A DNA stretch of 64,000 nt from Chitinophagaceae bacterium. GTDB taxonomy: Bacteria > Bacteroidota > Bacteroidia > Chitinophagales > Chitinophagaceae. Under the pieces are notes generated by a model, which saw nothing but the letters and a program-made list of their open reading frames with translations, ran no database searches and was not told where the DNA came from. This document shows, one piece after another, positions 1 to 64,000 of the stretch. The stretch covers positions 1 through 64,000 of the forward strand of contig JACSRW010000026.1 of assembly GCA_014879565.1 (NCBI GenBank). The letters run 5' to 3'. The translations under genes and the position numbers were made by a program. The stretch's first letter is position 1. Every line of letters begins with the position of its first letter.

Positions 1-18
1 AAAGTATTTAAATACTTT
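1..18. promoter_or_regulatory. 18-bp perfect palindrome, candidate operator of the RIC operon
   Basis: AAAGTATTTAAATACTTT equals its own reverse complement. It may extend beyond the window edge. It lies where the -33 element of the promoter with -7 box at 36-43 should be, so a bound protein would block RNA polymerase. The inner part GTATTT/AAATAC resembles the core of NsrR (Rrf2 family) sites. The operon's last gene encodes an Rrf2 protein with three conserved-type cysteines, which makes it the obvious candidate ligand (inference). Confidence 0.6.
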
Positions 19-35
19 TATTAAAATTCTTTTTG

Positions 36-43
36 TAGTTTTG
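36..43 (+). promoter_or_regulatory. Bacteroidota -7 box TAGTTTTG
   Basis: An exact match to the Bacteroidota TAnnTTTG -7 element, 17 bp before the ATG at 61. Transcription would start near 48-50. That excludes the in-frame GTG at 43 as the start codon and fixes the ATG at 61. Confidence 0.6.
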
Positions 44-60
44 TGCTAAATAAAATTGGT

Positions 61-1014
61 ATGGAAACTACACTCACCGGAAATATCCTCAACGTAACAC
101 TGATTGAGCCCCGGCTCAAACACCCTACAATCTTTCAGCATTTTGATGAACTTACCGGGGGGGAAGACCTGGTCATACACAACGACCATGATCCCAAACC
201 CCTGTATTACCAGTTACTCGGGGAGCGGGGAAATATTTTTACCTGGGAATACCTGGAGCAGGGCCCTGTTTGGTGGAAGGTGCGGATCACCAAAAGGAAA
301 AACGGGGAAGGCGAAGAGACCCTGGGTCAGCTGGCTGCCAAAGACCTCCGCAAGGCACAGGTCTTTAAAAAGTACGGACTCGATTTCTGCTGCGGTGGCA
401 AAAAAACAGTAAAGGAAGCCTGTCGTGAAAAAGGAATTGATGTGACAAAAGTGGAGCAGGAATTGCAGCAGGCTGACCGGATGCCCTCAGCCCGCCCTTT
501 GCCCTATACCGACTGGAGCCCATCTTTTCTGGCTGAATATATCGTAAACACTCATCACAGTTATGTCAGGAAGAATCTGCCCGATATACTGGCATATGCG
601 GAAAAAGTGAAACGGGTTCACGGTGGCCGTCATCCTGAATTACTGGCCGTTCATAAACTGGTGGAAGATATGCACCAGGAAATGATGGCGCACCTGGTTA
701 AAGAAGAGCAGGTGCTGTTTCCCTATATACAGGCCCTGGATAAAAGGGAAACCGGAAACCGTTCTGCGTGGCAGGCGGAACTCGGTTCAGTGCAACAGCC
801 GGTTAACCTCATGGAGATGGAGCACGAATCAGTAGGGGGGATGATGGAGGAAATCCGTCAGCTCACTCAAAACTTTCAGTTACCGGAAGATGCCTGCGCC
901 AGCTACAGCCTGTTATACCGACTGCTGGAAGAATTTGAGGAAGATCTGCACCTGCATGTGCACCTGGAGAATAATATTCTTTTTCCCGCTGCCCTTCAGC
1001 TGGAAAAAATCTGA
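61..1014 (+). CDS. ric: RIC/YtfE/ScdA-type di-iron protein with N-terminal DUF2249 domain
   Basis: A 317-aa protein of the RIC (repair of iron centres) family, which restores iron-sulfur clusters damaged by NO or peroxide. An N-terminal DUF2249 domain (about 1-80) is followed by the short ScdA_N domain with the paired cysteines C110-C111 in DFCCGG, then a hemerythrin-like helical bundle (about 155-317). The di-iron ligands of E. coli YtfE map with the right spacing to H166, H187, H211, E215, H255, H299 and E303, so the site looks intact. The DUF2249 fusion makes it longer than classic YtfE (about 220 aa). It is the first gene of a plus-strand operon ending with an Rrf2 regulator. The ATG at 61 is preferred over the GTG at 43 because the latter overlaps the -7 box. 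Cytoplasmic. Confidence 0.9.
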   Translation: METTLTGNILNVTLIEPRLKHPTIFQHFDELTGGEDLVIHNDHDPKPLYYQLLGERGNIFTWEYLEQGPVWWKVRITKRKNGEGEETLGQLAAKDLRKAQVFKKYGLDFCCGGKKTVKEACREKGIDVTKVEQELQQADRMPSARPLPYTDWSPSFLAEYIVNTHHSYVRKNLPDILAYAEKVKRVHGGRHPELLAVHKLVEDMHQEMMAHLVKEEQVLFPYIQALDKRETGNRSAWQAELGSVQQPVNLMEMEHESVGGMMEEIRQLTQNFQLPEDACASYSLLYRLLEEFEEDLHLHVHLENNILFPAALQLEKI

Positions 1015-1181
1015 TCCCTGAAAAACATCCGGTATAGCGGCCGCCCGTTATTGTTTGAAACTATTTCACTGCCTGGTATGGGCGGCTGCTAACCGGCTTA
1101 TTTTTTTAAAGACGGAAACCGCCTGGCTTCACGGCCTGGGCAGAACGAAACGATGCCAGTCAATCATAAATAATTACAACT

Positions 1182-1739
1182 ATGGATCAAAAACCTGCTT
1201 TGCTGAATACGCTGGAACCCGGGCAACTGGTGCCCTTTGATGTAAGACCCGTTTTATCAGGCGGCACTGACCCCCTGCAACAGATTTTAGCAAAAATCAG
1301 CGGATTACGGGAAGGGCAGGTATTACAGCTAATCAATTCGTTTAAGCCCATGCCGTTGATTTCATTGCTGATGAAAAAAGGGTACAGTTCCTATACAGAA
1401 GTGATAAATGAACAATTGATTCATACTTATTTTTTTAAAGATGACGGTAATACACTGACGGGGCCCGCCGAAGCAGAAAATAAACCCGATGACTGGGAAT
1501 CTGTGGAACAGCGGTTCAATGGCAAAACACGGGTGACGGATGTACGACAGCTGGAAATGCCCGGTCCGATGCTAACTATTCTCAGTGAACTGGAAAAGCT
1601 GCCGGATGGGGAAGCGCTTTTTGTTTTTCATAAAAAAATTCCCGTTTACCTGCTGCCTGAGCTTTCGGAACGTAAATTTGATTACCGGATCCGCGAAATC
1701 CGGGAAGGAGATGTTCACCTGCTGATTTTCCATAAATGA
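1182..1739 (+). CDS. Tandem DUF2249 domain protein
   Basis: A 185-aa protein made of two DUF2249-like halves. One begins at about residue 18 (FDVRP) and ends near 75, the other runs from about 114 (VTDVRQLEMPGPM) to the C-terminus. Each has the family's D-x-R start and a closing beta-strand, similar to SirA/TusA-like folds. The molecular function of DUF2249 is not established. The domain recurs next to hemerythrin/RIC proteins and NO-related membrane proteins, as here, where the upstream RIC also carries one. The next gene starts 1 bp after the stop, so it is co-translated with the membrane protein. The 167-bp spacer before it holds no other gene that I can support. Confidence 0.75.
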   Translation: MDQKPALLNTLEPGQLVPFDVRPVLSGGTDPLQQILAKISGLREGQVLQLINSFKPMPLISLLMKKGYSSYTEVINEQLIHTYFFKDDGNTLTGPAEAENKPDDWESVEQRFNGKTRVTDVRQLEMPGPMLTILSELEKLPDGEALFVFHKKIPVYLLPELSERKFDYRIREIREGDVHLLIFHK

Positions 1740-1740
1740 T

Positions 1741-3021
1741 ATGAGTACGGCTTTTCCAAAAGCGCATTTCAGGCATACAGCCGCCTCTGCGGTGGTCCCT
1801 TTTTATCTGTATGCTGCCTTTAGTTTCCTGATCAGTGCAGCTTTACTGCTGGTTAACAGCCCGGCTTTCCGGGAGCATTATTTTCATCCGCATACCCTGG
1901 CCCTCACACACCTTATGGCACTCGGTTGGGGAACGATGGTGATACTCGGAGCCAGTCACCAGCTTGTACCGGTTCTGACCGAACGTCCGCTGTACAGTAT
2001 GCGGCTTGCCCATTTGTCTTTTATACTGGCAGCCCTGGGGATACCGCTGCTGGTCTATGGTTTTTATGTTTTTGACATGGGCTGGCCGGCCAAATGGGGC
2101 GGGCGGCTGATCCTGCTTTCTGTACTGGTGTACCTGGTCAATCTGCTAAAAAGTACGGGCCGGGGTCGTGAAATGAATGTTCATGCCGTATTTATAATTA
2201 CGGCCACGGGCTGGTTATTTCTTACCGCTTTCCTGGGGCTGACGCTGGTTTATAATTTTACCTATCCCTTCCTGCCCAAAGAAACCCTGGAGTATTTACC
2301 TCTGCATGCACATGCAGGCATTCTAGGCTGGTTCTTACTCCTGGTGACCGGTGTGGGATCCCGATTGATTCCCATGTTCCTGATCTCAAAGTACCAGCAT
2401 AACCGGCTGCTGTGGGTAATCTATGCAGGTATTAACGGGGGCTTGTTATTGTACCTCCTGTCTTTTTTTATTTTTCCCGGTTTGCCATTTATGTATCCGG
2501 GAGCTGTTATCCTCATTTCGTTCGGTCTTTTCGTTTTTTATCTTAGCGGGGTATACCGGGCCAGGATCCGGAAGCAGGTGGATGAACCGATGAAGGTTTC
2601 GCTATTGTCGGTAGCCATGATGCTCCTGCCTATCTTATTGCTCCTGTTGCTCGCAGGCTGGAGGTATTCCGGTACTACCCATGCCCGTTATACCCTGTTA
2701 TACGGGTTTGTCATTTTTTTTGGCTGGATTACAGCTATCATACTGGGGATGACATTTAAAACCCTGCCCTTTATTATATGGAATAAAATATATCATGAAA
2801 AAGCGGGCCGGGTAAAAACACCCAATCCCAAAGACCTGTATTCTGAAATGCTGTTTAACGCCATGGCCCTGACCTACCTGGCCGGATTTCTTTGTGCCGG
2901 AGCCGGTATCTTTGGAGAGGGCTGGCTGTTGCTGAGACTGGGGGCCGGATTGCTGCTGCTGTCGGCCATCTTGTATAATCTGAATATCTGGAAAACCTGT
3001 CTGCACAAACCGTTGGTATGA
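1741..3021 (+). CDS. Heme-copper oxidase subunit I-like membrane protein (NorB/CcoN relative)
   Basis: A 426-aa, very hydrophobic protein with about 12 predicted membrane helices. Histidines sit in helix contexts like those of CcoN/NorB: H57 and H73 in a segment followed by RPLYSMRLAH, which recalls the CcoN RPVYSYRLS motif, and H189 and H191 in LPLHAHAGILGWF. It is shorter than true catalytic subunits and no partner cytochrome c or CcoO/NorC gene is adjacent. It may therefore be a heme-binding NO-response protein (NnrS-like role) rather than a respiratory oxidase. The downstream DUF59 gene overlaps its stop by 4 bp (ATGA), so the two are translationally coupled. Confidence 0.7.
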   Translation: MSTAFPKAHFRHTAASAVVPFYLYAAFSFLISAALLLVNSPAFREHYFHPHTLALTHLMALGWGTMVILGASHQLVPVLTERPLYSMRLAHLSFILAALGIPLLVYGFYVFDMGWPAKWGGRLILLSVLVYLVNLLKSTGRGREMNVHAVFIITATGWLFLTAFLGLTLVYNFTYPFLPKETLEYLPLHAHAGILGWFLLLVTGVGSRLIPMFLISKYQHNRLLWVIYAGINGGLLLYLLSFFIFPGLPFMYPGAVILISFGLFVFYLSGVYRARIRKQVDEPMKVSLLSVAMMLLPILLLLLLAGWRYSGTTHARYTLLYGFVIFFGWITAIILGMTFKTLPFIIWNKIYHEKAGRVKTPNPKDLYSEMLFNAMALTYLAGFLCAGAGIFGEGWLLLRLGAGLLLLSAILYNLNIWKTCLHKPLV

Positions 3022-3341
3022 ATGTAATCAGCAATCATCCGATCAATTGTACCATTGCCCTGGCGGCACTGGAGCAGGTGAATGATCCCGAACTGGGCCT
3101 GAATGTAGTGGATCTGGGACTGATTTACCAGGTGGATTTTGATGAAGCCGGCAACAGGATATATGTGCGGATGACCCTGACCACACAGTTTTGTCCCATG
3201 GGGGAAACCCTGGTGGCAGCCGTGCAACGGGCCCTGGAAGCAACTTTCAACGGAAGGGAAGTGGAGGTGGAACTAAGTTTTGACCCTCCCTGGAATTATG
3301 AACGGATTTCAGAAAGAGGGAAAGATTTTTTAAACAGATAA
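3018..3341 (+). CDS. DUF59 / MIP18-family protein (SufT/PaaD-like)
   Basis: A 107-aa protein covering one DUF59 domain: LEQVNDPELGLNVVDLGLIY is the hallmark N-terminal motif, followed by RMTLTTQFCPMG with the conserved cysteine (C55 region). Relatives (SufT, PaaD, CIA2/MIP18) help insert or mature iron-sulfur clusters. That fits an operon opened by an Fe-S repair protein and closed by a cysteine-bearing Rrf2 regulator. The start codon overlaps the previous stop, and the Rrf2 gene follows after 2 bp. Confidence 0.88.
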   Translation: MNVISNHPINCTIALAALEQVNDPELGLNVVDLGLIYQVDFDEAGNRIYVRMTLTTQFCPMGETLVAAVQRALEATFNGREVEVELSFDPPWNYERISERGKDFLNR

Positions 3342-3343
3342 AT

Positions 3344-3775
3344 ATGCTGAGCCTTACCTGTACAACCGCAATCAAAGCGGTCATTTATCTTGCTTCCCGG
3401 ATAGAATCCGGGGAAAGGTCGGGCATTAAGGAGATTGCGGCGGTGATTGATGCCAGTGAGCATACGGTGGGAAAATTACTGCAAACCCTTGTGAAAGCTG
3501 ATATTATCAAAAGCCAGAAAGGGCCGGCTGGCGGATTTTACCTTACGGTGAAGCAAAAGAAATTGCCCCTTTTACGCATCGTGGAAGCCATTGACGGGAA
3601 AGATGTGTTTCGCCGCTGCGGACTGGGATTTAATAAATGTTCATCTGCGCATCCCTGCCCGATTCATGATGATTACAAAGGAGTACGGGATCTGTTTGAG
3701 AACATGTGCCGGAACCGGACTGTAAGTGATCTCTGCCTTCCCGTGAACGAAGGCCTGGCCTATCTTCTTGGTTAA
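3344..3775 (+). CDS. Rrf2-family transcriptional regulator (NsrR/IscR-like)
   Basis: A 143-aa protein with an N-terminal winged helix (about 1-75; recognition region ASEHTVGKLLQTLVKADIIKS is typical of Rrf2) and three cysteines C92-x6-C99-x5-C105 in the position that binds the Fe-S cluster in NsrR/IscR. The cluster would sense NO or Fe-S status. It is the last gene of the RIC operon, so autoregulation through the palindrome at 1-18 is likely (inference). I cannot tell NsrR from other Rrf2 members by sequence alone, so no symbol is given. Confidence 0.9.
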   Translation: MLSLTCTTAIKAVIYLASRIESGERSGIKEIAAVIDASEHTVGKLLQTLVKADIIKSQKGPAGGFYLTVKQKKLPLLRIVEAIDGKDVFRRCGLGFNKCSSAHPCPIHDDYKGVRDLFENMCRNRTVSDLCLPVNEGLAYLLG

Positions 3776-3781
3776 AAAATA

Positions 3782-3810
3782 ACGGCAACCCCCGGAGGGA
3801 TTGCCGTCTT
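3782..3810. terminator. Bidirectional intrinsic terminator between Rrf2 gene and tpl
   Basis: ACGGCAA (3782-3788) pairs with TTGCCGT (3801-3807), extended by CCC/GGG with one bulged A. A CTTCTT tract follows on the plus strand, and an A-run (3775-3780) gives U's on the minus strand. It lies between two convergent genes. Confidence 0.75.
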
Positions 3811-3823
3811 CTTCCGGCTGTAT

Positions 3824-5227
<1,404 letters not shown>

Positions 5228-5275
5228 TTAGTTATCAGGTCTTAATATGGAATCTTGCTGAGTGATGAGCTTTTT

Positions 5276-5310
5276 GCCTTTACTGATTATTGATTACTCA
5301 TTACTCATTA
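5276..5310 (-). repeat. 7-bp stutter starting at the tnaA stop codon
   Basis: On the minus strand five 7-bp units follow in phase from the TAA stop: TAATGAG twice, then TAATCAA, TAATCAG and TAAAGGC. Because 7 is not a multiple of 3, the TAA falls in every reading frame. Part of the family of stop-anchored spacers seen across the window. Confidence 0.8.
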
Positions 5311-6684
5311 CACATCGACAGGTTTAAGTTTGGCGGTAAAATGTCTCAGTAATGGGGTTTCTTCCGTTATGATCATTCCCTTCAGTTCATTCCGTTTGTT
5401 GAATACTTCAATGATCACTTCTGCCACATAATCAATATGGCTTTGGGTGTACACCCGTCGCGGAATTGCCAGTCGTACCAGTTCAAGAGTGGCCGGAACC
5501 AGTTTACCGGCGGTATCATATTTACCAAACATAAGCGACCCGATTTCCACGGCTCTGATGCCGCCTGCTTCATAGAGTGCACACACGAGGGATTGTCCCG
5601 GGTATTGGTAAACGGGAATATGCGGCAGAAATTCCCTGGCATCCAGGTACACTGCATGGCCACCGGCTGGCTGCATGACGGGAACGCCGGCCTCCACCAG
5701 TTTCTGGGTCAGGTATTCAATACTGCGGATCCGGTACTGCAGATAGTGCTCATCCATGACTTCCTGTAAGCCGATGGCAATCGCTTCCAGGTCACGGCCG
5801 GCCAGTCCTCCGTAGGTCGTAAAGCCCTCGGTTATGATCAGCAGGTTCCGGCAGCTAACCGCCAGTTCCGGGTTTTTCATTGCGAGGAATCCGCCAATAT
5901 TGGCAAATGCGTCTTTCTTGGCACTCATGGTGCATCCGTCGGCATAAGAAAACATCTCACGGGCAATCTCCGGCACCGGCTTGCCGGCATAACCATCTTC
6001 CCGGAGTTTGATAAACCAGGCATTTTCAGCAAAACGGCAGGCATCTATGTATAACGGGATGCCATATTCATCACAAACTTTCCGGGTATCGCGGATATTC
6101 TGCATGCTCACCGGTTGTCCGCCTCCGGAATTGTTCGTGATAGTGAGCATAATCAGCGGTATACTTGAAGCCCCTTTTTCCTCAATGGTTTTACGCAGCA
6201 GGGAAATGTCCATATTTCCCTTAAAGGGCGCGGGAATGGAAGGATGTTTGCCTTCCTCACATACACAGTCTATGGCTTCTGCGCCGGAGAATTCAATATT
6301 GGCCCGGGTAGTGTCAAAAAAGGTATTACTGATAAAATTTTTTCCTTTCCCTCCCAGGATGGTAAAAAGAATTTTCTCCGCCGCCCGGCCCTGGTGGGTG
6401 GGTATGATAAATGGCATGGCGGTAATACTCCGGACCGAATCTTCAAATTTGAAGAAACTGTTGCTGCCGGCATAGGATTCATCACCGAGCATAATACCTG
6501 CCCATTGGTTACTGCTCATGGCGCTGGTACCGCTGTCGGTGAGCAGGTCAATCAGGATATCACTGGCTTTGATGCGAAAGGAATTATAATCAGCTTTCCG
6601 GAGGATCTCCGTGCGTTCTTCCCGGGTGGTAAAAAAGATGGGCTCCACCGATTTTATACGGAAGGGTTCTATGATTGTTTTCAT
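5308..6684 (-). CDS. tnaA: Tryptophanase
   Basis: A 458-aa PLP lyase converting tryptophan to indole, pyruvate and ammonia. It aligns along its length with E. coli TnaA. Landmarks are IIPTHQGRAAE, the TITNNSGGGQPVSM segment, cofactor-binding DACRFAENAWF, the PLP lysine in SAKKDAFANIGG, and the tryptophanase-specific loop GIRAVEIGS (TPL has MERG there). The C-terminus LLRHFTAKLKPV matches TnaA LRHFTAKLKEV. It is a paralogue of the downstream tpl. The ATG at 6684 lies 12 nt after a GC-rich hairpin (6697-6711), and a leader of about 120 nt with a small Trp-containing ORF precedes it, so attenuation or RBS control is plausible. Confidence 0.93.
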   Translation of the reverse strand: MKTIIEPFRIKSVEPIFFTTREERTEILRKADYNSFRIKASDILIDLLTDSGTSAMSSNQWAGIMLGDESYAGSNSFFKFEDSVRSITAMPFIIPTHQGRAAEKILFTILGGKGKNFISNTFFDTTRANIEFSGAEAIDCVCEEGKHPSIPAPFKGNMDISLLRKTIEEKGASSIPLIMLTITNNSGGGQPVSMQNIRDTRKVCDEYGIPLYIDACRFAENAWFIKLREDGYAGKPVPEIAREMFSYADGCTMSAKKDAFANIGGFLAMKNPELAVSCRNLLIITEGFTTYGGLAGRDLEAIAIGLQEVMDEHYLQYRIRSIEYLTQKLVEAGVPVMQPAGGHAVYLDAREFLPHIPVYQYPGQSLVCALYEAGGIRAVEIGSLMFGKYDTAGKLVPATLELVRLAIPRRVYTQSHIDYVAEVIIEVFNKRNELKGMIITEETPLLRHFTAKLKPVDV

Positions 6685-6696
6685 GCAAGCTTTTTG

Positions 6697-6711
6697 GCAG
6701 CCGGGGGCTGC
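6697..6711 (-). promoter_or_regulatory. Hairpin next to the tnaA ribosome-binding region
   Basis: GCAGCC/GGCTGC form a 6-bp GC-rich stem with a 3-nt loop, ending 12 nt before the tnaA ATG on the minus strand. No U-run follows, so it is not a terminator. It could occlude ribosome access (inference). Confidence 0.5.
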
Positions 6712-6739
6712 GATGAATTAATAAAATAAAGAAGTCAGG

Positions 6740-6752
6740 GAGCGGATCGCTC
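6740..6752 (-). promoter_or_regulatory. Small hairpin overlapping the leader ORF stop codon
   Basis: GAGCG-ATC-CGCTC, whose first bases are the GA of the leader ORF stop TGA. A pyrimidine- and U-rich stretch follows (CTTCTTTATTTTATT). A ribosome held at the stop codon would cover this stem, which could couple translation of the leader to downstream transcription. Confidence 0.45.
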
Positions 6753-6795
6753 AGGTAGGCTTGCGGATGATATTTTTCCAGAGGAGAGGAGACAT
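6751..6795 (-). CDS. Candidate 14-codon leader peptide of the tnaA-tpl operon
   Basis: Minus-strand ORF MSPLLWKNIIRKPT with one tryptophan (W6) and a proline near its end, closing with TGA. It begins 12 nt after the -7 box at 6808-6815, only a few bases from the expected transcription start, and ends about 66 nt before tnaA. E. coli TnaC is also a short leader peptide with an essential Trp and a terminal Pro next to a stop codon. The sequences are not alignable beyond that. Too short for statistical support, so coding is inferred from position and content. Confidence 0.4.
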   Translation of the reverse strand: MSPLLWKNIIRKPT

Positions 6796-6807
6796 AAAAA
6801 ACCTGCT

Positions 6808-6815
6808 CAAAACTA
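6808..6815 (-). promoter_or_regulatory. -7 box TAGTTTTG of the tnaA operon
   Basis: CAAAACTA on the plus strand reads TAGTTTTG on the minus strand, an exact TAnnTTTG. It predicts a start near 6801 and a tnaA leader of about 117 nt. CCTGC and GCAGG flank the box as an inverted repeat. Confidence 0.5.
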
Positions 6816-6847
6816 AGCGGGGCAGGCGGGTTCCATTATGATTTCGG

Positions 6848-7297
6848 TCAGGCGCCGAACTGTTTCAGGTGGTGGTCAATATGTTTCCAGGCCGATTTAC
6901 TCCATTGCTCTTTGGTCATTCTGCCAAAAACGGGATGAATTTCTGTTTTTACAGCCTGTTCGGAGAACTGGCTGATAAGGCCCAGCAATTTGTTTTTTTC
7001 CGTTTCAAAATCTTTTACGCTGCCGGTCATGATATAGGATTGATCCGTAGGCAGTCCCTTTTTCCAGGGTTTTTCATCCCAGAGTGTCTTTTTAAAAAAC
7101 GGCATGATCAGGTTAAAGAAAAAATTACCTTTTATCTGCCGGGTGCCATAAGCCACTTCAAAGGGCAACTGCAGGTGAGCGAGCATCTGGGCCACATCCA
7201 TTTTACCCCACAAACGGGCAGACTGGGGACTAAGCCGGTTAATCCGGTCAAATATTTCCTGTTTAACGGCCGGGTTGAAGAGGTCTTTGATTTCCAT
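6848..7297 (-). CDS. DUF1569 / DinB-like protein
   Basis: A 149-aa protein starting at the ATG at 7297 (MEIKDLFNP). The longer frame back to 7381 runs through a low-complexity 7-bp stutter and is rejected. The MDVAQMLAHLQLPFEVAYG helix and the closing WSKSAWKHIDHHLKQFG are typical of DUF1569 members, which have the four-helix DinB/YfiT fold with histidines for a metal ion (H43-like AHLQ; HIDHH at the end). Function unknown; relatives are stress-associated or thiol transferases. It lies between hypE and tnaA on the same strand, with a stutter spacer upstream and the tnaA promoter downstream, so it is probably unrelated to either. Confidence 0.75.
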   Translation of the reverse strand: MEIKDLFNPAVKQEIFDRINRLSPQSARLWGKMDVAQMLAHLQLPFEVAYGTRQIKGNFFFNLIMPFFKKTLWDEKPWKKGLPTDQSYIMTGSVKDFETEKNKLLGLISQFSEQAVKTEIHPVFGRMTKEQWSKSAWKHIDHHLKQFGA

Positions 7298-7331
7298 GTT
7301 GGTTGATTGTGGCGGAAAGGTCGGGAAAAAT

Positions 7332-7363
7332 TGGAAAATGGAAAGTGGGGAGTGGAAAGTGGT
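7332..7363 (-). repeat. 7-bp stutter upstream of the DUF1569 gene
   Basis: Minus-strand units CACTTTC, CACTCCC, CACTTTC, CATTTTC and CAATTTT, period 7. It lies in the 102-bp spacer after hypE. Confidence 0.7.
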
Positions 7364-7380
7364 CGTCATTTTGTTGATCA

Positions 7381-7402
7381 ATCCTAACCCCTCAACCTCT
7401 CA
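7381..7402 (-). repeat. 8-bp stutter seeded by the hypE stop codon
   Basis: From the TGA stop the minus strand reads TGAGAGGT, TGAGGGGT, TAGGAT. The stop motif is repeated with period 8, which puts stop codons in successive frames. Confidence 0.7.
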
Positions 7403-8437
7403 ACATATCCTCGGCAACTGTTCCCCCGTAAGATAATTCACCACCCGTCGGCCGCCAATACGGCTTTGCAGTAAAACTTTACCGGGATGTTCCGTTTTTA
7501 CTTCCCCGATAAGAGCTGCCTGTTTTCCGTTTTCATCTTCCCGGAGGGCGGTGAGGAAAGCATCGGCAATATCCGCTTTAACCACAGCGAGAAACAATCC
7601 TTCATTGGCTACATACAGCGGATCAAGGCCGAGCATTTCGCAGGCGCCTTCCACCTGTTCGTCAAAGGGGATATGTTTTTGTTCCAATTCATAACCCAGT
7701 TGGGTGAGTTCCGCAATTTCATTCAGTACGGATGCGATACCACCCCGGGTCGGATCGCGCAGAAAACGAATGCCTTCCCCGAACCGGTCAAGTAATTTCA
7801 TCACTGTATGATTCAGATTGATGGTATCACTCTGTATCGTGGTTTCAAATTCCAGTCCTTTACGTACGCTCATAATCGCTATACCATGTGTGGCTACGGG
7901 TCCGCTGATCAGAATCCGGTCACCCGCTTCAATCCGGCTGTGATGTATAGCGGCTTTCGGATGTACCTGGCCAACACCGGAGGTATTGATGAAAATTTTA
8001 TCGCCCTTTCCTTTTTCCACCACTTTGGTATCGCCGGTTACGATCTTGACTCCGGCTCTTTCAGCCGCGTTTTTGATACTGACCAGGATTTCCCAGAATT
8101 CGGTCATCGGCAGCCCTTCCTCAATAATAAAACCGAGGGATAAATACCGGGGTATGGCCCCGCACATGGCCAGGTCATTAACGGTGCCATTCACGGCAAG
8201 TTCACCGATATTTCCGCCCGGGAAAAACGCGGGCGTGATCACATAACTGTCGGTACTGAATGCCAGTTTACCGGGTAATTCAAAACTGGCTCCGTCGTGT
8301 TGCTGATCCAGCAGATCATTTTTAAACAAATCAAATACCCCGCTCTGCAACAGCTTGTGCGTAAGTAATCCGCCACTCCCGTGTCCGAGGGTAATTACAT
8401 CAAAGTCAAGCCGGGGCATGGGGCAGGAGAGTTGCAT
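7400..8437 (-). CDS. hypE: Hydrogenase maturation protein HypE
   Basis: A 345-aa member of the PurM/SelD-like ATPase family. HypE dehydrates the thiocarboxamide that HypF forms on its C-terminal cysteine, giving the CN ligand of the [NiFe] site. N-terminal ITLGHGSGG, DPTRGG in the middle and the invariant C-terminal PRIC ending in the acceptor cysteine are all present. Last gene of the minus-strand hyp unit, 9 bp after the TonB receptor gene, so clearly co-transcribed. A second in-frame ATG at 8419 is possible; family members start close to the ITLAHG motif, so either is compatible. Confidence 0.95.
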   Translation of the reverse strand: MQLSCPMPRLDFDVITLGHGSGGLLTHKLLQSGVFDLFKNDLLDQQHDGASFELPGKLAFSTDSYVITPAFFPGGNIGELAVNGTVNDLAMCGAIPRYLSLGFIIEEGLPMTEFWEILVSIKNAAERAGVKIVTGDTKVVEKGKGDKIFINTSGVGQVHPKAAIHHSRIEAGDRILISGPVATHGIAIMSVRKGLEFETTIQSDTINLNHTVMKLLDRFGEGIRFLRDPTRGGIASVLNEIAELTQLGYELEQKHIPFDEQVEGACEMLGLDPLYVANEGLFLAVVKADIADAFLTALREDENGKQAALIGEVKTEHPGKVLLQSRIGGRRVVNYLTGEQLPRIC

Positions 8438-8446
8438 GATAGTGGT

Positions 8447-10702
8447 TTAAAAGAAAAGAGTAAAACTAAGCCGGGCGAAAAACGGGGTGCCGGGGGTAAA
8501 ATGGATTTCTGAAACAGGCGCTGATTCATTGAACAAACGACTTTCTGTATCAAACTGCGTTTCCTTCCACCGGGCATCAAACAGGTTCTGTATACTGAGA
8601 CCGGCCTCCCATTTTTTGCGGCTAAAATTCAGCGCCGCATCCGCGACAAAATATCCTTTTGCGAGTACTGAATTATCCTCGTTGGCCGGCCGGTCAGCCA
8701 TATACCGGTAACGAATACTGCCATTCCATCCGGACTCACGGCGCCAGGTGAAGCCGCCTACACTGGTAAACCGGGGGGCAAGGGGTAACCTGTTTTCCGC
8801 TTTAGGTACATCAAGGGCACGGGGATCAGCGATACTGAAATCCATATCTGCATAAAGGTTCTTCAGCAATTCGTACCGGAGGGAAAGATCCCAACCGAGC
8901 CGGCGGGTGCGGCCGCCCGGTTCCACTACGCCTTCATCTCCTACATATACAAACTCCTGTTTCATCCACATATACCAGAACGCAGTTTGCAGCATGGCTT
9001 TTTTACCCAGTTTAACAATGGCGCCGAGATCACTGCCCCAGGCAGGGGTCACCACTTCTTTGCCATCCTGCTGTACGGCAACACGGGTGTCGTTGCTGTG
9101 AAAGCCCTGGCCATTCTGCCAGTATAACTGTACCTGGTCATTGATCCGGTAATTCAGGTTCAGTTTGGGACTGATTATGGCAGACTGTGAACGACCTGTG
9201 ACACTGGTCAGCAGGTCTTCATACCGGTTGCTGAAATGATCTGCCCGTATACCGAGACCCAGGTCCACTTTATTGCTGAGAAATATTTTTTCCTGCAGAA
9301 AAATTCCGGCGTTCAGTTCCCGGATATTGCCCAGGGCAATCCGGCTGCTGGTGATGGTCCGGTTAACTGTGCGGGAGAGTTCATTGTTATGAACGGCATC
9401 ATACCGGAAACCGGCCCCCGTAATAAAACGGCTTCTTTTCCCGAAAAGTGAATGGTCCTGCTGATAACTCAGGGTATAACCCAGGATATCTCTTTTTTCC
9501 TTTTGCCGGATCTGGTCGCCGTTTACGGGATCTTCCTTGAAAAAGGTAAAGTTGGAATACAACTCAAATTCGTAGCGGGAGTAGTATAACTGGTTGCGTA
9601 ATACGGCCCCGTTGGTGAGATTATGTAAAAATTCAGCGCTGGCATTATACCTGGCGGTATTGCCTCCTTCCTTATCATCAATCGCGCCAAAGAATCCGAT
9701 ACTGCCATCTTCAACCGCCCGGTCTGGTATCTGACCACTGGCATTCCACTTACTTTTAAGGGCACTGACCAGGGCAGTCAGGGAACTGTTTTTTCCGGTG
9801 CTGCCATGGTATTTAATCATCCCGTTCAGGCGGCTGAAATCCTGCGGACTGTCAAAGTAACCCTGCGTAAATGACCCTTCCCCGGCAATATACAGACTCT
9901 GGTTTTTCTCCCGGGCACCTGCTGAAAGCAGGTTGATGCCCGTGATCGCCCGCAGCGTATTATATTGTCCGCCTTCCAGTTTGGCAAAATTATGCTGAAG
10001 ATGATTTTTAGTCCGGAATGAAACATAACCGGCTGTGGCGAGATTGCCTTTGTCGGCATCAAAGGGCCCCTTACTGAAATTTACTTTTTCAATCAGTTCG
10101 GGAATGACGAAATGAAGATCGGCATAACCCTGTCCGTGGGCATGACTCACCATATTTACCGGCAATCCGTCAACCGAGAGATGGATATCTGTTCCATGAT
10201 CCAGGTCAAAACCGCGCAGAAAAATCTGCTCCGCCTTGCCCCCGCCGGCGTGCTGCCCGATAAAAAGCCCGGGTACCATCCGGAGTACTTCCTGTGAGTT
10301 GACGATAGGACGAAGATGGATATCCAGATCACTGATGGTTTTAAAAACACCGGTTTTGGCAGAGGCTCTGACCAAAACATCGTTCAGGGTGGTGACACGG
10401 GTGCGGAGATACAGCGTGCCAGCCATCCATTCGGTTTCAGTGAGTTCCCTGGTTTCAAATCCCACTGCTGTAATCAGCAGTTTTTTTATACCGGCTGGCA
10501 GTTGTTTCAGGGAGACAAACCCGTTTTCATCAGAGATTTCCATAAAACTGAAATCAGAACTATAAACAGTTGCATCCGTAACAGGGGTTTTCCCGGTTTC
10601 GCTGAGCAGGGTAAGGCCAGCCGGTTTGCCCTGGCCGGCAACAGCCAGGCTGAAAGTCATCCATAAAGTAAGCAGCCAATTTTTTTTCATGGTTTGCGGC
10701 AT
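8447..10702 (-). CDS. TonB-dependent outer-membrane receptor embedded in the hyp operon
   Basis: A 751-aa protein with a signal peptide (MKKNWLLTLWMTFSLAVAGQ; an ATG at 10690 is an alternative start), a carboxypeptidase-regulatory-like domain (about 30-105), a plug domain (about 120-240) and a 22-strand barrel ending in an aromatic residue (SFTLFF). The plug has an unusual His cluster, SHAHGQGYADLHF, preceded by DLDHGTD, which suggests metal-chelate contact. It sits between hypD (23 bp upstream) and hypE (9 bp downstream), so its product is made together with the nickel-hydrogenase maturation proteins. The best hypothesis is uptake of nickel or a nickel chelate. The substrate is not known from sequence, and heme, zinc and cobalt remain possible. 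Confidence 0.9.
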   Translation of the reverse strand: MPQTMKKNWLLTLWMTFSLAVAGQGKPAGLTLLSETGKTPVTDATVYSSDFSFMEISDENGFVSLKQLPAGIKKLLITAVGFETRELTETEWMAGTLYLRTRVTTLNDVLVRASAKTGVFKTISDLDIHLRPIVNSQEVLRMVPGLFIGQHAGGGKAEQIFLRGFDLDHGTDIHLSVDGLPVNMVSHAHGQGYADLHFVIPELIEKVNFSKGPFDADKGNLATAGYVSFRTKNHLQHNFAKLEGGQYNTLRAITGINLLSAGAREKNQSLYIAGEGSFTQGYFDSPQDFSRLNGMIKYHGSTGKNSSLTALVSALKSKWNASGQIPDRAVEDGSIGFFGAIDDKEGGNTARYNASAEFLHNLTNGAVLRNQLYYSRYEFELYSNFTFFKEDPVNGDQIRQKEKRDILGYTLSYQQDHSLFGKRSRFITGAGFRYDAVHNNELSRTVNRTITSSRIALGNIRELNAGIFLQEKIFLSNKVDLGLGIRADHFSNRYEDLLTSVTGRSQSAIISPKLNLNYRINDQVQLYWQNGQGFHSNDTRVAVQQDGKEVVTPAWGSDLGAIVKLGKKAMLQTAFWYMWMKQEFVYVGDEGVVEPGGRTRRLGWDLSLRYELLKNLYADMDFSIADPRALDVPKAENRLPLAPRFTSVGGFTWRRESGWNGSIRYRYMADRPANEDNSVLAKGYFVADAALNFSRKKWEAGLSIQNLFDARWKETQFDTESRLFNESAPVSEIHFTPGTPFFARLSFTLFF

Positions 10703-10725
10703 GATATATTAAATATTTTTATGCG

Positions 10726-11817
10726 TTAAACCGTGCCGGACGAATAATGATAATAGGCGGCACAGGCTCCTTCACTGCTCACCATCGGGGCGCCGAGAGG
10801 GTGCTCGGGTTTACACTGGGTGCCAAAATTCGGGCACTCAAAGGGTTTTTTCAAACCTTTCATAATATCTCCGCTGATGCAGGAGGGGTTTTCCCGGGCC
10901 AGGGGGATATCAATCCGGAATTTTACCCGGGCATTATAATTTTTGTACCGGTCATTGACTTCAAATCCGCTCTGGGGAATAGTGCCGATACCTCTCCACA
11001 TCCGGTCGCTTACCGAGAAAACCTGCTCCATGGTTTCTTTGGCCATGCGGTTGCCTTCCCGTTGCACATACCGTGTATATTGGTTCTCCAGTTTGTATTC
11101 TCCCTTTTCCAGTTGCTGTACGGCCATCAGGATACCCTGCAGCAGGTCCACCGGTTCAAAGCCGGTGATCACAACCGGGGTTTTATATTTTTCCACCACG
11201 GGATAATACTCTTCCATGCCCATGATGGTGCAGACATGTCCGGCGGCCAGGAATGCGTCAATCTGGTTTTCGGGGTCGCCCAGGATGGCTTCCATAGCCG
11301 GTGGCACCAGTACATGGGAAGCCAGAATGCTGTAATTGGGAACGTCGCTTTTATCAGCATGTATGATACTGAGAGCATTGGCCGGAGCGGTGGTTTCAAA
11401 CCCCACGGCAAAAAAGACCACTTCCTTATCCGGATTTTCCTGCGCCAGTTTTACGGCTTCTAGCGGAGAATAGAGAATACGGACATCTGCTCCCTCCGCT
11501 TTGGCATCCAGCAGACTTTTTTCGGATCCGGGTACCCGCAGCATATCCCCGAAGGAACAAATAATCACCTGTGGCTGACGGGCCAGAAATACCGCTTCAT
11601 CAATAATACTGACCGGGGTTACACAAACCGGACAACCGGGTCCATGTACCATGGTAATCTGTTCCGGCAGCATTTCCAGAATACCGTTTTTAACCAGGCT
11701 ATGAGTCTGCCCGCCGCAGATCTCCATGATTTTCCAGGGGCGGGTGGTTACCTGGTGAATCTGTTCCAGGTATTGTCTGACGAGTTCAGGATCGCGGTAT
11801 TCGGAGAGGAATTTCAT
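10726..11817 (-). CDS. hypD: Hydrogenase maturation protein HypD
   Basis: A 363-aa protein that with HypC forms the scaffold on which Fe(CN)2CO is assembled. Seen are MEICGGQTH near the N-terminus, GPGCPVCVTP with the conserved cysteines, and the C-terminal [4Fe-4S] region with CISGDIMKG, PFECPNFGTQC and EGACAAYY. Length is normal. It starts 39 bp after the hypC stop, with the spacer filled by a 7-bp stutter that ends at its ATG. Confidence 0.96.
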   Translation of the reverse strand: MKFLSEYRDPELVRQYLEQIHQVTTRPWKIMEICGGQTHSLVKNGILEMLPEQITMVHGPGCPVCVTPVSIIDEAVFLARQPQVIICSFGDMLRVPGSEKSLLDAKAEGADVRILYSPLEAVKLAQENPDKEVVFFAVGFETTAPANALSIIHADKSDVPNYSILASHVLVPPAMEAILGDPENQIDAFLAAGHVCTIMGMEEYYPVVEKYKTPVVITGFEPVDLLQGILMAVQQLEKGEYKLENQYTRYVQREGNRMAKETMEQVFSVSDRMWRGIGTIPQSGFEVNDRYKNYNARVKFRIDIPLARENPSCISGDIMKGLKKPFECPNFGTQCKPEHPLGAPMVSSEGACAAYYHYSSGTV

Positions 11818-11859
11818 GGTGAGTGGTGAATAGTGAGTAGTGGGTGGTGAGAGAGGTCA
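11818..11859 (-). repeat. 7-bp stutter spanning the whole hypC-hypD spacer
   Basis: Six 7-bp units run from the T of the hypC TGA to the base before the hypD ATG: TGACCTC, TCTCACC, ACCCACT, ACTCACT, ATTCACC, ACTCACC. The stop-to-start distance is exactly 42 bp, or six units. Confidence 0.8.
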
Positions 11860-12105
11860 GGATTCCAGTTCATCCATTTCGCCCATGGCTTTCAGGTATT
11901 CAAAGGTTTGCCGGGCTTCTTCTTCATCCACCTTACCGATGGCCACCCCCACATGTACCAGTACATAATCACCAATCTGCGCATCCGGTACCATAGAAAG
12001 GTTTACTTCTTTGGTAATTCCGCCAAAGGAGACTTTACCCTGCCTGAAGGTTTCATCCAGCTGGGCACTGATGGAGATGAGTTTACCGGGAATAGCAAGA
12101 CACAT
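11857..12105 (-). CDS. hypC: Hydrogenase maturation chaperone HypC
   Basis: An 82-aa HypC/HupF/HoxL chaperone. The invariant N-terminus MCLAIPGK with catalytic C2 decides the start at 12105, even though the frame is open further upstream into hypF. It delivers the iron moiety from HypD to the large-subunit precursor. 11 bp after hypF. Only one HypC-type protein is seen; no HybG/HoxL paralogue is nearby. Confidence 0.95.
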   Translation of the reverse strand: MCLAIPGKLISISAQLDETFRQGKVSFGGITKEVNLSMVPDAQIGDYVLVHVGVAIGKVDEEEARQTFEYLKAMGEMDELES

Positions 12106-12116
12106 AAGCAATAGGT

Positions 12117-14438
12117 TTATGTCAGGTCCGGCTCCAGAGCTTTCCGGGCCTGTTGTTTTAAAGAATGTTGCTCCCATGCGAAATACGCCAGCTGACCAAA
12201 GCCAATGCATTCATCATTGGGACTAAGTTCTCTGTGAAAATACAGTTTATAATCTTTTCCAAGCTGTTCTGTTAACAGTTCAATCAGCAGTGTATTCTGA
12301 AAAACACCCCCGCTGCAGGCAATTTTTTTCACCCCGGCGTTTTGAGCCACCAGCCGGATCATTTCCACCAGGGTGAGAAAGACTTTCCGGGCGATTAAAG
12401 CTACCTGAAGACCGCCTGCCTGGTCCTGCAAAACACCGGCGATCATCGGGGCCCAGTCAAGCTGGTTCTGGCTTATGGATACCGGATAAGGCGCTGCGGA
12501 AGTATCCGTACATTTTCGGGCAGCCACTTCCAGTTTCATGGCGGCTTCTCCTTCATAGGAATTGAATGACTGCAAACGGAGTATCGCCGCGATGCCGTCG
12601 AGGAGCCGGCCCATACTGGAAGTACTGAGGGGGAGGGGCTGCTGCAGCAATTTCAGGTAGAATTCTCTTTCCTGCGGCGAAAAGAGATCGCGGATCGTCA
12701 TCAGCTGGTCTATATCTTTCCGGAGAAGGGAAACAGCGGAAATCCGTGGCTCCTTGCTCATTTTATCGTTCAGCAGGTGAGGAAAATAAGAAAGGTGACA
12801 GTAACGTTCCATTTGAGGACCATACAATAAGAAGAACTCACCGCCCCAGACCTGCTCATCCTCTCCATATCCGGTTCCGTCCCAGATTACCCCCAATATT
12901 TTACCGGAATGGCTGAGTAATCCATTTTCAGCCAGTACAGCAGCAAAATGTGCTTTGTGGTGTTGTATCAGGGTAAGCGGCAGTTTCCATTCTTCCGCCA
13001 GTTCCCTGCCTTTTTGGGTTACATAATATCCGGGATGGCTGTCAGCAAGTATATGTGCCGGCCGCATTTGCAGCATATCAAGCAAGTGTGATAAGGTGTA
13101 TTCGTAGGCTGATTGTGACTCAAAACCTTCCTGGTCACCCAGGTACTGGCTGACAAAAAGATTGTCCCCCTTATTGAGGGCAAAAGCGCTTTTTAGCTCA
13201 GCTCCCATGGCCAGTACGTTTTTTTCCAGGCTGAACGGAGGGGGATAATAATTGGGGGCCATACCGCGGGAGCGGCGCAGGATTACCGGTGTGTCGTTGT
13301 GACGGGTAAACTGGATGACACTGTCGTCCTGCGGCGTAATGATTTCCCGGTCATAACTGATGATGAAATCGGCGAAATCACTCAACCAGAGCAAAGCGTC
13401 TTCATCAGTATATATAATGGGACTGCCGCTGAGGTTGCCACTGGTCGCCACCAGAGGTTTGTTCCACTGATCCATAATCAGAGCCAGCAATGCTGTATAG
13501 GGAAGCATGACCCCGATCTTGTCCAGTCCTGGCGCAATGAGCTCCGTGCAAATACCAGTGCCGGTTTCATCTTTAAGCGTACACAGCACAATCGGCGCCT
13601 GTTTACTTTGCAGGGCTTTTTTTTCTTTTTCCGAAAGGTGCACATCCGCGGCGATCATCTCTGCGGAAGGATATAAGAGCGCAAAGGGTTTGGCCGGCCG
13701 GTGTTTTCTTTCCCGTAAGGTGGAAACGGAATAATACTTGGTCGCGTCACAGATCAGCAGGTACCCGCCGATACCTTTTACTGCAATAATATGTCCGTGC
13801 CGGAGCGATTCATTTACGATCAGCAGGATGCTTTCCGGGTCTTTGGTGATTTCGACTCCATTGTTGTCAAAGAGGTGCATGGGTATGGCGCAGTCAGGGC
13901 ATGAATTGGTCTGACTGAAATGGCGCCGGTCATGAATATCATTGTATTCTTCTTCACAGGCCATACACATCGGGAGGTCCGCCATAGTGGTATGGCAGCG
14001 GTCATAAGGAAGGGCCGTGCTGATGGAATATCGCGGGCCACATTCCAGACAGGTGGTAAAAGGATATAACGCGCGGCGGTTGTCCGGGTTCCTTATTTCC
14101 TGCAGGCATTGGGGACAAATGGCTATATCCGGTGTGAGTAGTAAATCGGGACTGGCTGAAGGATCACTTTCGCTGATCCGGAATGATGAGAAGGTCTGAG
14201 GCCTGACTTCTTCCATATTGTGGGAACGGATCAGGGCATTGGCCGGGGGTTGCTGAAGCAGTTTGCTGTAAAATAGCTGTGCTTCTTCGGAGCCGGCATT
14301 GAATAAAATGTGTACCCCGTCGTTTCCGTTGCTGACCTGGCCTGATATCCCCATGGAGCCGGCAGCACGGCATACAAAGGGCCGGAAGCCAACTCCCTGC
14401 ACTAATCCGCCGATATGGATATGCCAGGTACTCATCAT
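12117..14438 (-). CDS. hypF: Carbamoyltransferase HypF
   Basis: About 773 aa from the ATG at 14438 (or 14435; MMSTWHIHIGG). Domains: acylphosphatase (GLVQGVGFRPFV, about 10-90), two zinc fingers with CPQC/CLEC and CMAC/CPDC pairs (about 105-190), a YrdC-like domain (about 200-380) and a Kae1-like carbamoyltransferase domain to the C-terminus (including HHKAH and the CSGGVFQNTLL nucleotide-site motif). It transfers carbamoyl from carbamoyl phosphate to the HypE cysteine. The frame is open up to 14495 but that would overlap hypB; the later Met matches where homologues begin. Gaps of 17 bp to hypB and 11 bp to hypC mark one operon. Confidence 0.95.
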   Translation of the reverse strand: MMSTWHIHIGGLVQGVGFRPFVCRAAGSMGISGQVSNGNDGVHILFNAGSEEAQLFYSKLLQQPPANALIRSHNMEEVRPQTFSSFRISESDPSASPDLLLTPDIAICPQCLQEIRNPDNRRALYPFTTCLECGPRYSISTALPYDRCHTTMADLPMCMACEEEYNDIHDRRHFSQTNSCPDCAIPMHLFDNNGVEITKDPESILLIVNESLRHGHIIAVKGIGGYLLICDATKYYSVSTLRERKHRPAKPFALLYPSAEMIAADVHLSEKEKKALQSKQAPIVLCTLKDETGTGICTELIAPGLDKIGVMLPYTALLALIMDQWNKPLVATSGNLSGSPIIYTDEDALLWLSDFADFIISYDREIITPQDDSVIQFTRHNDTPVILRRSRGMAPNYYPPPFSLEKNVLAMGAELKSAFALNKGDNLFVSQYLGDQEGFESQSAYEYTLSHLLDMLQMRPAHILADSHPGYYVTQKGRELAEEWKLPLTLIQHHKAHFAAVLAENGLLSHSGKILGVIWDGTGYGEDEQVWGGEFFLLYGPQMERYCHLSYFPHLLNDKMSKEPRISAVSLLRKDIDQLMTIRDLFSPQEREFYLKLLQQPLPLSTSSMGRLLDGIAAILRLQSFNSYEGEAAMKLEVAARKCTDTSAAPYPVSISQNQLDWAPMIAGVLQDQAGGLQVALIARKVFLTLVEMIRLVAQNAGVKKIACSGGVFQNTLLIELLTEQLGKDYKLYFHRELSPNDECIGFGQLAYFAWEQHSLKQQARKALEPDLT

Positions 14439-14455
14439 ATTTACAATGGATGCCC

Positions 14456-15208
14456 CTATACGTTCTCGGGCAACAGTACTTTTTCCTTCAGCCACTGGTA
14501 CCAGGCGGGTAATCCTTCCCCGCTGGTGCAGCTGACTTCAATAAACCGGAGATTCGGGTTCACCTGCAGCGCGTATTCCTTCACCTTCTCCATACTGAAA
14601 GGTACATAAGGCAACAGGTCGGTTTTGTTGATAATACAAAGGGTGGATGTATGGAACATGTCGGGATACTTGATGGGTTTATCATCTCCCTCGGTGACAC
14701 TGATGATCACCACTCTTTCCTTTTCTCCCAGGTCAAACATAGCAGGACAAACCAGGTTGCCCACGTTTTCAATAAAGAGGATGGAGTTTTCCGCGGGTTT
14801 CATGCCCTGAATGGCATGCAGGATCATATGGGCGTCCAGGTGACAGCCCTTGCCGGTATTAATCTGGGCCACTTTGGTACCGGTGGCATGAATCCTGTCC
14901 GCATCCCTTGATGTCTGCTGATCCCCTTCTATAACATAGCAGGTGTATTCGTTTTTCAGATCGGTAAGGGTTCTCTCAAGCAGGGAAGTTTTTCCCGAGC
15001 CCGGTGAACTGACAAGATTCAGGGCCAGAATATTTTTGGCTTCAAAATAGCCGCGGTTACGCTCAGCCAGCAGGTTGTTCTCATACAGCACATCCTTTTC
15101 TACTTCCAGGATCGTTTTACTGTGGGAATGTCCGTGATCATGTGTGTGATCATGGCCATGATGATGGTGGGAGGAAGAGGTAGCATCACATCCGCAGGTA
15201 GCACACAT
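14456..15208 (-). CDS. hypB: Hydrogenase/nickel GTPase HypB with His-rich N-terminus
   Basis: A 250-aa SIMIBI-class GTPase that inserts nickel into the large subunit. It begins MCATCGC, the CxxCGC high-affinity nickel site, then has ten histidines between residues 14 and 29 (nickel storage), a P-loop SPGSGKT (about 68-74), the metal-switch region with GKGCHLDA, and NKTDL. First gene of the hyp run. Its usual partner HypA is not encoded anywhere in this window. Confidence 0.95.
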   Translation of the reverse strand: MCATCGCDATSSSHHHHGHDHTHDHGHSHSKTILEVEKDVLYENNLLAERNRGYFEAKNILALNLVSSPGSGKTSLLERTLTDLKNEYTCYVIEGDQQTSRDADRIHATGTKVAQINTGKGCHLDAHMILHAIQGMKPAENSILFIENVGNLVCPAMFDLGEKERVVIISVTEGDDKPIKYPDMFHTSTLCIINKTDLLPYVPFSMEKVKEYALQVNPNLRFIEVSCTSGEGLPAWYQWLKEKVLLPENV

Positions 15209-15314
15209 AAAATTCGTTTTTGGTTTATGTTTCGGTTATATCATTTACTTATACTCAGCCGGATACAGGTCCGTTTGCCGGTCCTGTAATGTATGTAAAA
15301 AGCGGCCTGACTGT

Positions 15315-15512
15315 TTATTTTTTAACAGCTGCTGAACGGTATCTCTTGTATAACAGAATACCAATGGCCAGCACGGCAATTAATCCGATGGCATGCTCTG
15401 GTTCAACGAAATAGTGCTGAATGGTGAAGCCATGTGTATGACCGTGACCTTCATGCGCAAAAGAACCGAAAGCCGTACCAAGAGCAGCCAGTGTCAGGAA
15501 ATATTTTTTCAT
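15315..15512 (-). CDS. Small His-rich single-span membrane protein beside the hydrogenase genes
   Basis: A 65-aa protein from the ATG at 15512 (MKKYFLTLAALGTAFGSFA, a signal peptide or first helix), then the motif HEGHGHTHG on the periplasmic side, a short loop with FVEPEHAIG, and a C-terminal membrane helix (LIAVLAIGILLYKRY). PEHAIG in a helix start recalls HupE/UreJ-type nickel proteins, but the protein is far too short to be HupE. The His cluster and position between hypB and hyaA suggest periplasmic nickel binding. Not recognised as a named family. Confidence 0.65.
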   Translation of the reverse strand: MKKYFLTLAALGTAFGSFAHEGHGHTHGFTIQHYFVEPEHAIGLIAVLAIGILLYKRYRSAAVKK

Positions 15513-15562
15513 ATCCGATCTTTTCAGGTTACCAATATTAAACTTCAATTCCTCCCCCCTGC

Positions 15563-15598
15563 CTGACTTTTGTCATAGAATTGTCTGACAGTAGTCAG
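15563..15598. promoter_or_regulatory. Two TGAC-N4-GTCA inverted repeats between the divergent hydrogenase units
   Basis: Site 1 CTGACTTTTGTCAT (15563-15576) and site 2 CTGACAGTAGTCAG (15585-15598, a perfect 5-bp inverted repeat) have centres 22 bp apart, two helical turns. The TGA-N6-TCA core with added C/G is the architecture bound by CRP/FNR-family dimers. They lie 50 bp upstream of the small membrane protein gene and 80-115 bp upstream of hyaA, so they could govern both directions. Confidence 0.6.
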
Positions 15599-15677
15599 CG
15601 GGATCAGGTGTTGAAATCAATAACTATGCTGACACGATTCCCCCTTTTTCTAACGGCTTTGCCATAAAACGATTTGC

Positions 15678-16805
15678 ATGGACAACGCAACAATGCAAAA
15701 ATCCCCTACTTATTTAGAGGAATTTAAAAGAAAAGGATATTCCCGTAAGGATTTCCTGAAATTCTGCACCCTGATGGCCGCCTATCTCGGGCTGGAAAAT
15801 TCATCCGTGGGACAGGTGGTGCAGGCGCTTAGTAATAAACCCAGGCTTCCGGTGATCTGGCTGCATTTCCAGGAATGCACCTGCTGCAGTGAGTCATTTA
15901 TCCGCTCCTCTCACCCGATTGTGGCGGATGTGCTCCTGGACCAGATTTCCCTCGATTATACGGAAACCCTGATGGCAGCATCCGGCCATCAGGCGGAGGA
16001 AGCGATGAAAAACACCATGACAAAGTATAAGGGGGAATATATCCTCTGTGTGGAGGGCAGTGTACCCACTGCTGCGGATGGGGTGTATTGTATGATCGGC
16101 GGTAAAACTTCATTACAGATACTTGAAGAAGCCGCTGAAGGCGCCAAAGCAATCATTGCCTGGGGCAGTTGTGCCAGCAATGGTTGTGTGCAGGCAGCCA
16201 AACCCAACCCCACATCCGCTACACCGATTCATAAACTGGTGAAAGGGAAACCTGTCATCAAAGTGCCCGGATGTCCCCCGATCGGGGAAGTGATGGCCGG
16301 TGTGATTGTACATGTGGTAACATTCGGCCGTCTGCCTGAACTTGACGGACTGGGCAGACCCAAAGCTTTTTACAGCAAACGGGTACACGATACCTGTTAC
16401 CGCAGACCCTATTATGATGCCGGTTTATATGTGGAAAGTTTCGATGACGAAAATGCGAAAAAGGGATACTGTTTGTATAAGGTCGGGTGCAAGGGGCCAT
16501 CAACCTACAATGCCTGCGGCGTGACCAAATGGAATAACGGGGTAAGTTTCCCGATACAGTCCGGTCACGGCTGTTTCGGCTGCAGCGAAGAAAACTACTG
16601 GGATAATGGCCGGATTTATCAGCGGGCTTCCGCTTTCCCGGGATTCGGCATTGAATCCACCGCCGATATGGTTGGTAAAGTGGCCCTGGGTGTTACCGCC
16701 GGTGCCCTGGCGGCGCATGCGGTGATGACCAATGTGCGCAAGAAAAAACTGATCAAAGGACTGGAAAAGGAAGGAAAGGAAAGTGAAAAAGAACTGAAAG
16801 ACTAA
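15678..16805 (+). CDS. hyaA: [NiFe]-hydrogenase small subunit, six-cysteine O2-tolerant type
   Basis: A 375-aa electron-transfer subunit of a membrane-bound uptake hydrogenase. Proximal cluster ligands are C67, C70, C165 and C199. Extra cysteines C69 (in ECTCCSES) and C170 (CASNGC) occupy the positions of C19 and C120 in E. coli Hyd-1, with matching spacing (C165 to C170 = 5, C165 to C199 = 34). This is the [4Fe-3S] signature of O2-tolerant group 1d enzymes. The distal cluster has H237, C240, C265 and C271, and the medial cluster C280, C299 and C302. The Tat signal reads SRKDFLK (R23-K24) rather than RR. A C-terminal hydrophobic stretch (about 330-350) would anchor it in the membrane. 32 bp before hyaB. 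Confidence 0.95.
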   Translation: MDNATMQKSPTYLEEFKRKGYSRKDFLKFCTLMAAYLGLENSSVGQVVQALSNKPRLPVIWLHFQECTCCSESFIRSSHPIVADVLLDQISLDYTETLMAASGHQAEEAMKNTMTKYKGEYILCVEGSVPTAADGVYCMIGGKTSLQILEEAAEGAKAIIAWGSCASNGCVQAAKPNPTSATPIHKLVKGKPVIKVPGCPPIGEVMAGVIVHVVTFGRLPELDGLGRPKAFYSKRVHDTCYRRPYYDAGLYVESFDDENAKKGYCLYKVGCKGPSTYNACGVTKWNNGVSFPIQSGHGCFGCSEENYWDNGRIYQRASAFPGFGIESTADMVGKVALGVTAGALAAHAVMTNVRKKKLIKGLEKEGKESEKELKD

Positions 16806-16837
16806 CCCCATTACTGACGCTTACAAACAATCTACAA

Positions 16838-18556
16838 ATGAGTACAAGAATCGTTGTTGACCCTGTCACCCGGATAGAAGGTCACTTACGTATAGAAGCC
16901 GATATTGAAAACGGCAAAATCAAGGATGCTTACAGCAGCGGAACCATGGTCCGCCTGCTGGAGGAAATACTCAGGGGCCGCGATCCGCTGGATGCCTGGG
17001 CCTATGTGGGCCGGGTCTGCGGCGTGTGTACCTCTGTGCACTCCCTGACTTCCGTGCGGGCGGTGGAAGATGCCCTTGATATCGTGATCCCGCCCAATGC
17101 GGAAATGGTAAGGAATATCATGTTCTGCGCCCAGTATATGCACGACCATGTGGTACATTTCTATCATTTGCATGCGATGGATTGGGTGGATGTGGTGAAT
17201 GCCCTGAAAGCCGATCCGAAAAAAACATCCGAACTCGCCCAGAGTATTTCCAACTGGCCCAAATCCTCCCCCGGTTATTTCAGTGATCTGCAGAAACGGA
17301 TTACCAAGTTTGTGGAGAGCGGGCAACTGGGCATTTTCAGTAACGGGTACTGGGGACATCCGGCGTATAAACTGCCGGCGGAAGTCAATCTTATCGGACT
17401 GGCACACTACCTGGAAGCACTGGAATGGCAGAAAGAAATTGTGAAAGTGCATACCATTTTCGGCGGAAAAAATCCTCATCCCAATTACCTGGTAGGCGGT
17501 ATGGCCTGTGCAATCAGCACCGATGACGTGAGCGGATTGAATGCAGAACGACTGGCTTATGTGGAACAATTACTCAAACAGGGAAAGGAATTTATTGAAC
17601 AGGTTTATATTCCCGATCTGATGGCCATTGCCTCTTTTTATAAAGACTGGGGCGCTATCGGGGGCGGACTCGGCAGTTTTATGGCCTATGGCGACCTGCC
17701 CTGGAACGGCTACCGGGATATTTCTTCCTACAAATTCCCGCAGGGAGTGATCCTCAATAAGGATATCAGTAAAGTGTATGATGTGGATCTGCGCAAGGAT
17801 GATGAAGTGCAGGAGTTTATTGATAATTCCTGGTACGAGTACAAAGGCAAGGGCGGATTACATCCCTGGAAAGGAGAAAGCAAGATTAAATACACTGGCC
17901 CCAAACCTCCGTTTGAAAACCTGGATACCAGTAAAGCTTACAGTTACCTGAAAACACCACGCTGGAAAGGGAATGCCGTGGAAGTAGGCCCCCTGGCCCG
18001 TGTACTGGTGGGTTATGCCCGCGGACGGGAAGATTTTAAAATGGTGGTGGATAAAGCGCTCAAAGACCTGGATGTGCCTGTAACGGCCCTGTTCTCCACA
18101 CTGGGACGAACTGCGGCCCGCGGACTGGAAAGTGTGCTCGTGGCCCAGTGGGGACTGGATTTCTTCTACCAGTTAATAGATAATATTAAAAAAGGCGATA
18201 CCCGGATGGCCGACAGCAGTAAACGCAGTTCCTCCAAATGGCCGGAAAAAGCCCTGGGGGTAGGCCATTCGGAAGCTCCGCGCGGCGCCCTGGCTCACTG
18301 GATCAATATCGAGGATGAAAAAATTGCCAATTACCAGCTGGTGGTACCCACTACCTGGAATGCTTCTCCGCGGGATGCCAAAGGACAGGTATCTGCTTAC
18401 GAGGCTGCCCTGCGCGATACGCCGATTGCTGACCCGAAACAACCAGTCGAAATCCTGCGTACCGTGCATTCCTTTGATCCCTGTCTGGCCTGCGCCGTAC
18501 ACCTGTACGATGAGGAAGGCAAACATATCAGCCGGATAAGTGTACTGGGTGACTAA
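16838..18556 (+). CDS. hyaB: [NiFe]-hydrogenase large subunit
   Basis: A 572-aa catalytic subunit carrying the Ni-Fe(CN)2CO site. L1 motif RVCGVCTSVHS gives ligands C61 and C64; L2 DPCLACAVH gives C549 and C552. Seventeen residues follow H555 and should be removed by the HyaD endopeptidase after nickel insertion. IEGHLR near the N-terminus is also conserved. It is exported with HyaA by Tat as a folded complex and oxidises H2 in the periplasm. Confidence 0.97.
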   Translation: MSTRIVVDPVTRIEGHLRIEADIENGKIKDAYSSGTMVRLLEEILRGRDPLDAWAYVGRVCGVCTSVHSLTSVRAVEDALDIVIPPNAEMVRNIMFCAQYMHDHVVHFYHLHAMDWVDVVNALKADPKKTSELAQSISNWPKSSPGYFSDLQKRITKFVESGQLGIFSNGYWGHPAYKLPAEVNLIGLAHYLEALEWQKEIVKVHTIFGGKNPHPNYLVGGMACAISTDDVSGLNAERLAYVEQLLKQGKEFIEQVYIPDLMAIASFYKDWGAIGGGLGSFMAYGDLPWNGYRDISSYKFPQGVILNKDISKVYDVDLRKDDEVQEFIDNSWYEYKGKGGLHPWKGESKIKYTGPKPPFENLDTSKAYSYLKTPRWKGNAVEVGPLARVLVGYARGREDFKMVVDKALKDLDVPVTALFSTLGRTAARGLESVLVAQWGLDFFYQLIDNIKKGDTRMADSSKRSSSKWPEKALGVGHSEAPRGALAHWINIEDEKIANYQLVVPTTWNASPRDAKGQVSAYEAALRDTPIADPKQPVEILRTVHSFDPCLACAVHLYDEEGKHISRISVLGD

Positions 18557-18572
18557 CCTTAAAAAATTGATT

Positions 18573-19301
18573 ATGGCAAACGGTAAATCTGTTCATAAAC
18601 TGCGGCGGGTATATGTATGGGAACAACCCGTCCGCATTTATCACTGGCTGAATGCCCTGGTGATACTGGTGCTGATCGCCACCGGTTTTTATATTGCGGA
18701 TCCCCTGGCTTTGCAGAGTTCAAAAGAAGCATCCCAGCAGTTCACTATGGGCTGGGTCAGGATGATTCACTTTATCGCTTCCTATATTTTCTTTTTCAAT
18801 TTCCTGTTCCGCATCTATTGGGGGTTTGTGGGGAATAAATATGCCAACTGGAAACAGTTCATTCCCACTTCCCGGCGGTTTTTCCGGGAAATGTGGCAGG
18901 TGTTTAAAATGGATATTCTGATGCTGAGAGGCAAAGAACACATGAGTGTAGGGCATAACGCGATGGCGGGGTTTATTTATTTCTTCACGTTTCTTGCTTT
19001 CCTGGTGCAGTGTGTCACCGGTTTTGGTTTGTACGCTTCCATGAGTACCGGCTGGTGGTTTCCGAAATTATTCGCCTGGGTGCCGGCTATGTTCGGCGGC
19101 GATTTTTTCCTCCGGCAGGTTCACCACTGGACGATGTGGTTCTTTATCCTGTTTACCGTGATTCATGTTTACCTGGTATTTTACCACGATTATGTGGAAG
19201 GCCGGGGAGAGATATCCAGTATGGGCGGAGGCTGGAAATTTATTGAAGAAGATGTATTTGAAAAAGGAATGGATGTACCGAATGAACCCACAAAATCCTG
19301 A
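18573..19301 (+). CDS. hyaC: Hydrogenase cytochrome b subunit
   Basis: A 242-aa diheme cytochrome b of the HyaC/HupC family that passes electrons from HyaA to quinone. Four hydrophobic segments hold helix histidines: VRIYHWLNAL, WVRMIHFIASY, and RQVHHWTMWFF followed by VIHVYLVFYHDY. The ATG at 18573 (16 bp after hyaB) is preferred to the upstream frame that overlaps hyaB. Inner membrane. Confidence 0.93.
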   Translation: MANGKSVHKLRRVYVWEQPVRIYHWLNALVILVLIATGFYIADPLALQSSKEASQQFTMGWVRMIHFIASYIFFFNFLFRIYWGFVGNKYANWKQFIPTSRRFFREMWQVFKMDILMLRGKEHMSVGHNAMAGFIYFFTFLAFLVQCVTGFGLYASMSTGWWFPKLFAWVPAMFGGDFFLRQVHHWTMWFFILFTVIHVYLVFYHDYVEGRGEISSMGGGWKFIEEDVFEKGMDVPNEPTKS

Positions 19302-19305
19302 AAAG

Positions 19306-19788
19306 ATGGAAGCACGGCTGCTGATTATGGGAGTGGGCAATTACCTGATGGGCGATGAAGGAGTGGGTGTGCATGCGGCACAACTGCTTTCCCGGTTATC
19401 ACTCCCGCCGGGCGTGGATGTGGTTGACGGAGGCACCGGCGGATTTCATTTGCTCGAATACTTTGAAAAATACCCGCGGGTAATACTGATTGATGCCACC
19501 CTGGACGGGAACAAAGCCGGCAGTATCCGGCTGATCAGGCCCCGTTTTGCCGCAGACTTCCCCAAATCCATGAGCACCCATGATATCGGGTTAAAGGATA
19601 TGATGAGTTCACTGCAATTATTGGGTAAAATTCCGGATATCCATCTTTTTGTAGTCAGTATTGAATTTATCCAGCAACAAGGGGTGGAACTGACCGATGA
19701 AGTGGAGGCCGCCATGCCGGAACTGCTGCAACAGGTCACCGCCCTTACAGATAAACTGGTATTCCCGTCTGAGCCGGTTACAAACTGA
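19306..19788 (+). CDS. hyaD: Hydrogenase maturation endopeptidase
   Basis: A 160-aa protease (HyaD/HybD/HupD family) that clips the C-terminal tail of the large subunit. The start MEARLLIMGVGNYLMGDEGVG contains the family's nickel-binding Glu/Asp in GDEGVG; DVVDGGTGG and STHDIGL with the metal-binding His follow. The ATG at 19306 lies 4 bp after the hyaC stop; an in-frame ATG at 19282 overlapping hyaC is an alternative. Last gene of the hya unit, followed by a terminator. Confidence 0.92.
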   Translation: MEARLLIMGVGNYLMGDEGVGVHAAQLLSRLSLPPGVDVVDGGTGGFHLLEYFEKYPRVILIDATLDGNKAGSIRLIRPRFAADFPKSMSTHDIGLKDMMSSLQLLGKIPDIHLFVVSIEFIQQQGVELTDEVEAAMPELLQQVTALTDKLVFPSEPVTN

Positions 19789-19815
19789 AATTTTGATTGT
19801 GTAGCAATAAAGAGA

Positions 19816-19846
19816 AAGGCTGTCCTGAAAAGGACAGCCTTGTTTA
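19816..19846. terminator. Intrinsic terminator between hyaD and ppdK
   Basis: AAGGCTGTCCT (19816-19826) pairs perfectly with AGGACAGCCTT (19831-19841) around a GAAA loop. T-rich tracts flank on both sides, and the adjacent genes are convergent. Confidence 0.85.
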
Positions 19847-19875
19847 TCGGATTATAGAGAGAGAGAAAACTGCGC

Positions 19876-22635
19876 TTACTTTTTCTTCCGCGGACTTTCA
19901 ATAGCGGCCTGTGCAGCGGCGAGTCGTGCAATAGGCACCCGGAAGGGAGAACAGCTTACATAGTTCATGCCGATCCGGTGGCAGAACTTAACCGATTCCG
20001 GATCGCCTCCGTGTTCACCACAGATACCTACTTTCAGATTCGGTTTGTTGATCCGTCCTCTTTCTGTGCCAGCCTTAATCAGCTGACCGATACCTTCCTG
20101 GTCAATGGTCTGGAAGGGATCTTCCGGAAGGATTTTCAGGTCGAGATACTTCGGCAGGAAGCCGCCAATATCGTCCCGGCTGAAACCAAAACTCATCTGG
20201 GTGAGGTCATTGGTACCAAAACTGAAGAAGTCAGCTACATTGGCCATATACTCCGCACGCAGGGCTGCCCGCGGGGTTTCAATCATGGTTCCGTAGAGAT
20301 AGGGAATCTTCCGCATACCGAATTTGGCACATACTTCCTTGTACACCTGGTCCACGATTTCTTTCTGGTGGCGTAACTCGTGTGCGATCACTGTTACGGG
20401 CACCATAATTTCGGGCAGCGCGGGTTTGCCGGCCTTGATCAGTTCAGCGGTTGCTTCAAAAATGGCCCTTACCTGCATTTCCGTAATTTCCGGATAGCTG
20501 ATGCCCAGCCTTACTCCGCGGTGACCCAGCATCGGGTTATTTTCATGCAGGGCCAGTACCCGGCGGTTGAGCATACCCATACTGATACCGAGTTCCTTGC
20601 TCAGCTGACGAAGTTTTTCCTTGTCATGGGGCACAAACTCATGCAGCGGGGGGTCGAGCAGCCGGATGGTTACCGGGTGTCCTTTCATCACGGCCAGGGT
20701 ATCTTTCACGTCTTTCTTCACATATTTGAAGAGACCGTTCAGGGCTTCCCTCCTTTCTTTTTCTGTTTTGCTCACAATCATTTTGCGCAACTGGAACAGC
20801 GGCTCTTCGCTGCCTTCCCCGTAGAACATATGCTCTGTACGGAAGAGCCCGATACCTTCCGCGCCGAATTTCACGGCATGGGTGGCATCCAGCGGGGTTT
20901 CTGCATTGGCCCGTACGCCGATCTGTTTGAATTTATCCACCAGTTTCATCAGGTCTTTATACGACTGGTTCTTATCAATGTCAATATCCACCAGGGCCAT
21001 ACTGCCTTCGTATACGGTACCCTTAGTACCATTCAGACTGATCCAGTCACCTTCTTTAATAACAACGCCATTCTTGGCTTTGAAATGTTTGGATTCGGCA
21101 TGAATTTCAATATCACCACAGCCCACAATACAGCATTTACCCCATCCACGGGCTACCAGTGCAGCATGTGATGTCATCCCGCCTTTTGTAGTAAGGATGG
21201 CCTGTGCTTTATGCATACCGTCCACATCTTCAGGAGAGGTTTCTTCACGTACCAGGATCACTTTCTCGCCTTTAGAAGCCCATTCTACAGCCTCGGCAGA
21301 AGAGAATACCACACGGCCTTTGGCACCACCCGGGCCGGCGGGAAGCCCTTTAGCGATCACCGGTGCTGTTACTTCAGATTTGGGATCCAGCATAGGGAGC
21401 AGGAGCTCTACTAACTGGTTAGGGCCAACACGCATCAGTGCGGTCTTTGCATCGATCAGTTTTTCCTTCACCATTTCAGTAGCCATGCGTACAGCGGCTA
21501 CCCCATTTCGTTTACCAACCCGGCATTGCAGCATATAAAGTTTACCTTTTTCAATGGTAAATTCTATATCCTGCATATCCCGGTAGTGTTTTTCAAGCCG
21601 GCGCTGGATACTGAACAGTTCTTTATACTGGGCGGGCATCAGTTTTTCCAGGGTGGTGAAATGCTCGCTCTGTGCGTTTTTAGAATATTCGTTAACAGGC
21701 GCGGGGGTTCGGATACCGGCTACCACGTCTTCTCCCTGGGCATTAACCAGGTATTCACCATAAAACTTATTTTCACCGTTGCCGGGGTTACGGGTAAAAG
21801 CAACACCTGTGCAGCTTCCATCGCCCATATTACCGAATACCATCGCCTGTACGTTCACGGCAGTCCCCCATTCATGCGGGATTTTTTCGATCCGGCGGTA
21901 TTCAATGGCGCGTTTTCCGTTCCAGCTGGCAAATACGGCGCCGATACCTCCCCACATCTGCTCCATGGGGTTATCGGGGAATTCTTTACCGAGTACTTTT
22001 TTTACTGTTTTTTTGAAATCCCTGACCAGGCTTTTCAGATCTTCCGCTGTGAGGTCTGTATCACTGGCATAACCTTTGGCATGTTTTACATGTTCCAGTT
22101 TTTCATCCAGCACTTTCCGGATTCCTTTCCCGTTTTTGGGTTCGATACCGGCCGCTTTTTCCATGACCACATCAGCGTACATCATAATCAGCCTGCGGTA
22201 GGCGTCATAGGCAAAACGTTCGTCATTGCTCTGCGCAATCAGACCGGTAATGGTTTTTTCAGTCAGTCCCACATTCAGCACGGTTTCCATCATGCCGGGC
22301 ATGCTGCGGCGGGCGCCGGAGCGTACCGAAAGCAGCAGGGGATTTTTTTCATCGCCGAATTTTTTCCCGGTAATCTTTTCCATTTTAGCGATGGACTCAT
22401 TTACCTGGGCATTCAGGGTTTTCGGGTAGGTCCTTTTATTGGCATAATAATAGGTGCAGACGTCTGTGGTAACGGTGAAACCCGGGGGAACGGGCAGTTT
22501 CAGTTTGGGATGTCCTGCCATTTCAGCCAGGTTCGCGCCCTTGCCGCCCAGCAGGTTTTTCATTGATTCGTTTCCGTCGGCTTTACCGCCGCCGAAGAAG
22601 TAAACATACTTTCCGGTTTTTGTTTTTGTAGCCAT
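19876..22635 (-). CDS. ppdK: Pyruvate, phosphate dikinase
   Basis: A 919-aa enzyme interconverting pyruvate + ATP + Pi with PEP + AMP + PPi. An N-terminal ATP-grasp region opens with FFGGGKADGNESMKNLLGGKGANLAEM. The swivelling phospho-His domain has H490 in GGMTSHAALVARGWGKCC. The C-terminal PEP/pyruvate barrel has FFSFGTNDLTQM and C872 in GICGEHGGDP. The start at 22635 (MATKTKTGKYVYFFGGG) matches homologues; the 20 extra upstream codons are not needed. Monocistronic: its own spacer upstream, a terminator downstream. In Bacteroidota it can serve glycolysis or gluconeogenesis. Confidence 0.96.
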   Translation of the reverse strand: MATKTKTGKYVYFFGGGKADGNESMKNLLGGKGANLAEMAGHPKLKLPVPPGFTVTTDVCTYYYANKRTYPKTLNAQVNESIAKMEKITGKKFGDEKNPLLLSVRSGARRSMPGMMETVLNVGLTEKTITGLIAQSNDERFAYDAYRRLIMMYADVVMEKAAGIEPKNGKGIRKVLDEKLEHVKHAKGYASDTDLTAEDLKSLVRDFKKTVKKVLGKEFPDNPMEQMWGGIGAVFASWNGKRAIEYRRIEKIPHEWGTAVNVQAMVFGNMGDGSCTGVAFTRNPGNGENKFYGEYLVNAQGEDVVAGIRTPAPVNEYSKNAQSEHFTTLEKLMPAQYKELFSIQRRLEKHYRDMQDIEFTIEKGKLYMLQCRVGKRNGVAAVRMATEMVKEKLIDAKTALMRVGPNQLVELLLPMLDPKSEVTAPVIAKGLPAGPGGAKGRVVFSSAEAVEWASKGEKVILVREETSPEDVDGMHKAQAILTTKGGMTSHAALVARGWGKCCIVGCGDIEIHAESKHFKAKNGVVIKEGDWISLNGTKGTVYEGSMALVDIDIDKNQSYKDLMKLVDKFKQIGVRANAETPLDATHAVKFGAEGIGLFRTEHMFYGEGSEEPLFQLRKMIVSKTEKERREALNGLFKYVKKDVKDTLAVMKGHPVTIRLLDPPLHEFVPHDKEKLRQLSKELGISMGMLNRRVLALHENNPMLGHRGVRLGISYPEITEMQVRAIFEATAELIKAGKPALPEIMVPVTVIAHELRHQKEIVDQVYKEVCAKFGMRKIPYLYGTMIETPRAALRAEYMANVADFFSFGTNDLTQMSFGFSRDDIGGFLPKYLDLKILPEDPFQTIDQEGIGQLIKAGTERGRINKPNLKVGICGEHGGDPESVKFCHRIGMNYVSCSPFRVPIARLAAAQAAIESPRKKK

Positions 22636-22735
22636 AATTTGATAAGCTTTTGTGCCTGCAAGATTAGGGCTAATACCGGCCACTAACGGAAACACAGGTC
22701 AGCGTAAATACTGATTCTTATCAAGGAAAGGGCAT

Positions 22736-22765
22736 AAAAAAGCCGGATCTTCTCAGGGTCCGGCT
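22736..22765 (-). terminator. Terminator of the nuo operon
   Basis: AGCCGGA (22741-22747) pairs with TCCGGCT (22759-22765). On the minus strand the stem is followed by six U's (A-run 22736-22741). It lies 30 bp downstream of the unknown gene that ends the nuo operon. Confidence 0.8.
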
Positions 22766-22794
22766 TCTGTATCTCAGCTGCTTAAGGCTGTTTG

Positions 22795-23196
22795 TCAGCC
22801 ATTGAATTCGTAATACGGCACTTCGTCATTGCTTTCCGCTTCTTTCTGTTGCCAGTAGGCCAGGGTGACCACTTTGCCCGTTTTTGTTTTTAGCAGACGG
22901 CCGAAAATTGCGTTGATAGCGTTGAAGGTATAATCTGTAACGCCGACGGTAAAAGTCGTTGGTGGCGGGGGCGGAGCCGGGGTCTGTTCGGTCTGCTCTG
23001 CCTCCGCCGGCTTCTCTGCCGCAGCTTTCGCAGGAGGGGCTTTTGGGGCAGGACTGGGAACCGCGATTACGGTATAGCCGTTGACGGTTAACAGTTCTTT
23101 CAGAAAGGCCAGGCGTTCGGGAGTAACATTTTTCTCCACGATCCCGCATTTTACGCCATCCAGTTCTTCAAATTCGTGATTCTTGTTAATAGCCAT
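22795..23196 (-). CDS. Unknown protein at the tail of the nuo operon
   Basis: A 133-aa soluble protein, not recognised. It has two modules: an N-terminal part (about 1-47) with LDGVKCGIVEKNVTPERLAFLKELL and GYTVIAV, which looks like a small alpha/beta fold, and a C-terminal part (about 80-133) with FTVGVTDYTFNAINAIFGRLL and YWQQKE. An Ala/Pro/Glu-rich linker with a five-proline run (about 48-79) joins them. It starts 9 bp after nuoN and precedes the operon terminator, so it is co-transcribed with complex I. No transmembrane segment or cofactor motif is visible. An accessory or assembly role is only a guess from position. Confidence 0.7.
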   Translation of the reverse strand: MAINKNHEFEELDGVKCGIVEKNVTPERLAFLKELLTVNGYTVIAVPSPAPKAPPAKAAAEKPAEAEQTEQTPAPPPPPTTFTVGVTDYTFNAINAIFGRLLKTKTGKVVTLAYWQQKEAESNDEVPYYEFNG

Positions 23197-23205
23197 ATTC
23201 CTGAC

Positions 23206-24618
23206 TTATAATGAATGAATGTAGTCAAATATCCAGCTCAGCACTCCGGTTAATAAAATACCCGCTCCGCAAAGAATAAGTCCCAGTCTGACAGGGGCAT
23301 TAACAGGAACCGCTTCAGCCGCGGACTCATTTTTATCCATAAATACAGCCCGTACCAGCCGCAGGTAATAATAAAGGGAAACAATCAGGTTGAGAGCCAC
23401 TACGATGATATACCAGTAATTCGCGTCAGAAGCGCCGGTGGTAATCAGGAATAGTTTGCCAAAGAATCCCGCAGTAGGCGGAATACCTGCCAGTGAAAAA
23501 AGGGCCAGCGCAAGCACCCAGCTCAGGAAAGGATTGTTTTTGTAAAAGCCCCTGAAATCATCAATATTTTCCCGGCCGGTTTTTTCACTCACCACCGCCG
23601 CCACTCCAAAAGCGGCCAGATTGGAGAAAATATAGATCAGCACAAAATAAATAACTGCGGTGCTGTTCATGTGATACCGGTAATCCTGGCCGGTGAGCGC
23701 TACCAGGATAAAACCTACCTGGGCAATGGAAGAGAATGCCAGGAATCGTTTGATGTTCTGCTGGCGCAGCGCGAATATATTACCCACTACCATGGTGGCT
23801 ATAGACAGGATGACGAGCATCAGGTGCCAGGTAGCGTGTAAAGGTTCAAACACGCGGAACAGCATGGTCATAAAAATAAAGGCCACGGCTCCTTTTGAAA
23901 TAACAGAAAGAAATGAAGTAACCGCTATCGGCGATCCTTCATATACATCGGCTGTCCAGAGGTGGAAGGGAACGACAGAAAGCTTGAAGGCAAATGCTGA
24001 AAAGAAAAAGATAAATGCGAGGATCTGCAAGGCTGAGCCGTCGAGTCTTTCTCCCAGCAAAGGCAGGCTGATGGTTCCCGTGGTGCCATAGATCAGTGAA
24101 ATGCCGAAAAGCAGCACACCTGAAGAAAAAGCGGAAGATAAAATCATTTTCATCGCTCCTTCAGAGGATCTCTTTTTTTCCAGGTCAAAGTTGGCCATTG
24201 CGGCAACCGGGATGGTTGCCAGCTCCAGGGACAGATAAAAGATCAGCAGGTTGGCGCTGGAAATCATAAAGAACATACCGAGCAGGGCGGAAAGCATCAG
24301 GAGAAAAAACTCCGGAAGGTGCGGGGTTTTGCGCAGCCAGTCGGCACATACCAGGGAAATCAGGTATACACCCAGGTTCAGGATATTCTTCTGAAAGGCG
24401 ATTACCGGGGTGGTGTAAAACATATCCCCGAAAAGACGTCCGGGCTGGTTCAGGAAAAATCCAAAAATGAAATTGGCGAGCAGGAGTACCTGTATCAGCG
24501 GCAGCAGGGATTCATTTTTTATCCCCTTTCCGATCTTGATAAAGAGCAATAGAAAAATGATACCGGTTAAAACCAGTTCACTTTTCATTAATGTGAGAAA
24601 TTCGTTCATTCCGGGCAA
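23206..24618 (-). CDS. nuoN: NADH-quinone oxidoreductase subunit N
   Basis: A 470-aa antiporter-like membrane subunit of complex I, about 14 helices. Family features are the LELATIPVAAMANFD segment (helix 5 Glu), the lysine-bearing FAFKLSVVPFHLWTADVYEGSP motif and FLAFSSIAQVGFIL. It pumps protons. It follows nuoM with 2 bp between stop and start. Confidence 0.95.
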   Translation of the reverse strand: MPGMNEFLTLMKSELVLTGIIFLLLFIKIGKGIKNESLLPLIQVLLLANFIFGFFLNQPGRLFGDMFYTTPVIAFQKNILNLGVYLISLVCADWLRKTPHLPEFFLLMLSALLGMFFMISSANLLIFYLSLELATIPVAAMANFDLEKKRSSEGAMKMILSSAFSSGVLLFGISLIYGTTGTISLPLLGERLDGSALQILAFIFFFSAFAFKLSVVPFHLWTADVYEGSPIAVTSFLSVISKGAVAFIFMTMLFRVFEPLHATWHLMLVILSIATMVVGNIFALRQQNIKRFLAFSSIAQVGFILVALTGQDYRYHMNSTAVIYFVLIYIFSNLAAFGVAAVVSEKTGRENIDDFRGFYKNNPFLSWVLALALFSLAGIPPTAGFFGKLFLITTGASDANYWYIIVVALNLIVSLYYYLRLVRAVFMDKNESAAEAVPVNAPVRLGLILCGAGILLTGVLSWIFDYIHSL

Positions 24619-24620
24619 TT

Positions 24621-26102
24621 TTATTTTCCAGCAATACGGTTCATGATTTCCTGTGCGGCAGGCTGCAGCAACTCATTCAGCCAGCCGGGGGCTAAGCCGA
24701 TGGCCAGTATCCCTGCCAACAGCAATATGGCCGCCAGCTTTTCATTCCAGGTTGCATCCCGGAGTGAAAGATGTTCTTCATTGGTCACCGGGCCCATCAG
24801 GGTCTTGCCGGCAGCTCTCAGTATATAAACGGCGGTAACGACAATTGACATAGCCGCAGCAATCGTCGCGATCCGGTGGAAGGTGCCGGGATTTTCCCAG
24901 GAACCCACAAAGACCGTCATCTCTGCCACAAATCCGCTTAGTCCCGGCAAACCCAGGGAGCAAAGTCCCACCAGGAAAAAGACTGTACTGATAAAAGGCA
25001 GTTTTTTCATCAGCCCGCCCATTTCTGCTACCATCCGTGTATGGGTGCGGTCATAAATCATTCCGATAACGGCAAAGAAAAGGGCCGTCATCACCCCGTG
25101 AGATACCATCTGCATCAGGGCGCCCGTAATAGCCGCCTGTGTCAGCATGCCAATGCCCAGCAGGCTGAAGCCAACGTGGCTGACGGATGAATAAGCGTTT
25201 ATATACTTCAGGTCCTTCTGCATCATCGTGGCAAAAGCCCCGTATAAGATCGCAATGGAGGAAAGTATTATGATTATAGTGGAATATTCTTTGGCTCCTT
25301 CGGGCAGGAGATAGGTGGCAATACGCAGACAACCATAGCCTCCCAGCTTCATCGAAATACCGGCGAGAAACATAGAACCGGCAGTGGGAGCGGAGCTGTG
25401 ACCATCGGGCACCCAGGTATGCAGGGGAAACAAAGCGGTGAACACCCCAAAACCGACAAAAAGCAGCGGGAAAAGAATCAGCTGCATCTCCCGGCTGATC
25501 GAAGCAGCCGCCAGTGTGGTTATGTCAAAACTGTTGCCTGCATAGAAATAAAGTCCCAGCATCCCCACCAGGATCAGCGCGGAACCACCCATCAGCATCA
25601 GGGCCAGTTTATTTGCACTGTATTCCTTTTTGCCGCTTCCCCAGATGCCGATCAGCAGGTATTTGGGTATTACGGAAATCTCCAGGAAAAAGAAGAGGAT
25701 GAAAAGATCCAGCGAAATAAAGAAACCATAGGCGCCCAGTCCCAGCAGCAGGAGGAGAAAATAAAACTCCTTTGTCATTTTTTCCACGTTCCAGGATACC
25801 AGCACGCCGGCCACCACTACAAAACTCGTAAGCAGGATCATGGCCACGGCTATACCATCCACACCAAAATGCAGGCTGATATTCAGGCTGCGAAAGAGCG
25901 GGTATTGCTGTTCAAACAAAAGCTGCGCTGTCTGACCAGCCGCTTTTTCCTGCCGGTAAGCAAACAATAAGGCCAGCGCCAGCCCCAGTTGTACGAGCGA
26001 GCCCGCCAGCGAAATACCTTTTATCTGCGCTTTATTGCGGGCAGCCAGCACCGCCAGGGCGGTCAGCAGGGGGGCTCCAATGAGTAATAACAGGTTCATC
26101 AA
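24621..26102 (-). CDS. nuoM: NADH-quinone oxidoreductase subunit M
   Basis: A 493-aa antiporter-like subunit with about 14 helices. FFFLEISVIPKYLLIGIWG holds the helix-5 glutamate; LFPLHTWVPDGHSSAPTAGSMFLAGISMKLGGYG and YINAYSSVSHVGF are the usual core lysine/histidine segments. It lies between nuoL and nuoN in the canonical order, 21 bp after nuoL. Confidence 0.96.
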   Translation of the reverse strand: MMNLLLLIGAPLLTALAVLAARNKAQIKGISLAGSLVQLGLALALLFAYRQEKAAGQTAQLLFEQQYPLFRSLNISLHFGVDGIAVAMILLTSFVVVAGVLVSWNVEKMTKEFYFLLLLLGLGAYGFFISLDLFILFFFLEISVIPKYLLIGIWGSGKKEYSANKLALMLMGGSALILVGMLGLYFYAGNSFDITTLAAASISREMQLILFPLLFVGFGVFTALFPLHTWVPDGHSSAPTAGSMFLAGISMKLGGYGCLRIATYLLPEGAKEYSTIIIILSSIAILYGAFATMMQKDLKYINAYSSVSHVGFSLLGIGMLTQAAITGALMQMVSHGVMTALFFAVIGMIYDRTHTRMVAEMGGLMKKLPFISTVFFLVGLCSLGLPGLSGFVAEMTVFVGSWENPGTFHRIATIAAAMSIVVTAVYILRAAGKTLMGPVTNEEHLSLRDATWNEKLAAILLLAGILAIGLAPGWLNELLQPAAQEIMNRIAGK

Positions 26103-26123
26103 TTCTTTTTTATCAGTCCAGGC

Positions 26124-28073
26124 TTATTTCAGCACATAAATAAACAAGGCAGCCAGCAGCACAGCAGCCGTCAGGAAAAACAGGGCATATTGCTGTACTT
26201 TGCCGGATTGAAACTTCTTGATTCTTTCGGAAACAAGCAGGGTAGTATTCCCCGTCAGGTTTATAAATCCATCCACAATCGTGCGGTCGAACCAGGCGGC
26301 TGTCCGGCCTACCAGGTTAAACAATACTTTTTTGGTTACAAACAGATAGATCTCGTCAATATAAAATTTGCGGTAAGCGGCTTTGTAAAAACCCCCAAAT
26401 GCCATCGCCATTTTATCAGGCTGGTTGCCGGATCTGTAATACATCCAGGCGGCCAGTAAAATGCCTGCAAGACCCAGGGTAACCGGGGCTACAGAAAAAG
26501 CGATATGGAAATGGGAGGCCAGGGCTTTGCCATCACTGCTGACGAATTCGCCAAAGGGGATAAAACCGGCACCGGCAGCGGCCAGCCCGAGCAGCACCAG
26601 CGGCAGCATCATTACCCAGCCGCCTTCCCCGTGTGAATGACTGTCATGCCCGGTGGCAGCTGACTGATAGGGTTTATTCCAGAATATGCCGAAATAAAGC
26701 CGGAACATATAAAAGGCGGTAAGACCCGAGGTAGCCAGCGCGATATAATAGATGGCGGGATTGCTGTGATAGGCAGCCAGCAGTATTTCTTCCTTGCTGA
26801 AGAATCCGGCAAAAGGCGGTATACCCGCAATGGCGAGACAAGCCACCAGGAATGTGGCATGGGTTACCGGCATGTATTTGCGCAATCCGCCCATGTCCTT
26901 CATTTCATTGCTGTGTACATAATGTATCACGGCACCGGCACCCAGAAAGAGCAGGGCCTTGAACATGGCGTGGGTGAAAAGGTGGAACATAGAGGCGGTA
27001 TATCCCAGCCCGGCTTCCCCGCCATAACCGGATACCCCCAGGGCAAACATCATAAAACCGATCTGCGACATGGTGGAATAAGCCAGCACCCGTTTTATGT
27101 CGGTTTGTGTGCAGGCAATGACGGCCGCAATAACAGCAGATACGGCACCCACCCATCCGATCATTTCCAGCACCGCTGGGGTGGTCAGGGCAAAAACCGG
27201 GAACATCCTGGCCACCAGGTATACACCCGCAACCACCATGGTGGCGGCATGGATCAGGGCGGAAACCGGTGTAGGACCCTCCATCGCATCGGGCAGCCAG
27301 ATATGCAGCGGGAACATCGCGCTTTTGCCGGCACCCCCCATAAACACCAGGGCCGCGCCCCAGCTTAAAGCAGATACACCAAGGAAATTTGCCGCCACGG
27401 CTGATTTTACTTCATTGGATTCGGGGGAAGTCAGCCGCGCGATCATAGTCTGGAAATCCATTGAGCCCGAATAATAGGAAAGTACCAGGATACCAATCAA
27501 AAAACCCAGGTCGGCAAAACGGGTAACAATAAAGGCTTTTTTGCTGGCCGCCACCGCGCTGGGTTTATCATAATAAAAACCAATCAGCAGGAAGGAAGAA
27601 ACTCCCACCAGCTCCCAGAAAATATAAATCTGGAAAATATTTCCCGAGAGCACCAGGCCCAGCATGGAAAAAGTAAAGAGACCCAGGAAGGAATAATAAG
27701 TGGAATACCTTTCTTCTCCTTTCATATACCCGAGGCTGTAAAGATGCACCATCAGTGACACTGTCGTAACCACAATCAGCATCATCACCGAAATCGGGTC
27801 AATCACCAGTGACATGTCAATAGACAACTTATCCGAAAAAGCCAGCCAGGTATGCTGCAGGGGAACCAGCGTTTGGTAGACACCGTCTGTTTTTCCATAC
27901 ACAAAGAAATAATCATACGCGGTGCTCAGCGATAAAACAAAGGAGCCCAGCAGCAGAAGCGTGCCCAGCCAGCCTGCATGCTGGCGGATATACCTTCGGC
28001 CGAAAATTCCGGAAAGCACAAAACCGGCAAGCGGAAGCAGGGGGATCAGGGCTATGGTAAGGAGGTTTGGCAT
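26124..28073 (-). CDS. nuoL: NADH-quinone oxidoreductase subunit L
   Basis: A 649-aa, the largest antiporter-like subunit. It contains FWELVGVSSFLLIGFYYDKPSA (helix-5 Glu), MFPLHIWLPDAMEGPTPVSALIHAATMVVAGVYLVAR and VLAYSTMSQIGFM, and a C-terminal extension consistent with the long lateral helix. 6 bp after nuoK. Confidence 0.97.
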   Translation of the reverse strand: MPNLLTIALIPLLPLAGFVLSGIFGRRYIRQHAGWLGTLLLLGSFVLSLSTAYDYFFVYGKTDGVYQTLVPLQHTWLAFSDKLSIDMSLVIDPISVMMLIVVTTVSLMVHLYSLGYMKGEERYSTYYSFLGLFTFSMLGLVLSGNIFQIYIFWELVGVSSFLLIGFYYDKPSAVAASKKAFIVTRFADLGFLIGILVLSYYSGSMDFQTMIARLTSPESNEVKSAVAANFLGVSALSWGAALVFMGGAGKSAMFPLHIWLPDAMEGPTPVSALIHAATMVVAGVYLVARMFPVFALTTPAVLEMIGWVGAVSAVIAAVIACTQTDIKRVLAYSTMSQIGFMMFALGVSGYGGEAGLGYTASMFHLFTHAMFKALLFLGAGAVIHYVHSNEMKDMGGLRKYMPVTHATFLVACLAIAGIPPFAGFFSKEEILLAAYHSNPAIYYIALATSGLTAFYMFRLYFGIFWNKPYQSAATGHDSHSHGEGGWVMMLPLVLLGLAAAGAGFIPFGEFVSSDGKALASHFHIAFSVAPVTLGLAGILLAAWMYYRSGNQPDKMAMAFGGFYKAAYRKFYIDEIYLFVTKKVLFNLVGRTAAWFDRTIVDGFINLTGNTTLLVSERIKKFQSGKVQQYALFFLTAAVLLAALFIYVLK

Positions 28074-28079
28074 AATGGA

Positions 28080-28397
28080 TCAGTACTTTAATTCTTCAGC
28101 ATTATTCACATCAATGGACTGACTGTTCCGGTAAAGGTTGATAATAATCGCAATGGCCACCGCGGCTTCGGCGGCAGCAATGGCAATGATGAAAAGCGTG
28201 AAAAACAGGCCATCCAGCTGACCGGGCCACACATATTTGTTAAAGGCGATAAAGTTCAGGTTCACACTGTTCAGAATAAGCTCAAGGCTCATCAGCATGG
28301 TAATCAGGTTGCGCCGGGTGAAAAACCCCAGCACCCCGATAAAAAACAGGGCGGTGCTGACAAAGAGAATATGATATAATCCGGGTTCGAAGCTCAT
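28080..28397 (-). CDS. nuoK: NADH-quinone oxidoreductase subunit K
   Basis: A 105-aa, three-helix subunit. It has NLITMLMSLELILNSVNLNFIAF with the conserved helix-2 Glu, and AIAAAEAAVAIAIIINLYR with the second Glu. The start overlaps the nuoJ stop by 4 bp, indicating coupled translation. Confidence 0.96.
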   Translation of the reverse strand: MSFEPGLYHILFVSTALFFIGVLGFFTRRNLITMLMSLELILNSVNLNFIAFNKYVWPGQLDGLFFTLFIIAIAAAEAAVAIAIIINLYRNSQSIDVNNAEELKY

Positions 28398-28912
28398 TTG
28401 GATTCCGGTTTTGTACGTGAAGCAATTACAATGCAGCCAACCATCGCGGCAAGCAGCAGCATGGAAATAATTTCAAAGGGAAGGGCATAACCCCCGTCAC
28501 CGGTATGCAGCATTTTTTCACCGATATCGCGTACAGTGACATGTTTGTTTTCTCCGCCCTCCGGAAAGTTGTGCTGAACCACCTGCAACATGGTCAGTGC
28601 AAAGGCACAGAAAACAGCCAGGGCAGCCCAGATGCCCCTCGACAGAGATTGGGCGGGTAGTTTCTCCCCGGCCTGCTGGGTGAGGAAAATGGAAAATATG
28701 ATCAGCACCACGATGCCGCCCACATAGACCACAATCTGTACGGCCGCGATAAATTCATAGGCCAGCCAGAAATAAATACCGGCCACACCGACCAGGGAAA
28801 AAAGCAGGTAAATAGCCGCCCGGAAAATATGCCGGGTGGAGATTGATAATACCCCGCAGCCCAGTGTAAGGGCGGCCAGGAGGTAAAAGAGTATGGTTGA
28901 TCCGTTCATCAT
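28394..28912 (-). CDS. nuoJ: NADH-quinone oxidoreductase subunit J
   Basis: A 172-aa membrane subunit of five helices. The AIYLLFSLVGVAGIYFWLAYEFIAAVQIVVYVGGIVVLIIF segment is the family hallmark (helix 3 with the pi-bulge). Overlaps nuoI and nuoK by 4 bp each. Confidence 0.95.
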   Translation of the reverse strand: MMNGSTILFYLLAALTLGCGVLSISTRHIFRAAIYLLFSLVGVAGIYFWLAYEFIAAVQIVVYVGGIVVLIIFSIFLTQQAGEKLPAQSLSRGIWAALAVFCAFALTMLQVVQHNFPEGGENKHVTVRDIGEKMLHTGDGGYALPFEIISMLLLAAMVGCIVIASRTKPESK

Positions 28913-29385
28913 TCTACGCCTTCCATTATTTTTGAACCGGGGTTATTTAAAATTTTTGTTAGCTGGTTGCGGTCAAACACGCTGTGTTCGTAGGTCTGCG
29001 CCATTTTAATCGCATCCGAAGGGCAGGCTTCCACACAAAGGTTACACATCGTGCAGAGTTCCAGGTGGTAGACCAGTTTGTCAATAGCCTTTTTCTTTTT
29101 GCCTTCCGGTGTCAGGTCAAATTTGGTAATCACTTTGATGGTGCCGTTCGGACAGGCCAGTTCACAGGCCGTGCAGCCGGTACAGCGGTGTTCGTTGTCT
29201 TGATTATGCGGCATCACCACTTCTCCCTTGAACCGCTCAGGCAGCACGAGGGTATCCCGGTTATCGGGGTACTCCTGTGTGATAATTTCCTTGTGGTGGG
29301 TGAAATAATAAATGGTCCGCTTCATCCCTGTTGCCAGTGATTTCACCGCTCCCCAGACTTCTTTTATGTAATTGGTAATAAACAT
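28909..29385 (-). CDS. nuoI: NADH-quinone oxidoreductase subunit I (2x[4Fe-4S])
   Basis: A 158-aa peripheral-arm subunit carrying clusters N6a and N6b. The two CxxCxxCxxxCP motifs are at C68/C71/C74/C78 and C111/C114/C117/C121, complete. In an enzyme lacking NuoE/F/G these two clusters would be the entry wire to NuoB and the likely docking point for an external donor. Confidence 0.96.
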   Translation of the reverse strand: MFITNYIKEVWGAVKSLATGMKRTIYYFTHHKEIITQEYPDNRDTLVLPERFKGEVVMPHNQDNEHRCTGCTACELACPNGTIKVITKFDLTPEGKKKKAIDKLVYHLELCTMCNLCVEACPSDAIKMAQTYEHSVFDRNQLTKILNNPGSKIMEGVE

Positions 29386-29406
29386 CGGCTGTTTATCTCA
29401 TTTTTT

Positions 29407-29469
29407 TAAAGTTTGATGTTTGAAGTTTGCTGTTTGGGTTCCCAATCCCAAACTATAACCTCCAAACTA
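29407..29469 (-). repeat. 7-bp stutter with complementary halves in the nuoH-nuoI spacer
   Basis: Read on the minus strand from the nuoH TAG in 7-bp phase: TAGTTTG, GAGGTTA, TAGTTTG, GGATTGG, GAACCCA, AACAGCA, AACTTCA, AACATCA, AACTTTA. The first half (GTTTG words) is complementary to the second (CAAAC words). GTTTGGG and CCCAAAC can form a 7-bp stem with an 8-nt loop. Confidence 0.75.
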
Positions 29470-30543
29470 AAAGTGCCATCCAAGTATCGCCATTGCTGTG
29501 GCCAGCAGCAGGTTAATCATGCTGATCGGCAACAGGTACTTCCATTCCAGGTTCAGGAGCTGGTCAATCCGTAAACGCGGGAAGGTCCAGCGGAACCACA
29601 TGATCAGGAAAATCAGGAAAAAAGTCTTCCCGAAAAACCATACACTTGACGGGATCCAGTCCATAGCCTGGTTAAATGCGTTGTCTGTACCGAAATGCAG
29701 CGGCATCCAGCCACCCAGGAACAGCGTGGCGCCAATGGCGCATACAATAAATACGTTGATATATTCGGCCAGGAAAAACAGGGCAAACTTCATCCCGGAG
29801 TATTCGGTGTGGAAACCGGCAGTCAGTTCCGATTCGGCTTCGGCCAGGTCAAAAGGTGCCCGGTTGGTTTCGGCGGTAACGGCAATAATATAAATCACAA
29901 AAGCCACCCATACCGGAAAATGTCCCTTGAATATCCACCAGCCGTTGTTTTGCGCATGAATGATATCGCTTACCTGCAGACTGCCGGTCAGTACAATGAT
30001 GGTCATAATAGATAAACCCGCGCTCAGTTCATAACTCACAATCTGGGCTCCGCTCCGCATGGCCCCCATCAGGGAGTATTTGTTATTGCTTGACCAGCCC
30101 GCCATCAGGATACTGACCACCATAAGGGAAGAGACGGCAGTGACGAAAAGAACCCCGATATTCAGATCCCAGAGCTGGAAATCTTTGGCAAAAGCGATCG
30201 GTGCCATCAGCAGCATGGCTACAATCATCGCAATAAAGGGAGCGATGTTAAACATCACTTTATCAGCGCCATCCGGTGTCAATCCTTCTTTTACGATCAG
30301 TTTAAGGGTATCGGCCATGGATTGCATCAGTCCGAATGGGCCTACCCGGTTTGGTCCGAGACGAATCTGGATCCAGGCTGCCACGCGGCGTTCCATCAGT
30401 ACCAGCACCAGTCCGAGAACGGCAAACAACCCGATCACGGCCACACCGGCCATCACCATTTCAATAATCAGGGCCCAGGTGGGGTTGAACAGGTCATTCA
30501 GCCACCGGTGAATTTCATTCGCTATATGTGATAAACTCCACAT
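29467..30543 (-). CDS. nuoH: NADH-quinone oxidoreductase subunit H
   Basis: A 358-aa membrane subunit that forms the quinone-entry site with NuoB/D. It includes RRVAAWIQIRLGPNRVGPFGLMQSMADTLKL, ETNRAPFDLAEAESELTAGFHTEYSGM (acidic loop) and MWFRWTFPRLRIDQLLNLEWKYLLP. Eight helices. Follows nuoD by 123 bp, where nuoE-F-G sit in 14-subunit operons. Confidence 0.97.
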   Translation of the reverse strand: MWSLSHIANEIHRWLNDLFNPTWALIIEMVMAGVAVIGLFAVLGLVLVLMERRVAAWIQIRLGPNRVGPFGLMQSMADTLKLIVKEGLTPDGADKVMFNIAPFIAMIVAMLLMAPIAFAKDFQLWDLNIGVLFVTAVSSLMVVSILMAGWSSNNKYSLMGAMRSGAQIVSYELSAGLSIMTIIVLTGSLQVSDIIHAQNNGWWIFKGHFPVWVAFVIYIIAVTAETNRAPFDLAEAESELTAGFHTEYSGMKFALFFLAEYINVFIVCAIGATLFLGGWMPLHFGTDNAFNQAMDWIPSSVWFFGKTFFLIFLIMWFRWTFPRLRIDQLLNLEWKYLLPISMINLLLATAMAILGWHF

Positions 30544-30666
30544 GTTGCTTTGTTCAGGTTAGGATCCGGTTGCACAGGATGCAGACCGGGGAATTATATT
30601 TAACTGACCTATTGGTGACAAACCTTTGATTGAACGTTTTTTCCTGATAATCAGATCAGGTAAAAA
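30544..30666 (-). other. nuoD-nuoH spacer where nuoE-F-G would be expected
   Basis: A 123-bp non-coding spacer. The only structure I see is CCTGAT/ATCAGG (30643-30648 with 30655-30660), a 6-bp stem just after the nuoD stop. On the minus strand it is followed by A's, so it is not an intrinsic terminator. No remnant of nuoE, nuoF or nuoG is visible. Confidence 0.7.
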
Positions 30667-31809
30667 TCAACGGTCTATATCCGGGATGACCAGGTCAAGT
30701 GTACCCATCATAGCCACCAGGTCTCCGATCTTGCTGCCGCGCGCGATATGATCCAGCACGGACAGATTGGAGAATCCCGGGGAACGGAATTTGATCCGGT
30801 AGGGGGTGGTACCGCCTTCGCTGACAATATACACGCCCAGTTCCCCGCGGGCGGTTTCCACCCGGGTGTAAAATTCTCCCTTGGGCAGTTTCAGGACGGC
30901 CTTGGTCTTGGCCTGAAATTCGCCTTCAGGAATATTATCAATCAGTTGTTCAATGATCCGGATGGACTGCTGCATTTCGCGTATCCTTACCATGTACCGG
31001 GCAAAGGAGTCGCCGCCTTCTTCCAGTACTTCATCAAACTCCAGTTTATCATAAATCTCATACGGATAAATCTTCCGGATATCACAGCTCACCGCACTGC
31101 CCCGGGCCGTGGGGCCAGTGCAGCCATAGGATACCGCATCTTCCGGGCTAAGGATGCCGATATTTTTCATCCGGTTCTGGAAGATGATATTTCCGGTTAC
31201 CAGTTCATCGTATTCGTGAATTTTCTGCTTGTACAGTTTCAGAAATTCTTTTACCCGCCGCTGAAAATTGGGATGGATATCCTGCATCACCCCGCCGGGT
31301 ACCATATAATTCATGGTTAGCCGGGCCCCGCAGGTTTCTTCCATTATATCGTTAATACTTTCTCTTTCCCGGAATGCATGGAAGAAAGGGGTGAAAGCGC
31401 CCAGGTCCATGGCCATAGCTCCCCACCAGAGTTCATGGGAGGCCACCCGGGTCAGTTCATCCATCAGCACCCTGATCACCTGGGCCCGGGGAGGAATTTC
31501 AAGCTGCAGTCCTTTTTCCACTGCCAGCGCACAGGCGTGATTATTGATATGAGCAGACAGGTAGTCCATCCGGCTCGTGACATAAATAAACTGCCGGTAG
31601 GTCAGGCTCTCACACATTTTTTCTATCGAGCGGTGAATATATCCCAGGTGCGGTTCTACCTTCAGAATGGTCTCGCCGCTGAGGGTGATCACCAGGTGCA
31701 ATACGCCGTGTGTGGCGGGGTGCTGCGGTCCCACATTGATGGTAAACTCGCCGGACTCGCCGACAATGCCGGGACTTTTTTCCTGTACTATTTCTGTTTG
31801 CCTGTACAT
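30667..31809 (-). CDS. nuoD: NADH-quinone oxidoreductase subunit D
   Basis: A 380-aa 49-kDa-type subunit, homologous to the hydrogenase large subunit but without its nickel cysteines. NVGPQHPATHGVLHLVI holds the quinone-contacting His near the N-terminus; CESLTYRQFIYVTSRMDYLS and ELGVYIVSEGGTTPYRIKFRSPGFSNL are typical. Not fused to NuoC. Confidence 0.97.
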   Translation of the reverse strand: MYRQTEIVQEKSPGIVGESGEFTINVGPQHPATHGVLHLVITLSGETILKVEPHLGYIHRSIEKMCESLTYRQFIYVTSRMDYLSAHINNHACALAVEKGLQLEIPPRAQVIRVLMDELTRVASHELWWGAMAMDLGAFTPFFHAFRERESINDIMEETCGARLTMNYMVPGGVMQDIHPNFQRRVKEFLKLYKQKIHEYDELVTGNIIFQNRMKNIGILSPEDAVSYGCTGPTARGSAVSCDIRKIYPYEIYDKLEFDEVLEEGGDSFARYMVRIREMQQSIRIIEQLIDNIPEGEFQAKTKAVLKLPKGEFYTRVETARGELGVYIVSEGGTTPYRIKFRSPGFSNLSVLDHIARGSKIGDLVAMMGTLDLVIPDIDR

Positions 31810-31820
31810 GCCTTAAAATA

Positions 31821-32279
31821 TTATAACCGGATCATGTTTACCGGGTCTTCAAAATCTTTGCGCAGCGGATTTTTGCCTTCCCATCCATCCGGCAGGATCA
31901 GCAACCGGAGATCCGGGTGATGCAGGAAGTTTACTCCGAACATTTCATATACCTCCCGCTCATGAAACTCAGCGGTTCTCCAGATGTGGCAAACGGTTCC
32001 CACCTCGGGTTTTTCCCTGTTCAGTTTTACTTTAAAAACAAGGTTATGGCGGAACTTCGTGGAAGAAAGATGGTACACCATGGTGAAATGGGTCTTCCAG
32101 TCAATACAGGTCAGGCAGAAAAGGTAATCCAGGGCCAGGTGACTGTCTGCCTTCAGCTGTTCAGCCAGAGCAGGCCATTTTTCCGCCGGCACTTCCGTAT
32201 TGAGCCATTCACCGCTCTCGTCAAAAGCGGCTTCCGGAAACAGTTCGGTGATTCGGAGTTTAAGCAGTTCTTTGGACAT
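31821..32279 (-). CDS. nuoC: NADH-quinone oxidoreductase subunit C
   Basis: A 152-aa 30-kDa-type subunit. The signature HEREVYEMFGVNFLHHPDLRLLILPDGWEGKNPLRKDF is at the C-terminus. 11 bp upstream of nuoD, 2 bp after nuoB. Confidence 0.96.
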   Translation of the reverse strand: MSKELLKLRITELFPEAAFDESGEWLNTEVPAEKWPALAEQLKADSHLALDYLFCLTCIDWKTHFTMVYHLSSTKFRHNLVFKVKLNREKPEVGTVCHIWRTAEFHEREVYEMFGVNFLHHPDLRLLILPDGWEGKNPLRKDFEDPVNMIRL

Positions 32280-32281
32280 AA

Positions 32282-32860
32282 TTATTCTTTACCTGATCGT
32301 ATTTGTTCCCGGGTAAGTCCGGACCTGATTTTTTGCTGCAGGGTAATCAGCGCATGCAGCAGGGCTTCCGGCCGGGGCGGACAGCCGGCCACATACACAT
32401 CCACCGGGATGATATGGTCAGCTCCTTTCACCACGGAATAGGTATTATAAAAAAACGGACCGCCCGATATCGCGCAAGCGCCCATCGCAATTACATATTT
32501 GGGATCCGCCATCTGGTCATAGAGGCGTTTCAGCACCGGGGCCATTTTATTGACAATGGTTCCGGCAATGATGATCACATCAGCCTGGCGTGGGGTAGCC
32601 CTGGCCACTTCAAAACCGAACCGGGAAAAATCATATTTGGCGCCGGCAACGGCCATGTATTCAATACCGCAGCAACTGGTGGCAAATGTCAGGGGCCAGA
32701 GGGAATTAGACCGGGCCCAGTTGATGATATCATCCAGTTTGCTGAGTACAATACCGCCCCCGGGCAGTTCCTGGATCTGACCGGGAAAATCAGTTCCGCC
32801 ATTCTTCCCTCCGGGAGAGGCGGTTGAGTCAGTAGTTTGTAAGGTTTTATCCATATGCAT
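32282..32860 (-). CDS. nuoB: NADH-quinone oxidoreductase subunit B (cluster N2)
   Basis: A 192-aa subunit. Cluster N2 ligands C63-C64 (SCCGIEY), C129 (GACAISGG) and C160 (GCPPRPE) are all present; the tandem cysteines are diagnostic. An N-terminal extension of about 40 residues is low in conservation; M3 (32854) is an equally possible start. Confidence 0.96.
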   Translation of the reverse strand: MHMDKTLQTTDSTASPGGKNGGTDFPGQIQELPGGGIVLSKLDDIINWARSNSLWPLTFATSCCGIEYMAVAGAKYDFSRFGFEVARATPRQADVIIIAGTIVNKMAPVLKRLYDQMADPKYVIAMGACAISGGPFFYNTYSVVKGADHIIPVDVYVAGCPPRPEALLHALITLQQKIRSGLTREQIRSGKE

Positions 32861-32896
32861 TATCTCTCTCAGCCCTCCCTTTCGGGAAAGGGCGGC

Positions 32897-33265
32897 TTAT
32901 ACCCATTTCAGGGCTCCTTTTTTATGTGCGTATAAAAACCCGGTAAACAGAATAAAGAAAAAGATTACGATTTCCACCAGGGCGATCCAGCCCATACTCT
33001 TGGCCACCACAGCCCAGGGATAAAGGAAAACCAGTTCCACATCAAAAATCAGAAAGATCAGGGCGAAAAGATAATACCCCACATTCAGCTGCATCCAGGT
33101 CTTCCCTTTGGTGGGAATTCCGCACTCGTAAGGCTCACCTTTTGATTTATTGGTGGTGGCTTTGAGCACAAAACGGGACAGCAGGATTGCGATACCCGAG
33201 AAGGCAACGGCGGCAATAATCAGCACAATAAGCGATGACGCTCCCATACGCAAATTGATTTGCAC
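32897..33265 (-). CDS. nuoA: NADH-quinone oxidoreductase subunit A
   Basis: A 122-aa, three-helix subunit. PYECGIPTKGKTWMQLNVGYYLFALIFLIFDVELVFLYPW is the family core, including the loop cysteine. M7 (33247) is a possible alternative start. First gene of the nuo run. A TGA-N6-TCA sequence lies 33 bp upstream (33298-33309). Confidence 0.95.
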   Translation of the reverse strand: MQINLRMGASSLIVLIIAAVAFSGIAILLSRFVLKATTNKSKGEPYECGIPTKGKTWMQLNVGYYLFALIFLIFDVELVFLYPWAVVAKSMGWIALVEIVIFFFILFTGFLYAHKKGALKWV

Positions 33266-33357
33266 GAATATAGGAACTATGCGCTAAATGGCGGATATGA
33301 CACATATCAACGGCTTTCTTGTTCTTTGTCAGCTAAAAATTTCTGGTACGGGCAGTA

Positions 33358-34077
33358 TCAGCCGTAAAGTTCCTGTATAACGGATTTTTTGTCATAGCCC
33401 ATATCCAGGATGGTTTTCCGGGCTTCATCTACCATATGTTTCCAGCCGCATAAGAGGAAATACGCATCCTGCCTGTCCCGGCAAAGAGCTGTATATACAT
33501 TATGTACATAGCCGTTATGCCCCTCCCAATGCTCCCGGGATAATGTGGGGTGGTAATGAAATCCGGGCATTTTTTCTTCCAGGGCCGTCAGCTCCTCATA
33601 ATAAAGCAGATCCGCTTTGTTCCGGCAGCCGAAAATCAGGTGAATTTTTTTAAAGGGCAACTGATGCAGGTGGATATATTGAATCATGCTTCGGAAAGGG
33701 GCAATCCCCGTTCCGGTACAGATCAGAAAAAGTTCCTTATCCAGATTTGCCGGCAGGGTAAAAACCCCCTGGGCGCCGCGCAGGGTGAGCTCGCTGCCCA
33801 CCCGGATTTCCTCAAACAGGTAATTGGTGCCGGCTCCGCCCTGGGCCAATACAATCAGCAGTTCAAAAGTATTCGTCCCGTCAGGCCAGGAGGCAATGCT
33901 GTAACTCCGCCAGCGCTTATTCGGCTTTTCATCAATGGGCAGGTCCAGCGTGACAAACTGACCGGGCAGAAAGTCAAAGCGTTCCAGTTCGGGTACCTGT
34001 ACCCAGAACCGGCGGGTATTATGGGTATGATCGTCTATTTTGGTTACGATGCCTTTTCTCCAGGGTTGTAATGCCAT
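33358..34077 (-). CDS. Ferredoxin-NADP(+) reductase-like flavoprotein
   Basis: A 239-aa FNR-superfamily oxidoreductase. The FAD domain carries RSYS (in KRWRSYSIAS) and PGQFVTLDL; the NAD(P) domain has ICTGTGIAPFRSMI and FLLCGWKHMVDEA near the C-terminus. No 2Fe-2S or heme domain, so its partner is a separate ferredoxin or flavodoxin. It reads in the same direction as nuoA, 92 bp upstream, behind its own -7 box (34095-34102). It could supply reduced ferredoxin to, or balance, the NuoEFG-less complex I. That link rests only on position. Confidence 0.85.
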   Translation of the reverse strand: MALQPWRKGIVTKIDDHTHNTRRFWVQVPELERFDFLPGQFVTLDLPIDEKPNKRWRSYSIASWPDGTNTFELLIVLAQGGAGTNYLFEEIRVGSELTLRGAQGVFTLPANLDKELFLICTGTGIAPFRSMIQYIHLHQLPFKKIHLIFGCRNKADLLYYEELTALEEKMPGFHYHPTLSREHWEGHNGYVHNVYTALCRDRQDAYFLLCGWKHMVDEARKTILDMGYDKKSVIQELYG

Positions 34078-34094
34078 ACACTTCAGTGTTTTTA

Positions 34095-34102
34095 CAAATG
34101 TA
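34095..34102 (-). promoter_or_regulatory. -7 box TACATTTG of the FNR-like gene
   Basis: CAAATGTA on plus, an exact TAnnTTTG on minus, 18 bp before the ATG at 34077. Divergent to the mfd promoter at 34164-34171. Confidence 0.6.
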
Positions 34103-34163
34103 CTGATACCGTTTTGTCAACAGCCGCCGTCTCCGAAAGTTCATCCGGTCCCTTTAATTGACC

Positions 34164-34171
34164 TATATTTG
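34164..34171 (+). promoter_or_regulatory. -7 box TATATTTG of mfd
   Basis: An exact TAnnTTTG match 29 bp before the ATG at 34201. Confidence 0.6.
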
Positions 34172-34200
34172 CAGCCCGGAAGGCAATCCGGATATTGCAG

Positions 34201-37200
34201 ATGCGTGTAGCAGAATTGCTGGAAAAGTATCAGAACACCCCCCGTCTTTTTCAACTGACGGACAGGCTCTCTTTTGCCCGCCCCGAAAAAATTTACCTGG
34301 AAAATCTCAGGGGCAGTTCCGCCCCTTTTGTAGTAGCGGCCGCTTTTTCCCATCCAACCCTGTCGGCTTATAATCACCTGATCATCCTGAATGATGCAGA
34401 AGAAGCGGCTTATTTCCATAATACCCTGGAAAACCTGACGGGGGCGCTTGACCTGTTTTATTTTCCTTCTTCATTTAAGAACAGGAAGAATTATGCGCTG
34501 CTCAATTCCTCGCATGTGATGCTGCGGACCGAAGCGCTCACCAAAATCGCCGCCGGCGGTAACCGGAAAGTGCTGGTCACCTGCCCGGAAGCGCTTTTTG
34601 AAAAAGTGGTGCTGCCTGAGACCCTTTCTTCCAATATTATCCATATTAAAAGCGGCGACAGTATCGACACCGGCCGGCTGCTGCTGCAACTGGCCGATTA
34701 CGGGTTTGAAAGAACTGATTTTGTTTACGAACCCGGTCAGTTTGCCGTACGCGGTGGTATCCTGGATATTTATTCATTTGGCAATGAGAAGCCCTACCGG
34801 TTAGAATTATTCGGCAACGAAGTAGATTCTATCCGTATCGTGGATCCGGAGACCCAGCTCAGCGAACGCAAACTGTTGCAGGTGTCCATAATCCCCAACG
34901 TGGATACGCAGTTCCGGAATGAGGAAAGAATATCCCTCTTCAGCTTTCTCCCGGAAAACACCATCTGCTGGATACAGGATTATGAACTTTGCCGGGAACA
35001 ACTCAATAATTCCCGGGATGAACTCGATGTATTTGTCCGGCTGCAGCAGGAACTGAAAGTAACGCCCCCTGACCGGAGAAACCGGAAGCAAGGTGAGGAT
35101 GACAATGAAGAAAGAAAAGAAGTATCAGCCCGGGACTTCATTCTGCCGGTTGAATTTGAAGAGAAAATGGCGGAGGCAGCTGTTGTAGGCTTCGGACACG
35201 CAGACACTCTTCCGGCATCTTTCCATCCGTTCATTATCTCATTTAACACCCGGGAGCAGCCGGCCTTTAACCGCCAGTTTGAACTTCTGCTGCATGACCT
35301 GAAAAGCTGGGTAGGCAAAAACGCGGAGGTTTTCATTTTCGCCGATAATCCCCGGCAATTGGAAAGACTGCAAAGCATCTTTGATGACCTGAAAGCGGAC
35401 CTGGTTTTTCACCCCATCCCGGTATCCATCCATGAAGGCTTTGCCGATGAAGACCTGAAAATTGTTTGTTATACCGATCACCAGATTTTCCAGCGATATC
35501 ATAAGTACAAGGTCAAACAGGCGTATAATAAAAACAAGGCGCTCACACTCCGAACCCTGCGTGAATTACAGCCCGGTGATTTTGTGACCCATATTGATCA
35601 TGGAGTGGGTGTATTCAGCGGCTTGCAGAAAATAGATGTGAACGGCAGGATGCAGGAAGCTGTCCGGCTCATTTATAAAGACAGCGATATCCTGTACGTA
35701 AATATCAACAGCCTCCATAAAATTGCCAAATACACCGGGAAAGAGGGGCATGTGCCGAAGATCAATAAACTCGGCAGTGATGTCTGGAACAAACTCAAGG
35801 AAAAAACCAAAACCCGGGTTAAGGAAATCGCCTTTGACCTGATCAGACTTTACGCGCAGCGCAAAGCGCAGGAAGGGTTTGCCCATACACCTGATAATTA
35901 CCTGCAGACTGAACTGGAAGCTTCCTTTATTTATGAGGATACGCCCGATCAGAGCAAGGCAGCGGCGGATGTAAAAAAAGACATGGAGTCCGCTTCCCCG
36001 ATGGACCGCCTGGTTTGCGGAGATGTGGGCTTTGGTAAAACCGAAGTGGCCGTTAGGGCCGCTTTCAAAACCTGTGTGGACGGCAAACAGGCCGCGGTAC
36101 TGGTGCCCACCACCATTCTCGCATTCCAGCATTACAAAACATTTAAAGACCGGTTGAAAGATTTCCCCGTTACCGTGGATTATCTGAACCGCTTTAAATC
36201 GGCCAAAGAGAAAAAGGAAACCCTGAAGAAACTGGAAGAAGGAAAAATTGATATTATCATCGGCACCCATGGTCTGCTGGGTAAGGAAGTAAAGTTTAAA
36301 GACCTGGGTTTACTGGTGGTGGATGAGGAACAAAAATTCGGGGTGGGCCACAAAGAGAAAATAAAAACACTGCGCACGACTGTAGATTGCCTCACACTCA
36401 CCGCCACACCTATTCCCCGGACCTTACAGTTTTCACTGATGGGGGCCCGGGATCTCAGTATCATCAATACCCCGCCGCCCAACCGGCAGCCGATTCAGAC
36501 GGAAGTACAGGTGTATAATGAAGACTTTATACGCGACGCGATTTATTTTGAAACGGAACGGGGCGGCCAGGTATTCTTTATTTACAACCGTATTGCAGGA
36601 CTGGCTGAGATGGCTGCTATCATCCAGGGGTTATGCCCGGACCTCAGCATCGGATATGCGCATGGCCAGATGGAAGGGCATGAACTGGAAGAAAAGATTC
36701 TGGATTTCATTGATAAAAAATACGATGTGCTGGTTTGCACCAATATTGTGGAAAGCGGGGTGGATATACCGAATGTCAATACCATTATCGTTAATAATGC
36801 GCACCAGTTTGGACTCAGTGACCTTCACCAGCTCAGGGGGCGTGTGGGCCGCAGTAATAAAAAAGCTTTCTGTTACCTGCTGGCACCACCCATGAGCACC
36901 CTGCCGGCTGATTCACGCAAAAGGCTGCAGACCCTGGAACAGCACAGCGAACTGGGCAGCGGTTTCCAGATCGCCATGCGGGATCTGGATATCCGCGGGG
37001 CTGGTAACCTGCTAGGCGGCGAACAGAGCGGCTTTATGGCAGAGATCGGTTTTGAAATGTATCAGAAAATCCTGGATGAAGCTATCCGGGAACTGAAACG
37101 GACTGAATTCCGGGAACTCTTTAAAGAAGAAATTGCCCGGCAGGACGATTTTGTACAGGATTGCACCATTGATACCGACCTGGAAATACTGATACCCGAT

Positions 37201-37635
37201 GATTATGTGGAAAGTATTGCCGAGAGATTATCTCTCTATCAGCGTCTGGATAACTGTGAAACGGAAGAGGAATTGCAGGACATGAAAACCGAACTCAATG
37301 ACCGGTTCGGCCATATTCCCCGCCAGGTGGATGATCTGTTCTTTACCGTTCGTTGCCGGAAAATCGCGGTAGAACTGGGTTTTGAAAAAATGAGCCTGAA
37401 GGATAGTACCCTGCGCTGTTTCTTTATCAACCGGCCCGATTCACCTTATTTTGAATCGGATACTTTTCAGCGTATCATCCGGTTTCTGCAAACCGAAACC
37501 AATAAAGGCCGGCTCAAACAAACCGGTAAACTCTTCCTGCTGGTGGCCACCGATATCAAATCCATGGAAGAAATGCACCGCTTCCTGGAAGCCCTGCACG
37601 GGTATTGTCTGCGTAAATCTCCCTCTCCTGTTTAA
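34201..37635 (+). CDS. mfd: Transcription-repair coupling factor Mfd
   Basis: A 1144-aa DNA translocase that removes stalled RNA polymerase and recruits UvrA. UvrB-like N-terminal modules (about 1-350); RNA-polymerase interaction domain around LRELQPGDFVTHIDHGVGVFSG (about 440-520); RecG-like helicase with Walker A GDVGFGKTE near residue 606 and DEEQKFGVGHKE near 706; TRG motif region with QLRGRVGRS; C-terminal autoinhibitory domain. The ATG at 34201 is preferred over a TTG six bases upstream. Monocistronic, divergent from the FNR-like gene. Confidence 0.97.
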   Translation: MRVAELLEKYQNTPRLFQLTDRLSFARPEKIYLENLRGSSAPFVVAAAFSHPTLSAYNHLIILNDAEEAAYFHNTLENLTGALDLFYFPSSFKNRKNYALLNSSHVMLRTEALTKIAAGGNRKVLVTCPEALFEKVVLPETLSSNIIHIKSGDSIDTGRLLLQLADYGFERTDFVYEPGQFAVRGGILDIYSFGNEKPYRLELFGNEVDSIRIVDPETQLSERKLLQVSIIPNVDTQFRNEERISLFSFLPENTICWIQDYELCREQLNNSRDELDVFVRLQQELKVTPPDRRNRKQGEDDNEERKEVSARDFILPVEFEEKMAEAAVVGFGHADTLPASFHPFIISFNTREQPAFNRQFELLLHDLKSWVGKNAEVFIFADNPRQLERLQSIFDDLKADLVFHPIPVSIHEGFADEDLKIVCYTDHQIFQRYHKYKVKQAYNKNKALTLRTLRELQPGDFVTHIDHGVGVFSGLQKIDVNGRMQEAVRLIYKDSDILYVNINSLHKIAKYTGKEGHVPKINKLGSDVWNKLKEKTKTRVKEIAFDLIRLYAQRKAQEGFAHTPDNYLQTELEASFIYEDTPDQSKAAADVKKDMESASPMDRLVCGDVGFGKTEVAVRAAFKTCVDGKQAAVLVPTTILAFQHYKTFKDRLKDFPVTVDYLNRFKSAKEKKETLKKLEEGKIDIIIGTHGLLGKEVKFKDLGLLVVDEEQKFGVGHKEKIKTLRTTVDCLTLTATPIPRTLQFSLMGARDLSIINTPPPNRQPIQTEVQVYNEDFIRDAIYFETERGGQVFFIYNRIAGLAEMAAIIQGLCPDLSIGYAHGQMEGHELEEKILDFIDKKYDVLVCTNIVESGVDIPNVNTIIVNNAHQFGLSDLHQLRGRVGRSNKKAFCYLLAPPMSTLPADSRKRLQTLEQHSELGSGFQIAMRDLDIRGAGNLLGGEQSGFMAEIGFEMYQKILDEAIRELKRTEFRELFKEEIARQDDFVQDCTIDTDLEILIPDDYVESIAERLSLYQRLDNCETEEELQDMKTELNDRFGHIPRQVDDLFFTVRCRKIAVELGFEKMSLKDSTLRCFFINRPDSPYFESDTFQRIIRFLQTETNKGRLKQTGKLFLLVATDIKSMEEMHRFLEALHGYCLRKSPSPV

Positions 37636-37721
37636 TCTCAGGGCACTGAACGGGGGCAAACGGGCAACGGATGCCCTTTTCTCAGCGATTTATTGTATTT
37701 TTAAGAGTGATACAATGCACT

Positions 37722-40700
37722 ATGAGAATCCGTCCGTTCATCCTTTTTATGCTCCTGCTGGCCGTGGCCTTCCGGGTCTCCGGGCAGGAGGATTCCCGTT
37801 ACACCTTACTGCTCAGCAGCGGGTCGTTTACCCCGCAAAAAAATGTAACTGAAGCCACGATTGCCGCGTATAACAGTGGCGCTTCCCGCCAGGCCGGAAT
37901 CAGTTTCGCCATTCTCCAGTTTGAACAAAGACCCTCAGCATCCGAACGGCACTTATTGCTGCAAAACGGAATTACCCTGCTGGAGTATATACCGAACAAT
38001 GCCTGGACTGCGACCATCAGCGGCCCGCTTGACATTTCATTTTTACAAAGAATGAAACTCAGGGCCCTTTTACAACCCACGGCCCGGCAAAAAATGCAGC
38101 CAGCCCTCGCCCGGGGTGAGTTTCCCGCTCATGCAGTCAATCAGCCCGGCACCCTCGATGTATGGATCAGTTTTCCCCAATCTGTTTTATATACCACGGT
38201 GATAAAGGAATTACAGCGCGCAGGACATACCGTGCAAAAAAGTGATTTCACGGCTTACCGCATCCTTTCCCTGCGTATTGCGGCCAGTCGCCTTGAAGAA
38301 CTGGCTGCCCTGCCGTATGTGGAGTATGTACAGCCGGCCCCGGCGCCTGACAGGGAACTGAATTATAACAGCATGTTTGCTTCCCGCGCCAATGTGCTGA
38401 AAGCGCCGCTGGCAGCGGGCGGCCGTAACCTGGACGGCCAGGGGGTGGTAATCGGTATCGGGGATAACGGGGATGTACAGTCGCATATTGATTTTACCGG
38501 CCGCCTGATCAACCGGGCTGCGGAAGTCATGCGCGCCCATGCCACCCATGTGGCCGGTACGGTGGGCGGAGCAGGACTGATCCAGGAACTCTATGCAGGC
38601 TTTGCCCCTAAATCCACCCTGCTTGCCCAATTTTACGCGGGTGTTTTTTCCAATGCACCGGCCTATGTGCAGGATTACGGGATGGTCATCACCAATAACT
38701 CATTCGGCTCCGTAACACAGGACTGTTACTATAACGGTCTGTATGATCTGACTTCGCGTATTCTGGATCAGCAGGCTATAGACCTGCCCGAACTGCAACA
38801 GGTTTTTGCAGCCGGGAATGACGGAGCCCAGACCTGTTCGCCTTATCCGGCAGGCTTCAAAACTGTACTTGGCGGATACCAGTCAGCCAAAAATGTAATT
38901 ACCGTTGGTTCCACCAATTACCTCAGCAATATATCCGGATTTTCCAGCCGCGGACCTGTACGCGATGGCCGGATTAAACCCGAGATTATGTCCATGGGTG
39001 AATTTGTGGCTTCCACCTGGACCAGCAATCTGTACAGCTATAACAACGGGACCAGTATGGCGGCTCCCGGTGTTACCGGCGGACTGGCCCTCCTGGTGCA
39101 ACGTTACCGGCAGCTGCACAGCGGAGCCAATCCCAAAAACGGGCTGACCAAGGCCTTGCTCTGCAATGGCGGGGAAGATAAAGGCAATACAGGTCCTGAT
39201 TTCCGCTATGGCTTTGGAAGAATGAACCTGCTCCGCAGTATCATCATGATGGAGAATAACCGGTATATCAATACCACGGTCGCCGAAGCAGTGACCAACA
39301 CCCATACGATTACAGTTCCCGCCAATACGGCCCAGTTCAAAGTGCTGCTTTACTGGCAGGACCCGCCGGCAGCGGTCATGGCGGCAAAAACCCTGGTGCA
39401 TGATCTTGACCTGGAAGTGCTGACCCCCTCCAGCGCCGTTGTACAACCCTTTGTGCTGGACACCCTGCCGGCCAATGTGAACAATACAGCCACCACCGGG
39501 ACAGACCGGATGAATAATATTGAACAAGTGATTATCAGCAATCCGGCATCAGGTAATTATGACCTGCGGGTAACGGGTACGGCAGTTACCGAAAACCCCT
39601 CCCAGGAATATTTCCTGGTCTATGATTTTGTGCCGGCAACATTAGTACTCACCAATCCGGCCGGCGGTGAAAAAATGGTGCCTTCGGTAAGTCCTTACGA
39701 CACCTGTTATATACAGTGGGAGGATAACAGTCCGGGCGGGGGCACCTATACCCTTGAGTTCTCCGCCGATAACGGCGGCAGCTGGTCAGTGATCAGTAAC
39801 AGTATAAGTGCTGCTGCAAGAATTTACAGCTGGGGAGTGCCGAACAATCCCACCGCGCAGGGGCTGATCCGGATTACAAATAACGGGAATGGACAAACGC
39901 AAACCAGTGCAGCTTTTACCATTACCACCGTCAGCACCCTTAGTCTTGACGCGGTACAGTGCGAAGGGTATATTAAAATCAACTGGACGGCGGTGCCCGG
40001 CGCTACCGATTATGAGGTGATGCGTCTGCAGGGCACAGAGATGGTTTCTGAGGCAACCACCGGCGGACTTACCTATACATTCAGCGGTTTGTCAAAAGAT
40101 TCGCTTTATTGGGTAACGGTGAGGCCCCGGATCAGTGGTAACCCCGGACGCAGGTCAACAGCGGTTTCGCGACAACCCAATACCGGTACCTGTGCCGGCA
40201 GTATTTCAGATAACGACCTGAAACTGGATGCCGTTTTGTCTCCGGTTAACTCAGGCCGGCTTCTTACCTCCAACGCACTTTCCGCAGCACAGGCAATCAG
40301 TATACGGATTAAAAACCTTGACGATGCCGTTTCATCCGGTAATATCACTGCCAGCTACAGTATCAATGGAGGACCGGCCGTGAATGAAGTCATTACCAGT
40401 CCGCTGGCCGATATCAGCGCCGGTGGCACTTATACACATACATTCAGCACAACGGCTGATCTATCTGCGGCCGGTACCTATTCCATTTCAGTCAGTATTA
40501 CCAAAGCCGGCGATCCGGTGACAGCCAATAACAGTTTCACCCACATTGTAAAACAACTGAGCAATCCGGTGATCAACGCGGCGTCTCTGCCCTGGCTGGA
40601 TGATTTTGAATCTGCCGCTGAACAAACCGTGATCACTGATCAGAACGGTTTAACCGGAAGGGACCGCTATGATTTTGTCAACAGCACCATTTATGGCCAG

Positions 40701-43136
40701 GCCCGGACCTATATTAACCAGGGTATCGCTTATTCAGGAGATAAAGCGCTTACCCTGGATCAGACCCGTTTTGTTACAGGGGGGAATGTGGATTCTCTTA
40801 CCGGGACCTTCAACCTCGCGACATTTAATCCGGCGACGGATGATATCCGGCTGGACTTCCGGTTTAAAAATCATGGCCAGAAATCCAATGCCGCCAACCG
40901 GGTCTGGATCCGGGGCAGTGACACGGATAACTGGATTGAAGTCTATGATCTTTATGCCAATCAGCTGCCTGCTGATGGTTCCTATAAACTGTCCGGCAGT
41001 ATTGAACTCAGTGATGCGCTGGCGGCCAACGCACAAACATTCTCTACCAGTACACAGGTGCGCTGGGGCCAATGGGGCGAATACCTTGCGGCTGACAATG
41101 AAAGAGCCGCCGGATATACCTTTGATGATATCCGGCTTTACCGGGTTACGGATGATATACAGCTACTGAGTGTGGATACACCCTATACGGTCAGTTGCGG
41201 TCTCACAAATGCCGTTCCGGTACGGGTTTCTGTAAGGAATACTTCGAATGCCGCGGTTAATAATATACCCGTTTCCCTGCGGGTTAATGGCGTATTGCTG
41301 GCCAATGAAACCATTGCATCCATTGCGGCCAACAGTACCGTTAGTTACACATTTACCGCCACCGCCAATCTCTCCGGTAACGGTAATCATACCATCGAAG
41401 CCTGGTCGGCCCTGCTGACCGACAGTTTTGCGGAAAATGATACGGCCCGGACAACGGTCAGCAACCTGCCTCTGGTTACCAGTTTCCCGTACCTGCAGGA
41501 TTTTGAAAGCGGCAATGGCTATTGGTATACAGGAGGTGTCCGTTCCAGCTGGGAATGGGGTACCCCGGTTTCTCCCCGGATCAACAGGGCTGCCAGTGGC
41601 AGTAAAGCCTGGAAGACCAATACTGCGGGCTATTATAATGATGTGGAGTTATCATATTTGTATTCTCCCTGCTTTGACCTGAGCAGTTTGACCAGTCCCG
41701 CACTCAGCTTCAGCCTGGCGCTGGATATTGAAGACTGTGGCGCCAGCCTTTGTGATGCCGCCTGGGTAGAATATTCGAATGACGGCATAACATGGACCAA
41801 ACTGGGCGCCTATGGCCAGGGTACCAACTGGTACAATAAAAATTATTCCGGCAATCATCTCTGGAGCCAGCAGAATTATATCCGCTGGCATGTGGCCAGT
41901 ACGGCCCTTCCGGCCAGCAATAATAACCGTCTGCGTTTGCGGTTTGTATTCAGTTCTGATGCAGGACTGGCCAAAGATGGGATCGCGGTGGATGATATCC
42001 ATATTTACGACAATGTATATGGTCTTTACGATGGCGGTACAATGGCCGCGCCGGTCACACAAACAATCAATGCCGGTACCGGCAACTGGGTGCATTTCCT
42101 GGAAGGGGGCAAACTGGTGGCCTCTGTTCATCCGGGCGGACAGGAGATGGGTACTACATCTGTGCGGGCTTATCTGCATACCGGTTCTGTACGCTGGAGC
42201 AATGAGCAATATTATCACAACCGGAATTTCACCATCCAGCCGGATAATGCCTTCCTTTCACTCGGTGATTCGGTGCTGGTAAGGCTTTATTTCCCTGACA
42301 GTGAAACGGAAACCCTGATCAATGCCACCGGTTGTACTGTTTGTGCCAAACCTTCCACGGCCTATGAACTCGGGGTCTCCAAGTACAGTGATCCGGATAA
42401 TAATTTTGAAAACGGAACCATCTCCGATAATAACCAGGGGGTCTGGACTTTTATGCAACCCTCCCGGGTAACCAAAGTGCCCTTTGATAAAGGGTACTAT
42501 GTGGAATTCAGGGTAAATAATTTTTCTGAGTTCTGGCTGAATAATGGCGGGCTTAGCGGCAGTCAGCCCCTGCCTGTTGAACTGTTGTCCTTCACCGCGC
42601 GGAAACAACCCAATGGAGATGTGCTGACAGAATGGAGAACTGCTTCAGAATATAATTTGGATCATTACGAAATAGAAATGGCCCTTGATGAGACGGACTA
42701 CCAGTCGGGGCTCTTCAGCAGGGTGGGAGAAGTACCGGGCCAGGGGAATACAGATCAGGAGCGGCAATACCGGTTTACCGATACAGCGCCCAATAAATCA
42801 GGGGTACGTTATTATCGTCTTCGTATGGTAAACACAGACGGATCGTTCAGTTATTCACCGGTGAGACCGGTGGTATTCAGCCAGGAAACAAAGTGGATAG
42901 TAACACCCAATCCATCAACAGGATCTTTTGGCCTTGTTTGCCGGGCCAATGCAGGTGAACAAATACAGCTGCGGGTATATGACCAGGCCGGAAGGCAGGT
43001 TTACCTGCAAACCCATCAGGCTACGGGTTTTGGGCAGAAGCTGCCAATCGACTTAACGGGTTATCCGGCGGGCATTTATCTGCTCGAGGCTGACAGTGGC
43101 ACTGAAAAGCAGTCTTACCGGTTGGTGAAACAATAA
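37722..43136 (+). CDS. Large secreted S8 (subtilisin-like) protease with T9SS C-terminal sorting domain
   Basis: An 1804-aa exported protein. A signal peptide starts at the ATG at 37722 (MRIRPFILFMLLLAVAFRVSG); the frame is open to 37671 but those residues are not signal-like. An inhibitor-like pro-region reaches to about 215. The S8 domain has D248 (GIGDNGDV), H276 (ATHVAGT), the oxyanion Asn in ITNNSFG and S445 (NNGTSMAAPG). A P-domain-like segment, an Ig/FN3-like segment near 740-830, CARDB-like repeats and two lectin/MAM-like jelly-roll segments (each with a FDDIRLY or VDDIHIY edge strand) follow. The tail PVELLSFTARK plus a terminal domain with NPSTG and YPAGIYLLE is typical of type A T9SS cargo. 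PorX, a T9SS regulator, is encoded 7 kb downstream. Confidence 0.9.
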   Translation: MRIRPFILFMLLLAVAFRVSGQEDSRYTLLLSSGSFTPQKNVTEATIAAYNSGASRQAGISFAILQFEQRPSASERHLLLQNGITLLEYIPNNAWTATISGPLDISFLQRMKLRALLQPTARQKMQPALARGEFPAHAVNQPGTLDVWISFPQSVLYTTVIKELQRAGHTVQKSDFTAYRILSLRIAASRLEELAALPYVEYVQPAPAPDRELNYNSMFASRANVLKAPLAAGGRNLDGQGVVIGIGDNGDVQSHIDFTGRLINRAAEVMRAHATHVAGTVGGAGLIQELYAGFAPKSTLLAQFYAGVFSNAPAYVQDYGMVITNNSFGSVTQDCYYNGLYDLTSRILDQQAIDLPELQQVFAAGNDGAQTCSPYPAGFKTVLGGYQSAKNVITVGSTNYLSNISGFSSRGPVRDGRIKPEIMSMGEFVASTWTSNLYSYNNGTSMAAPGVTGGLALLVQRYRQLHSGANPKNGLTKALLCNGGEDKGNTGPDFRYGFGRMNLLRSIIMMENNRYINTTVAEAVTNTHTITVPANTAQFKVLLYWQDPPAAVMAAKTLVHDLDLEVLTPSSAVVQPFVLDTLPANVNNTATTGTDRMNNIEQVIISNPASGNYDLRVTGTAVTENPSQEYFLVYDFVPATLVLTNPAGGEKMVPSVSPYDTCYIQWEDNSPGGGTYTLEFSADNGGSWSVISNSISAAARIYSWGVPNNPTAQGLIRITNNGNGQTQTSAAFTITTVSTLSLDAVQCEGYIKINWTAVPGATDYEVMRLQGTEMVSEATTGGLTYTFSGLSKDSLYWVTVRPRISGNPGRRSTAVSRQPNTGTCAGSISDNDLKLDAVLSPVNSGRLLTSNALSAAQAISIRIKNLDDAVSSGNITASYSINGGPAVNEVITSPLADISAGGTYTHTFSTTADLSAAGTYSISVSITKAGDPVTANNSFTHIVKQLSNPVINAASLPWLDDFESAAEQTVITDQNGLTGRDRYDFVNSTIYGQARTYINQGIAYSGDKALTLDQTRFVTGGNVDSLTGTFNLATFNPATDDIRLDFRFKNHGQKSNAANRVWIRGSDTDNWIEVYDLYANQLPADGSYKLSGSIELSDALAANAQTFSTSTQVRWGQWGEYLAADNERAAGYTFDDIRLYRVTDDIQLLSVDTPYTVSCGLTNAVPVRVSVRNTSNAAVNNIPVSLRVNGVLLANETIASIAANSTVSYTFTATANLSGNGNHTIEAWSALLTDSFAENDTARTTVSNLPLVTSFPYLQDFESGNGYWYTGGVRSSWEWGTPVSPRINRAASGSKAWKTNTAGYYNDVELSYLYSPCFDLSSLTSPALSFSLALDIEDCGASLCDAAWVEYSNDGITWTKLGAYGQGTNWYNKNYSGNHLWSQQNYIRWHVASTALPASNNNRLRLRFVFSSDAGLAKDGIAVDDIHIYDNVYGLYDGGTMAAPVTQTINAGTGNWVHFLEGGKLVASVHPGGQEMGTTSVRAYLHTGSVRWSNEQYYHNRNFTIQPDNAFLSLGDSVLVRLYFPDSETETLINATGCTVCAKPSTAYELGVSKYSDPDNNFENGTISDNNQGVWTFMQPSRVTKVPFDKGYYVEFRVNNFSEFWLNNGGLSGSQPLPVELLSFTARKQPNGDVLTEWRTASEYNLDHYEIEMALDETDYQSGLFSRVGEVPGQGNTDQERQYRFTDTAPNKSGVRYYRLRMVNTDGSFSYSPVRPVVFSQETKWIVTPNPSTGSFGLVCRANAGEQIQLRVYDQAGRQVYLQTHQATGFGQKLPIDLTGYPAGIYLLEADSGTEKQSYRLVKQ

Positions 43137-43165
43137 AAAAAGCCGCTTCGTGAGAAGCGGCTTTT
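43136..43165. terminator. Bidirectional terminator after the S8 protease gene
   Basis: AGCCGCTTC (43141-43149), loop GTGA, GAAGCGGCT (43154-43162), flanked by an A-run on the left and a T-run on the right. It serves the convergent genes on both sides. Confidence 0.85.
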
Positions 43166-43168
43166 CCA

Positions 43169-43372
43169 TTACCAGCCCTGTTTAGCCACACCTGCTTTAA
43201 TCGCTTCCAGTGCTTTGGCTTCACCCAGCAGGGTGGTCAGTTTATTTCCTTTGCCATCATGGCCCTGGGCCATATAGGCGCCTTTGGAGGTTTTAGTGAT
43301 AACGGCATCCTGAATTTCAACTCCTTTTTCCTTGGTCTTTACATTGTAGGCTGTCAGTTTTACATCAGACAT
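43169..43372 (-). CDS. Small conserved-looking protein of unknown function
   Basis: A 67-aa, Lys-rich, probably soluble protein (begins MSDVKLTAYNVKTKEKG, ends GVAKQGW). The composition and regular strand-like N-terminus followed by a short helix (GEAKALEAIKAGVAK) suggest a small structured domain. No cysteine, no membrane span, no motif that I recognise. It is a single-gene unit with a terminator 7 bp downstream, which supports it being real. Confidence 0.6.
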   Translation of the reverse strand: MSDVKLTAYNVKTKEKGVEIQDAVITKTSKGAYMAQGHDGKGNKLTTLLGEAKALEAIKAGVAKQGW

Positions 43373-43450
43373 GGTACTTGATTTAGTGTTTAGTAAAGGG
43401 TGAAAATACAGATTCCCTCTTTTTCCGGGGAAGCCAATATGTCAGGTAAA

Positions 43451-43476
43451 GAAAAAGCCCCGCCATCAGCGGGGCT
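43451..43476 (-). terminator. Terminator of gyrB
   Basis: AGCCCCGC (43456-43463), loop CATCA, GCGGGGCT (43469-43476). On the minus strand U's follow from the A-run 43452-43456. It lies 63 bp beyond the gyrB stop. Confidence 0.8.
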
Positions 43477-43538
43477 AAGATTTTAGTAGTTAACTTATTA
43501 TATCAGAAAACGGGATTGTTAAAAAGATGTTTAAGGGG

Positions 43539-45539
<2,001 letters not shown>

Positions 45540-45562
45540 TTACAATGTAAAAATCTAACTCA

Positions 45563-45570
45563 CAAATGTA
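45563..45570 (-). promoter_or_regulatory. -7 box TACATTTG of gyrB
   Basis: CAAATGTA on plus, exact TAnnTTTG on minus, 48 bp upstream of the gyrB ATG. Confidence 0.55.
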
Positions 45571-45640
45571 CGGAATAGGGGCGGGGAAACGGGTTTTAAA
45601 GGGCTGTTTTTTGCCCCCAAAACAGGCCGTTTGTGGATAA

Positions 45641-45668
45641 AAGAAAAATGCCCGGCAGCGGGCATTTT
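45641..45668 (-). terminator. Terminator of lpxC-fabZ
   Basis: AAAATGCCCG (45645-45654), loop GCAG, CGGGCATTTT (45659-45668), a 10-bp perfect stem 26 bp after the stop. U's follow on the minus strand. Confidence 0.85.
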
Positions 45669-45693
45669 CAGGTGCATTCAGGGCCTTTACGGG

Positions 45694-47097
45694 TCAGCGC
45701 TTTACAATCTGGGCTACCAGGTCGGCTTCGCAGCAAACCTTATTGCCAACATAGGTGGTGCCCTTCATTTCGCATATACCGCGGCGGATCGGTGCAATCA
45801 GCTCCATTTTCAGGAGCAGGGTGTCGCCCGGCCGGACCATTTGTTTGAATTTACAGTTGTCAATTTTCAGGAAATAGGTATCATACTGGCCTTCTCCGCT
45901 GAGGTTGACCGCCAGGATACCTCCGCATTGCGCCAGGGCTTCAATCTGCAGCACGCCGGGCATTACCGGGTTGCCGGGAAAATGCCCCTGGAAAAACCAT
46001 TCATTAAAGGTTACATTTTTCACCCCTACTATATGGGTGTCGCTCAGTTCAATTACTTTATCCACCAGGGCAAAAGGGTAACGGTGCGGCAGTTTTTTTT
46101 CAATAAACTGCTGATCAAACACAGGCGGCTGGGCCGGGTCATAGACTGGTATTCCCTGGGTATGCTTATTTTTTTTAATATACTGTTTGATTTTTTTGGC
46201 AAACTCTACATTGCTGCTGTGCCCGGGGCGGGTGGCTATAATACGGGCTTTAATGGGGAATCCCACCAGGGCCAGGTCTCCCACCACATCCAGCAGTTTA
46301 TGCCGTGCGGGTTCGTTGGGGAAACGGAGTTCCAGGTTATTCAGGTAGCCTTCGCTTTTTACTTCAATCCGGTCTTTTTTGAAGATTTTTTTCAGCCGCT
46401 CCATTTCTCCTTCATTGAGGAGTTTGTCCACCACTACAATCGCATTGTTTACATCTCCTCCCTTGATAAGGTTATGTTCAAGCAGCATTTCCAGTTCATG
46501 GAGAAAACAGAATGTGCGGCAGGGAGCTATTTCTTCCTTAAAGTCACGGAGATGTTTCAGCCCGGCATGCTGGGTGCCCAGTACCGGTGAATTAAAATCA
46601 ATCAGGGTGGTTACCTGGTATTCCATACAGGGCATGGCCACCATTTCCACTCTTTTCTCCTCATCATAATGGTAAATGTTTTCATCAATACTGTACCATA
46701 CTTTGGCGGCATCCTGTTCCAGAATACCGGCTTCTTCAATCAACTCTACAAAAGGCTGGGAACTGCCATCCATAATCGGCATTTCCGGACCATTCACTTC
46801 CATCAGGCAGTTGTCAATTCCCATGCCTACCAGGGCGGCCAGCACATGTTCGACCGTACTGATTTTGGCGCCGTTTAATTCCAGGGTGGTGCCCCGGCTC
46901 ACATCGGTAACGAGGTCACAATCGGCTTTGATCACCGGCTGATTGGGCAGGTCCACTCTTTTGAACTGAAGACCGAATCCGGGGTTCGCCGGCTGAAGGG
47001 TCAGGTCTACCATGATCCCCGTATGCAGACCGGTGCCGGAAATCCGGACGGCAGATTTAAGGGTATGCTGTTTATCAGGATTGAAATTCGGGTTCAT
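45694..47097 (-). CDS. lpxC/fabZ: Bifunctional LpxC-FabZ (lipid A deacetylase / 3-hydroxyacyl-ACP dehydratase)
   Basis: A 467-aa fusion. The LpxC half (about 1-305) deacetylates UDP-3-O-acyl-GlcNAc; Zn ligands H84 (TVEHVLAAL), H266 and D270 (ARHKLLDVVGD), and catalytic H293 (PGHSS). The FabZ half (about 325-467) dehydrates 3-hydroxyacyl-ACP; LPHRYPF, H372 in GHFPGNPVMPG and E386 in QIEALAQ. The fusion is a recurrent Bacteroidota arrangement linking lipid A and fatty-acid synthesis. It has its own -7 box. Confidence 0.97.
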   Translation of the reverse strand: MNPNFNPDKQHTLKSAVRISGTGLHTGIMVDLTLQPANPGFGLQFKRVDLPNQPVIKADCDLVTDVSRGTTLELNGAKISTVEHVLAALVGMGIDNCLMEVNGPEMPIMDGSSQPFVELIEEAGILEQDAAKVWYSIDENIYHYDEEKRVEMVAMPCMEYQVTTLIDFNSPVLGTQHAGLKHLRDFKEEIAPCRTFCFLHELEMLLEHNLIKGGDVNNAIVVVDKLLNEGEMERLKKIFKKDRIEVKSEGYLNNLELRFPNEPARHKLLDVVGDLALVGFPIKARIIATRPGHSSNVEFAKKIKQYIKKNKHTQGIPVYDPAQPPVFDQQFIEKKLPHRYPFALVDKVIELSDTHIVGVKNVTFNEWFFQGHFPGNPVMPGVLQIEALAQCGGILAVNLSGEGQYDTYFLKIDNCKFKQMVRPGDTLLLKMELIAPIRRGICEMKGTTYVGNKVCCEADLVAQIVKR

Positions 47098-47116
47098 GCG
47101 GTTGTTTTTAGCGGCG

Positions 47117-47124
47117 CAAAGATA
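47117..47124 (-). promoter_or_regulatory. -7 box TATCTTTG of lpxC-fabZ
   Basis: CAAAGATA on plus; exact TAnnTTTG on minus, 20 bp before the ATG at 47097. It gives lpxC-fabZ a promoter separate from the upstream ChaN-like gene. Confidence 0.6.
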
Positions 47125-47159
47125 CGATTATTGCCAGCCCCCGCAATAGCCCCTGGAAA

Positions 47160-48014
47160 TCAGTAAGTAGTAGTCATATCGGCCTCCACACAGAGGATAA
47201 AATCGGCTTTCCCCCGGTGTTCCGCTTCCAGTTTGCCGGTATCTTTCTGCACGACGGTGGCAATACTGCCCAATCGCAGTTCAGGCCGGCTTTTTTGCAG
47301 GTACCAGAGTATGCCTTCCCCGTTCTCTGAATGATACGTGCCGTTAAAATGGATGAACAGTTTGCCCGGCTGAAAATATTTCAGAATAAACCAGGCCATG
47401 GTCGCGTCTTTGCTGGCCTGAGCCTTTGGCAGGTTTTCTCCTCCATGTCCAGGCATCATCTCCAGCATTTTTTTATAACCCGGCAGATTCGGATCATACT
47501 CCATCGGCAGGGGGGCCATCCAGTTTTTGGCCAATGCCGGCAGGGTATCCAGCGCCGCGAAACCGCCCCTGGCCACGAGGGCGGCATACCGGCGGGGTAT
47601 ATTGGTGGCCGCAAAGGGGATAGAATTGGCTTTGGCATAGTTGACCAGCGGTGCATAATCTGTCGGGTAATTTTTCCAGAGCCGGGCCTGGGAGTCCAGC
47701 TGTTTGGCCGTTATTTTTCCCTGCAGATACCGGTCCAGGGCTTCCTGGTTATCCTGCTCAAACATTTCCGCGCCCAGTACCAGGTCGCGGGTCTGATCGC
47801 AGTCTTTGGTAAAAGCCATCTGCAACCAGTGAGCGATGGCATTGTTATGCATTTCGCCAAAAAACACGATATCTTTTTTGGCAAGGGTGCGCTGCATTTT
47901 TTTATAGGAAACCTTTTTTCCTTTTTTGGTATACAGGGTATAGGGCGATTTGCCCTGGGCGGTAACTGAAAATGCGAGACAGATAAAAGTGCCGAGCAGC
48001 AAAAGTTTTTTCAT
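47160..48014 (-). CDS. ChaN-family (DUF399) secreted protein
   Basis: A 284-aa protein with a signal peptide (MKKLLLLGTFICLAFSVTAQG). The ChaN core is recognisable: DIVFFGEMHNNAIAHWLQM, LGAEMFEQDNQEALDRYL, WKNYPTDYAPLVNYAKANSIPFAATNIPRRYAALVA and FIHFNGTYHSENGEGILWYL. Relatives (Campylobacter ChaN) bind heme between dimers, and the fold resembles TIKI/erythromycin-esterase-like hydrolases. No lipobox cysteine is evident in the signal peptide. It lies between lpxD (35 bp upstream) and lpxC-fabZ (62 bp downstream). Confidence 0.85.
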   Translation of the reverse strand: MKKLLLLGTFICLAFSVTAQGKSPYTLYTKKGKKVSYKKMQRTLAKKDIVFFGEMHNNAIAHWLQMAFTKDCDQTRDLVLGAEMFEQDNQEALDRYLQGKITAKQLDSQARLWKNYPTDYAPLVNYAKANSIPFAATNIPRRYAALVARGGFAALDTLPALAKNWMAPLPMEYDPNLPGYKKMLEMMPGHGGENLPKAQASKDATMAWFILKYFQPGKLFIHFNGTYHSENGEGILWYLQKSRPELRLGSIATVVQKDTGKLEAEHRGKADFILCVEADMTTTY

Positions 48015-48049
48015 GCTAACAGGTATGTTTATGCGAAGAGTTGATGTCT

Positions 48050-49099
48050 TCAGGAGCCGGCTTTTTCAGCCATCAGTAACCGGACCAGGGTTTCCAGTTC
48101 CTTGATTTTTTTCTCCAGGTCGGGTAATTTACGGGTAACAGCCTGGCTGCGCAGGGCGGCGGTATAATCAAAGGCCGGGGATCCGGTAACCGCTTTTCCG
48201 GGTTCAATGGATTTGCTAACGCCGCTTTGGGCATTTACTTTAGCGCCGTCACCTAACTGGATATGCCCTACAATACCGGCCTGTCCGCCGATCATGACAC
48301 CCTTACCAATCCGGGTGCTGCCACTGATACCGGCCTGGGCGGCAATAACTGTGCTGGATCCGATCTCCACATTATGCGCTACCTGGATCAGGTTATCCAG
48401 TTTGGCTCCCTTGCGGATAATGGTCGAGCCGATCGTCGCCCGGTCAATCGTTGTATTGGAACCTACCTCCACATCATCCTCAATCACCACATTGCCGATC
48501 TGGGGAACTTTTTTGAAACTGCCGTCAGCCTGCGGGGCAAAACCAAAGCCATCACTGCCGATAATCGTGCCGGCATGGATAATGACATGGTTACCGATCC
48601 TGCAGTCCTGGTAAATTTTTACCCCGGGATGAATCACACAGTTATCACCCACTTCCACATTATCCCCCAGGAATGCATTCGGATAAATTTTGGTATTGTT
48701 TCCCACTTTCACTTTTTCACCGAGATAGGCAAAAGCCCCGATAAAAACCTGTTGCCCGTATGTGGCGCTGGGCGCTATATACGCCGGCTGCTGGATACCG
48801 GCCAGTGACTGTTGTTTGATTTCCTGGTATTTGCTAAGCAGGGTGGCAAAAGCACTGTAGGCATCCGGTACCCGGATCAGGGTGGCCGATACCGGTTGTT
48901 TCAGTTCAAAGCTTTCATTGATAATAATAACAGAGGCAGCGGTACGGTAAAGAAACTCCTCGTATTTGGGATTGGCAAAAAAACTGAGCTGCCCTTCCCG
49001 GGCTTCTTCAATTTTTCCAAAAGAATTTACCGTGACGGAAGCGTCGCCTTCAATCCGTCCGTTTACAAGCAGGGCTATCTGGGCAGCAGGAAATTGCAT
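48050..49099 (-). CDS. lpxD: UDP-3-O-acylglucosamine N-acyltransferase
   Basis: A 349-aa left-handed beta-helix acyltransferase of lipid A synthesis. An N-terminal uridine-binding domain (about 1-100, with [14 protein letters not shown]) precedes hexapeptide repeats (about 110-300) such as [20 protein letters not shown]. The catalytic His region is [32 protein letters not shown], and a C-terminal helical tail ([13 protein letters not shown]) closes it. The ATG at 49099 is preceded directly by an 8-bp stutter. Confidence 0.95.
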
Positions 49100-49107
49100 A
49101 TGGGGTA

Positions 49108-49164
49108 AAGTTGAGAAGTTGAGGGGTTGAGGGGTTGAGAAGTTGATAAGTTGAGGGGTTGCCT
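49108..49164. repeat. 8-bp stutter before lpxD, seven units
   Basis: GTTGA recurs at 49110, 49118, 49126, 49134, 49142 and 49150 with a seventh variant (GTTGC) at 49158, all exactly 8 bp apart. In lpxD orientation the word is CAAC(C/T)(C/T)(C/T)T. It fills the spacer up to 8 bp before the lpxD ATG. Confidence 0.85.
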
Positions 49165-49198
49165 CATCCGCCCGGCACAGGCCACTCTCCGTTCCCTC

Positions 49199-50413
49199 TC
49201 ATCCTGCAAAACAAAAATAGTGCTTTTTCACTGTGTCACTCAGGTTCTGCTGAATCAGGGCATTGTCCACTGTGGAAATATCCCGGATCCGCCCGTCCTT
49301 GAACAGGATCTGTATCCGCTCGTCGGCCGGATTATAGGTGGTATTGCTGGCCACGCCGGTAAAGACAAAATAACCGGCTTCAGCTTCACCGATACCCAAC
49401 CGCTCCCGCACTTCTTTTTTCTTTTGCGCCAGCAGGCCGGGGTCGGGTGCTTCTGCCTGCAATTTTACTTTCAGCAGCTTCCGTTCCACCAAAAAACGGC
49501 AGAGGGCCGCCAGTACCGGGTCGGCGGCCGTACTCCATTGTTTAATAGTGGCCATCACATCATGGTCATCCAGCCGGCAAAACCGGTCGGTATGCGCTTC
49601 CATATCAGTAACGGGTCCGTGTAAACGCAGGAAAAAATCCAGATCGGGGGATACGGCTTTTATTTCTTTTCCCTGGCTGATCAGTTCTTTAGCCCGGCGA
49701 ATGATCCGGATCAGCATCTGTTCGGCGCTGACCACGGTTTTATGGAGATATACCTGCCAGTACATGAGACGGCGGCTGACCAGGAACTTCTCAATTGAAT
49801 AAATAGCTTTTTCCTCCACCATCAGTTGTCCGTCTTTTACCGTCAGCATTTTGATGATCCGGTCGTATCCGATCACCCCTTCGGCTACCCCGGTGAAAAA
49901 ACTGTCCCGGTTCAGGTAGTCCATCCGGTCCACATCAAGCTGTCCCGAAACCAGCTGGTGCAGGAAGGCTTTAGGATGGCGGTTCGTAAAAATGGAGATA
50001 GCCGTTTCCAGTTGTCCGTTCATTTCCCGGTTGAGTTTCTCCATCAGCAGCAGGGAAATTTGTTCATGGTGCACTCCCGGTATCAGTTCCTGTTCCAGGG
50101 CATGGGAAAAAGGACCATGACCTGCATCATGCAGCAGGATGGCGATTTTGGCACCCAGTTCTTCTTCGGGTGTAATGGGCACACCCTTACTCTTCAGTTC
50201 GCCCAGCGCCATACCCATCAGGTGATAAGCGCCAAGAGAATGGTGCAGCCTGGAATGAACAGCCCCCGGGTAAACCAGGTGGGCAAATGCCATCTGGTGA
50301 ATATTCCGGAGCCGCTGATATACCGGGTGGGAAATCACCGATAAAAGCAACGGGTGATCAATGGTAATAAAACCATAGACCGGATCGTTGATGATTTTGC
50401 GGACGGCTGTCAT
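49199..50413 (-). CDS. HD-superfamily phosphohydrolase (COG1078, SAMHD1-like)
   Basis: A 404-aa metal-dependent phosphohydrolase. It starts with the family's NDPVYGFITIDHPLL and VYQRLRNIHQMAFAHLVYPGAVHSRLHHSLGAYHL, followed by the HD motif in LLHDAGHGPFSHALE and DVDRMDYLNRDSFFTGV. Relatives include dNTP triphosphohydrolases; the substrate of this subfamily is often unknown. Own -7 box (50452-50459), divergent from porX. Confidence 0.9.
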   Translation of the reverse strand: MTAVRKIINDPVYGFITIDHPLLLSVISHPVYQRLRNIHQMAFAHLVYPGAVHSRLHHSLGAYHLMGMALGELKSKGVPITPEEELGAKIAILLHDAGHGPFSHALEQELIPGVHHEQISLLLMEKLNREMNGQLETAISIFTNRHPKAFLHQLVSGQLDVDRMDYLNRDSFFTGVAEGVIGYDRIIKMLTVKDGQLMVEEKAIYSIEKFLVSRRLMYWQVYLHKTVVSAEQMLIRIIRRAKELISQGKEIKAVSPDLDFFLRLHGPVTDMEAHTDRFCRLDDHDVMATIKQWSTAADPVLAALCRFLVERKLLKVKLQAEAPDPGLLAQKKKEVRERLGIGEAEAGYFVFTGVASNTTYNPADERIQILFKDGRIRDISTVDNALIQQNLSDTVKKHYFCFAG

Positions 50414-50451
50414 TGTTGCTGTTTTGTTAAAGGCCCCGGAAGGGCCGGCGG

Positions 50452-50459
50452 CAAAAGTA
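50452..50459 (-). promoter_or_regulatory. -7 box TACTTTTG of the HD phosphohydrolase gene
   Basis: CAAAAGTA on plus; exact TAnnTTTG on minus, 38 bp before the ATG. Only 21 bp from the divergent porX box. Confidence 0.55.
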
Positions 50460-50480
50460 CAACCGTCGGCGGTAAAAAGC

Positions 50481-50488
50481 TAAATTTG
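50481..50488 (+). promoter_or_regulatory. -7 box TAAATTTG of porX
   Basis: An exact TAnnTTTG, 34 bp upstream of the porX ATG. Confidence 0.55.
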
Positions 50489-50522
50489 GCAACTGACCGG
50501 CATTATAATTAAAAACCTGTAC

Positions 50523-52079
50523 ATGGCCATTGCGAAAATTATCTGGGTGGACGATGAAATCGAAAGCCTGCAGTCTCAAAAACTTTTCCTGGAAAACAAA
50601 GGGTATGAAGTCGTGACATTTACCAACGGCTTTGATGCGATTGATTATGTAAAGGAAAACCCGGTGGATGTGGTGCTGATGGATGAGAGCATGCCCGGGA
50701 TCACCGGACTGGAAACCCTGGCCAAAATAAAAGAAGTCAGCCAGTCATTACCGGTAGTGCTGATTACCAAAAACGAAACCGAGAACCTGATGGATGATGC
50801 CATTGGTTCCCAGATCAGCGATTACCTGATTAAACCTGTAAATCCGAACCAGGTATTGTTAAGCCTCAAAAAAATTCTGGACAACCGGCGCCTGGTAGCA
50901 GAAAAAACCACCTCTGCTTACCAGCAGCAGTTCCGGCATCTTTTTACCGCGCTCAACAGTAATCCCGACCACAACGAGTGGATGGATATTTACAAAAAAC
51001 TGGTCTATTGGGAACTGGAAATGCAGAAAAGTGGCAGCCCGGAAATGCAGGAAGTGCTGCAAAGCCAGAAAGATGAAGCGAATACCGAATTCTTCAAATT
51101 TGTTTCCCGGAACTATGCCGGTTGGGTATCGCCTAAAGGCAAAGACGGACCCGTGATGAGCCATAATCTCTTCCGGTTTAAAGTACTGCCCCATGCGGAA
51201 AAAGGCGTACCCCTGTTTTTTGTGCTGATCGACAACCTGCGTTTTGACCAGTGGAAAGCAATACAGCCCATTTTTGCCGAGAGTTTCCGGATTCTGGAAG
51301 AAGACAGTTTTTATAGTATCCTGCCTACGGCCACACAATATGCCCGGAATGCCATCTTCTCCGGAATGCTTCCGCTGGAAATTGAGAAGCAGTTTCCCGT
51401 ACAATGGAAAAATGATGATGAGGAAGGCGGGAAGAACCTGCACGAAGAAGAATTCTTCCGGGCCCAGTTGCAAAAGATGGGGCGCGGAGACCTGAAAATA
51501 TCCTATACCAAAGTGCTGAATAACCAGGCAGGGCTGGAGCTGGTCAACTCCATTCATAATCTGCTGAACAACGATATCAATGTGATCGTGTACAACTTCG
51601 TGGATATGCTCAGTCATGCCCGTACAGAAATGGAAGTACTGAAAGAACTGGCCGGGGATGAAATGAGCTACCGGAGTATCACGGCAAGCTGGTTTGAACA
51701 CTCCCCGCTGCACCAGGCGCTTAAAAAAATTGCGGATAAAAAGATCAGGCTGGTGCTGGCCACCGATCATGGCAGTATAAGGGTAAAAACACCCTGTAAA
51801 GTGGTAGGCGATAAACAAACCACCGCCAACCTGCGGTACAAACATGGCCGGAACCTGAACTATGAACCCCGTGATGTACTGGCCTTCCGCGATCCCCGGG
51901 AAGCCGGGCTGCCGGTACCCACCATCAACTCTTCTTTTATTTTCGCCCGGGAAGACGGCTTTCTCTGCTATCCCAATAATTATAATTATTACGTCAACTA
52001 TTACCGGAATACTTTTCAGCACGGGGGCGTGAGCCTGGAGGAGATGATTGTACCGGTGATAAAGATGGAAAGTAAGTAG
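50523..52079 (+). CDS. porX: PorX, response regulator with PglZ domain (T9SS regulator)
   Basis: A 518-aa protein. A CheY-like receiver (1-120) has acidic D10/D11, phospho-acceptor D54 (VVLMDESMP) and the conserved Lys in SDYLIKPV. A linker helix and a PglZ/alkaline-phosphatase-fold domain (about 200-515) with FFVLIDNLRFDQW and VLATDHGSIR metal-site motifs follow. PorX with the sensor PorY controls type IX secretion gene expression, and its PglZ domain hydrolyses oligonucleotides in characterised homologues. No porY is adjacent. A likely T9SS client, the S8 protease, is encoded nearby. The gene is followed directly by a stutter that begins at its stop codon. Confidence 0.95.
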   Translation: MAIAKIIWVDDEIESLQSQKLFLENKGYEVVTFTNGFDAIDYVKENPVDVVLMDESMPGITGLETLAKIKEVSQSLPVVLITKNETENLMDDAIGSQISDYLIKPVNPNQVLLSLKKILDNRRLVAEKTTSAYQQQFRHLFTALNSNPDHNEWMDIYKKLVYWELEMQKSGSPEMQEVLQSQKDEANTEFFKFVSRNYAGWVSPKGKDGPVMSHNLFRFKVLPHAEKGVPLFFVLIDNLRFDQWKAIQPIFAESFRILEEDSFYSILPTATQYARNAIFSGMLPLEIEKQFPVQWKNDDEEGGKNLHEEEFFRAQLQKMGRGDLKISYTKVLNNQAGLELVNSIHNLLNNDINVIVYNFVDMLSHARTEMEVLKELAGDEMSYRSITASWFEHSPLHQALKKIADKKIRLVLATDHGSIRVKTPCKVVGDKQTTANLRYKHGRNLNYEPRDVLAFRDPREAGLPVPTINSSFIFAREDGFLCYPNNYNYYVNYYRNTFQHGGVSLEEMIVPVIKMESK

Positions 52080-52135
52080 GAGACGGGAGAAGGGAGACAG
52101 GAGTCGGGAGTTAGTAGTTGGTAGTCTGGAGGAAC
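52077..52135 (+). repeat. 7-bp stutter starting at the porX stop codon
   Basis: Right after TAG: GAGACGG, GAGAAGG, GAGACAG, GAGTCGG, GAGTTAG, TAGTTGG, TAGTCTG, GAGGAAC; eight units in perfect 7-bp phase with a word that drifts along the tract. The first word is the same as in the tract after the ABC exporter stop codon (55012-55052). Confidence 0.9.
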
Positions 52136-52183
52136 TGTGGAAAACATTTAAACCCGACGCGCAGAGAAGCCCTTGCGATAAAG

Positions 52184-52191
52184 TAAATTTG
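52184..52191 (+). promoter_or_regulatory. -7 box TAAATTTG, nearly leaderless transcript
   Basis: An exact TAnnTTTG ending 4 bp before the ATG at 52196. The transcript should start at or within a few bases of the start codon. Confidence 0.5.
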
Positions 52192-52195
52192 TACC

Positions 52196-52471
52196 ATGAA
52201 ATACAACCAGTCCACGCTCGATAAACTGGAGGCAATCCCCGAACAGGCCGGTTATGTACTGCGCTATGAAAGAGGCAATTTCCAGAGCGGCTATTGTATC
52301 CTGGAACAGAAAAAAGTGGTAGTGCTGAATAAATTCCTTCAGATTGAAGGACGAATCAATACCCTGCTTGACCTGATTCCCCAACTGGAAATTGATCCCG
52401 GCCATCTTTCCGCCGAATCCGCTAAACTTCACGCCGGCATCCTGGCCAAACTTGAAACGGAGGAGAACTGA
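52196..52471 (+). CDS. Small unknown protein
   Basis: A 91-aa soluble protein. The N-terminal half has strand-like segments (AGYVLRYERGNFQSGYCILEQKKVVVLNKFLQIEGRINTL) and the C-terminal half is helical (LDLIPQLEIDPGHL...LHAGILAKLE). No motif I can name. It is probably real: promoter directly upstream, good codon structure, and a stutter beginning at its stop codon as for verified genes. The next gene starts 53 bp on. Confidence 0.65.
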   Translation: MKYNQSTLDKLEAIPEQAGYVLRYERGNFQSGYCILEQKKVVVLNKFLQIEGRINTLLDLIPQLEIDPGHLSAESAKLHAGILAKLETEEN

Positions 52472-52472
52472 A

Positions 52473-52520
52473 TTAACTCCTGACCGGTTAACCTGTTAAC
52501 CCTTTAACTTGTTAACTTTA
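52473..52520 (+). repeat. 8-bp TTAAC stutter after the small protein gene
   Basis: TTAAC at 52488, 52496, 52504 and 52512, exactly 8 bp apart, plus an out-of-phase copy at 52473 just after the stop. It fills the spacer to the GTG start of the metallo-hydrolase. TTAA-containing words give stops in several frames. Confidence 0.75.
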
Positions 52521-52524
52521 CAAT

Positions 52525-53310
52525 GTGACCTGCCCCCCCTTAACGATCACTTTTCTCGGCACCGGCACCAGCAGTGGTGTACCCATGATCGGCTGCGATT
52601 GTGAAGTATGCCGTTCGGAGGATAAAAAAGACAACAGGCTGCGGGCAAGTATCCTGGTACAATCTCCCACAACCACCCTCGTGGTGGATACCGGCCCGGA
52701 TTTCCGATACCAGATGTTACGCCAGCAGGTGAGAAAACTCGACGCAGTGGTTTTTACCCATCCGCACCGCGACCATATGGCCGGGCTGGATGATGTAAGG
52801 GCGTTTAATTTTTTCCAGAAAAAGCATATTGATATTTATGCCGATTCCCTGATGGAAGAAGCGGTACGCCGCGATTTTTATTATGCCTTTGCCGATACAA
52901 AATATCCGGGTATACCAGAACTCAACCTGATCACCATTTCCGATCAGCCCTTTATGGTGGGCGATATCCCGGTTGTACCCGTTAAAGTCTGGCACCTCCG
53001 GATGCCGGTACTGGGATTCCGGTTTGGTCGTTTCACCTATATCACCGATGCCAACCGGATAGAGGAGGAGGAAAAGCTGAAAATCAGGGGCAGCCGGGTA
53101 TTGGTCCTGAATGCCCTGCGCAAACAACAGCATATTTCCCATTTCACGCTCGGAGAAGCAGTGGACATGGCCATGGAGCTGCAGGTGCCGGAAGCCTATT
53201 TTACCCATATGTCGCACCAGATGGGCCTTCACGCCGATATTGAAGCTGAACTGCCCGAACATATCCACCTGGCCTGGGATGGATTACAGCTCAAACTACC
53301 CGGTGAATAA
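52525..53310 (+). CDS. Metallo-beta-lactamase-fold hydrolase (PhnP-like)
   Basis: A 261-aa MBL-fold hydrolase. It starts with LTITFLGTGTSSGVPMIGCDCEVC, whose CxCxxC is seen in the PhnP/lipoyl-related branch. FTHPHRDHMAGLDD is the HxHxDH zinc motif, VWHLRMPVLGFRFGRFTYITDANRI carries further ligands, and FTHMSHQMGLH the last histidine. Likely a phosphodiesterase on small substrates; the substrate is unknown. The start is GTG (52525), as no in-frame ATG lies closer to the domain. Confidence 0.88.
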   Translation: MTCPPLTITFLGTGTSSGVPMIGCDCEVCRSEDKKDNRLRASILVQSPTTTLVVDTGPDFRYQMLRQQVRKLDAVVFTHPHRDHMAGLDDVRAFNFFQKKHIDIYADSLMEEAVRRDFYYAFADTKYPGIPELNLITISDQPFMVGDIPVVPVKVWHLRMPVLGFRFGRFTYITDANRIEEEEKLKIRGSRVLVLNALRKQQHISHFTLGEAVDMAMELQVPEAYFTHMSHQMGLHADIEAELPEHIHLAWDGLQLKLPGE

Positions 53311-53322
53311 AAAAAATTCACG

Positions 53323-53336
53323 CTAACACTTGTTAG
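53323..53336. promoter_or_regulatory. Inverted repeat CTAACACTTGTTAG upstream of the acyl-CoA dehydrogenase
   Basis: CTAACA-CT-TGTTAG, perfect 6-bp arms, about 125 bp before the ATG and just upstream of a -7-like TATCTTG (53354-53360). The size and form suit a TetR-family operator (inference). Confidence 0.5.
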
Positions 53337-53388
53337 TTTGCTTTTATTTCTTTTATCTTGCAGTGCCTTTAACGAATGCCTGCTAAGG

Positions 53389-53430
53389 ATCTCTGTCGAG
53401 ATGCGGTGCCACCCCCCTCAGGAGTGGCAC
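53389..53430 (+). promoter_or_regulatory. Structured 5' leader of the acyl-CoA dehydrogenase gene
   Basis: Two hairpins in the presumed leader: ATCTC-TGTC-GAGAT (53389-53402) and GTGCCAC/GTGGCAC (53406-53412 with 53424-53430). No U-run follows the second, so it is not a terminator. I do not match it to a known riboswitch class. Confidence 0.4.
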
Positions 53431-53461
53431 TGTTAATTAAACCCTGTAACGAAAAGCGCAT

Positions 53462-54601
53462 ATGAATTTCCAGCCTTCCGAACTGACCCTGCAGGTGGCG
53501 CAAACCGCACGCGATTTTGCCCGCCAGCATATTGCCCCGCATGTAATGGAATGGGATGAAAGCCAGGAATTCCCGGTACCGGTTTTCCGGGAAATGGGAA
53601 AACTGGGTCTCATGGGTGTACTTGTTCCGCATGAATACGGCGGCGCCGGTATGGGCTATTATGAATACAAAGCGGTAATTGAAGAAATTGCCAAAGTCTG
53701 CGGTTCTGTGGGACTGAGTCTGGCCGCGCATAATTCCCTTTGCACCGGTCATATCCTTGCTTTTGGTAATGAAGCACAAAAGAAACAATGGCTGCCCGGG
53801 CTGGCTACGGCAGAATGGATCGGGGCCTGGGGGCTTACCGAAGCCAATACCGGCAGTGACGCGGGCAATATGCAATGCACTGCCGTGAAAGAAGGAGATC
53901 ATTGGGTCATCAATGGTACCAAAAACTGGATCACCCATGGCAAAAGCGGAGAAATAGCGGTAGTTATCTGCCGCACCGGAGAACCCCGTACTAAGAACAA
54001 CTCCACGGCCTTTGTGGTGGAAAAAGGTACACCCGGTTTCGGAGCCGGAAAAAAAGAAAACAAACTGGGGATGCGGGCCAGTGAAACCGCGGAAATGGTT
54101 TTCGACAATTGCCGGATCCCGGACAGGAACCGCCTGGGTGAAGTGGGGGATGGTTTTAAACAGGCGATGAAAGTGCTGGACGGGGGAAGGATTTCCATTG
54201 CCTCCCTGGCCCTTGGCATTGCCAAAGGCGCTTATGAAGCAGCGGTAAAATATTCCCAGGAACGATACCAGTTTGATAAACCCATTGCTTCTTTCCAGGG
54301 GGTATCCTTTAAACTGGCCGATATGGCTACGGAAATCGCGGCGGCAGAATTACTAATCCTGCAGGCCTGCGATCTGAAGAACCGCCACCTCCCCATGACC
54401 AAAGAAGCGGCGATGGCAAAATACTATGCCAGCGAAGTGGCGGTAAAAGTGGCAAACGATGCAGTACAGATTTTCGGCGGCTACGGATACACGAAAGATT
54501 TTCCCGTTGAAAAATTCTACCGTGATGCCAAGCTCTGCACTATCGGTGAAGGCACGAGTGAGATTCAGAAGATTGTGATCAGCCGGGAAGCACTGAGGTA
54601 G
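53462..54601 (+). CDS. Acyl-CoA dehydrogenase
   Basis: A 379-aa FAD enzyme introducing the alpha-beta double bond into acyl-CoA. Full-length family member with GLTEANTGSDAGNMQCTA and NGTKNWITHG (FAD/substrate loop), QIFGGYGYTKDFPVEKFYRDAKLCTIGEGTSEIQ with the catalytic glutamate E363, and the usual start ELTLQVAQTARDFARQHIAPH. The position of the base suits the short/branched-chain (butyryl/isovaleryl-like) group, but chain length cannot be fixed. No other beta-oxidation genes are adjacent. Confidence 0.93.
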   Translation: MNFQPSELTLQVAQTARDFARQHIAPHVMEWDESQEFPVPVFREMGKLGLMGVLVPHEYGGAGMGYYEYKAVIEEIAKVCGSVGLSLAAHNSLCTGHILAFGNEAQKKQWLPGLATAEWIGAWGLTEANTGSDAGNMQCTAVKEGDHWVINGTKNWITHGKSGEIAVVICRTGEPRTKNNSTAFVVEKGTPGFGAGKKENKLGMRASETAEMVFDNCRIPDRNRLGEVGDGFKQAMKVLDGGRISIASLALGIAKGAYEAAVKYSQERYQFDKPIASFQGVSFKLADMATEIAAAELLILQACDLKNRHLPMTKEAAMAKYYASEVAVKVANDAVQIFGGYGYTKDFPVEKFYRDAKLCTIGEGTSEIQKIVISREALR

Positions 54602-54675
54602 TTTGCAGTTCGCAGATAGAAGTTAGTAGTCACTTGTATTGGAGAAGAACCAAGTTCCAAGATCCAAGAACCAAT
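54599..54675 (+). repeat. 7-bp stutter from the acyl-CoA dehydrogenase stop into the 100-bp repeat array
   Basis: In perfect 7-bp phase from the TAG: TAGTTTG, CAGTTCG, CAGATAG, AAGTTAG, TAGTCAC, TTGTATT, GGAGAAG, AACCAAG, TTCCAAG, ATCCAAG, AACCAAT. The word changes from NAGTTNG to NNCCAAG without losing phase. Confidence 0.85.
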
Positions 54676-54942
54676 TGTCGGGCTTACGACCCTTTTGAAA
54701 GGAGGCCTTGGTTCTTGTTATTTGGTTCTTGGTTCTTTTTCTCAAAATTCCAAGAGCCAAGATCCAAGAACCAATTGTCGAGCCTGCGACTCTTATGAAA
54801 AGGAGGTCTTGCTTCTTGTTATTTGGTTCTTGGTTCTTTTTCCCAAGTTCCAAGAGCCAAGATCCAAGTACCAATTGTCGAGCCTGCGACTCTTATGAAA
54901 AGGTGGAGTTGGTTCTTGTTATTTGGTTCTTGGTTCTTTTTT
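54651..54942. repeat. Three tandem palindromic repeats, period 100 bp
   Basis: The marker CCAATTGTCG occurs at 54671, 54771 and 54871, exactly 100 bp apart. Each unit has a left arm of CCAAG words, a central small hairpin GTCG-6 nt-CGAC, an AAAGGNGG segment, and a right arm of TTGGTTC/TTGTTAT/TTGGTTC words complementary to the left arm, so each unit can fold into a long imperfect hairpin. The arms are themselves 7-bp stutters. Differences between copies (GTCGGGC...CGACCC against GTCGAGC...CGACTC) look co-varying. No cas genes and no unique spacers. The 448-bp region 54602-55049 lies between convergent genes and contains no supported CDS. Confidence 0.85.
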
Positions 54943-54976
54943 GAAAGAAGGGACTACAAATTGCTATCTCACGACT

Positions 54977-55001
54977 TCACCCTTCGACACGCTCAGGGTG
55001 A
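54977..55001. repeat. Palindromic element TCACCCT-N11-AGGGTGA
   Basis: 7-bp perfect arms with loop TCGACACGCTC. From memory this CCTTCGACNNGCTCAGG-type element occurs in many unrelated bacterial genomes as an interspersed repeat; this cannot be checked here. Confidence 0.6.
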
Positions 55002-55011
55002 CATTCCGTTC

Positions 55012-55052
55012 TTCCCGTCTCCCGCCTCCCGTCTCCCGTCTCCCGCCTCTCA
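55012..55052 (-). repeat. 7-bp stutter starting at the ABC exporter stop codon
   Basis: On the minus strand directly after the TGA: GAGGCGG, GAGACGG, GAGACGG, GAGGCGG, GAGACGG, GAAG. The same word follows the porX stop codon 3 kb away. Confidence 0.9.
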
Positions 55053-56873
55053 TCTTACTTCCTGCATTTCCACCAGTTTCCGGTAGAAACCATCCAGCTT
55101 CATCAGCGTATCGTGATTGCCTCTTTCCACAATCCGTCCTTTTTGGAGAACAATGATTTCATCTGCATGCCGGATGGTGCTCAACCGGTGCGCAATGACG
55201 ATACTGGTGCGGTTCTGCATCATGTGATTGATGGCATCCTGTACCAGTCTTTCACTTTCGGTGTCGAGAGACGAAGTGGCTTCATCCAGGATGAGGATCG
55301 GCGGATTCTTCAACAGCGCACGGGCAATGGTAAGCCGCTGTCTTTCCCCGCCGCTGAGTTTGCTGCCCCGGTCGCCGATATTGCTGTCATACCCTTCTTC
55401 TTTTTTCAGAATAAATTCATGGGCGTTGGCTATCTGTGCCGCAGCCATGATCTGCTCCCGGCTCGCCCCGGGCTGACCAAGCGCGATATTATTGGCAATG
55501 GTATCATTAAACAGAATGGGCTCCTGGGTTACAATACTCATCTGCTGCCGCACAGAATGCAGGGAATAGTCCCGGATATTGATGCCGTCAATCAGCACTT
55601 CCCCGCCGGTCACATCATGGAAACGCGGCACCAGATCGGCCAGGGTGGATTTACCAGCCCCGGAAGAGCCTACCAGTGCGATGGTTTTCCCTTTAGCCAC
55701 CGTGAAACTGATCTCTTTTAAAATCACGGTGTCTTCATAGGAAAAGGATACATTCCTGAATTCAATTTTATCCCGGAAACTATCCAGGATTTTTCCGCCC
55801 GGATTATCATCCACCGTTACCGGTGTACGCAGTACTTCTTCAATCCGCCCGATGGCAGCAGCCCCTTTCCGCATATTGCTGAACGAAGTGGAAAGGGCTT
55901 TGGCCGGGTTGATGATATTATAAAAAACACCGAGAAACATCAGGAAAGCGGAAGCCTGCAAAAACTGGTTTTTCAGTACCAGTACCCCACCCACATACAA
56001 TACGGCGGTAAACAGGGCTACTCCCATTACTTCGGAGAGGGGAGAAGCCAGATCGCGCCGGTAACTGATTCTGTTTTTGCTATGCAGCAGTTCCTTGTTT
56101 TCCCGGAAAAAACGCCCCCGCAGAATTTTCTCCACGTTAAAGGCCTTGATCACCCGCAAACCGCCCAGGGTTTCATCCAGGGTGGAAAGGGTTTCGCCGT
56201 ATTTATCCGCCACTTCCTGCGAATGTCGTTTCAGCGATTTGGTGATACGGCCGATAACCAGTCCCAGTACCGGAATCAGCACAATAATAAAAAGGGTCAG
56301 CTGATAACTGATAAGTAAGAGGGCCGCCAGGGTGATCAGGATCGTCATCGGATCGCGGATCCATCCTTCCAGGGTACCCACCACGGATGATTCCACTTCG
56401 TTGACATCATTGGTCATCCGGCTCATCAGGTCACCCTTTCTTTTTTCATTGAAAAATCCGATCGGCAACCGGAGCACTTTGTCATATAATTCCTCCCGCA
56501 ACTGATTCACCACCCGGTTTTTCAGCGGGTTGAGTGTATAATAAGAGAGGTAGAGAAAAAGATTCTTCAGAAAAATGAAACCGACCAGAAAAATACAGAT
56601 AAAGGCAAGGGTCGGAATCTTGCCCCGGCTGTCAAGGGAGCGGTTCAGAAAGTCGTTGATGGACTGGATCAGGAAATTACCGCTGGTTTTCGTCAGCGGG
56701 CTGCAACTGACACATTCCGGCCGGGTGTCGGTAAAGATCACCTGCAGGAAAGGCATCAGCATCCCGATAGAGACGATGGAGAAGACGATGCTCAGCAGGG
56801 TGAACAGGAAGTATAAAAGGATTTTTCCCTTATAGGGAGCCAGGTAAGTGAATATTCTTGAATATTGTTTCAT
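55050..56873 (-). CDS. MsbA-like ABC transporter (fused permease-ATPase)
   Basis: A 607-aa half-transporter exporter. Six-helix membrane domain (about 1-340) and ATPase domain with Walker A GSSGAGKST, signature KLSGGERQR, Walker B ILILDEATSSLD and the switch His in VIAHRLS. The ATG at 56873 (MKQYSRIFTYLAPYKGK) is chosen; the longer frame to 57215 runs antisense through rbfA. Insert FTDTRPECVSCSPLTKT (about 57-73) lies in the first periplasmic loop. Lipid A flippase is the likely role in Bacteroidota but drug export cannot be excluded. Confidence 0.88.
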   Translation of the reverse strand: MKQYSRIFTYLAPYKGKILLYFLFTLLSIVFSIVSIGMLMPFLQVIFTDTRPECVSCSPLTKTSGNFLIQSINDFLNRSLDSRGKIPTLAFICIFLVGFIFLKNLFLYLSYYTLNPLKNRVVNQLREELYDKVLRLPIGFFNEKRKGDLMSRMTNDVNEVESSVVGTLEGWIRDPMTILITLAALLLISYQLTLFIIVLIPVLGLVIGRITKSLKRHSQEVADKYGETLSTLDETLGGLRVIKAFNVEKILRGRFFRENKELLHSKNRISYRRDLASPLSEVMGVALFTAVLYVGGVLVLKNQFLQASAFLMFLGVFYNIINPAKALSTSFSNMRKGAAAIGRIEEVLRTPVTVDDNPGGKILDSFRDKIEFRNVSFSYEDTVILKEISFTVAKGKTIALVGSSGAGKSTLADLVPRFHDVTGGEVLIDGINIRDYSLHSVRQQMSIVTQEPILFNDTIANNIALGQPGASREQIMAAAQIANAHEFILKKEEGYDSNIGDRGSKLSGGERQRLTIARALLKNPPILILDEATSSLDTESERLVQDAINHMMQNRTSIVIAHRLSTIRHADEIIVLQKGRIVERGNHDTLMKLDGFYRKLVEMQEVR

Positions 56874-56906
56874 GGGAGATTCGTAAGGGAAACGGGACAA
56901 AGTAAC

Positions 56907-56914
56907 TACTTTTG
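56907..56914 (+). promoter_or_regulatory. -7 box TACTTTTG of rbfA
   Basis: An exact TAnnTTTG, 46 bp before the rbfA ATG at 56961. Confidence 0.55.
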
Positions 56915-56960
56915 CAGCGACTGCCGAACTTTCATCCGGACAGTCATCTAATCGGTGTTT

Positions 56961-57335
56961 ATGGAAGAAGGAAAAAGACAAAAACAGATAGCCGGGCTGC
57001 TCAACGAAGAGATGAACGGTATATTTCAGCACCTGGGTCTGAGTATGATCGGCGGGGGCATGGTCTCCATTTCGTCCGTGAAAGTCACACCCGACCTGCT
57101 CGAGGCCCGGTTTTACCTCAGCTTTTTCCAGGTGCCCGATGTGGAAGCCGCCCTGCAGAAAATTGAAGAAAGGCACCACGATATCAAAAAAGAACTGGCC
57201 GGCCGGGTGCGGCACCAGTTACGCAGTATCCCGGTACTGAAATTCTTCAGGGATGATACCCTGGACCATGTATTCCGGATGGAGGAACTGTTTAAAAAGA
57301 TTGAAGACGAAAGGAAAAAAGGTCCCGGTGCCTGA
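56961..57335 (+). CDS. rbfA: Ribosome-binding factor A
   Basis: A 124-aa KH-like protein for 30S maturation. It contains KRQKQIAGLLNEEMNGIF at the start, ISSVKVTPDLLEARFYLSFF, and RHQLRSIPVLKFFRDDTLDHVFRMEELFKKI, matching the family end to end. The ATG at 56961 is preferred to a GTG 6 bp upstream. The LolC/E-like gene follows after 30 bp. Confidence 0.93.
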   Translation: MEEGKRQKQIAGLLNEEMNGIFQHLGLSMIGGGMVSISSVKVTPDLLEARFYLSFFQVPDVEAALQKIEERHHDIKKELAGRVRHQLRSIPVLKFFRDDTLDHVFRMEELFKKIEDERKKGPGA

Positions 57336-57365
57336 GGCATCCTTTATCAGTCAAAAGCAAACCCC

Positions 57366-58589
57366 TTGAGATTTCTCTTTGCCTGGCGTTATTTTAAAGC
57401 AAAAAAATCCACCAATGCCATTAATATCATTGCGTGGACCAGTATTGCCGCCATTATCATCGGGACTACCGCCCTGATCCTCGTACTGAGTGTGTTCAAC
57501 GGGTTTGAAGGGCTGGTGAAATCACTTTATTCTTCTTTTTACACGGATATTAAAATTTCTCCGGCGGCGGGCAAACATATGACGGTAACCCCCGCGCAGT
57601 TGCAGCAGCTCAGAGCCATAAAGGGGGTTCGTAATTTTTCCGCAGTGATTGAGGAAAAAGCCCTCTTGCAGAACGGGGACTATCAGTCGGTGATCTATCT
57701 TAAAGGCGTGGATGAAAACTACCGGTATGTCACCGGCGTGGCAGATCACCTGATCAGCGGGGAATACGATACCGGTACTCCGGATGATCCGCGCCTTGTG
57801 CTGGGTGCCGGGGTGGAAGATGCCCTGGGTATTTATGCAGACCGTACGCTGCTGCCCCTGAACCTGTATCTGCCGCGAAAATCATCCTCCCGGCAGATTG
57901 ACCTGCTGGAAGATATCAGTTCCGATTCGGCCTGGGCGGCAGCTGCGTTCCTGATTCAGCAAGATTTTGATAATAAATACGGGATCACCAATATCGGGTA
58001 TATACGTCAGGCCCTTCGCCTGGGAGAACAGGAGTTCAGTGGTATTGAAATAGCCCTGCTGGATCCGTCTGAGGTGAGTAAAGTGAAGGAGGAGATCCGG
58101 AAACTTTTCGGGGAAGGTTACCTGGTGCAGGACCGTTACCAGCAAAACCGTTCTCTCTACGCGATCATGAATACGGAACGCTGGATTGTGTACGCGGTTT
58201 TATGCCTGATCCTGATCGTAGCCGCTTTTAATATGATCGGGGCCCTGACCATGCTGGTGCTCGAGAAACAAAAAGATATCAGTGTGCTGCATGCCTTGGG
58301 GGCCGGCAGGGATTTTATCCGGCAGGTTTTTCTTGCAGAAGGATTTCTGCTTGCTCTTGTCGGTGGTGGCACCGGCATGCTGCTGGCCACACTCATCGCC
58401 TGGTTGCAGCAGACTTTTCACCTGATTCCCCTGGAAGGCGGTTCCTTTCTTATCAATTATTACCCGGTACAACTAAAACTGACCGATTATCTCCTCGTAG
58501 GGGCAACCGTATTCCTCATTGCCCTGCTGGCTTCATGGATTCCCTCGCGTAAAGCCTCTCTCCAGGAATTCTCCCTTCGTTCAGAATAA
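57366..58589 (+). CDS. FtsX/LolC-E-type ABC transporter permease
   Basis: A 407-aa permease: N-terminal helix (IIAWTSIAAIIIGTTALILVLSVFNGFEGLV), a large periplasmic domain (about 55-270), then three C-terminal helices with the FtsX-type cytoplasmic segment EKQKDISVLHALGAGRDFIRQVFLAEG. This is the layout of LolC/LolE, which extract lipoproteins from the inner membrane with LolD. The start appears to be TTG (57366), read as MRFLFAWRYFKAKKS, which matches the family N-terminus; no ATG fits. LolD is not adjacent. Confidence 0.87.
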   Translation: MRFLFAWRYFKAKKSTNAINIIAWTSIAAIIIGTTALILVLSVFNGFEGLVKSLYSSFYTDIKISPAAGKHMTVTPAQLQQLRAIKGVRNFSAVIEEKALLQNGDYQSVIYLKGVDENYRYVTGVADHLISGEYDTGTPDDPRLVLGAGVEDALGIYADRTLLPLNLYLPRKSSSRQIDLLEDISSDSAWAAAAFLIQQDFDNKYGITNIGYIRQALRLGEQEFSGIEIALLDPSEVSKVKEEIRKLFGEGYLVQDRYQQNRSLYAIMNTERWIVYAVLCLILIVAAFNMIGALTMLVLEKQKDISVLHALGAGRDFIRQVFLAEGFLLALVGGGTGMLLATLIAWLQQTFHLIPLEGGSFLINYYPVQLKLTDYLLVGATVFLIALLASWIPSRKASLQEFSLRSE

Positions 58590-58615
58590 AAAAAAGGCCC
58601 GCCATCAGGCAGGCC
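58588..58615. terminator. Bidirectional terminator between the permease and transketolase genes
   Basis: GGCCCGCC (58596-58603), loop ATCA, GGCAGGCC (58608-58615) with one mismatch. An A-run to the left gives U's on the minus strand; TTTTTTT lies 10 bp to the right. Confidence 0.75.
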
Positions 58616-58632
58616 GGTATAGATTTTTTTGC

Positions 58633-59466
58633 TTAATAATCGCCGAGAGTTTCAGGCAACTGGGCCAGTGCTTTGGCCAGTTGTTCATCATTGGGAGCGA
58701 TGCCATGCCATTCATGGGTGCCTTCCATAAAATCCACTCCTCTGCCCATGGCAGTATGCATCAGGATGGCAACGGGCTGTCCGTTACCTGTCAGGGTTTT
58801 GGCTTTTTCCATTACGGCCACCACTTCATCCATATCATTGCCGTTCATCTCCAGGGTAAGCCAGCCGAAGCTGTCAAATTTCTGGCGGATATTACCCATA
58901 TTCATCACTTTTTCTGTCGGTCCGTCAATTTGCTGACCGTTCCAGTCAATAGTCGAAATCAGGTTGTCCACTTTATGATGGGCGGCAAACATCACCGCTT
59001 CCCAGATCTGTCCTTCGTTTAATTCACCATCGCCATGGAGGGAAAAAACCAGGCGGTTATCGCCGTTCAGTTTTTTAGCAAGAGCGGCGCCGATTGCCAC
59101 ACTCATTCCCTGGCCCAGCGAACCGGAAGCAATCCGCACTCCCGGCAGGTGTTCATGGGTGGCGGGGTGTCCCTGAAGCCGGCTGTTCAGTTTGCGGAAA
59201 CTGGCCAGTTCTTTGATGTCAAAATAACCGGAACGGGCTAATGTGGCATACAGCAGGGGGGAAATATGTCCGTTGGACAGGATAAAGATATCCTCATCGC
59301 GGGCGTCCATATTAAAGGCCGGATCATGCTTCATAATCCTGAAATACAGGGCTGTGAGAAAGTCGGTACAGCCCAGCGAACCCCCGGGATGGCCGCTGGC
59401 GGACCCGTGTACCATCCGTACAATATCCCGTCTGATCTGGGTGGCAGTTGCGGTTAGATCGTTCAT
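58633..59466 (-). CDS. Transketolase N-terminal subunit
   Basis: A 277-aa protein corresponding to the TPP-binding first half of transketolase. HGSASGHPGGSLGCTDFLTALYF at the N-terminus; HGDGELNEGQIWEAVMFAAHHKVDNLI is the TPP motif; GWLTLEMNGNDMDEV is characteristic of split enzymes. The C-terminal pyrimidine-binding partner, normally the next gene, is absent: a terminator lies 18 bp downstream, then a convergent gene. It therefore needs a partner encoded elsewhere. Confidence 0.93.
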   Translation of the reverse strand: MNDLTATATQIRRDIVRMVHGSASGHPGGSLGCTDFLTALYFRIMKHDPAFNMDARDEDIFILSNGHISPLLYATLARSGYFDIKELASFRKLNSRLQGHPATHEHLPGVRIASGSLGQGMSVAIGAALAKKLNGDNRLVFSLHGDGELNEGQIWEAVMFAAHHKVDNLISTIDWNGQQIDGPTEKVMNMGNIRQKFDSFGWLTLEMNGNDMDEVVAVMEKAKTLTGNGQPVAILMHTAMGRGVDFMEGTHEWHGIAPNDEQLAKALAQLPETLGDY

Positions 59467-59706
59467 AATTAATTAAATAGATTATATTAAACTTTTTGTA
59501 TCTTGCGGCCTCAAAGGGTCAGATTAGTTGCAAAAGTGCATTGTTTTTTAATGCGAAAAACAATTGCATGAAATTAATTCTGGCAATGAATTCAAGCTAT
59601 CCTTCGGATTACATAGGATTTAATGTCAGTCGCATTAAAAGAATATGTAACGCAAAAACCACCGATGGTTTTATGCCAATTTTATGTACCATATAAAACT
59701 GCTTAG
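59467..59706. other. Divergent intergenic region, transketolase / WecA-like genes
   Basis: A 240-bp AT-rich spacer. It holds a hairpin ATTGTTTTT/AAAAACAAT (59540-59548 with 59556-59564, 9-bp stem, 7-nt loop) and a -7-like TATCTTG at 59499-59505 reading toward the WecA-like gene. No ORF I can support. Confidence 0.5.
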
Positions 59707-60852
59707 ATGCTTGATATTTTATTGACGGCTTCTGTTTCCTTTATTATTACGTTTTTGGCGGTACCGGTAGTCCTGGAAGTGGCAGAAAAGAAGAAATTAT
59801 TTGATATCCCCAATGAGCGTAAGGTACATACCCGTCTGGTAGCTTCTCTCGGCGGGGTAGGCATTTTCGGCGGTTTTATCCTTGCCTCCCTCTTATCCAT
59901 CCAGGGCCATCTCAACTACGAATTCCAGTATTTTTTTGCAGCGGCCCTTGTCATTTTTTTCCTGGGCCTGAAAGATGACCTGATCATCCTCTCTGCCAGT
60001 AAAAAATTTATCGGTCAGATTATTGCCGCTTCCATCCTGATCCATCTTGGTGGTATCCGGCTCGACAGTATGTACGGGCTGCTGGGTTTTGAAAGACTGC
60101 CCGAGGCATTTGGCCTGGCGCTTTCTTACCTGACTATCATTGTGGTGATCAACTCATTTAACCTGATTGACGGGGTAGACGGGCTCGCAGCCAGTCTGGG
60201 TATACTCACCATGCTGGTATTCGGCAGTTACTTTTTTGCTATCGGTTACCAGGCTTACGCCCTGCTGGCATTCGCCATGGCGGGAAGTCTAGGCGCATTT
60301 ATGATTTTTAACCACCATCCGGCCCGCATCTTTATGGGCGATTCCGGGTCGCTGATGATCGGGCTGATCAATGCGATTCTCGTGATTAAGTTTATCAATG
60401 TGGCCAATGATCCGCTGGTGGCCATTCCGGTACCCTCCGCCGTGGCTATTGGTTTTTCTATCCTGATCGTTCCCCTGCTCGATACCCTGCGGGTTTTCAG
60501 TGTCCGTATTCTGAACGGTGTATCTCCTTTTACTCCTGACCGGAATCACGTTCATCATCTCCTGCTTGACCGGGGAATGGACCATGCGGCCGTCACCCTG
60601 ACCTGTGTAAGTGTGAATATCGGATTTATCCTGCTGGCCTGGTTTGGTCGTTTTCTGGGGCCCAATTACCTCCTGCTCCTGGTACTGGCTGTTGCCTTCT
60701 CAGGTCTGGGATTCCTTTATTATTACAAACGTCCCAGGCGGGCGGTGCTTATTGCCAAAAGGGGAGAGGCGGCTGTGGGTATTACTGCGGCCACAGCAAC
60801 CAAAGTAGTGACCCTGACCAAAGAAAAAGAAGCGCAGTCGGCAGCTGACTGA
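59707..60852 (+). CDS. WecA/MraY-family glycosyl-phosphate transferase
   Basis: A 381-aa polytopic membrane enzyme (about 10-11 helices) joining a UDP-HexNAc phosphate sugar to undecaprenyl phosphate. Motifs: RKVHTRLVASLGGVGIFGG, LGLKDDLIILSASKKF (Asp pair), NSFNLIDGVDGLA and FMGDSGSL, and TPDRNHVHHLLLDRG with the HxHH of the WecA branch. MraY is unlikely because of this last motif and because no peptidoglycan genes are adjacent. It probably starts a surface polysaccharide. Confidence 0.9.
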   Translation: MLDILLTASVSFIITFLAVPVVLEVAEKKKLFDIPNERKVHTRLVASLGGVGIFGGFILASLLSIQGHLNYEFQYFFAAALVIFFLGLKDDLIILSASKKFIGQIIAASILIHLGGIRLDSMYGLLGFERLPEAFGLALSYLTIIVVINSFNLIDGVDGLAASLGILTMLVFGSYFFAIGYQAYALLAFAMAGSLGAFMIFNHHPARIFMGDSGSLMIGLINAILVIKFINVANDPLVAIPVPSAVAIGFSILIVPLLDTLRVFSVRILNGVSPFTPDRNHVHHLLLDRGMDHAAVTLTCVSVNIGFILLAWFGRFLGPNYLLLLVLAVAFSGLGFLYYYKRPRRAVLIAKRGEAAVGITAATATKVVTLTKEKEAQSAAD

Positions 60853-60873
60853 TAAGCGGCTTTAAAAATACAG

Positions 60874-60899
60874 AAGGGCTTGCTTCGGCAGCCCTTTTT
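60874..60899 (+). terminator. Terminator of the WecA-like gene
   Basis: AAGGGC(T)TGC, loop TTCG, GCAGCCCTT then TTT; one bulged T. It lies 22 bp after the stop. Confidence 0.8.
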
Positions 60900-60918
60900 A
60901 AGTATTAGCCGGTTTTGT

Positions 60919-60926
60919 TAGATTTG
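60919..60926 (+). promoter_or_regulatory. -7 box TAGATTTG of frr
   Basis: An exact TAnnTTTG, 53 bp before the frr ATG. Confidence 0.55.
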
Positions 60927-60979
60927 CCACCCGCAGCTTATCGCGGTATGCGCGGCTGCTCATTTAAAATTTATATTGT

Positions 60980-61543
60980 ATGTCAGAAGAATTATCAACG
61001 ATCCGTTCCGGGGCTGAAGATCATATGAAGAAAGCGATCAGTCACCTGGAAACCGAGTTAATTAAAATCAGGGCCGGGAAAGCCAATCCGCAAATGCTGG
61101 ACGGGATTGTGGTGGATTATTATGGCTCCCCGATGCCGATTAACCAGGTGGCCAATATCAGTGTGATGGATGCCCGTACCCTGAGTATTCAGCCCTGGGA
61201 AAAAAACATGCTCCAGCCGATTGAACGGGCGATCATCGCCGCCAATATCGGGATCAATCCCCAGAATGACGGGGTGCTGATCCGCCTCTTTCTGCCTCCG
61301 CTTACGGAAGAGAGAAGAAAGGAACTGGTTAAAAAATGCCAGGGAGAAGGAGAACACAGCAAGGTGGCTATCCGCAATATCCGACGCGACGCGATCGAGC
61401 ATATTAAAAAACTGCAGAAAAACGGACTGAGTGAAGATGTGGCCAAGGATGCGGAAGACGATGTGCAGCAAATGACAGATAAATTCATCGCTTTTGTGGA
61501 AAAACACCTCTCAGCTAAAGAAAAAGAAATCATGGCGGTATAA
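60980..61543 (+). CDS. frr: Ribosome recycling factor
   Basis: A 187-aa RRF that splits post-termination ribosomes with EF-G. Family motifs: LIKIRAGKANPQMLDGIVVDYYGSPMPINQVANISVMDARTLSIQPWEK, IGINPQNDGVLIRLFLPPLTEERRKELVK and the C-terminal helix. pyrH, its frequent upstream neighbour, is not here; it has its own promoter. Confidence 0.97.
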   Translation: MSEELSTIRSGAEDHMKKAISHLETELIKIRAGKANPQMLDGIVVDYYGSPMPINQVANISVMDARTLSIQPWEKNMLQPIERAIIAANIGINPQNDGVLIRLFLPPLTEERRKELVKKCQGEGEHSKVAIRNIRRDAIEHIKKLQKNGLSEDVAKDAEDDVQQMTDKFIAFVEKHLSAKEKEIMAV

Positions 61544-61570
61544 GCCGGTCAATTCATTTTATACACCGAA

Positions 61571-61600
61571 GCCTGTCTGTTTAACCGGACAGGCTTTTTT
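61571..61600. terminator. Terminator between frr and the DMT transporter gene
   Basis: GCCTGTC (61571-61577) pairs with GACAGGC (61588-61594), followed by TTTTTT on plus. The gene on the other side is convergent. Confidence 0.85.
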
Positions 61601-62522
61601 ATTTTTCCTGACTGCTTTTCTCCGGGCGGTTGGCCAGGTACACGCCCAGCAGGATCACCGAGAGGGCAATCACCTGCATCCAGGTCACTTTTTCTCCGTA
61701 GTATACACCCCAGAGGATAGCGACAAACGGAATGCCATAGGTAACCAGGGAGGCGAAGAGACCGCCGGCCTTTTTAACCAGAATATAAAAAAGAACCGAT
61801 GCGAGGGCAGTTCCGAAAATACCCAGTACGGTACTGGCCAGGGTACTTAAGGCATAGGCCGATTGGGTAAGAGGCAGACTGAAATAACCGGTAAAGAGCA
61901 AGACAAGCAGGGAAGGGGGGATGAGACCGGTAAAGGCGATGGCCGCAATTTGTACGGAACTGACCCCTTTCAGCCGCTGGTGCACCATGTTTACATTGAA
62001 TCCGTAAAAAAGGGTGGCCAGTACCACAAATCCGGCATAAGCCAGGTAGGCGGGTGGCTGACTGGTATTGGCGTACAGCAAAAGAGCGCTGCCTGCCAGA
62101 CCGGTGAGCACCCCGGTAATTTTGGCCCGGCTGGTCTGCAGCCGGAAAAAAAGCACCCCGGTAATGATCACAAACAAAGGGGTAAGTGAGTTCAGGCTGC
62201 CCGTGAGCGCCCCGTCAATCCGGGTTTCGGCAATACAAAAAAGGAAAGCCGGAAAAAAGCTGCCCAGCCAGCCGCTCAGTAATACATAACGGATGGTGGC
62301 AGGAGGCAGGTTTTTAAGGGAGCGGATAAGAAAAGGGAGCATCACCAGTCCGGCGGAAAGCATCCGCAAAGCCGCCACCTGCCAGGGAGATAAAACCGGT
62401 CGTTGCCAGGCATCATACATCCCCCATTTCATCAGGATAAAAGAACTTCCCCAGATGATACAAAGGGCGATAAACAACAGCCAGCTTAACAGTCGGTTAT
62501 TCATAAAGGAGGCAAAGTTCAA
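61599..62522 (-). CDS. DMT-superfamily (EamA) transporter
   Basis: A 307-aa, ten-helix inner-membrane exporter made of two EamA repeats. LCIIWGSSFILMKWG at the start of repeat 1, GALTGSLNSLTPLFVIITGVLFF at the end of repeat 1 and GGLFASLVTYGIPFVAILWGVYYGEKVTWMQ in repeat 2 are typical. The substrate is unknown. M7 (62504) is an alternative start. Confidence 0.9.
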   Translation of the reverse strand: MNFASFMNNRLLSWLLFIALCIIWGSSFILMKWGMYDAWQRPVLSPWQVAALRMLSAGLVMLPFLIRSLKNLPPATIRYVLLSGWLGSFFPAFLFCIAETRIDGALTGSLNSLTPLFVIITGVLFFRLQTSRAKITGVLTGLAGSALLLYANTSQPPAYLAYAGFVVLATLFYGFNVNMVHQRLKGVSSVQIAAIAFTGLIPPSLLVLLFTGYFSLPLTQSAYALSTLASTVLGIFGTALASVLFYILVKKAGGLFASLVTYGIPFVAILWGVYYGEKVTWMQVIALSVILLGVYLANRPEKSSQEK

Positions 62523-62584
62523 GAATCAGATTCAATCGGGGGCATTTTTTTTATATTGCGGCGAATCAAAACAACTTATTAACC

Positions 62585-63331
62585 ATGAGCCGAATCAGAC
62601 TGAGCCAGCTATCCACCCGTGCGCCGGAGCACGCCAGTAAGGAAGAACTGAAAGAAAAAACAGCCCGCCTGGTGGAAGAACTGGATGCCCTGCAAAACCT
62701 GTTATTCGCAGAAGGAAAACATGCAATACTGGTGGTAATTCAGGGTATGGATGCCAGCGGAAAAGACGGCCTGATCCGGGATGTGCTGGGCAATATGAAC
62801 CCGCAGGGGGTTACCGTAAAATCATGGAAGGCCCCCACCCCCGAAGAGCTTTCCCATGATTTTCTCTGGCGGATTCATGAACACGCTCCGGCCCGGGGTA
62901 TGATACAGGTATTTAACCGTTCGCATTATGAAGATATCCTGGTTACCCGGGTACATAAATGGTGCGATGATGATACAGCCCGGAAAAGGATGAAGGCCAT
63001 CAATGATTTTGAACAGCTGCTCCAGGAGCATAACCACACCCATATCCTGAAATTTTACCTCCACATATCCCGGGAAGAACAGCACGAACGGCTGAATGAA
63101 CGGATGCGGGACCCGGCCAAAATGTGGAAATACAATGAAAAAGACTTTGAGGAAGCCCGGTTATGGGACGAGTATATGACTATGTACGAAGACTGTTTTG
63201 CCCATTGTGACAAACCCGAATGGATCATCGTGCCGGCCGACCAGAACTGGTATAAGGAATACCTGGTAGCCAAAGCGCTGCACGACCTGCTCAGCGGGCT
63301 GGATATGCAGTTTCCGGGGCTGAAAAAGTAA
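62585..63331 (+). CDS. Polyphosphate kinase 2 family protein
   Basis: A 248-aa PPK2-type P-loop kinase that transfers phosphate between polyphosphate and nucleotides. Walker A QGMDASGKDG (53-62), lid with FNRSHYEDILVTRVH, and FYLHISREEQHERLNERMRDPAKMWKYNEKDFEEARLWDEYMTMYEDCF. The single domain and this motif set fit class I/III enzymes; nucleotide preference is not determined. A -7-like TATATTG precedes it (62552-62558). Confidence 0.92.
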   Translation: MSRIRLSQLSTRAPEHASKEELKEKTARLVEELDALQNLLFAEGKHAILVVIQGMDASGKDGLIRDVLGNMNPQGVTVKSWKAPTPEELSHDFLWRIHEHAPARGMIQVFNRSHYEDILVTRVHKWCDDDTARKRMKAINDFEQLLQEHNHTHILKFYLHISREEQHERLNERMRDPAKMWKYNEKDFEEARLWDEYMTMYEDCFAHCDKPEWIIVPADQNWYKEYLVAKALHDLLSGLDMQFPGLKK

Positions 63332-63407
63332 TTCGGGCGCCCGGTATTTTTTTTTTAATATCTTGGAAAACATATTGAACATCCATTTATAACCAAAATC
63401 AGAAATT

Positions 63408-63776
63408 ATGGGAATGCTTAAAGAGTTTAAAGAGTTCGCCATGAAGGGCAATGTGATTGACCTGGCCGTGGGTGTGGTCATCGGGGCCGCCTTCGGAAAA
63501 ATCGTTGATTCCATGGTGGGCGATATTATCATGCCGGTACTGGGCAAGATTATGGGCAATCCGGACTATTTTGCCACCTGGACAGCCGCCGGAATACCCG
63601 TCGGGAAATTTATCCAGGCCGTCTTCAATTTTGTCATTATCGCCTTTGTACTGTTCCTGGTAATCAAGGCTATTAATGCCAGCAAAAAGAAGGAGGAAGC
63701 TGCTCCTGCCGGACCGCCCCCCACCCCGGAAGATATCCAGCTGCTCAGGGAAATCAGGGATTCTTTAAAAAAATAA
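63408..63776 (+). CDS. mscL: Large-conductance mechanosensitive channel
   Basis: A 122-aa pentameric channel subunit. The N-terminal amphipathic helix and TM1 read [39 protein letters not shown]2 is [19 protein letters not shown], and the cytoplasmic helix begins [12 protein letters not shown]. The periplasmic loop is short. It protects against osmotic downshock. Confidence 0.97.
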
Positions 63777-63790
63777 TATGTGAAAAAACA

Positions 63791-63807
63791 GGGCGGAGCA
63801 GCCGCCC
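63791..63807 (+). terminator. Hairpin after mscL, probable terminator
   Basis: GGGCGG-AGCAG-CCGCCC, 14 bp after the mscL stop, followed at 9 nt by TTATTTTT. Confidence 0.5.
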
Positions 63808-63816
63808 CGATTCCCT

Positions 63817-63824
63817 TATTTTTG
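63817..63824 (+). promoter_or_regulatory. -7 box TATTTTTG upstream of scpA
   Basis: An exact TAnnTTTG, 56 bp before the GTG of scpA. The predicted start coincides with the base of the next hairpin (63828-63854). Confidence 0.5.
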
Positions 63825-63827
63825 CGA

Positions 63828-63862
63828 GGGCTGTATCTTAAGCCGGTACAGCCCTTTTCTTT
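63828..63862 (+). terminator. GGGCTGTA/TACAGCCC hairpin with U-run before scpA
   Basis: 8-bp perfect stem (63828-63835 with 63847-63854) then TTTTCTTTT. In form an intrinsic terminator, either a second mscL terminator or, if the 63817 box is used, an attenuator-like structure at the 5' end of the scpA transcript. Confidence 0.6.
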
Positions 63863-63880
63863 TCCGTAAAATAAAACCGC

Positions 63881-64000
63881 GTGCAGAACCCGTCGTACCA
63901 GATTAAGTTACCCCAGTTTGAAGGCCCCTTCGACCTGTTGCTCTTTTTCATTGAAAGAGATGAACTGGATATCTATAACATCCCGATTACCCGGATCACC
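63881..64000 (+). CDS. scpA: Segregation and condensation protein A (N-terminal part, cut by window edge)
   Basis: The first 40 codons from a GTG at 63881. The translation contains YQIKLPQFEGPFDLLLFFIE and then RDELDIYNIPITRIT, the hallmark N-terminus of ScpA (F-x-G-P-x-D-L-L-L). ScpA is the kleisin of the SMC-ScpAB condensin. The rest lies outside the window. Confidence 0.88.
   Translation, partial: MQNPSYQIKLPQFEGPFDLLLFFIERDELDIYNIPITRIT

Follow-up and report, generated by a model that had tools for sequence, protein, structure and literature searches.

Repeat arrays in the analysed window

The window, a stretch of 64,000 nt from an uncultured Chitinophagaceae bacterium (contig JACSRW010000026.1), carries short tandem repeats in the spacers between its genes. 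Pfam concurred with the gene names HypD, HypC, NuoH, LpxD, acyl-CoA dehydrogenase and ABC exporter; PorX combines a response regulator with a PglZ domain, the tnaA product was assigned to the beta-eliminating lyases and that of hypE to AIR-synthase-type proteins. Every site listed in a preceding sequence-only reading holds the repeat described, with a quality that was graded strong, moderate or weak.

Strong arrays are formed by the heptamer TAATGAG (5280-5315, minus strand, 4-5 units), which begins at the stop codon of the tryptophanase-like gene (5308-6684), and by the octamer GTTGAGRR of family A (49108-49161, plus strand, six units), 8 nt from the lpxD start. The family B heptamer GGGAGACG forms two more, one beginning at the porX stop and grading into AGTAGTT (52077-52135, plus strand, strong at 52079-52125), the other of five units beginning at the stop of the ABC exporter (55013-55049, minus strand). 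Moderate arrays consist of the heptamer AAAGTGG (7328-7362, plus strand, five units), which is flanked by a start and by the hypE stop, the heptamer TGGTGAG (11817-11851, plus strand, five units), which abuts the hypD start codon and lies 7 nt from the hypC stop, the octamers AAGTTAAC / AGGTTAAC (52483-52518, minus strand), with a stop 11 nt and a start 6 nt away, and the heptamer GTTTGNN (29405-29436, plus strand) upstream of the gene after nuoH. The last of these faces a partner with the word AGTTTGG, found by direct reading (29437-29469, minus strand) and beginning at the nuoH stop (TAG), and the two inverted stretches occupy nearly the whole nuoH spacer. Weak arrays are a short family A octamer array, GTTGAGAG/GTTGAGGG, with 2.4 units at the hypE stop (7386-7404, minus strand) and the heptamer AGTTAGT at the acyl-CoA dehydrogenase stop (54600-54630, plus strand), whose score of 9 is the detector floor. 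The stretch 54645-54945 (plus strand) is mainly a different feature, element D, made of three tandem hairpin units of about 100 bp (period 100, 90% matches), whose arms are the heptamers CCAAGAN / TTGGNTC and which carry T tails; it has 46 matches in the same genome.

The repeat phase had been said to start exactly at the stop codon in most cases. By inspection this applies to tnaA, hypE, porX and the ABC exporter and, in the nuoH spacer, to its right half; for acyl-CoA dehydrogenase it applies weakly. It does not apply to the array at 11817, which adjoins the start of hypD, to that at 49108 near the lpxD start, or to those at 7328 and 52483, which lie between two edges. Nor are the words locally unique, as had been proposed: GTTGAGRR is found both at hypE and at 49108, GGGAGACG both at porX and at 55013, and both recur throughout the genome.

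Periodicity and distribution

Lag counts on 464 kb of the genome (245 spacers of at least 24 nt, at least 16 of 21 matches) gave 25 spacers at lag 7 and 10 at lag 8, against 0.4 and 0.6 in dinucleotide shuffles, an excess over chance; lags 2-6 and 9-13 gave 0-2 spacers. Periods 14, 16 and 24 frequently matched better than 7 or 8 in this sample. In 487 spacers from 856 kb, 25% of the genome, tandem arrays were found at period 7 in 39 spacers and at period 8 in 14, while each other period from 4 to 13 accounted for 0-2 spacers and shuffles for 0-0.4. Although coding DNA makes up about 89% of the sample, arrays at lag 7 numbered 45 in intergenic and 3 in coding DNA, and those at lag 8 numbered 16 and 5. 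Among 80 other loci (534 spacers; two of the loci, L066 and L089, carry titles of other phyla), lags 7, 8 and 9 were found in 25, 7 and 8 spacers, respectively.

Arrays are commonest in convergent spacers (15/62), followed by tandem (31/320) and divergent ones (5/105), and are more frequent after genes than before them. Genes were called with a hexamer script that, when checked on the initial 50 kb of Trichormus plasmid A, recovered 34 of 36 annotated stops and called no additional ones. Arrays scoring below 11 were left out, with a cut-off of 12 for the shared-word and family A unit counts and 9 for the pairing of two-ended spacers.

Placement and polarity at gene edges

The class of 7- and 8-nt arrays that are enriched in spacers and begin at stop codons is real, both here and in relatives. 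Among skewed arrays at stops, 25/34 in the genome under study began within 10 nt of the stop (6.9 expected) and 15/23 in the congener G023 (3.6 expected); in each genome a single array lay 10 nt or less from the opposite edge. Anchoring at starts was weak, with 7/20 against 3.5 expected and 2/9 against 2.0, respectively. Arrays with an absolute skew below 0.3 were left out of the anchoring and edge tallies (10/43 in the 80-locus set), arrays lying more than 60% inside called genes were left out of the edge tallies (two in each genome), and spacers shorter than 40 nt were left out of the anchoring, stop-triplet and word-class polarity counts.

Polarity is the strongest pattern of the arrays. 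Of 79 arrays lying 25 nt or less from a stop, 69 are oriented so that the strand richer in G than in C runs outward from the gene (69:10); this includes 31:3 in the genome under study, 18:3 in G023 and 18:1 in the 80 loci. In the word-class count, taking one array per word gave 47:6, and convergent (33:3) and tandem spacers (35:5) behaved alike. No polarity was seen farther from the stop (12:8 at 26-60 nt, 18:14 over 60 nt). The congener G012 departs from the rule, with 1:3 in the 79-array count, which took spacers of at least 15 nt and thereby added C-away arrays, mainly from G012, and 0:5 in the edge tally. In 350 kb of the cyanobacterial Trichormus plasmid A, 12 arrays were found (3:2 at stops, 2:0 at starts), too few for a polarity test. 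Array-free spacers had a skew of about 0.2 before starts and none after stops, whether a terminator was present or not. The 3' strand rule therefore belongs to the arrays, and a general skew at gene ends was rejected as its cause.

Two explanations tied to the words themselves can be judged from the same counts. A 7- or 8-nt word containing a stop codon would place stops in all frames after a gene, and several words do hold TAA, TAG or TGA, the real stop often lying in the first unit. Stop triplets are, however, no commoner than in letter-permuted words (15/33 against 16.0 in the genome under study, 13/25 against 13.0 in four congeners, 8/20 against 9.5 in the 80 loci), words without them keep the polarity (31:2), and periods 5, 10 and 11, likewise no multiples of 3, are nearly absent. 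The design that the sequence-only reading had seen in these stops is thus scarcely credible, and the triplets are best read as a by-product of C-poor composition. The second explanation, G-quadruplex formation, which has been suggested for the repeats in Xanthomonas and Nostoc, would suit family B (GGGAGNC), in which several arrays have at least four GGG tracts. Words with neither GG nor CC nevertheless show 35:5, which rules out quadruplexes as the common cause of the placement and makes it very improbable that the arrays are quadruplex elements.

Word sharing between loci

The arrays had been held to share design but not sequence. Yet in 35 of 60 arrays the exact circular word was common to another locus more than 3 kb away, where 6.2 were expected with letters permuted. 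Words are common across one genome but differ between species. The family A octamer pattern had 131 matches in the genome under study and at most four in any of 41 congeners. The reversed-pattern control gave no matches for the family A and family B searches; it was uninformative for two other words, where it matched in array-bearing genomes as well because the reverse is a rotation of, or overlaps, the word itself.

Across 51 family A units from nine loci, positions 1-4 were invariant and position 7 was A or G about equally. Such a fixed core with variable positions counts against the preferred reading of resized, strand-dependent arrays given below, with the reservation that these arrays were picked by core similarity, which favours this result. 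The flanks of nine family A and 12 family B arrays aligned no better than shuffled sequences, and a MITE, REP-type or longer transposed element was accordingly rejected for these families. Single word copies outside arrays were not in excess, which argues against seeding by single copies. Slippage that acts only locally would not predict a word occupying at least 28 sites of one genome with neither common flanks nor a single-copy excess.

Hairpins, terminators and transcription

The units of element D fold strongly (z -5.3, -3.8 and -3.95), and among 25 two-ended spacers there are 9 in which one word stands inverted at both ends, where permutation gave about 1.7. From these observations it could be proposed that facing arrays of the same word, together with element D, form stem-loops that end or protect transcripts. 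This is distinctly unlikely, since array-bearing spacers are mostly one-ended, three single arrays folded as RNA were unstructured (z 0.02, -0.12 and -1.23), and 16 of the 25 two-ended spacers were unpaired by the criterion used, which misses one visibly similar pair. In all five genomes, convergent spacers in general also showed a strong inverted relation between their two ends; it was set aside because, by inspection of the top pairs, it stems largely from ordinary terminator hairpins.

The unstructured state of single arrays would suit another role. Read into the gene, an array gives C-rich, G-poor RNA resembling a Rho-loading site, and could halt antisense or read-through transcription at the border. 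A single rule would then cover both edges, the polarity is equal in convergent spacers, where arrays are commonest, and a Rho RNA-binding domain is present. Against it, array-free ends lack a comparable skew (35 strongly C-rich and 28 strongly G-rich in the sense direction, of 507), and many arrays measure just 25-50 nt. With a strict detector, intrinsic terminators were found at 4/54 array ends and 57/376 others, but this deficit did not hold up consistently when four settings were compared (p 0.03-0.23, all ends pooled). Substitution of arrays for intrinsic terminators was consequently rejected as a trend only, and a barrier to inbound transcription is considered unlikely.

Comparison of relatives

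Comparison of unit number and word between relatives showed that words differ between species and that unit number varies at one locus: tnaA arrays orthologous to that of the window occur in G041 and G023, where they differ in length by one 7-nt unit. In five congeners the tnaA spacer measures 6-12 nt; where it carries an array, which is so in three cases, it reaches 101-141 nt, and arrays thus accompany growth of this operon gap from about 10 to more than 100 nt. Arrays have been gained in G000, G023, G034 and G041. The difference in unit number might suggest that the repeats serve specific genes in phase variation or regulation. The neighbours in the window are, however, ordinary metabolic genes, arrays follow genes more than they precede them, and orthologous genes are mostly without arrays, which renders such a function highly improbable.

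Origin of the arrays

With modest confidence, we read the arrays as intergenic heptamer and octamer arrays of a known kind, resized by whole units and subject to strand-dependent growth at gene ends. They would be simple sequence repeats with long units that gain or lose whole 7- or 8-nt units in little-constrained DNA beside gene ends. At 3' ends, arrays would be kept or enlarged chiefly in the orientation that makes the G-rich strand the non-template one immediately after the stop, a region in which the RNA no longer carries ribosomes. Transcription-coupled instability of the R-loop type may be the most probable cause of this rule. This idea does not account for the sign at starts, where a general preference for G-poor leaders may yield the same sign. 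The absence of the rule in G012 and the weak anchoring at starts were counted against strand-dependent growth.

The sharing of words leads to a quite different proposal, in which a process acting in trans would draw on a limited repertoire of 7-8-nt words, peculiar to each species, and copy them into gene borders in fixed orientation, with the core kept and set positions free. It would explain how one octamer can stand at no fewer than 28 unlinked sites of a genome with unrelated flanks, why single copies are not in excess and why congeners nearly lack it. No candidate enzyme was found for it; a reverse transcriptase (RVT_1) is present in 6 of 42 congeneric genomes with no relation to array richness, and this link was rejected. 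Writing in trans is quite improbable.

A rule of placement already described for individual G-rich heptamers extends, in this family, to many unrelated words. Because it holds for words without stop codons and without quadruplex G runs, two proposed reasons are removed and a strand-dependent process at gene ends is left. Since words are species-specific and arrays are present in some near relatives and absent from others, the birth of arrays, their spread and their changes in length can be put to the test.

Comparison with known repeats

Long simple sequence repeats, with heptamers the commonest, were reportedly described by Mrazek in 2007, with polymerase slippage proposed, and heptanucleotide repeats in Calothrix are said to have been reported by Mazel in 1990. 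The dominance of 7-nt units is shared with both; an edge-bound strand rule like the one seen here is not known from their descriptions. Three traits of intergenic heptamer repeats of the Mrazek, Rehm and MacGregor types are present here, namely the excess of 7-nt units over other unit lengths, with period 8 enriched too, over-representation in non-coding DNA and, at the single locus tnaA (G041 against G023), a unit number that varies among close relatives.

The sequence-only reading knew of no named element of this kind. Heptamer arrays have been published from Xanthomonas and Nostoc, with a similar rule of placement (PMC4692102), and from Beggiatoaceae, cyanobacteria and five Bacteroidetes (PMC4679880). 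The latter, TAACTGA arrays (MacGregor 2015, PMC4679880), are likewise intergenic, occur in Bacteroidetes and show 7-nt indels between close strains. They consist of one word lying mostly just upstream of starts in the main genome studied, whereas many words, different from theirs and mainly at stops, are found here.

The GGGAATC / GGGGA(C/T)T repeats of Xanthomonas and Nostoc (Rehm et al. 2015, PMC4692102) occupy the coding strand within 50 bp of a stop or the non-coding strand upstream of a start, and the present arrays, except in G012, have the same placement. Also shared are the 7-nt units, the mostly intergenic position, the scarcity between divergent genes, the facing inverted pairs and the association with all kinds of genes (PMC4692102). 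Those repeats have one G-rich, quadruplex-forming word type per group, with at least three G in a row and a preference for four units, for which a quadruplex was proposed, and 83% are kept between two Xanthomonas species (PMC4692102). Here, in contrast, there are many unrelated words with periods 7 and 8, arrays are absent from many orthologous spacers, 60 of 78 arrays near stops have neither GGG nor CCC in the word, and the rule holds for words unable to form quadruplexes.

Distribution and periods of the arrays

The window derives from an uncultured Chitinophagaceae-like bacterium whose genome comprises 44 contigs (3,425,919 bases). The acyl-CoA dehydrogenase encoded in the window shares 88% identity with the closest genome_contigs record, a Chitinophagaceae MAG. 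Stretches of this genome including the window were sampled, first 464 kb and later 856,072 bp (25% of the genome). Spacers of at least 24 nt were counted by repeat period (lag), with a detector score of at least 11 defining an array and five dinucleotide shuffles as controls. Arrays of 7- or 8-nt words were present at every place named by the sequence-only reading, the weakest spanning 2.4 units and the strongest 6. The enrichment over dinucleotide-shuffled spacers was large in the sampled quarter of the genome, and restricted to these two periods: lag 7 was found in 39 and lag 8 in 14 of 487 spacers, while the other lags from 4 to 13 occurred in 0-2 spacers each (shuffle mean 0-0.4). By spacer type, arrays were carried by 15/62 convergent, 31/320 tandem and 5/105 divergent spacers.

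The sampled congeneric genomes vary widely, with array-bearing spacers numbering 24/136 in G023, 9/141 in G012, 4/103 in G020 and 2/135 in G003. The smaller genome G020 (loci L171-L180) carried period-9 arrays in 6 of its 103 spacers versus period 7 in 4, possibly involving missed genes. In 80 loci of other species, nearly all with Chitinophagaceae or Bacteroidetes titles, 534 spacers gave lag 7 in 25, lag 8 in 7, lag 9 in 8 and the remaining lags in 0-2. An assembly artefact is unlikely, since isolate-titled records (e.g. L085) bear arrays too.

Array words and their spread

The words proved not to be local to each spacer, as had been proposed from the sequence alone. In the sampled genome, 35 of 60 arrays share their exact circular word with an array more than 3 kb away, where 6.2 were expected with letters permuted; in G023, 10/27 arrays have a word common to another locus (0.8 expected). 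Fourteen of the 60 exact words also occur in G023, and none of the 60 in the 80 other loci. Three successive copies of the octamer GTTGAGRR (family A) matched 131 times in the window's genome, the listed matches grouping into at least 28-29 sites, as well as four times in G023, twice in G026, once each in G005 and G010, and never in the remaining 37 congeners. The heptamer GGGAGNC (family B) occurs in 10 of 42 genomes, chiefly G000, G023 and G041, TAATGAG in four and GTGARTR in 12. The unit consists of a core and free positions: in 51 family A units from nine loci, picked by core likeness, positions 1-4 are invariant, and all but two units have purines at positions 7 and 8. Flanking sequences showed no relatedness among the arrays of family A or among those of family B, and array words had no excess of single copies outside arrays. 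Spacers arrayed at both ends carry the same word inverted in 9/25 cases, while permutation gives about 1.7.

Beyond C-poor composition, the counts gave nothing in favour of a design of the words around stop codons, also suggested earlier. Words near stops contained a stop triplet in 15/33 cases in the window's genome (16.0 letter-permuted), 13/25 in four congeners (13.0) and 8/20 in the 80 loci (9.5).

The region 54645-54945 consists of three strongly folding units of ~100 nt (z -5.3, -3.8 and -3.95). This tandem hairpin element with heptamer arms is also found elsewhere in the genome, at C10:21531-21924, C25:7428-7801, C14:14761-15044 and C3:17985-18169. Of 41 congeners, just four contain any matches, one or two short ones each, compared with 46 in the window's genome. 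The element appears to be a separate small repeat that dispersed recently.

Change between relatives

The tandem tryptophanase-like genes (3824-5206 and 5308-6684) are about 44% identical. The gap between them measures 6-12 nt in five congeners. It is longer in the window's genome (101 nt), G041 (128 nt) and G023 (141 nt), where each end carries an array or an array-like stretch. The tnaA array of G041 is a single 7-nt unit different in length from that of G023, and the aligned arrays, together with the adjoining stretch, show one base change. This one locus, together with multi-unit periodicities, supports length change in whole units and growth resembling slippage. The tnaA spacer of G023 (L231) also carries a short palindromic insert (GCCGGC core) within the start-side repeat stretch, an insert that was not found in G041.

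For porX, 30 loci from 42 porX-bearing genomes were compared. Variable sequence follows the stop in these loci, bounded in most of those inspected by a TGTGGA(A/T)AA motif, and arrays occupy it in some genomes. The motif, which resembles a DnaA box, lies at 52133-52142 in the window and recurs downstream of porX in many congeners (L122-L150), with the array filling the variable sequence that precedes it. Within 170 nt past acyl-CoA dehydrogenase, the detector found arrays in 2/30 loci, those of the window's genome and G023.

Placement and strand rule

Placement was assessed for arrays with clear G/C skew only. In the window's genome, 25 of 34 lie within 10 nt of a stop on the 5' side of their G-rich strand, versus 6.9 under uniform placement, and one lies as close to the opposite edge; by the same measure, G023 has 15/23 near stops (3.6 expected). 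Anchoring at starts is weak (7/20 versus 3.5 expected, and 2/9 versus 2.0 in G023).

Read outward from the ORF, arrays within 25 nt of a stop have G>C in 69 cases, C>G in 10 and ties in two. The ratio was 31:3 in the window's genome, 18:3 in G023, 18:1 in the 80 loci and 1:0 in G020. The congener with the most similar PorX, G012, lacks the rule (0:5 at stops in one count, 1:3 in the count with shorter spacers). The polarity was kept without spacers below 40 nt (68:8), for words without a stop triplet on either strand (31:2) or without GG or CC (35:5), in convergent (33:3) and tandem (35:5) spacers, and when each word was counted once per genome set (47:6). It is lost with distance (12:8 at 26-60 nt, 18:14 beyond 60 nt). 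Convergent spacers such as C1:117901-118062 obey the rule at both ends, and array orientation therefore follows the gene and not the direction of replication.

At starts the outward ratio is 21:3. Before starts, array-free spacers are skewed in that direction too, by about 0.2, so general G avoidance in leaders could suffice for the start-side polarity. No G/C skew follows stops in array-free spacers, with or without a terminator-like hairpin, and the stop-side rule is thus a property of the arrays. The chief rival explanation, in which arrays load Rho as a guard against transcription entering the ORF, accounts for both ORF edges together, but it predicts skew at array-free ends, and none was seen there. 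Arrays next to stops with G on the sense strand may be favoured in growth or persistence because hybrids could form there, involving the non-template strand and RNA free of ribosomes.

Comparison with known repeats

Arrays of TAACTGA have been reported, five Bacteroidetes included (MacGregor 2015, PMC4679880). With partial literature coverage, no paper among the matches listed dealt with many-word arrays or arrays of Chitinophagaceae. As described by Rehm et al. (2015, PMC4692102), G-rich heptamers of two Xanthomonas and one Nostoc follow a placement rule like the one found here and occur in facing pairs.

Follow-up and report, generated by a model that had tools for sequence, protein, structure and literature searches.

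A pair of FNR-type palindromes lies between divergently transcribed [NiFe]-hydrogenase and hyp maturation genes in the 64-kb stretch of DNA analyzed here (the window, part of contig C16 of a 3.43-Mb genome). We propose that the region acts as a two-way promoter, read in this genome by a receiver-Crp fusion protein that a kinase would phosphorylate at low oxygen, and read by FNR in relatives that lack the fusion; we give this reading a probability of about 60%. In the proposed mechanism, two FNR-family dimers would occupy one face of the DNA with a spacing of 22 bp. Each would lie upstream of both divergent starts, by about 40 bp for one (the class-II position, where the dimer would replace the -33 box) and by about 62 bp for the other, and a single binding event would switch on the hydrogenase and hyp maturation genes together. 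The reader in the window genome would be a fusion of receiver, cNMP-like and Crp domains encoded beside a ccoI-like gene on contig C32, and a PAS kinase encoded ~9 kb away would phosphorylate the fusion at low oxygen. An iron-sulfur FNR whose gene lies upstream of ccoI would serve as reader in relatives that lack the fusion. Coordinates are given in Table 1.

Table 1. Positions in the window of the regulatory elements and of the genes on both sides of the two-way promoter region.
Feature	Position	Strand	Basis and remarks
FNR-type palindrome 1, CTGACTTTTGTCAT	15563..15576 (core 15564-15575)	none	Sequence; conserved paired with palindrome 2
FNR-type palindrome 2, CTGACAGTAGTCAG	15585..15598 (core 15586-15597)	none	Sequence; conserved paired with palindrome 1
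-7 box of the predicted hydrogenase promoter, TAACTATG	15621..15628	+	TAnnTTTG with 1 mismatch; position kept in relatives
-7 box of the predicted hyp-side promoter, TAATATTG	15533..15540	-	TAnnTTTG with 1 mismatch; position kept in relatives
Second tandem element	33298..33331	none	1 mismatch; precedes the opening gene of a complex I operon (nuo-like, sequence look); -7-like box at offset 59
Third, weaker tandem element	22690..22723	none	2 mismatches; start of a pyruvate phosphate dikinase-like gene (sequence look)
Conserved 65-aa protein, first gene of the hyp-side unit	15315..15512	-	Signal-like N terminus, AHxGHG...HYFxEPxHA, one hydrophobic stretch
hypB	14456..15208	-	Sequence analysis
hypF	12117..14495	-	Sequence analysis
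hypD	10726..11817	-	Sequence analysis
hypE	7400..8437	-	Sequence look and place after hypD in relatives
[NiFe]-hydrogenase small subunit	15678..16805	+	TIGR00391, E 1.4e-152
[NiFe]-hydrogenase large subunit	16838..18556	+	Family match
Hydrogenase b-type cytochrome	18540..19301	+	TIGR02125
Hydrogenase maturation protease	19165..19788	+	TIGR00072; conserved part after the overlap

Each palindrome consists of two inverted TGAY half-sites separated by a 4-bp spacer, the make-up of a CRP/FNR-type site, and a protein of this family is predicted to bind there. As the preliminary description had reported, two CTGAC-N4-GTCA(T/G) sites are present with 22 bp between their centers. Both fall inside the 165-bp gap between the divergent starts of a 65-aa ORF (15512, minus strand) and the hydrogenase small subunit gene (15678), and they are the only exact matches to CTGACN4GTCAK in the window. 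Palindrome 1 is predicted to be the upstream dimer site for the hydrogenase and the promoter-proximal site for the hyp side; palindrome 2 would be promoter-proximal for the hydrogenase and upstream for the hyp side. The outer base is C in the window sites and mostly A or C in relatives, with TGAC or TGAT half-sites. Neither window site fits the strict consensus of Escherichia coli FNR, TTGAT-N4-ATCAA. Single exact cores number 11 in the window, against ~4 expected, and the tandem arrangement TGAYN4RTCA-N10-TGAYN4RTCA occurs exactly at six places in the genome, where base composition predicts 0.013.

The conservation of the pair was examined upstream of 80 named hydrogenase loci (the best 80 of 333 small-subunit relatives) which, together with the window copy, gave 81 regions; 12 were dropped as near-duplicates and 69 were counted. 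A further 24 loci (L014-L037), many of which duplicate named loci, were inspected and left out of the counts. We defined a pair as two TGAY-N4-RTCA cores at an offset of 22, with up to one mismatch allowed per core. The preliminary description had named a lack of conservation upstream of orthologous hydrogenases as the outcome that would speak against it; a pair at exactly this offset was found in 54/69 dereplicated regions, compared with a mean of 0.07 in 100 shuffles, which never gave more than two pairs at any offset. Elsewhere in the same loci, ~0.75 Mb of sequence held two offset-22 pairs. Its view that the repeats were unlikely to have arisen by chance is thus confirmed by their rarity in the genome and, above all, by their conservation across relatives. 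The next commonest offset, 23, occurred in six of the 69 regions. Both cores are exact in 30/69 (our count from the listed regions), and at least one single exact core is present in 63/69, against 1.26 in shuffles.

Alignment of the 54 elements gave the consensus (A/C)TGAY-N4-RTCA(T/G), with flanks that are almost unconserved except for the -7 boxes described below. Among the best 80 of 333, the named relatives nearest in small-subunit sequence (six loci, 92-95% identity) come from Chitinophagaceae/Chitinophagales metagenome genomes. Saprospiraceae, Mucilaginibacter and Cytophagales loci are among the 15/69 regions without a 22-bp pair, some of which have one core or a 23-bp offset instead; the sites at the Mucilaginibacter loci are G-flanked, and their second core is degenerate.

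A second conserved signal lies outside the cores. In the available text of PMC7366714, TAnnTTTG is the -7 box and TTTG the -33 box of the Bacteroidota primary sigma factor (sigma-ABfr), and that text adds Flavobacterium as another case in which no -33 motif was found. The window element carries TAnnTTTG with one mismatch on each side, in both cases at 57 bp, counted from base 1 of the far core. In the 54-element alignment, a TAnnTT(T/G) block begins 57 bp out on the hydrogenase side, and the hyp side shows this block in mirror image. With up to one mismatch allowed, TAnnTTTG stands at offset 57 in 27/54 elements on the hydrogenase side and 30/54 on the hyp side, and at offset 58 in six and seven, respectively, against a background mean below one per offset on each side (60 offsets tested). 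Boxes of this quality at 56-58 are found on both sides of 28/54 elements, on one side of 14 and on neither side of 12. Exact TANNTT at offset 57 gives 33/54 for the hydrogenase side and 24/54 for the hyp side, with 22 on both. The logo of the 54 elements has no TTTG block at -33, and the proximal core occupies its place; a core at this position is the geometry of class-II activation. Since each side has its -7 box at the same distance from the far core, the region has the layout of a mirror-symmetric two-way promoter, in which each dimer is predicted to sit at about -40 of one start and -62 of the other.

This symmetry bears on a further suggestion of the preliminary description, that FNR-type sites are common to the maturation and structural genes. 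The suggestion gains support from the conservation of the pair, from the mirrored -7 boxes and from the divergent placement of hypB in 72/80 named loci, all of which are consistent with joint control. Of the eight loci without a divergent hypB, six have less than 830 bases of contig upstream; L087 and L108 have at least 5 kb upstream and no hypB match.

The minus-strand unit runs in the order 65-aa ORF, hypB, hypF, a hypC-like ORF (sequence look), hypD, a TonB-dependent receptor gene and hypE. The window copy of the 65-aa protein has no Pfam family match. A conserved small protein (63-71 aa) with AHxGHG...HYFxEPxHA and one hydrophobic stretch opens the hyp unit in 12 of the 13 relatives displayed; L080 is without one, and the protein in L103 was read with a longer start. 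The start of the 65-aa protein resembles that of HupE-type nickel transport proteins. We considered and rejected the idea that the ORF is what remains of a longer HupE-like gene: its counterparts in relatives are just as short, and the piece that the window lacks here is hypA. This gene follows the small ORF in 10 of the 13 relatives displayed and is absent from 15209-15314 of the window; the sole HypA match of the genome is on another contig (C11:45571-45903).

Several other features of this neighborhood were recorded. The TonB-dependent receptor gene (8447-10702, minus strand) lies inside the hyp operon, and in L041 and L043 hypD is likewise followed by a relative of this gene; the receptor may serve the hydrogenase by importing nickel or a metallophore. 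The hydrogenase small subunit contains the stretch ECTCCSES, which we take to be the extra-cysteine mark of oxygen-tolerant hydrogenases. If true, an oxygen-tolerant hydrogenase controlled by a low-oxygen switch would be of interest. Two neighboring paralogous genes resembling tryptophanase/tyrosine phenol-lyase (460 and 458 aa, sequence look only) occupy 3824-6684 of the minus strand.

The same element recurs elsewhere in the genome. Five of the six exact pairs are intergenic, and the sixth lies in a 452-aa reading from an upstream TTG start, before the ATG-started OmpA-family part; five of the 21 places listed with at most two mismatches are inside ORFs. Exact or near elements are found at the nos cluster (a cytochrome c, then a NosZ-like protein, with an Rrf2 regulator divergent), in the gap between the fusion regulator and the ccoI-like P-type ATPase, and at a ccoNO-like gene, hsp20, katG, polyphosphate kinase and the OmpA-family gene. 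Another lies in the gap that separates an ScdA/hemerythrin gene, followed by the PAS kinase gene, from a 125-aa ORF that belongs to no known family. The names NosZ, ccoNO, hsp20, nuo and dikinase come from a look at the sequence and from neighborhood. Within the window, the complex I operon and the pyruvate phosphate dikinase-like gene are possible further targets (Table 1).

The nos element has perfect -7 boxes at 57 on both sides, and boxes with one mismatch stand at 57 towards ccoI and at 58 towards ccoNO. At the ScdA-kinase element, a perfect -7 box points towards the 125-aa ORF and the ScdA side is without one, as is also the case in G091. The fusion gene, hsp20, katG, ppk and the L138 ORF have no -7 box of up to one mismatch facing them. 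Among 15 exact pairs in six relatives, 11 have such a box at 56-58 on at least one side (our count). These 15 include hydrogenase (two), nos (two), ScdA, Rrf2, ccoI and ccoN regions, along with others without clear sense; gene names in relatives come from a look at the sequence, except for those matched to proteins of the window genome. Given that the element is common to nos and cco genes, we infer that the signal is low oxygen or anaerobic respiration. The redox, H2 or energy input proposed in the preliminary description can thereby be narrowed.

Three Crp/Fnr proteins are encoded in the window genome: the receiver-Crp fusion, crp7 and crp8. The fusion (353 aa) comprises a receiver domain, a cNMP-binding-like domain (cNMP_binding) and a Crp-type HTH (HTH_Crp_2), and its gene on C32 is divergent from the ccoI-like gene, with an element of two mismatches between them. 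The acidic pair, phospho-acceptor Asp, Thr/Ser and Lys expected of a phosphorylatable receiver are present in the alignment of 19 fusions. None of the three Crp/Fnr proteins of the genome has the N-terminal Cys cluster and later Cys of an iron-sulfur FNR. A full-length fusion (E <1e-100) is encoded by 16/24 hydrogenase genomes of the family. Seven of the eight hydrogenase genomes without it encode an FNR-like protein of ~235 aa with CxxC-x8-C and a later Cys, and the eighth genome is 79% complete. Both kinds are found in at least four genomes (G037, G128, G072, G278). Co-occurrence of regulator and hydrogenase proved useless as evidence for the reader, as 101/117 family genomes have a relative of the C-terminal half of the fusion and FNR.

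The nine FNR loci scanned have, after the FNR gene, first the pair, then a single small gene and then ccoI. In 6/19 loci the fusion gene directly adjoins ccoI, in the orientation opposite to that of the FNR genes. A tandem element with at most two mismatches lies within ~1.5 kb in 15/19 fusion loci and 9/9 iron-sulfur-FNR loci (our count; nine of the 11 FNR loci with aligned sequences were scanned, and several of the loci are close relatives of one another). The recognition helix ATES-x-IR is common to the 19 fusions and 11 FNR proteins aligned, with the exceptions of AKES in L171 and ATETAIR in three FNR proteins (G255, G080, G210). The helices of crp7 and crp8 read SREVISR and AREVVTR. Helix contacts alone were rejected as a discriminator, E-x3-R being present in every candidate; the candidates are separated by the neighboring Ile versus Ser/Thr and by the outer base in their sites. 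The genes crp7 and crp8 have single exact G-flanked palindromes (GTGAY...RTCAC) next to them, without a C/A-flanked pair. Directly downstream of crp7, GTGAY-N4-RTCAC occurs at positions 1636 and 2505 of L007 (C32, ~77 kb), before a TauE-like and a metallo-lactamase-like gene, respectively; directly downstream of crp8 it occurs at position 1632 of L008. These single palindromes downstream of both genes suggest that crp7 and crp8 run separate regulons. Because its helix is nearly the same as that of FNR, and unlike those of the paralogues flanked by single G-flanked palindromes, the fusion is most likely the reader in the window genome.

It is possible, although we consider it unlikely, that the same two-way promoter is read instead by crp7, which lies beside a TauE/metallo-lactamase-rhodanese-like operon, or by crp8. 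Both proteins are present in the genome with E-x3-R helices, and a weak pair (three and two mismatches) can be drawn around the single sites next to their genes. Moreover, exact pairs in relatives are found upstream of two rhodanese/SQR-like genes (G255, G126) and at the 3' end of a crp8-like gene (G066), so paralogous regulators may read similar pairs, and the rhodanese-type targets keep crp7 and crp8 in play. However, each site beside crp7 and crp8 is one exact G-flanked palindrome, and both genes are outside the nos/cco cluster (crp7 is ~60 kb off, on the contig of the cluster). By comparison, the fusion/FNR subfamily has a pair nearby in 24/28 loci scanned.

A partner for the fusion is suggested by the PAS histidine kinase gene that adjoins the fusion gene in 9/19 fusion loci (L152, L154-L161). 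The window genome has one full-length relative of this kinase (49% identity to that of L154), which has an added membrane region and whose gene, ~9 kb from the fusion gene, is not adjacent to it. FixL gives the best matches to its PAS domain among solved structures (E 5.3e-15), and the His and the Arg of GxGR are aligned; we take these to be the heme His and distal Arg of the FixL PAS. The PAS of the L154 kinase is closest to DosP, then FixL. Among seven kinases aligned, the His is present in 7/7 and the distal FixL Arg in 2/7. The FixL-like PAS with its aligned His and GxGR leads us to infer that the kinase of the window genome binds heme and senses oxygen.

That the pair represses, with dimers covering the -33 regions and blocking both promoters in the presence of oxygen, strikes us as improbable. 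The proximal core does overlap the expected place of the -33 box. However, on both sides the -7 boxes keep a constant distance of 57 bp to the far core, which would be needless for a repressor, and such fixed spacing is expected of class-II activators. In addition, the nos/cco target set resembles the set activated by FixK2 in rhizobia, as given in the accessible part of PMC7415380. Finally, chance palindromes, or a conserved structure unrelated to any Crp/Fnr protein, can be dismissed with near certainty even though single cores are common in the window, since chance is refuted by the conserved 22-bp spacing relative to shuffles and neighboring sequence, and the -7 boxes are mirrored on both sides.

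More tentatively, and at somewhat less than even odds, activation by the fusion or FNR may be one instance of a compact hypoxia circuit in this Bacteroidota family. A FixL-like kinase and a FixJ/FixK-in-one protein would replace iron-sulfur FNR in part of the family, in the same cco neighborhood and with the DNA code unchanged: mirror-symmetric two-way promoters, bound by two dimers 22 bp apart, that would couple hydrogenase and N2O reductase to partner genes. One switch would then join hydrogen uptake, cbb3 respiration and N2O reduction. The analysis offers an exact, testable promoter grammar for how a phylum with promoters unlike those of E. coli responds to low oxygen: two cores 22 bp apart and, at 57 bp from the far core, a -7 box. 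A further gain is a natural example of a sensor that apparently varies among relatives, being iron-sulfur FNR or a kinase with a receiver-Crp fusion, at unchanged DNA sites. A search of open-licence papers with a few terms, which is weak evidence, found no report of the element, the fusion, the symmetric two-way grammar or the sensor exchange.

The proposed circuit resembles FixLJ-FixK of rhizobia in joining a FixL-like PAS kinase, a receiver domain and an FNR-family output. The response regulator FixJ combines a receiver domain with a LuxR-type output, whereas the output of the fusion is cNMP_binding plus HTH_Crp_2; receiver and Crp output are here one protein, and rhizobial FixJ and FixK are two. 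The paired sites with 22-bp spacing and Bacteroidota -7 boxes are a further difference. Compared with E. coli FNR, the palindrome geometry, N4 spacer, TGA core and E-x3-R recognition helix are alike. In contrast, the outer base is C/A here and T there, the reader candidate lacks the N-terminal cysteine set, and Ile stands in place of a recognition-helix Ser that we take to be Ser212.

In the portion of PMC7415380 available, FixK2 of Bradyrhizobium controls fixNOPQ, fixGHIS and denitrification genes, and the predicted targets here likewise include the cbb3 oxidase, its assembly genes and denitrification genes; FixL senses O2 by heme, according to the available part of PMC4999443. The same portion of PMC7415380 cites an Fnr-type promoter for the hypBFCDE operon of Rhizobium leguminosarum (Hernando 1995), another case of uptake-hydrogenase hyp genes under an Fnr-type site. 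Unlike that operon, the region described here has one double site for hyp and structural genes, a symmetric two-way layout and a host of another phylum. The -7 box is shared with sigma-ABfr promoters as presented in the excerpt of PMC7366714, but a regulator core stands where those have the -33 TTTG. Crp/Fnr-type control of clade II nosZ has also been proposed for Nitrosophilus labii, a member of a different phylum from the window bacterium (PMC11539149, in the part available). What is known is thus FNR/FixK-type control; what appears new is the symmetric two-way grammar, the apparent exchange of sensors and the wiring.
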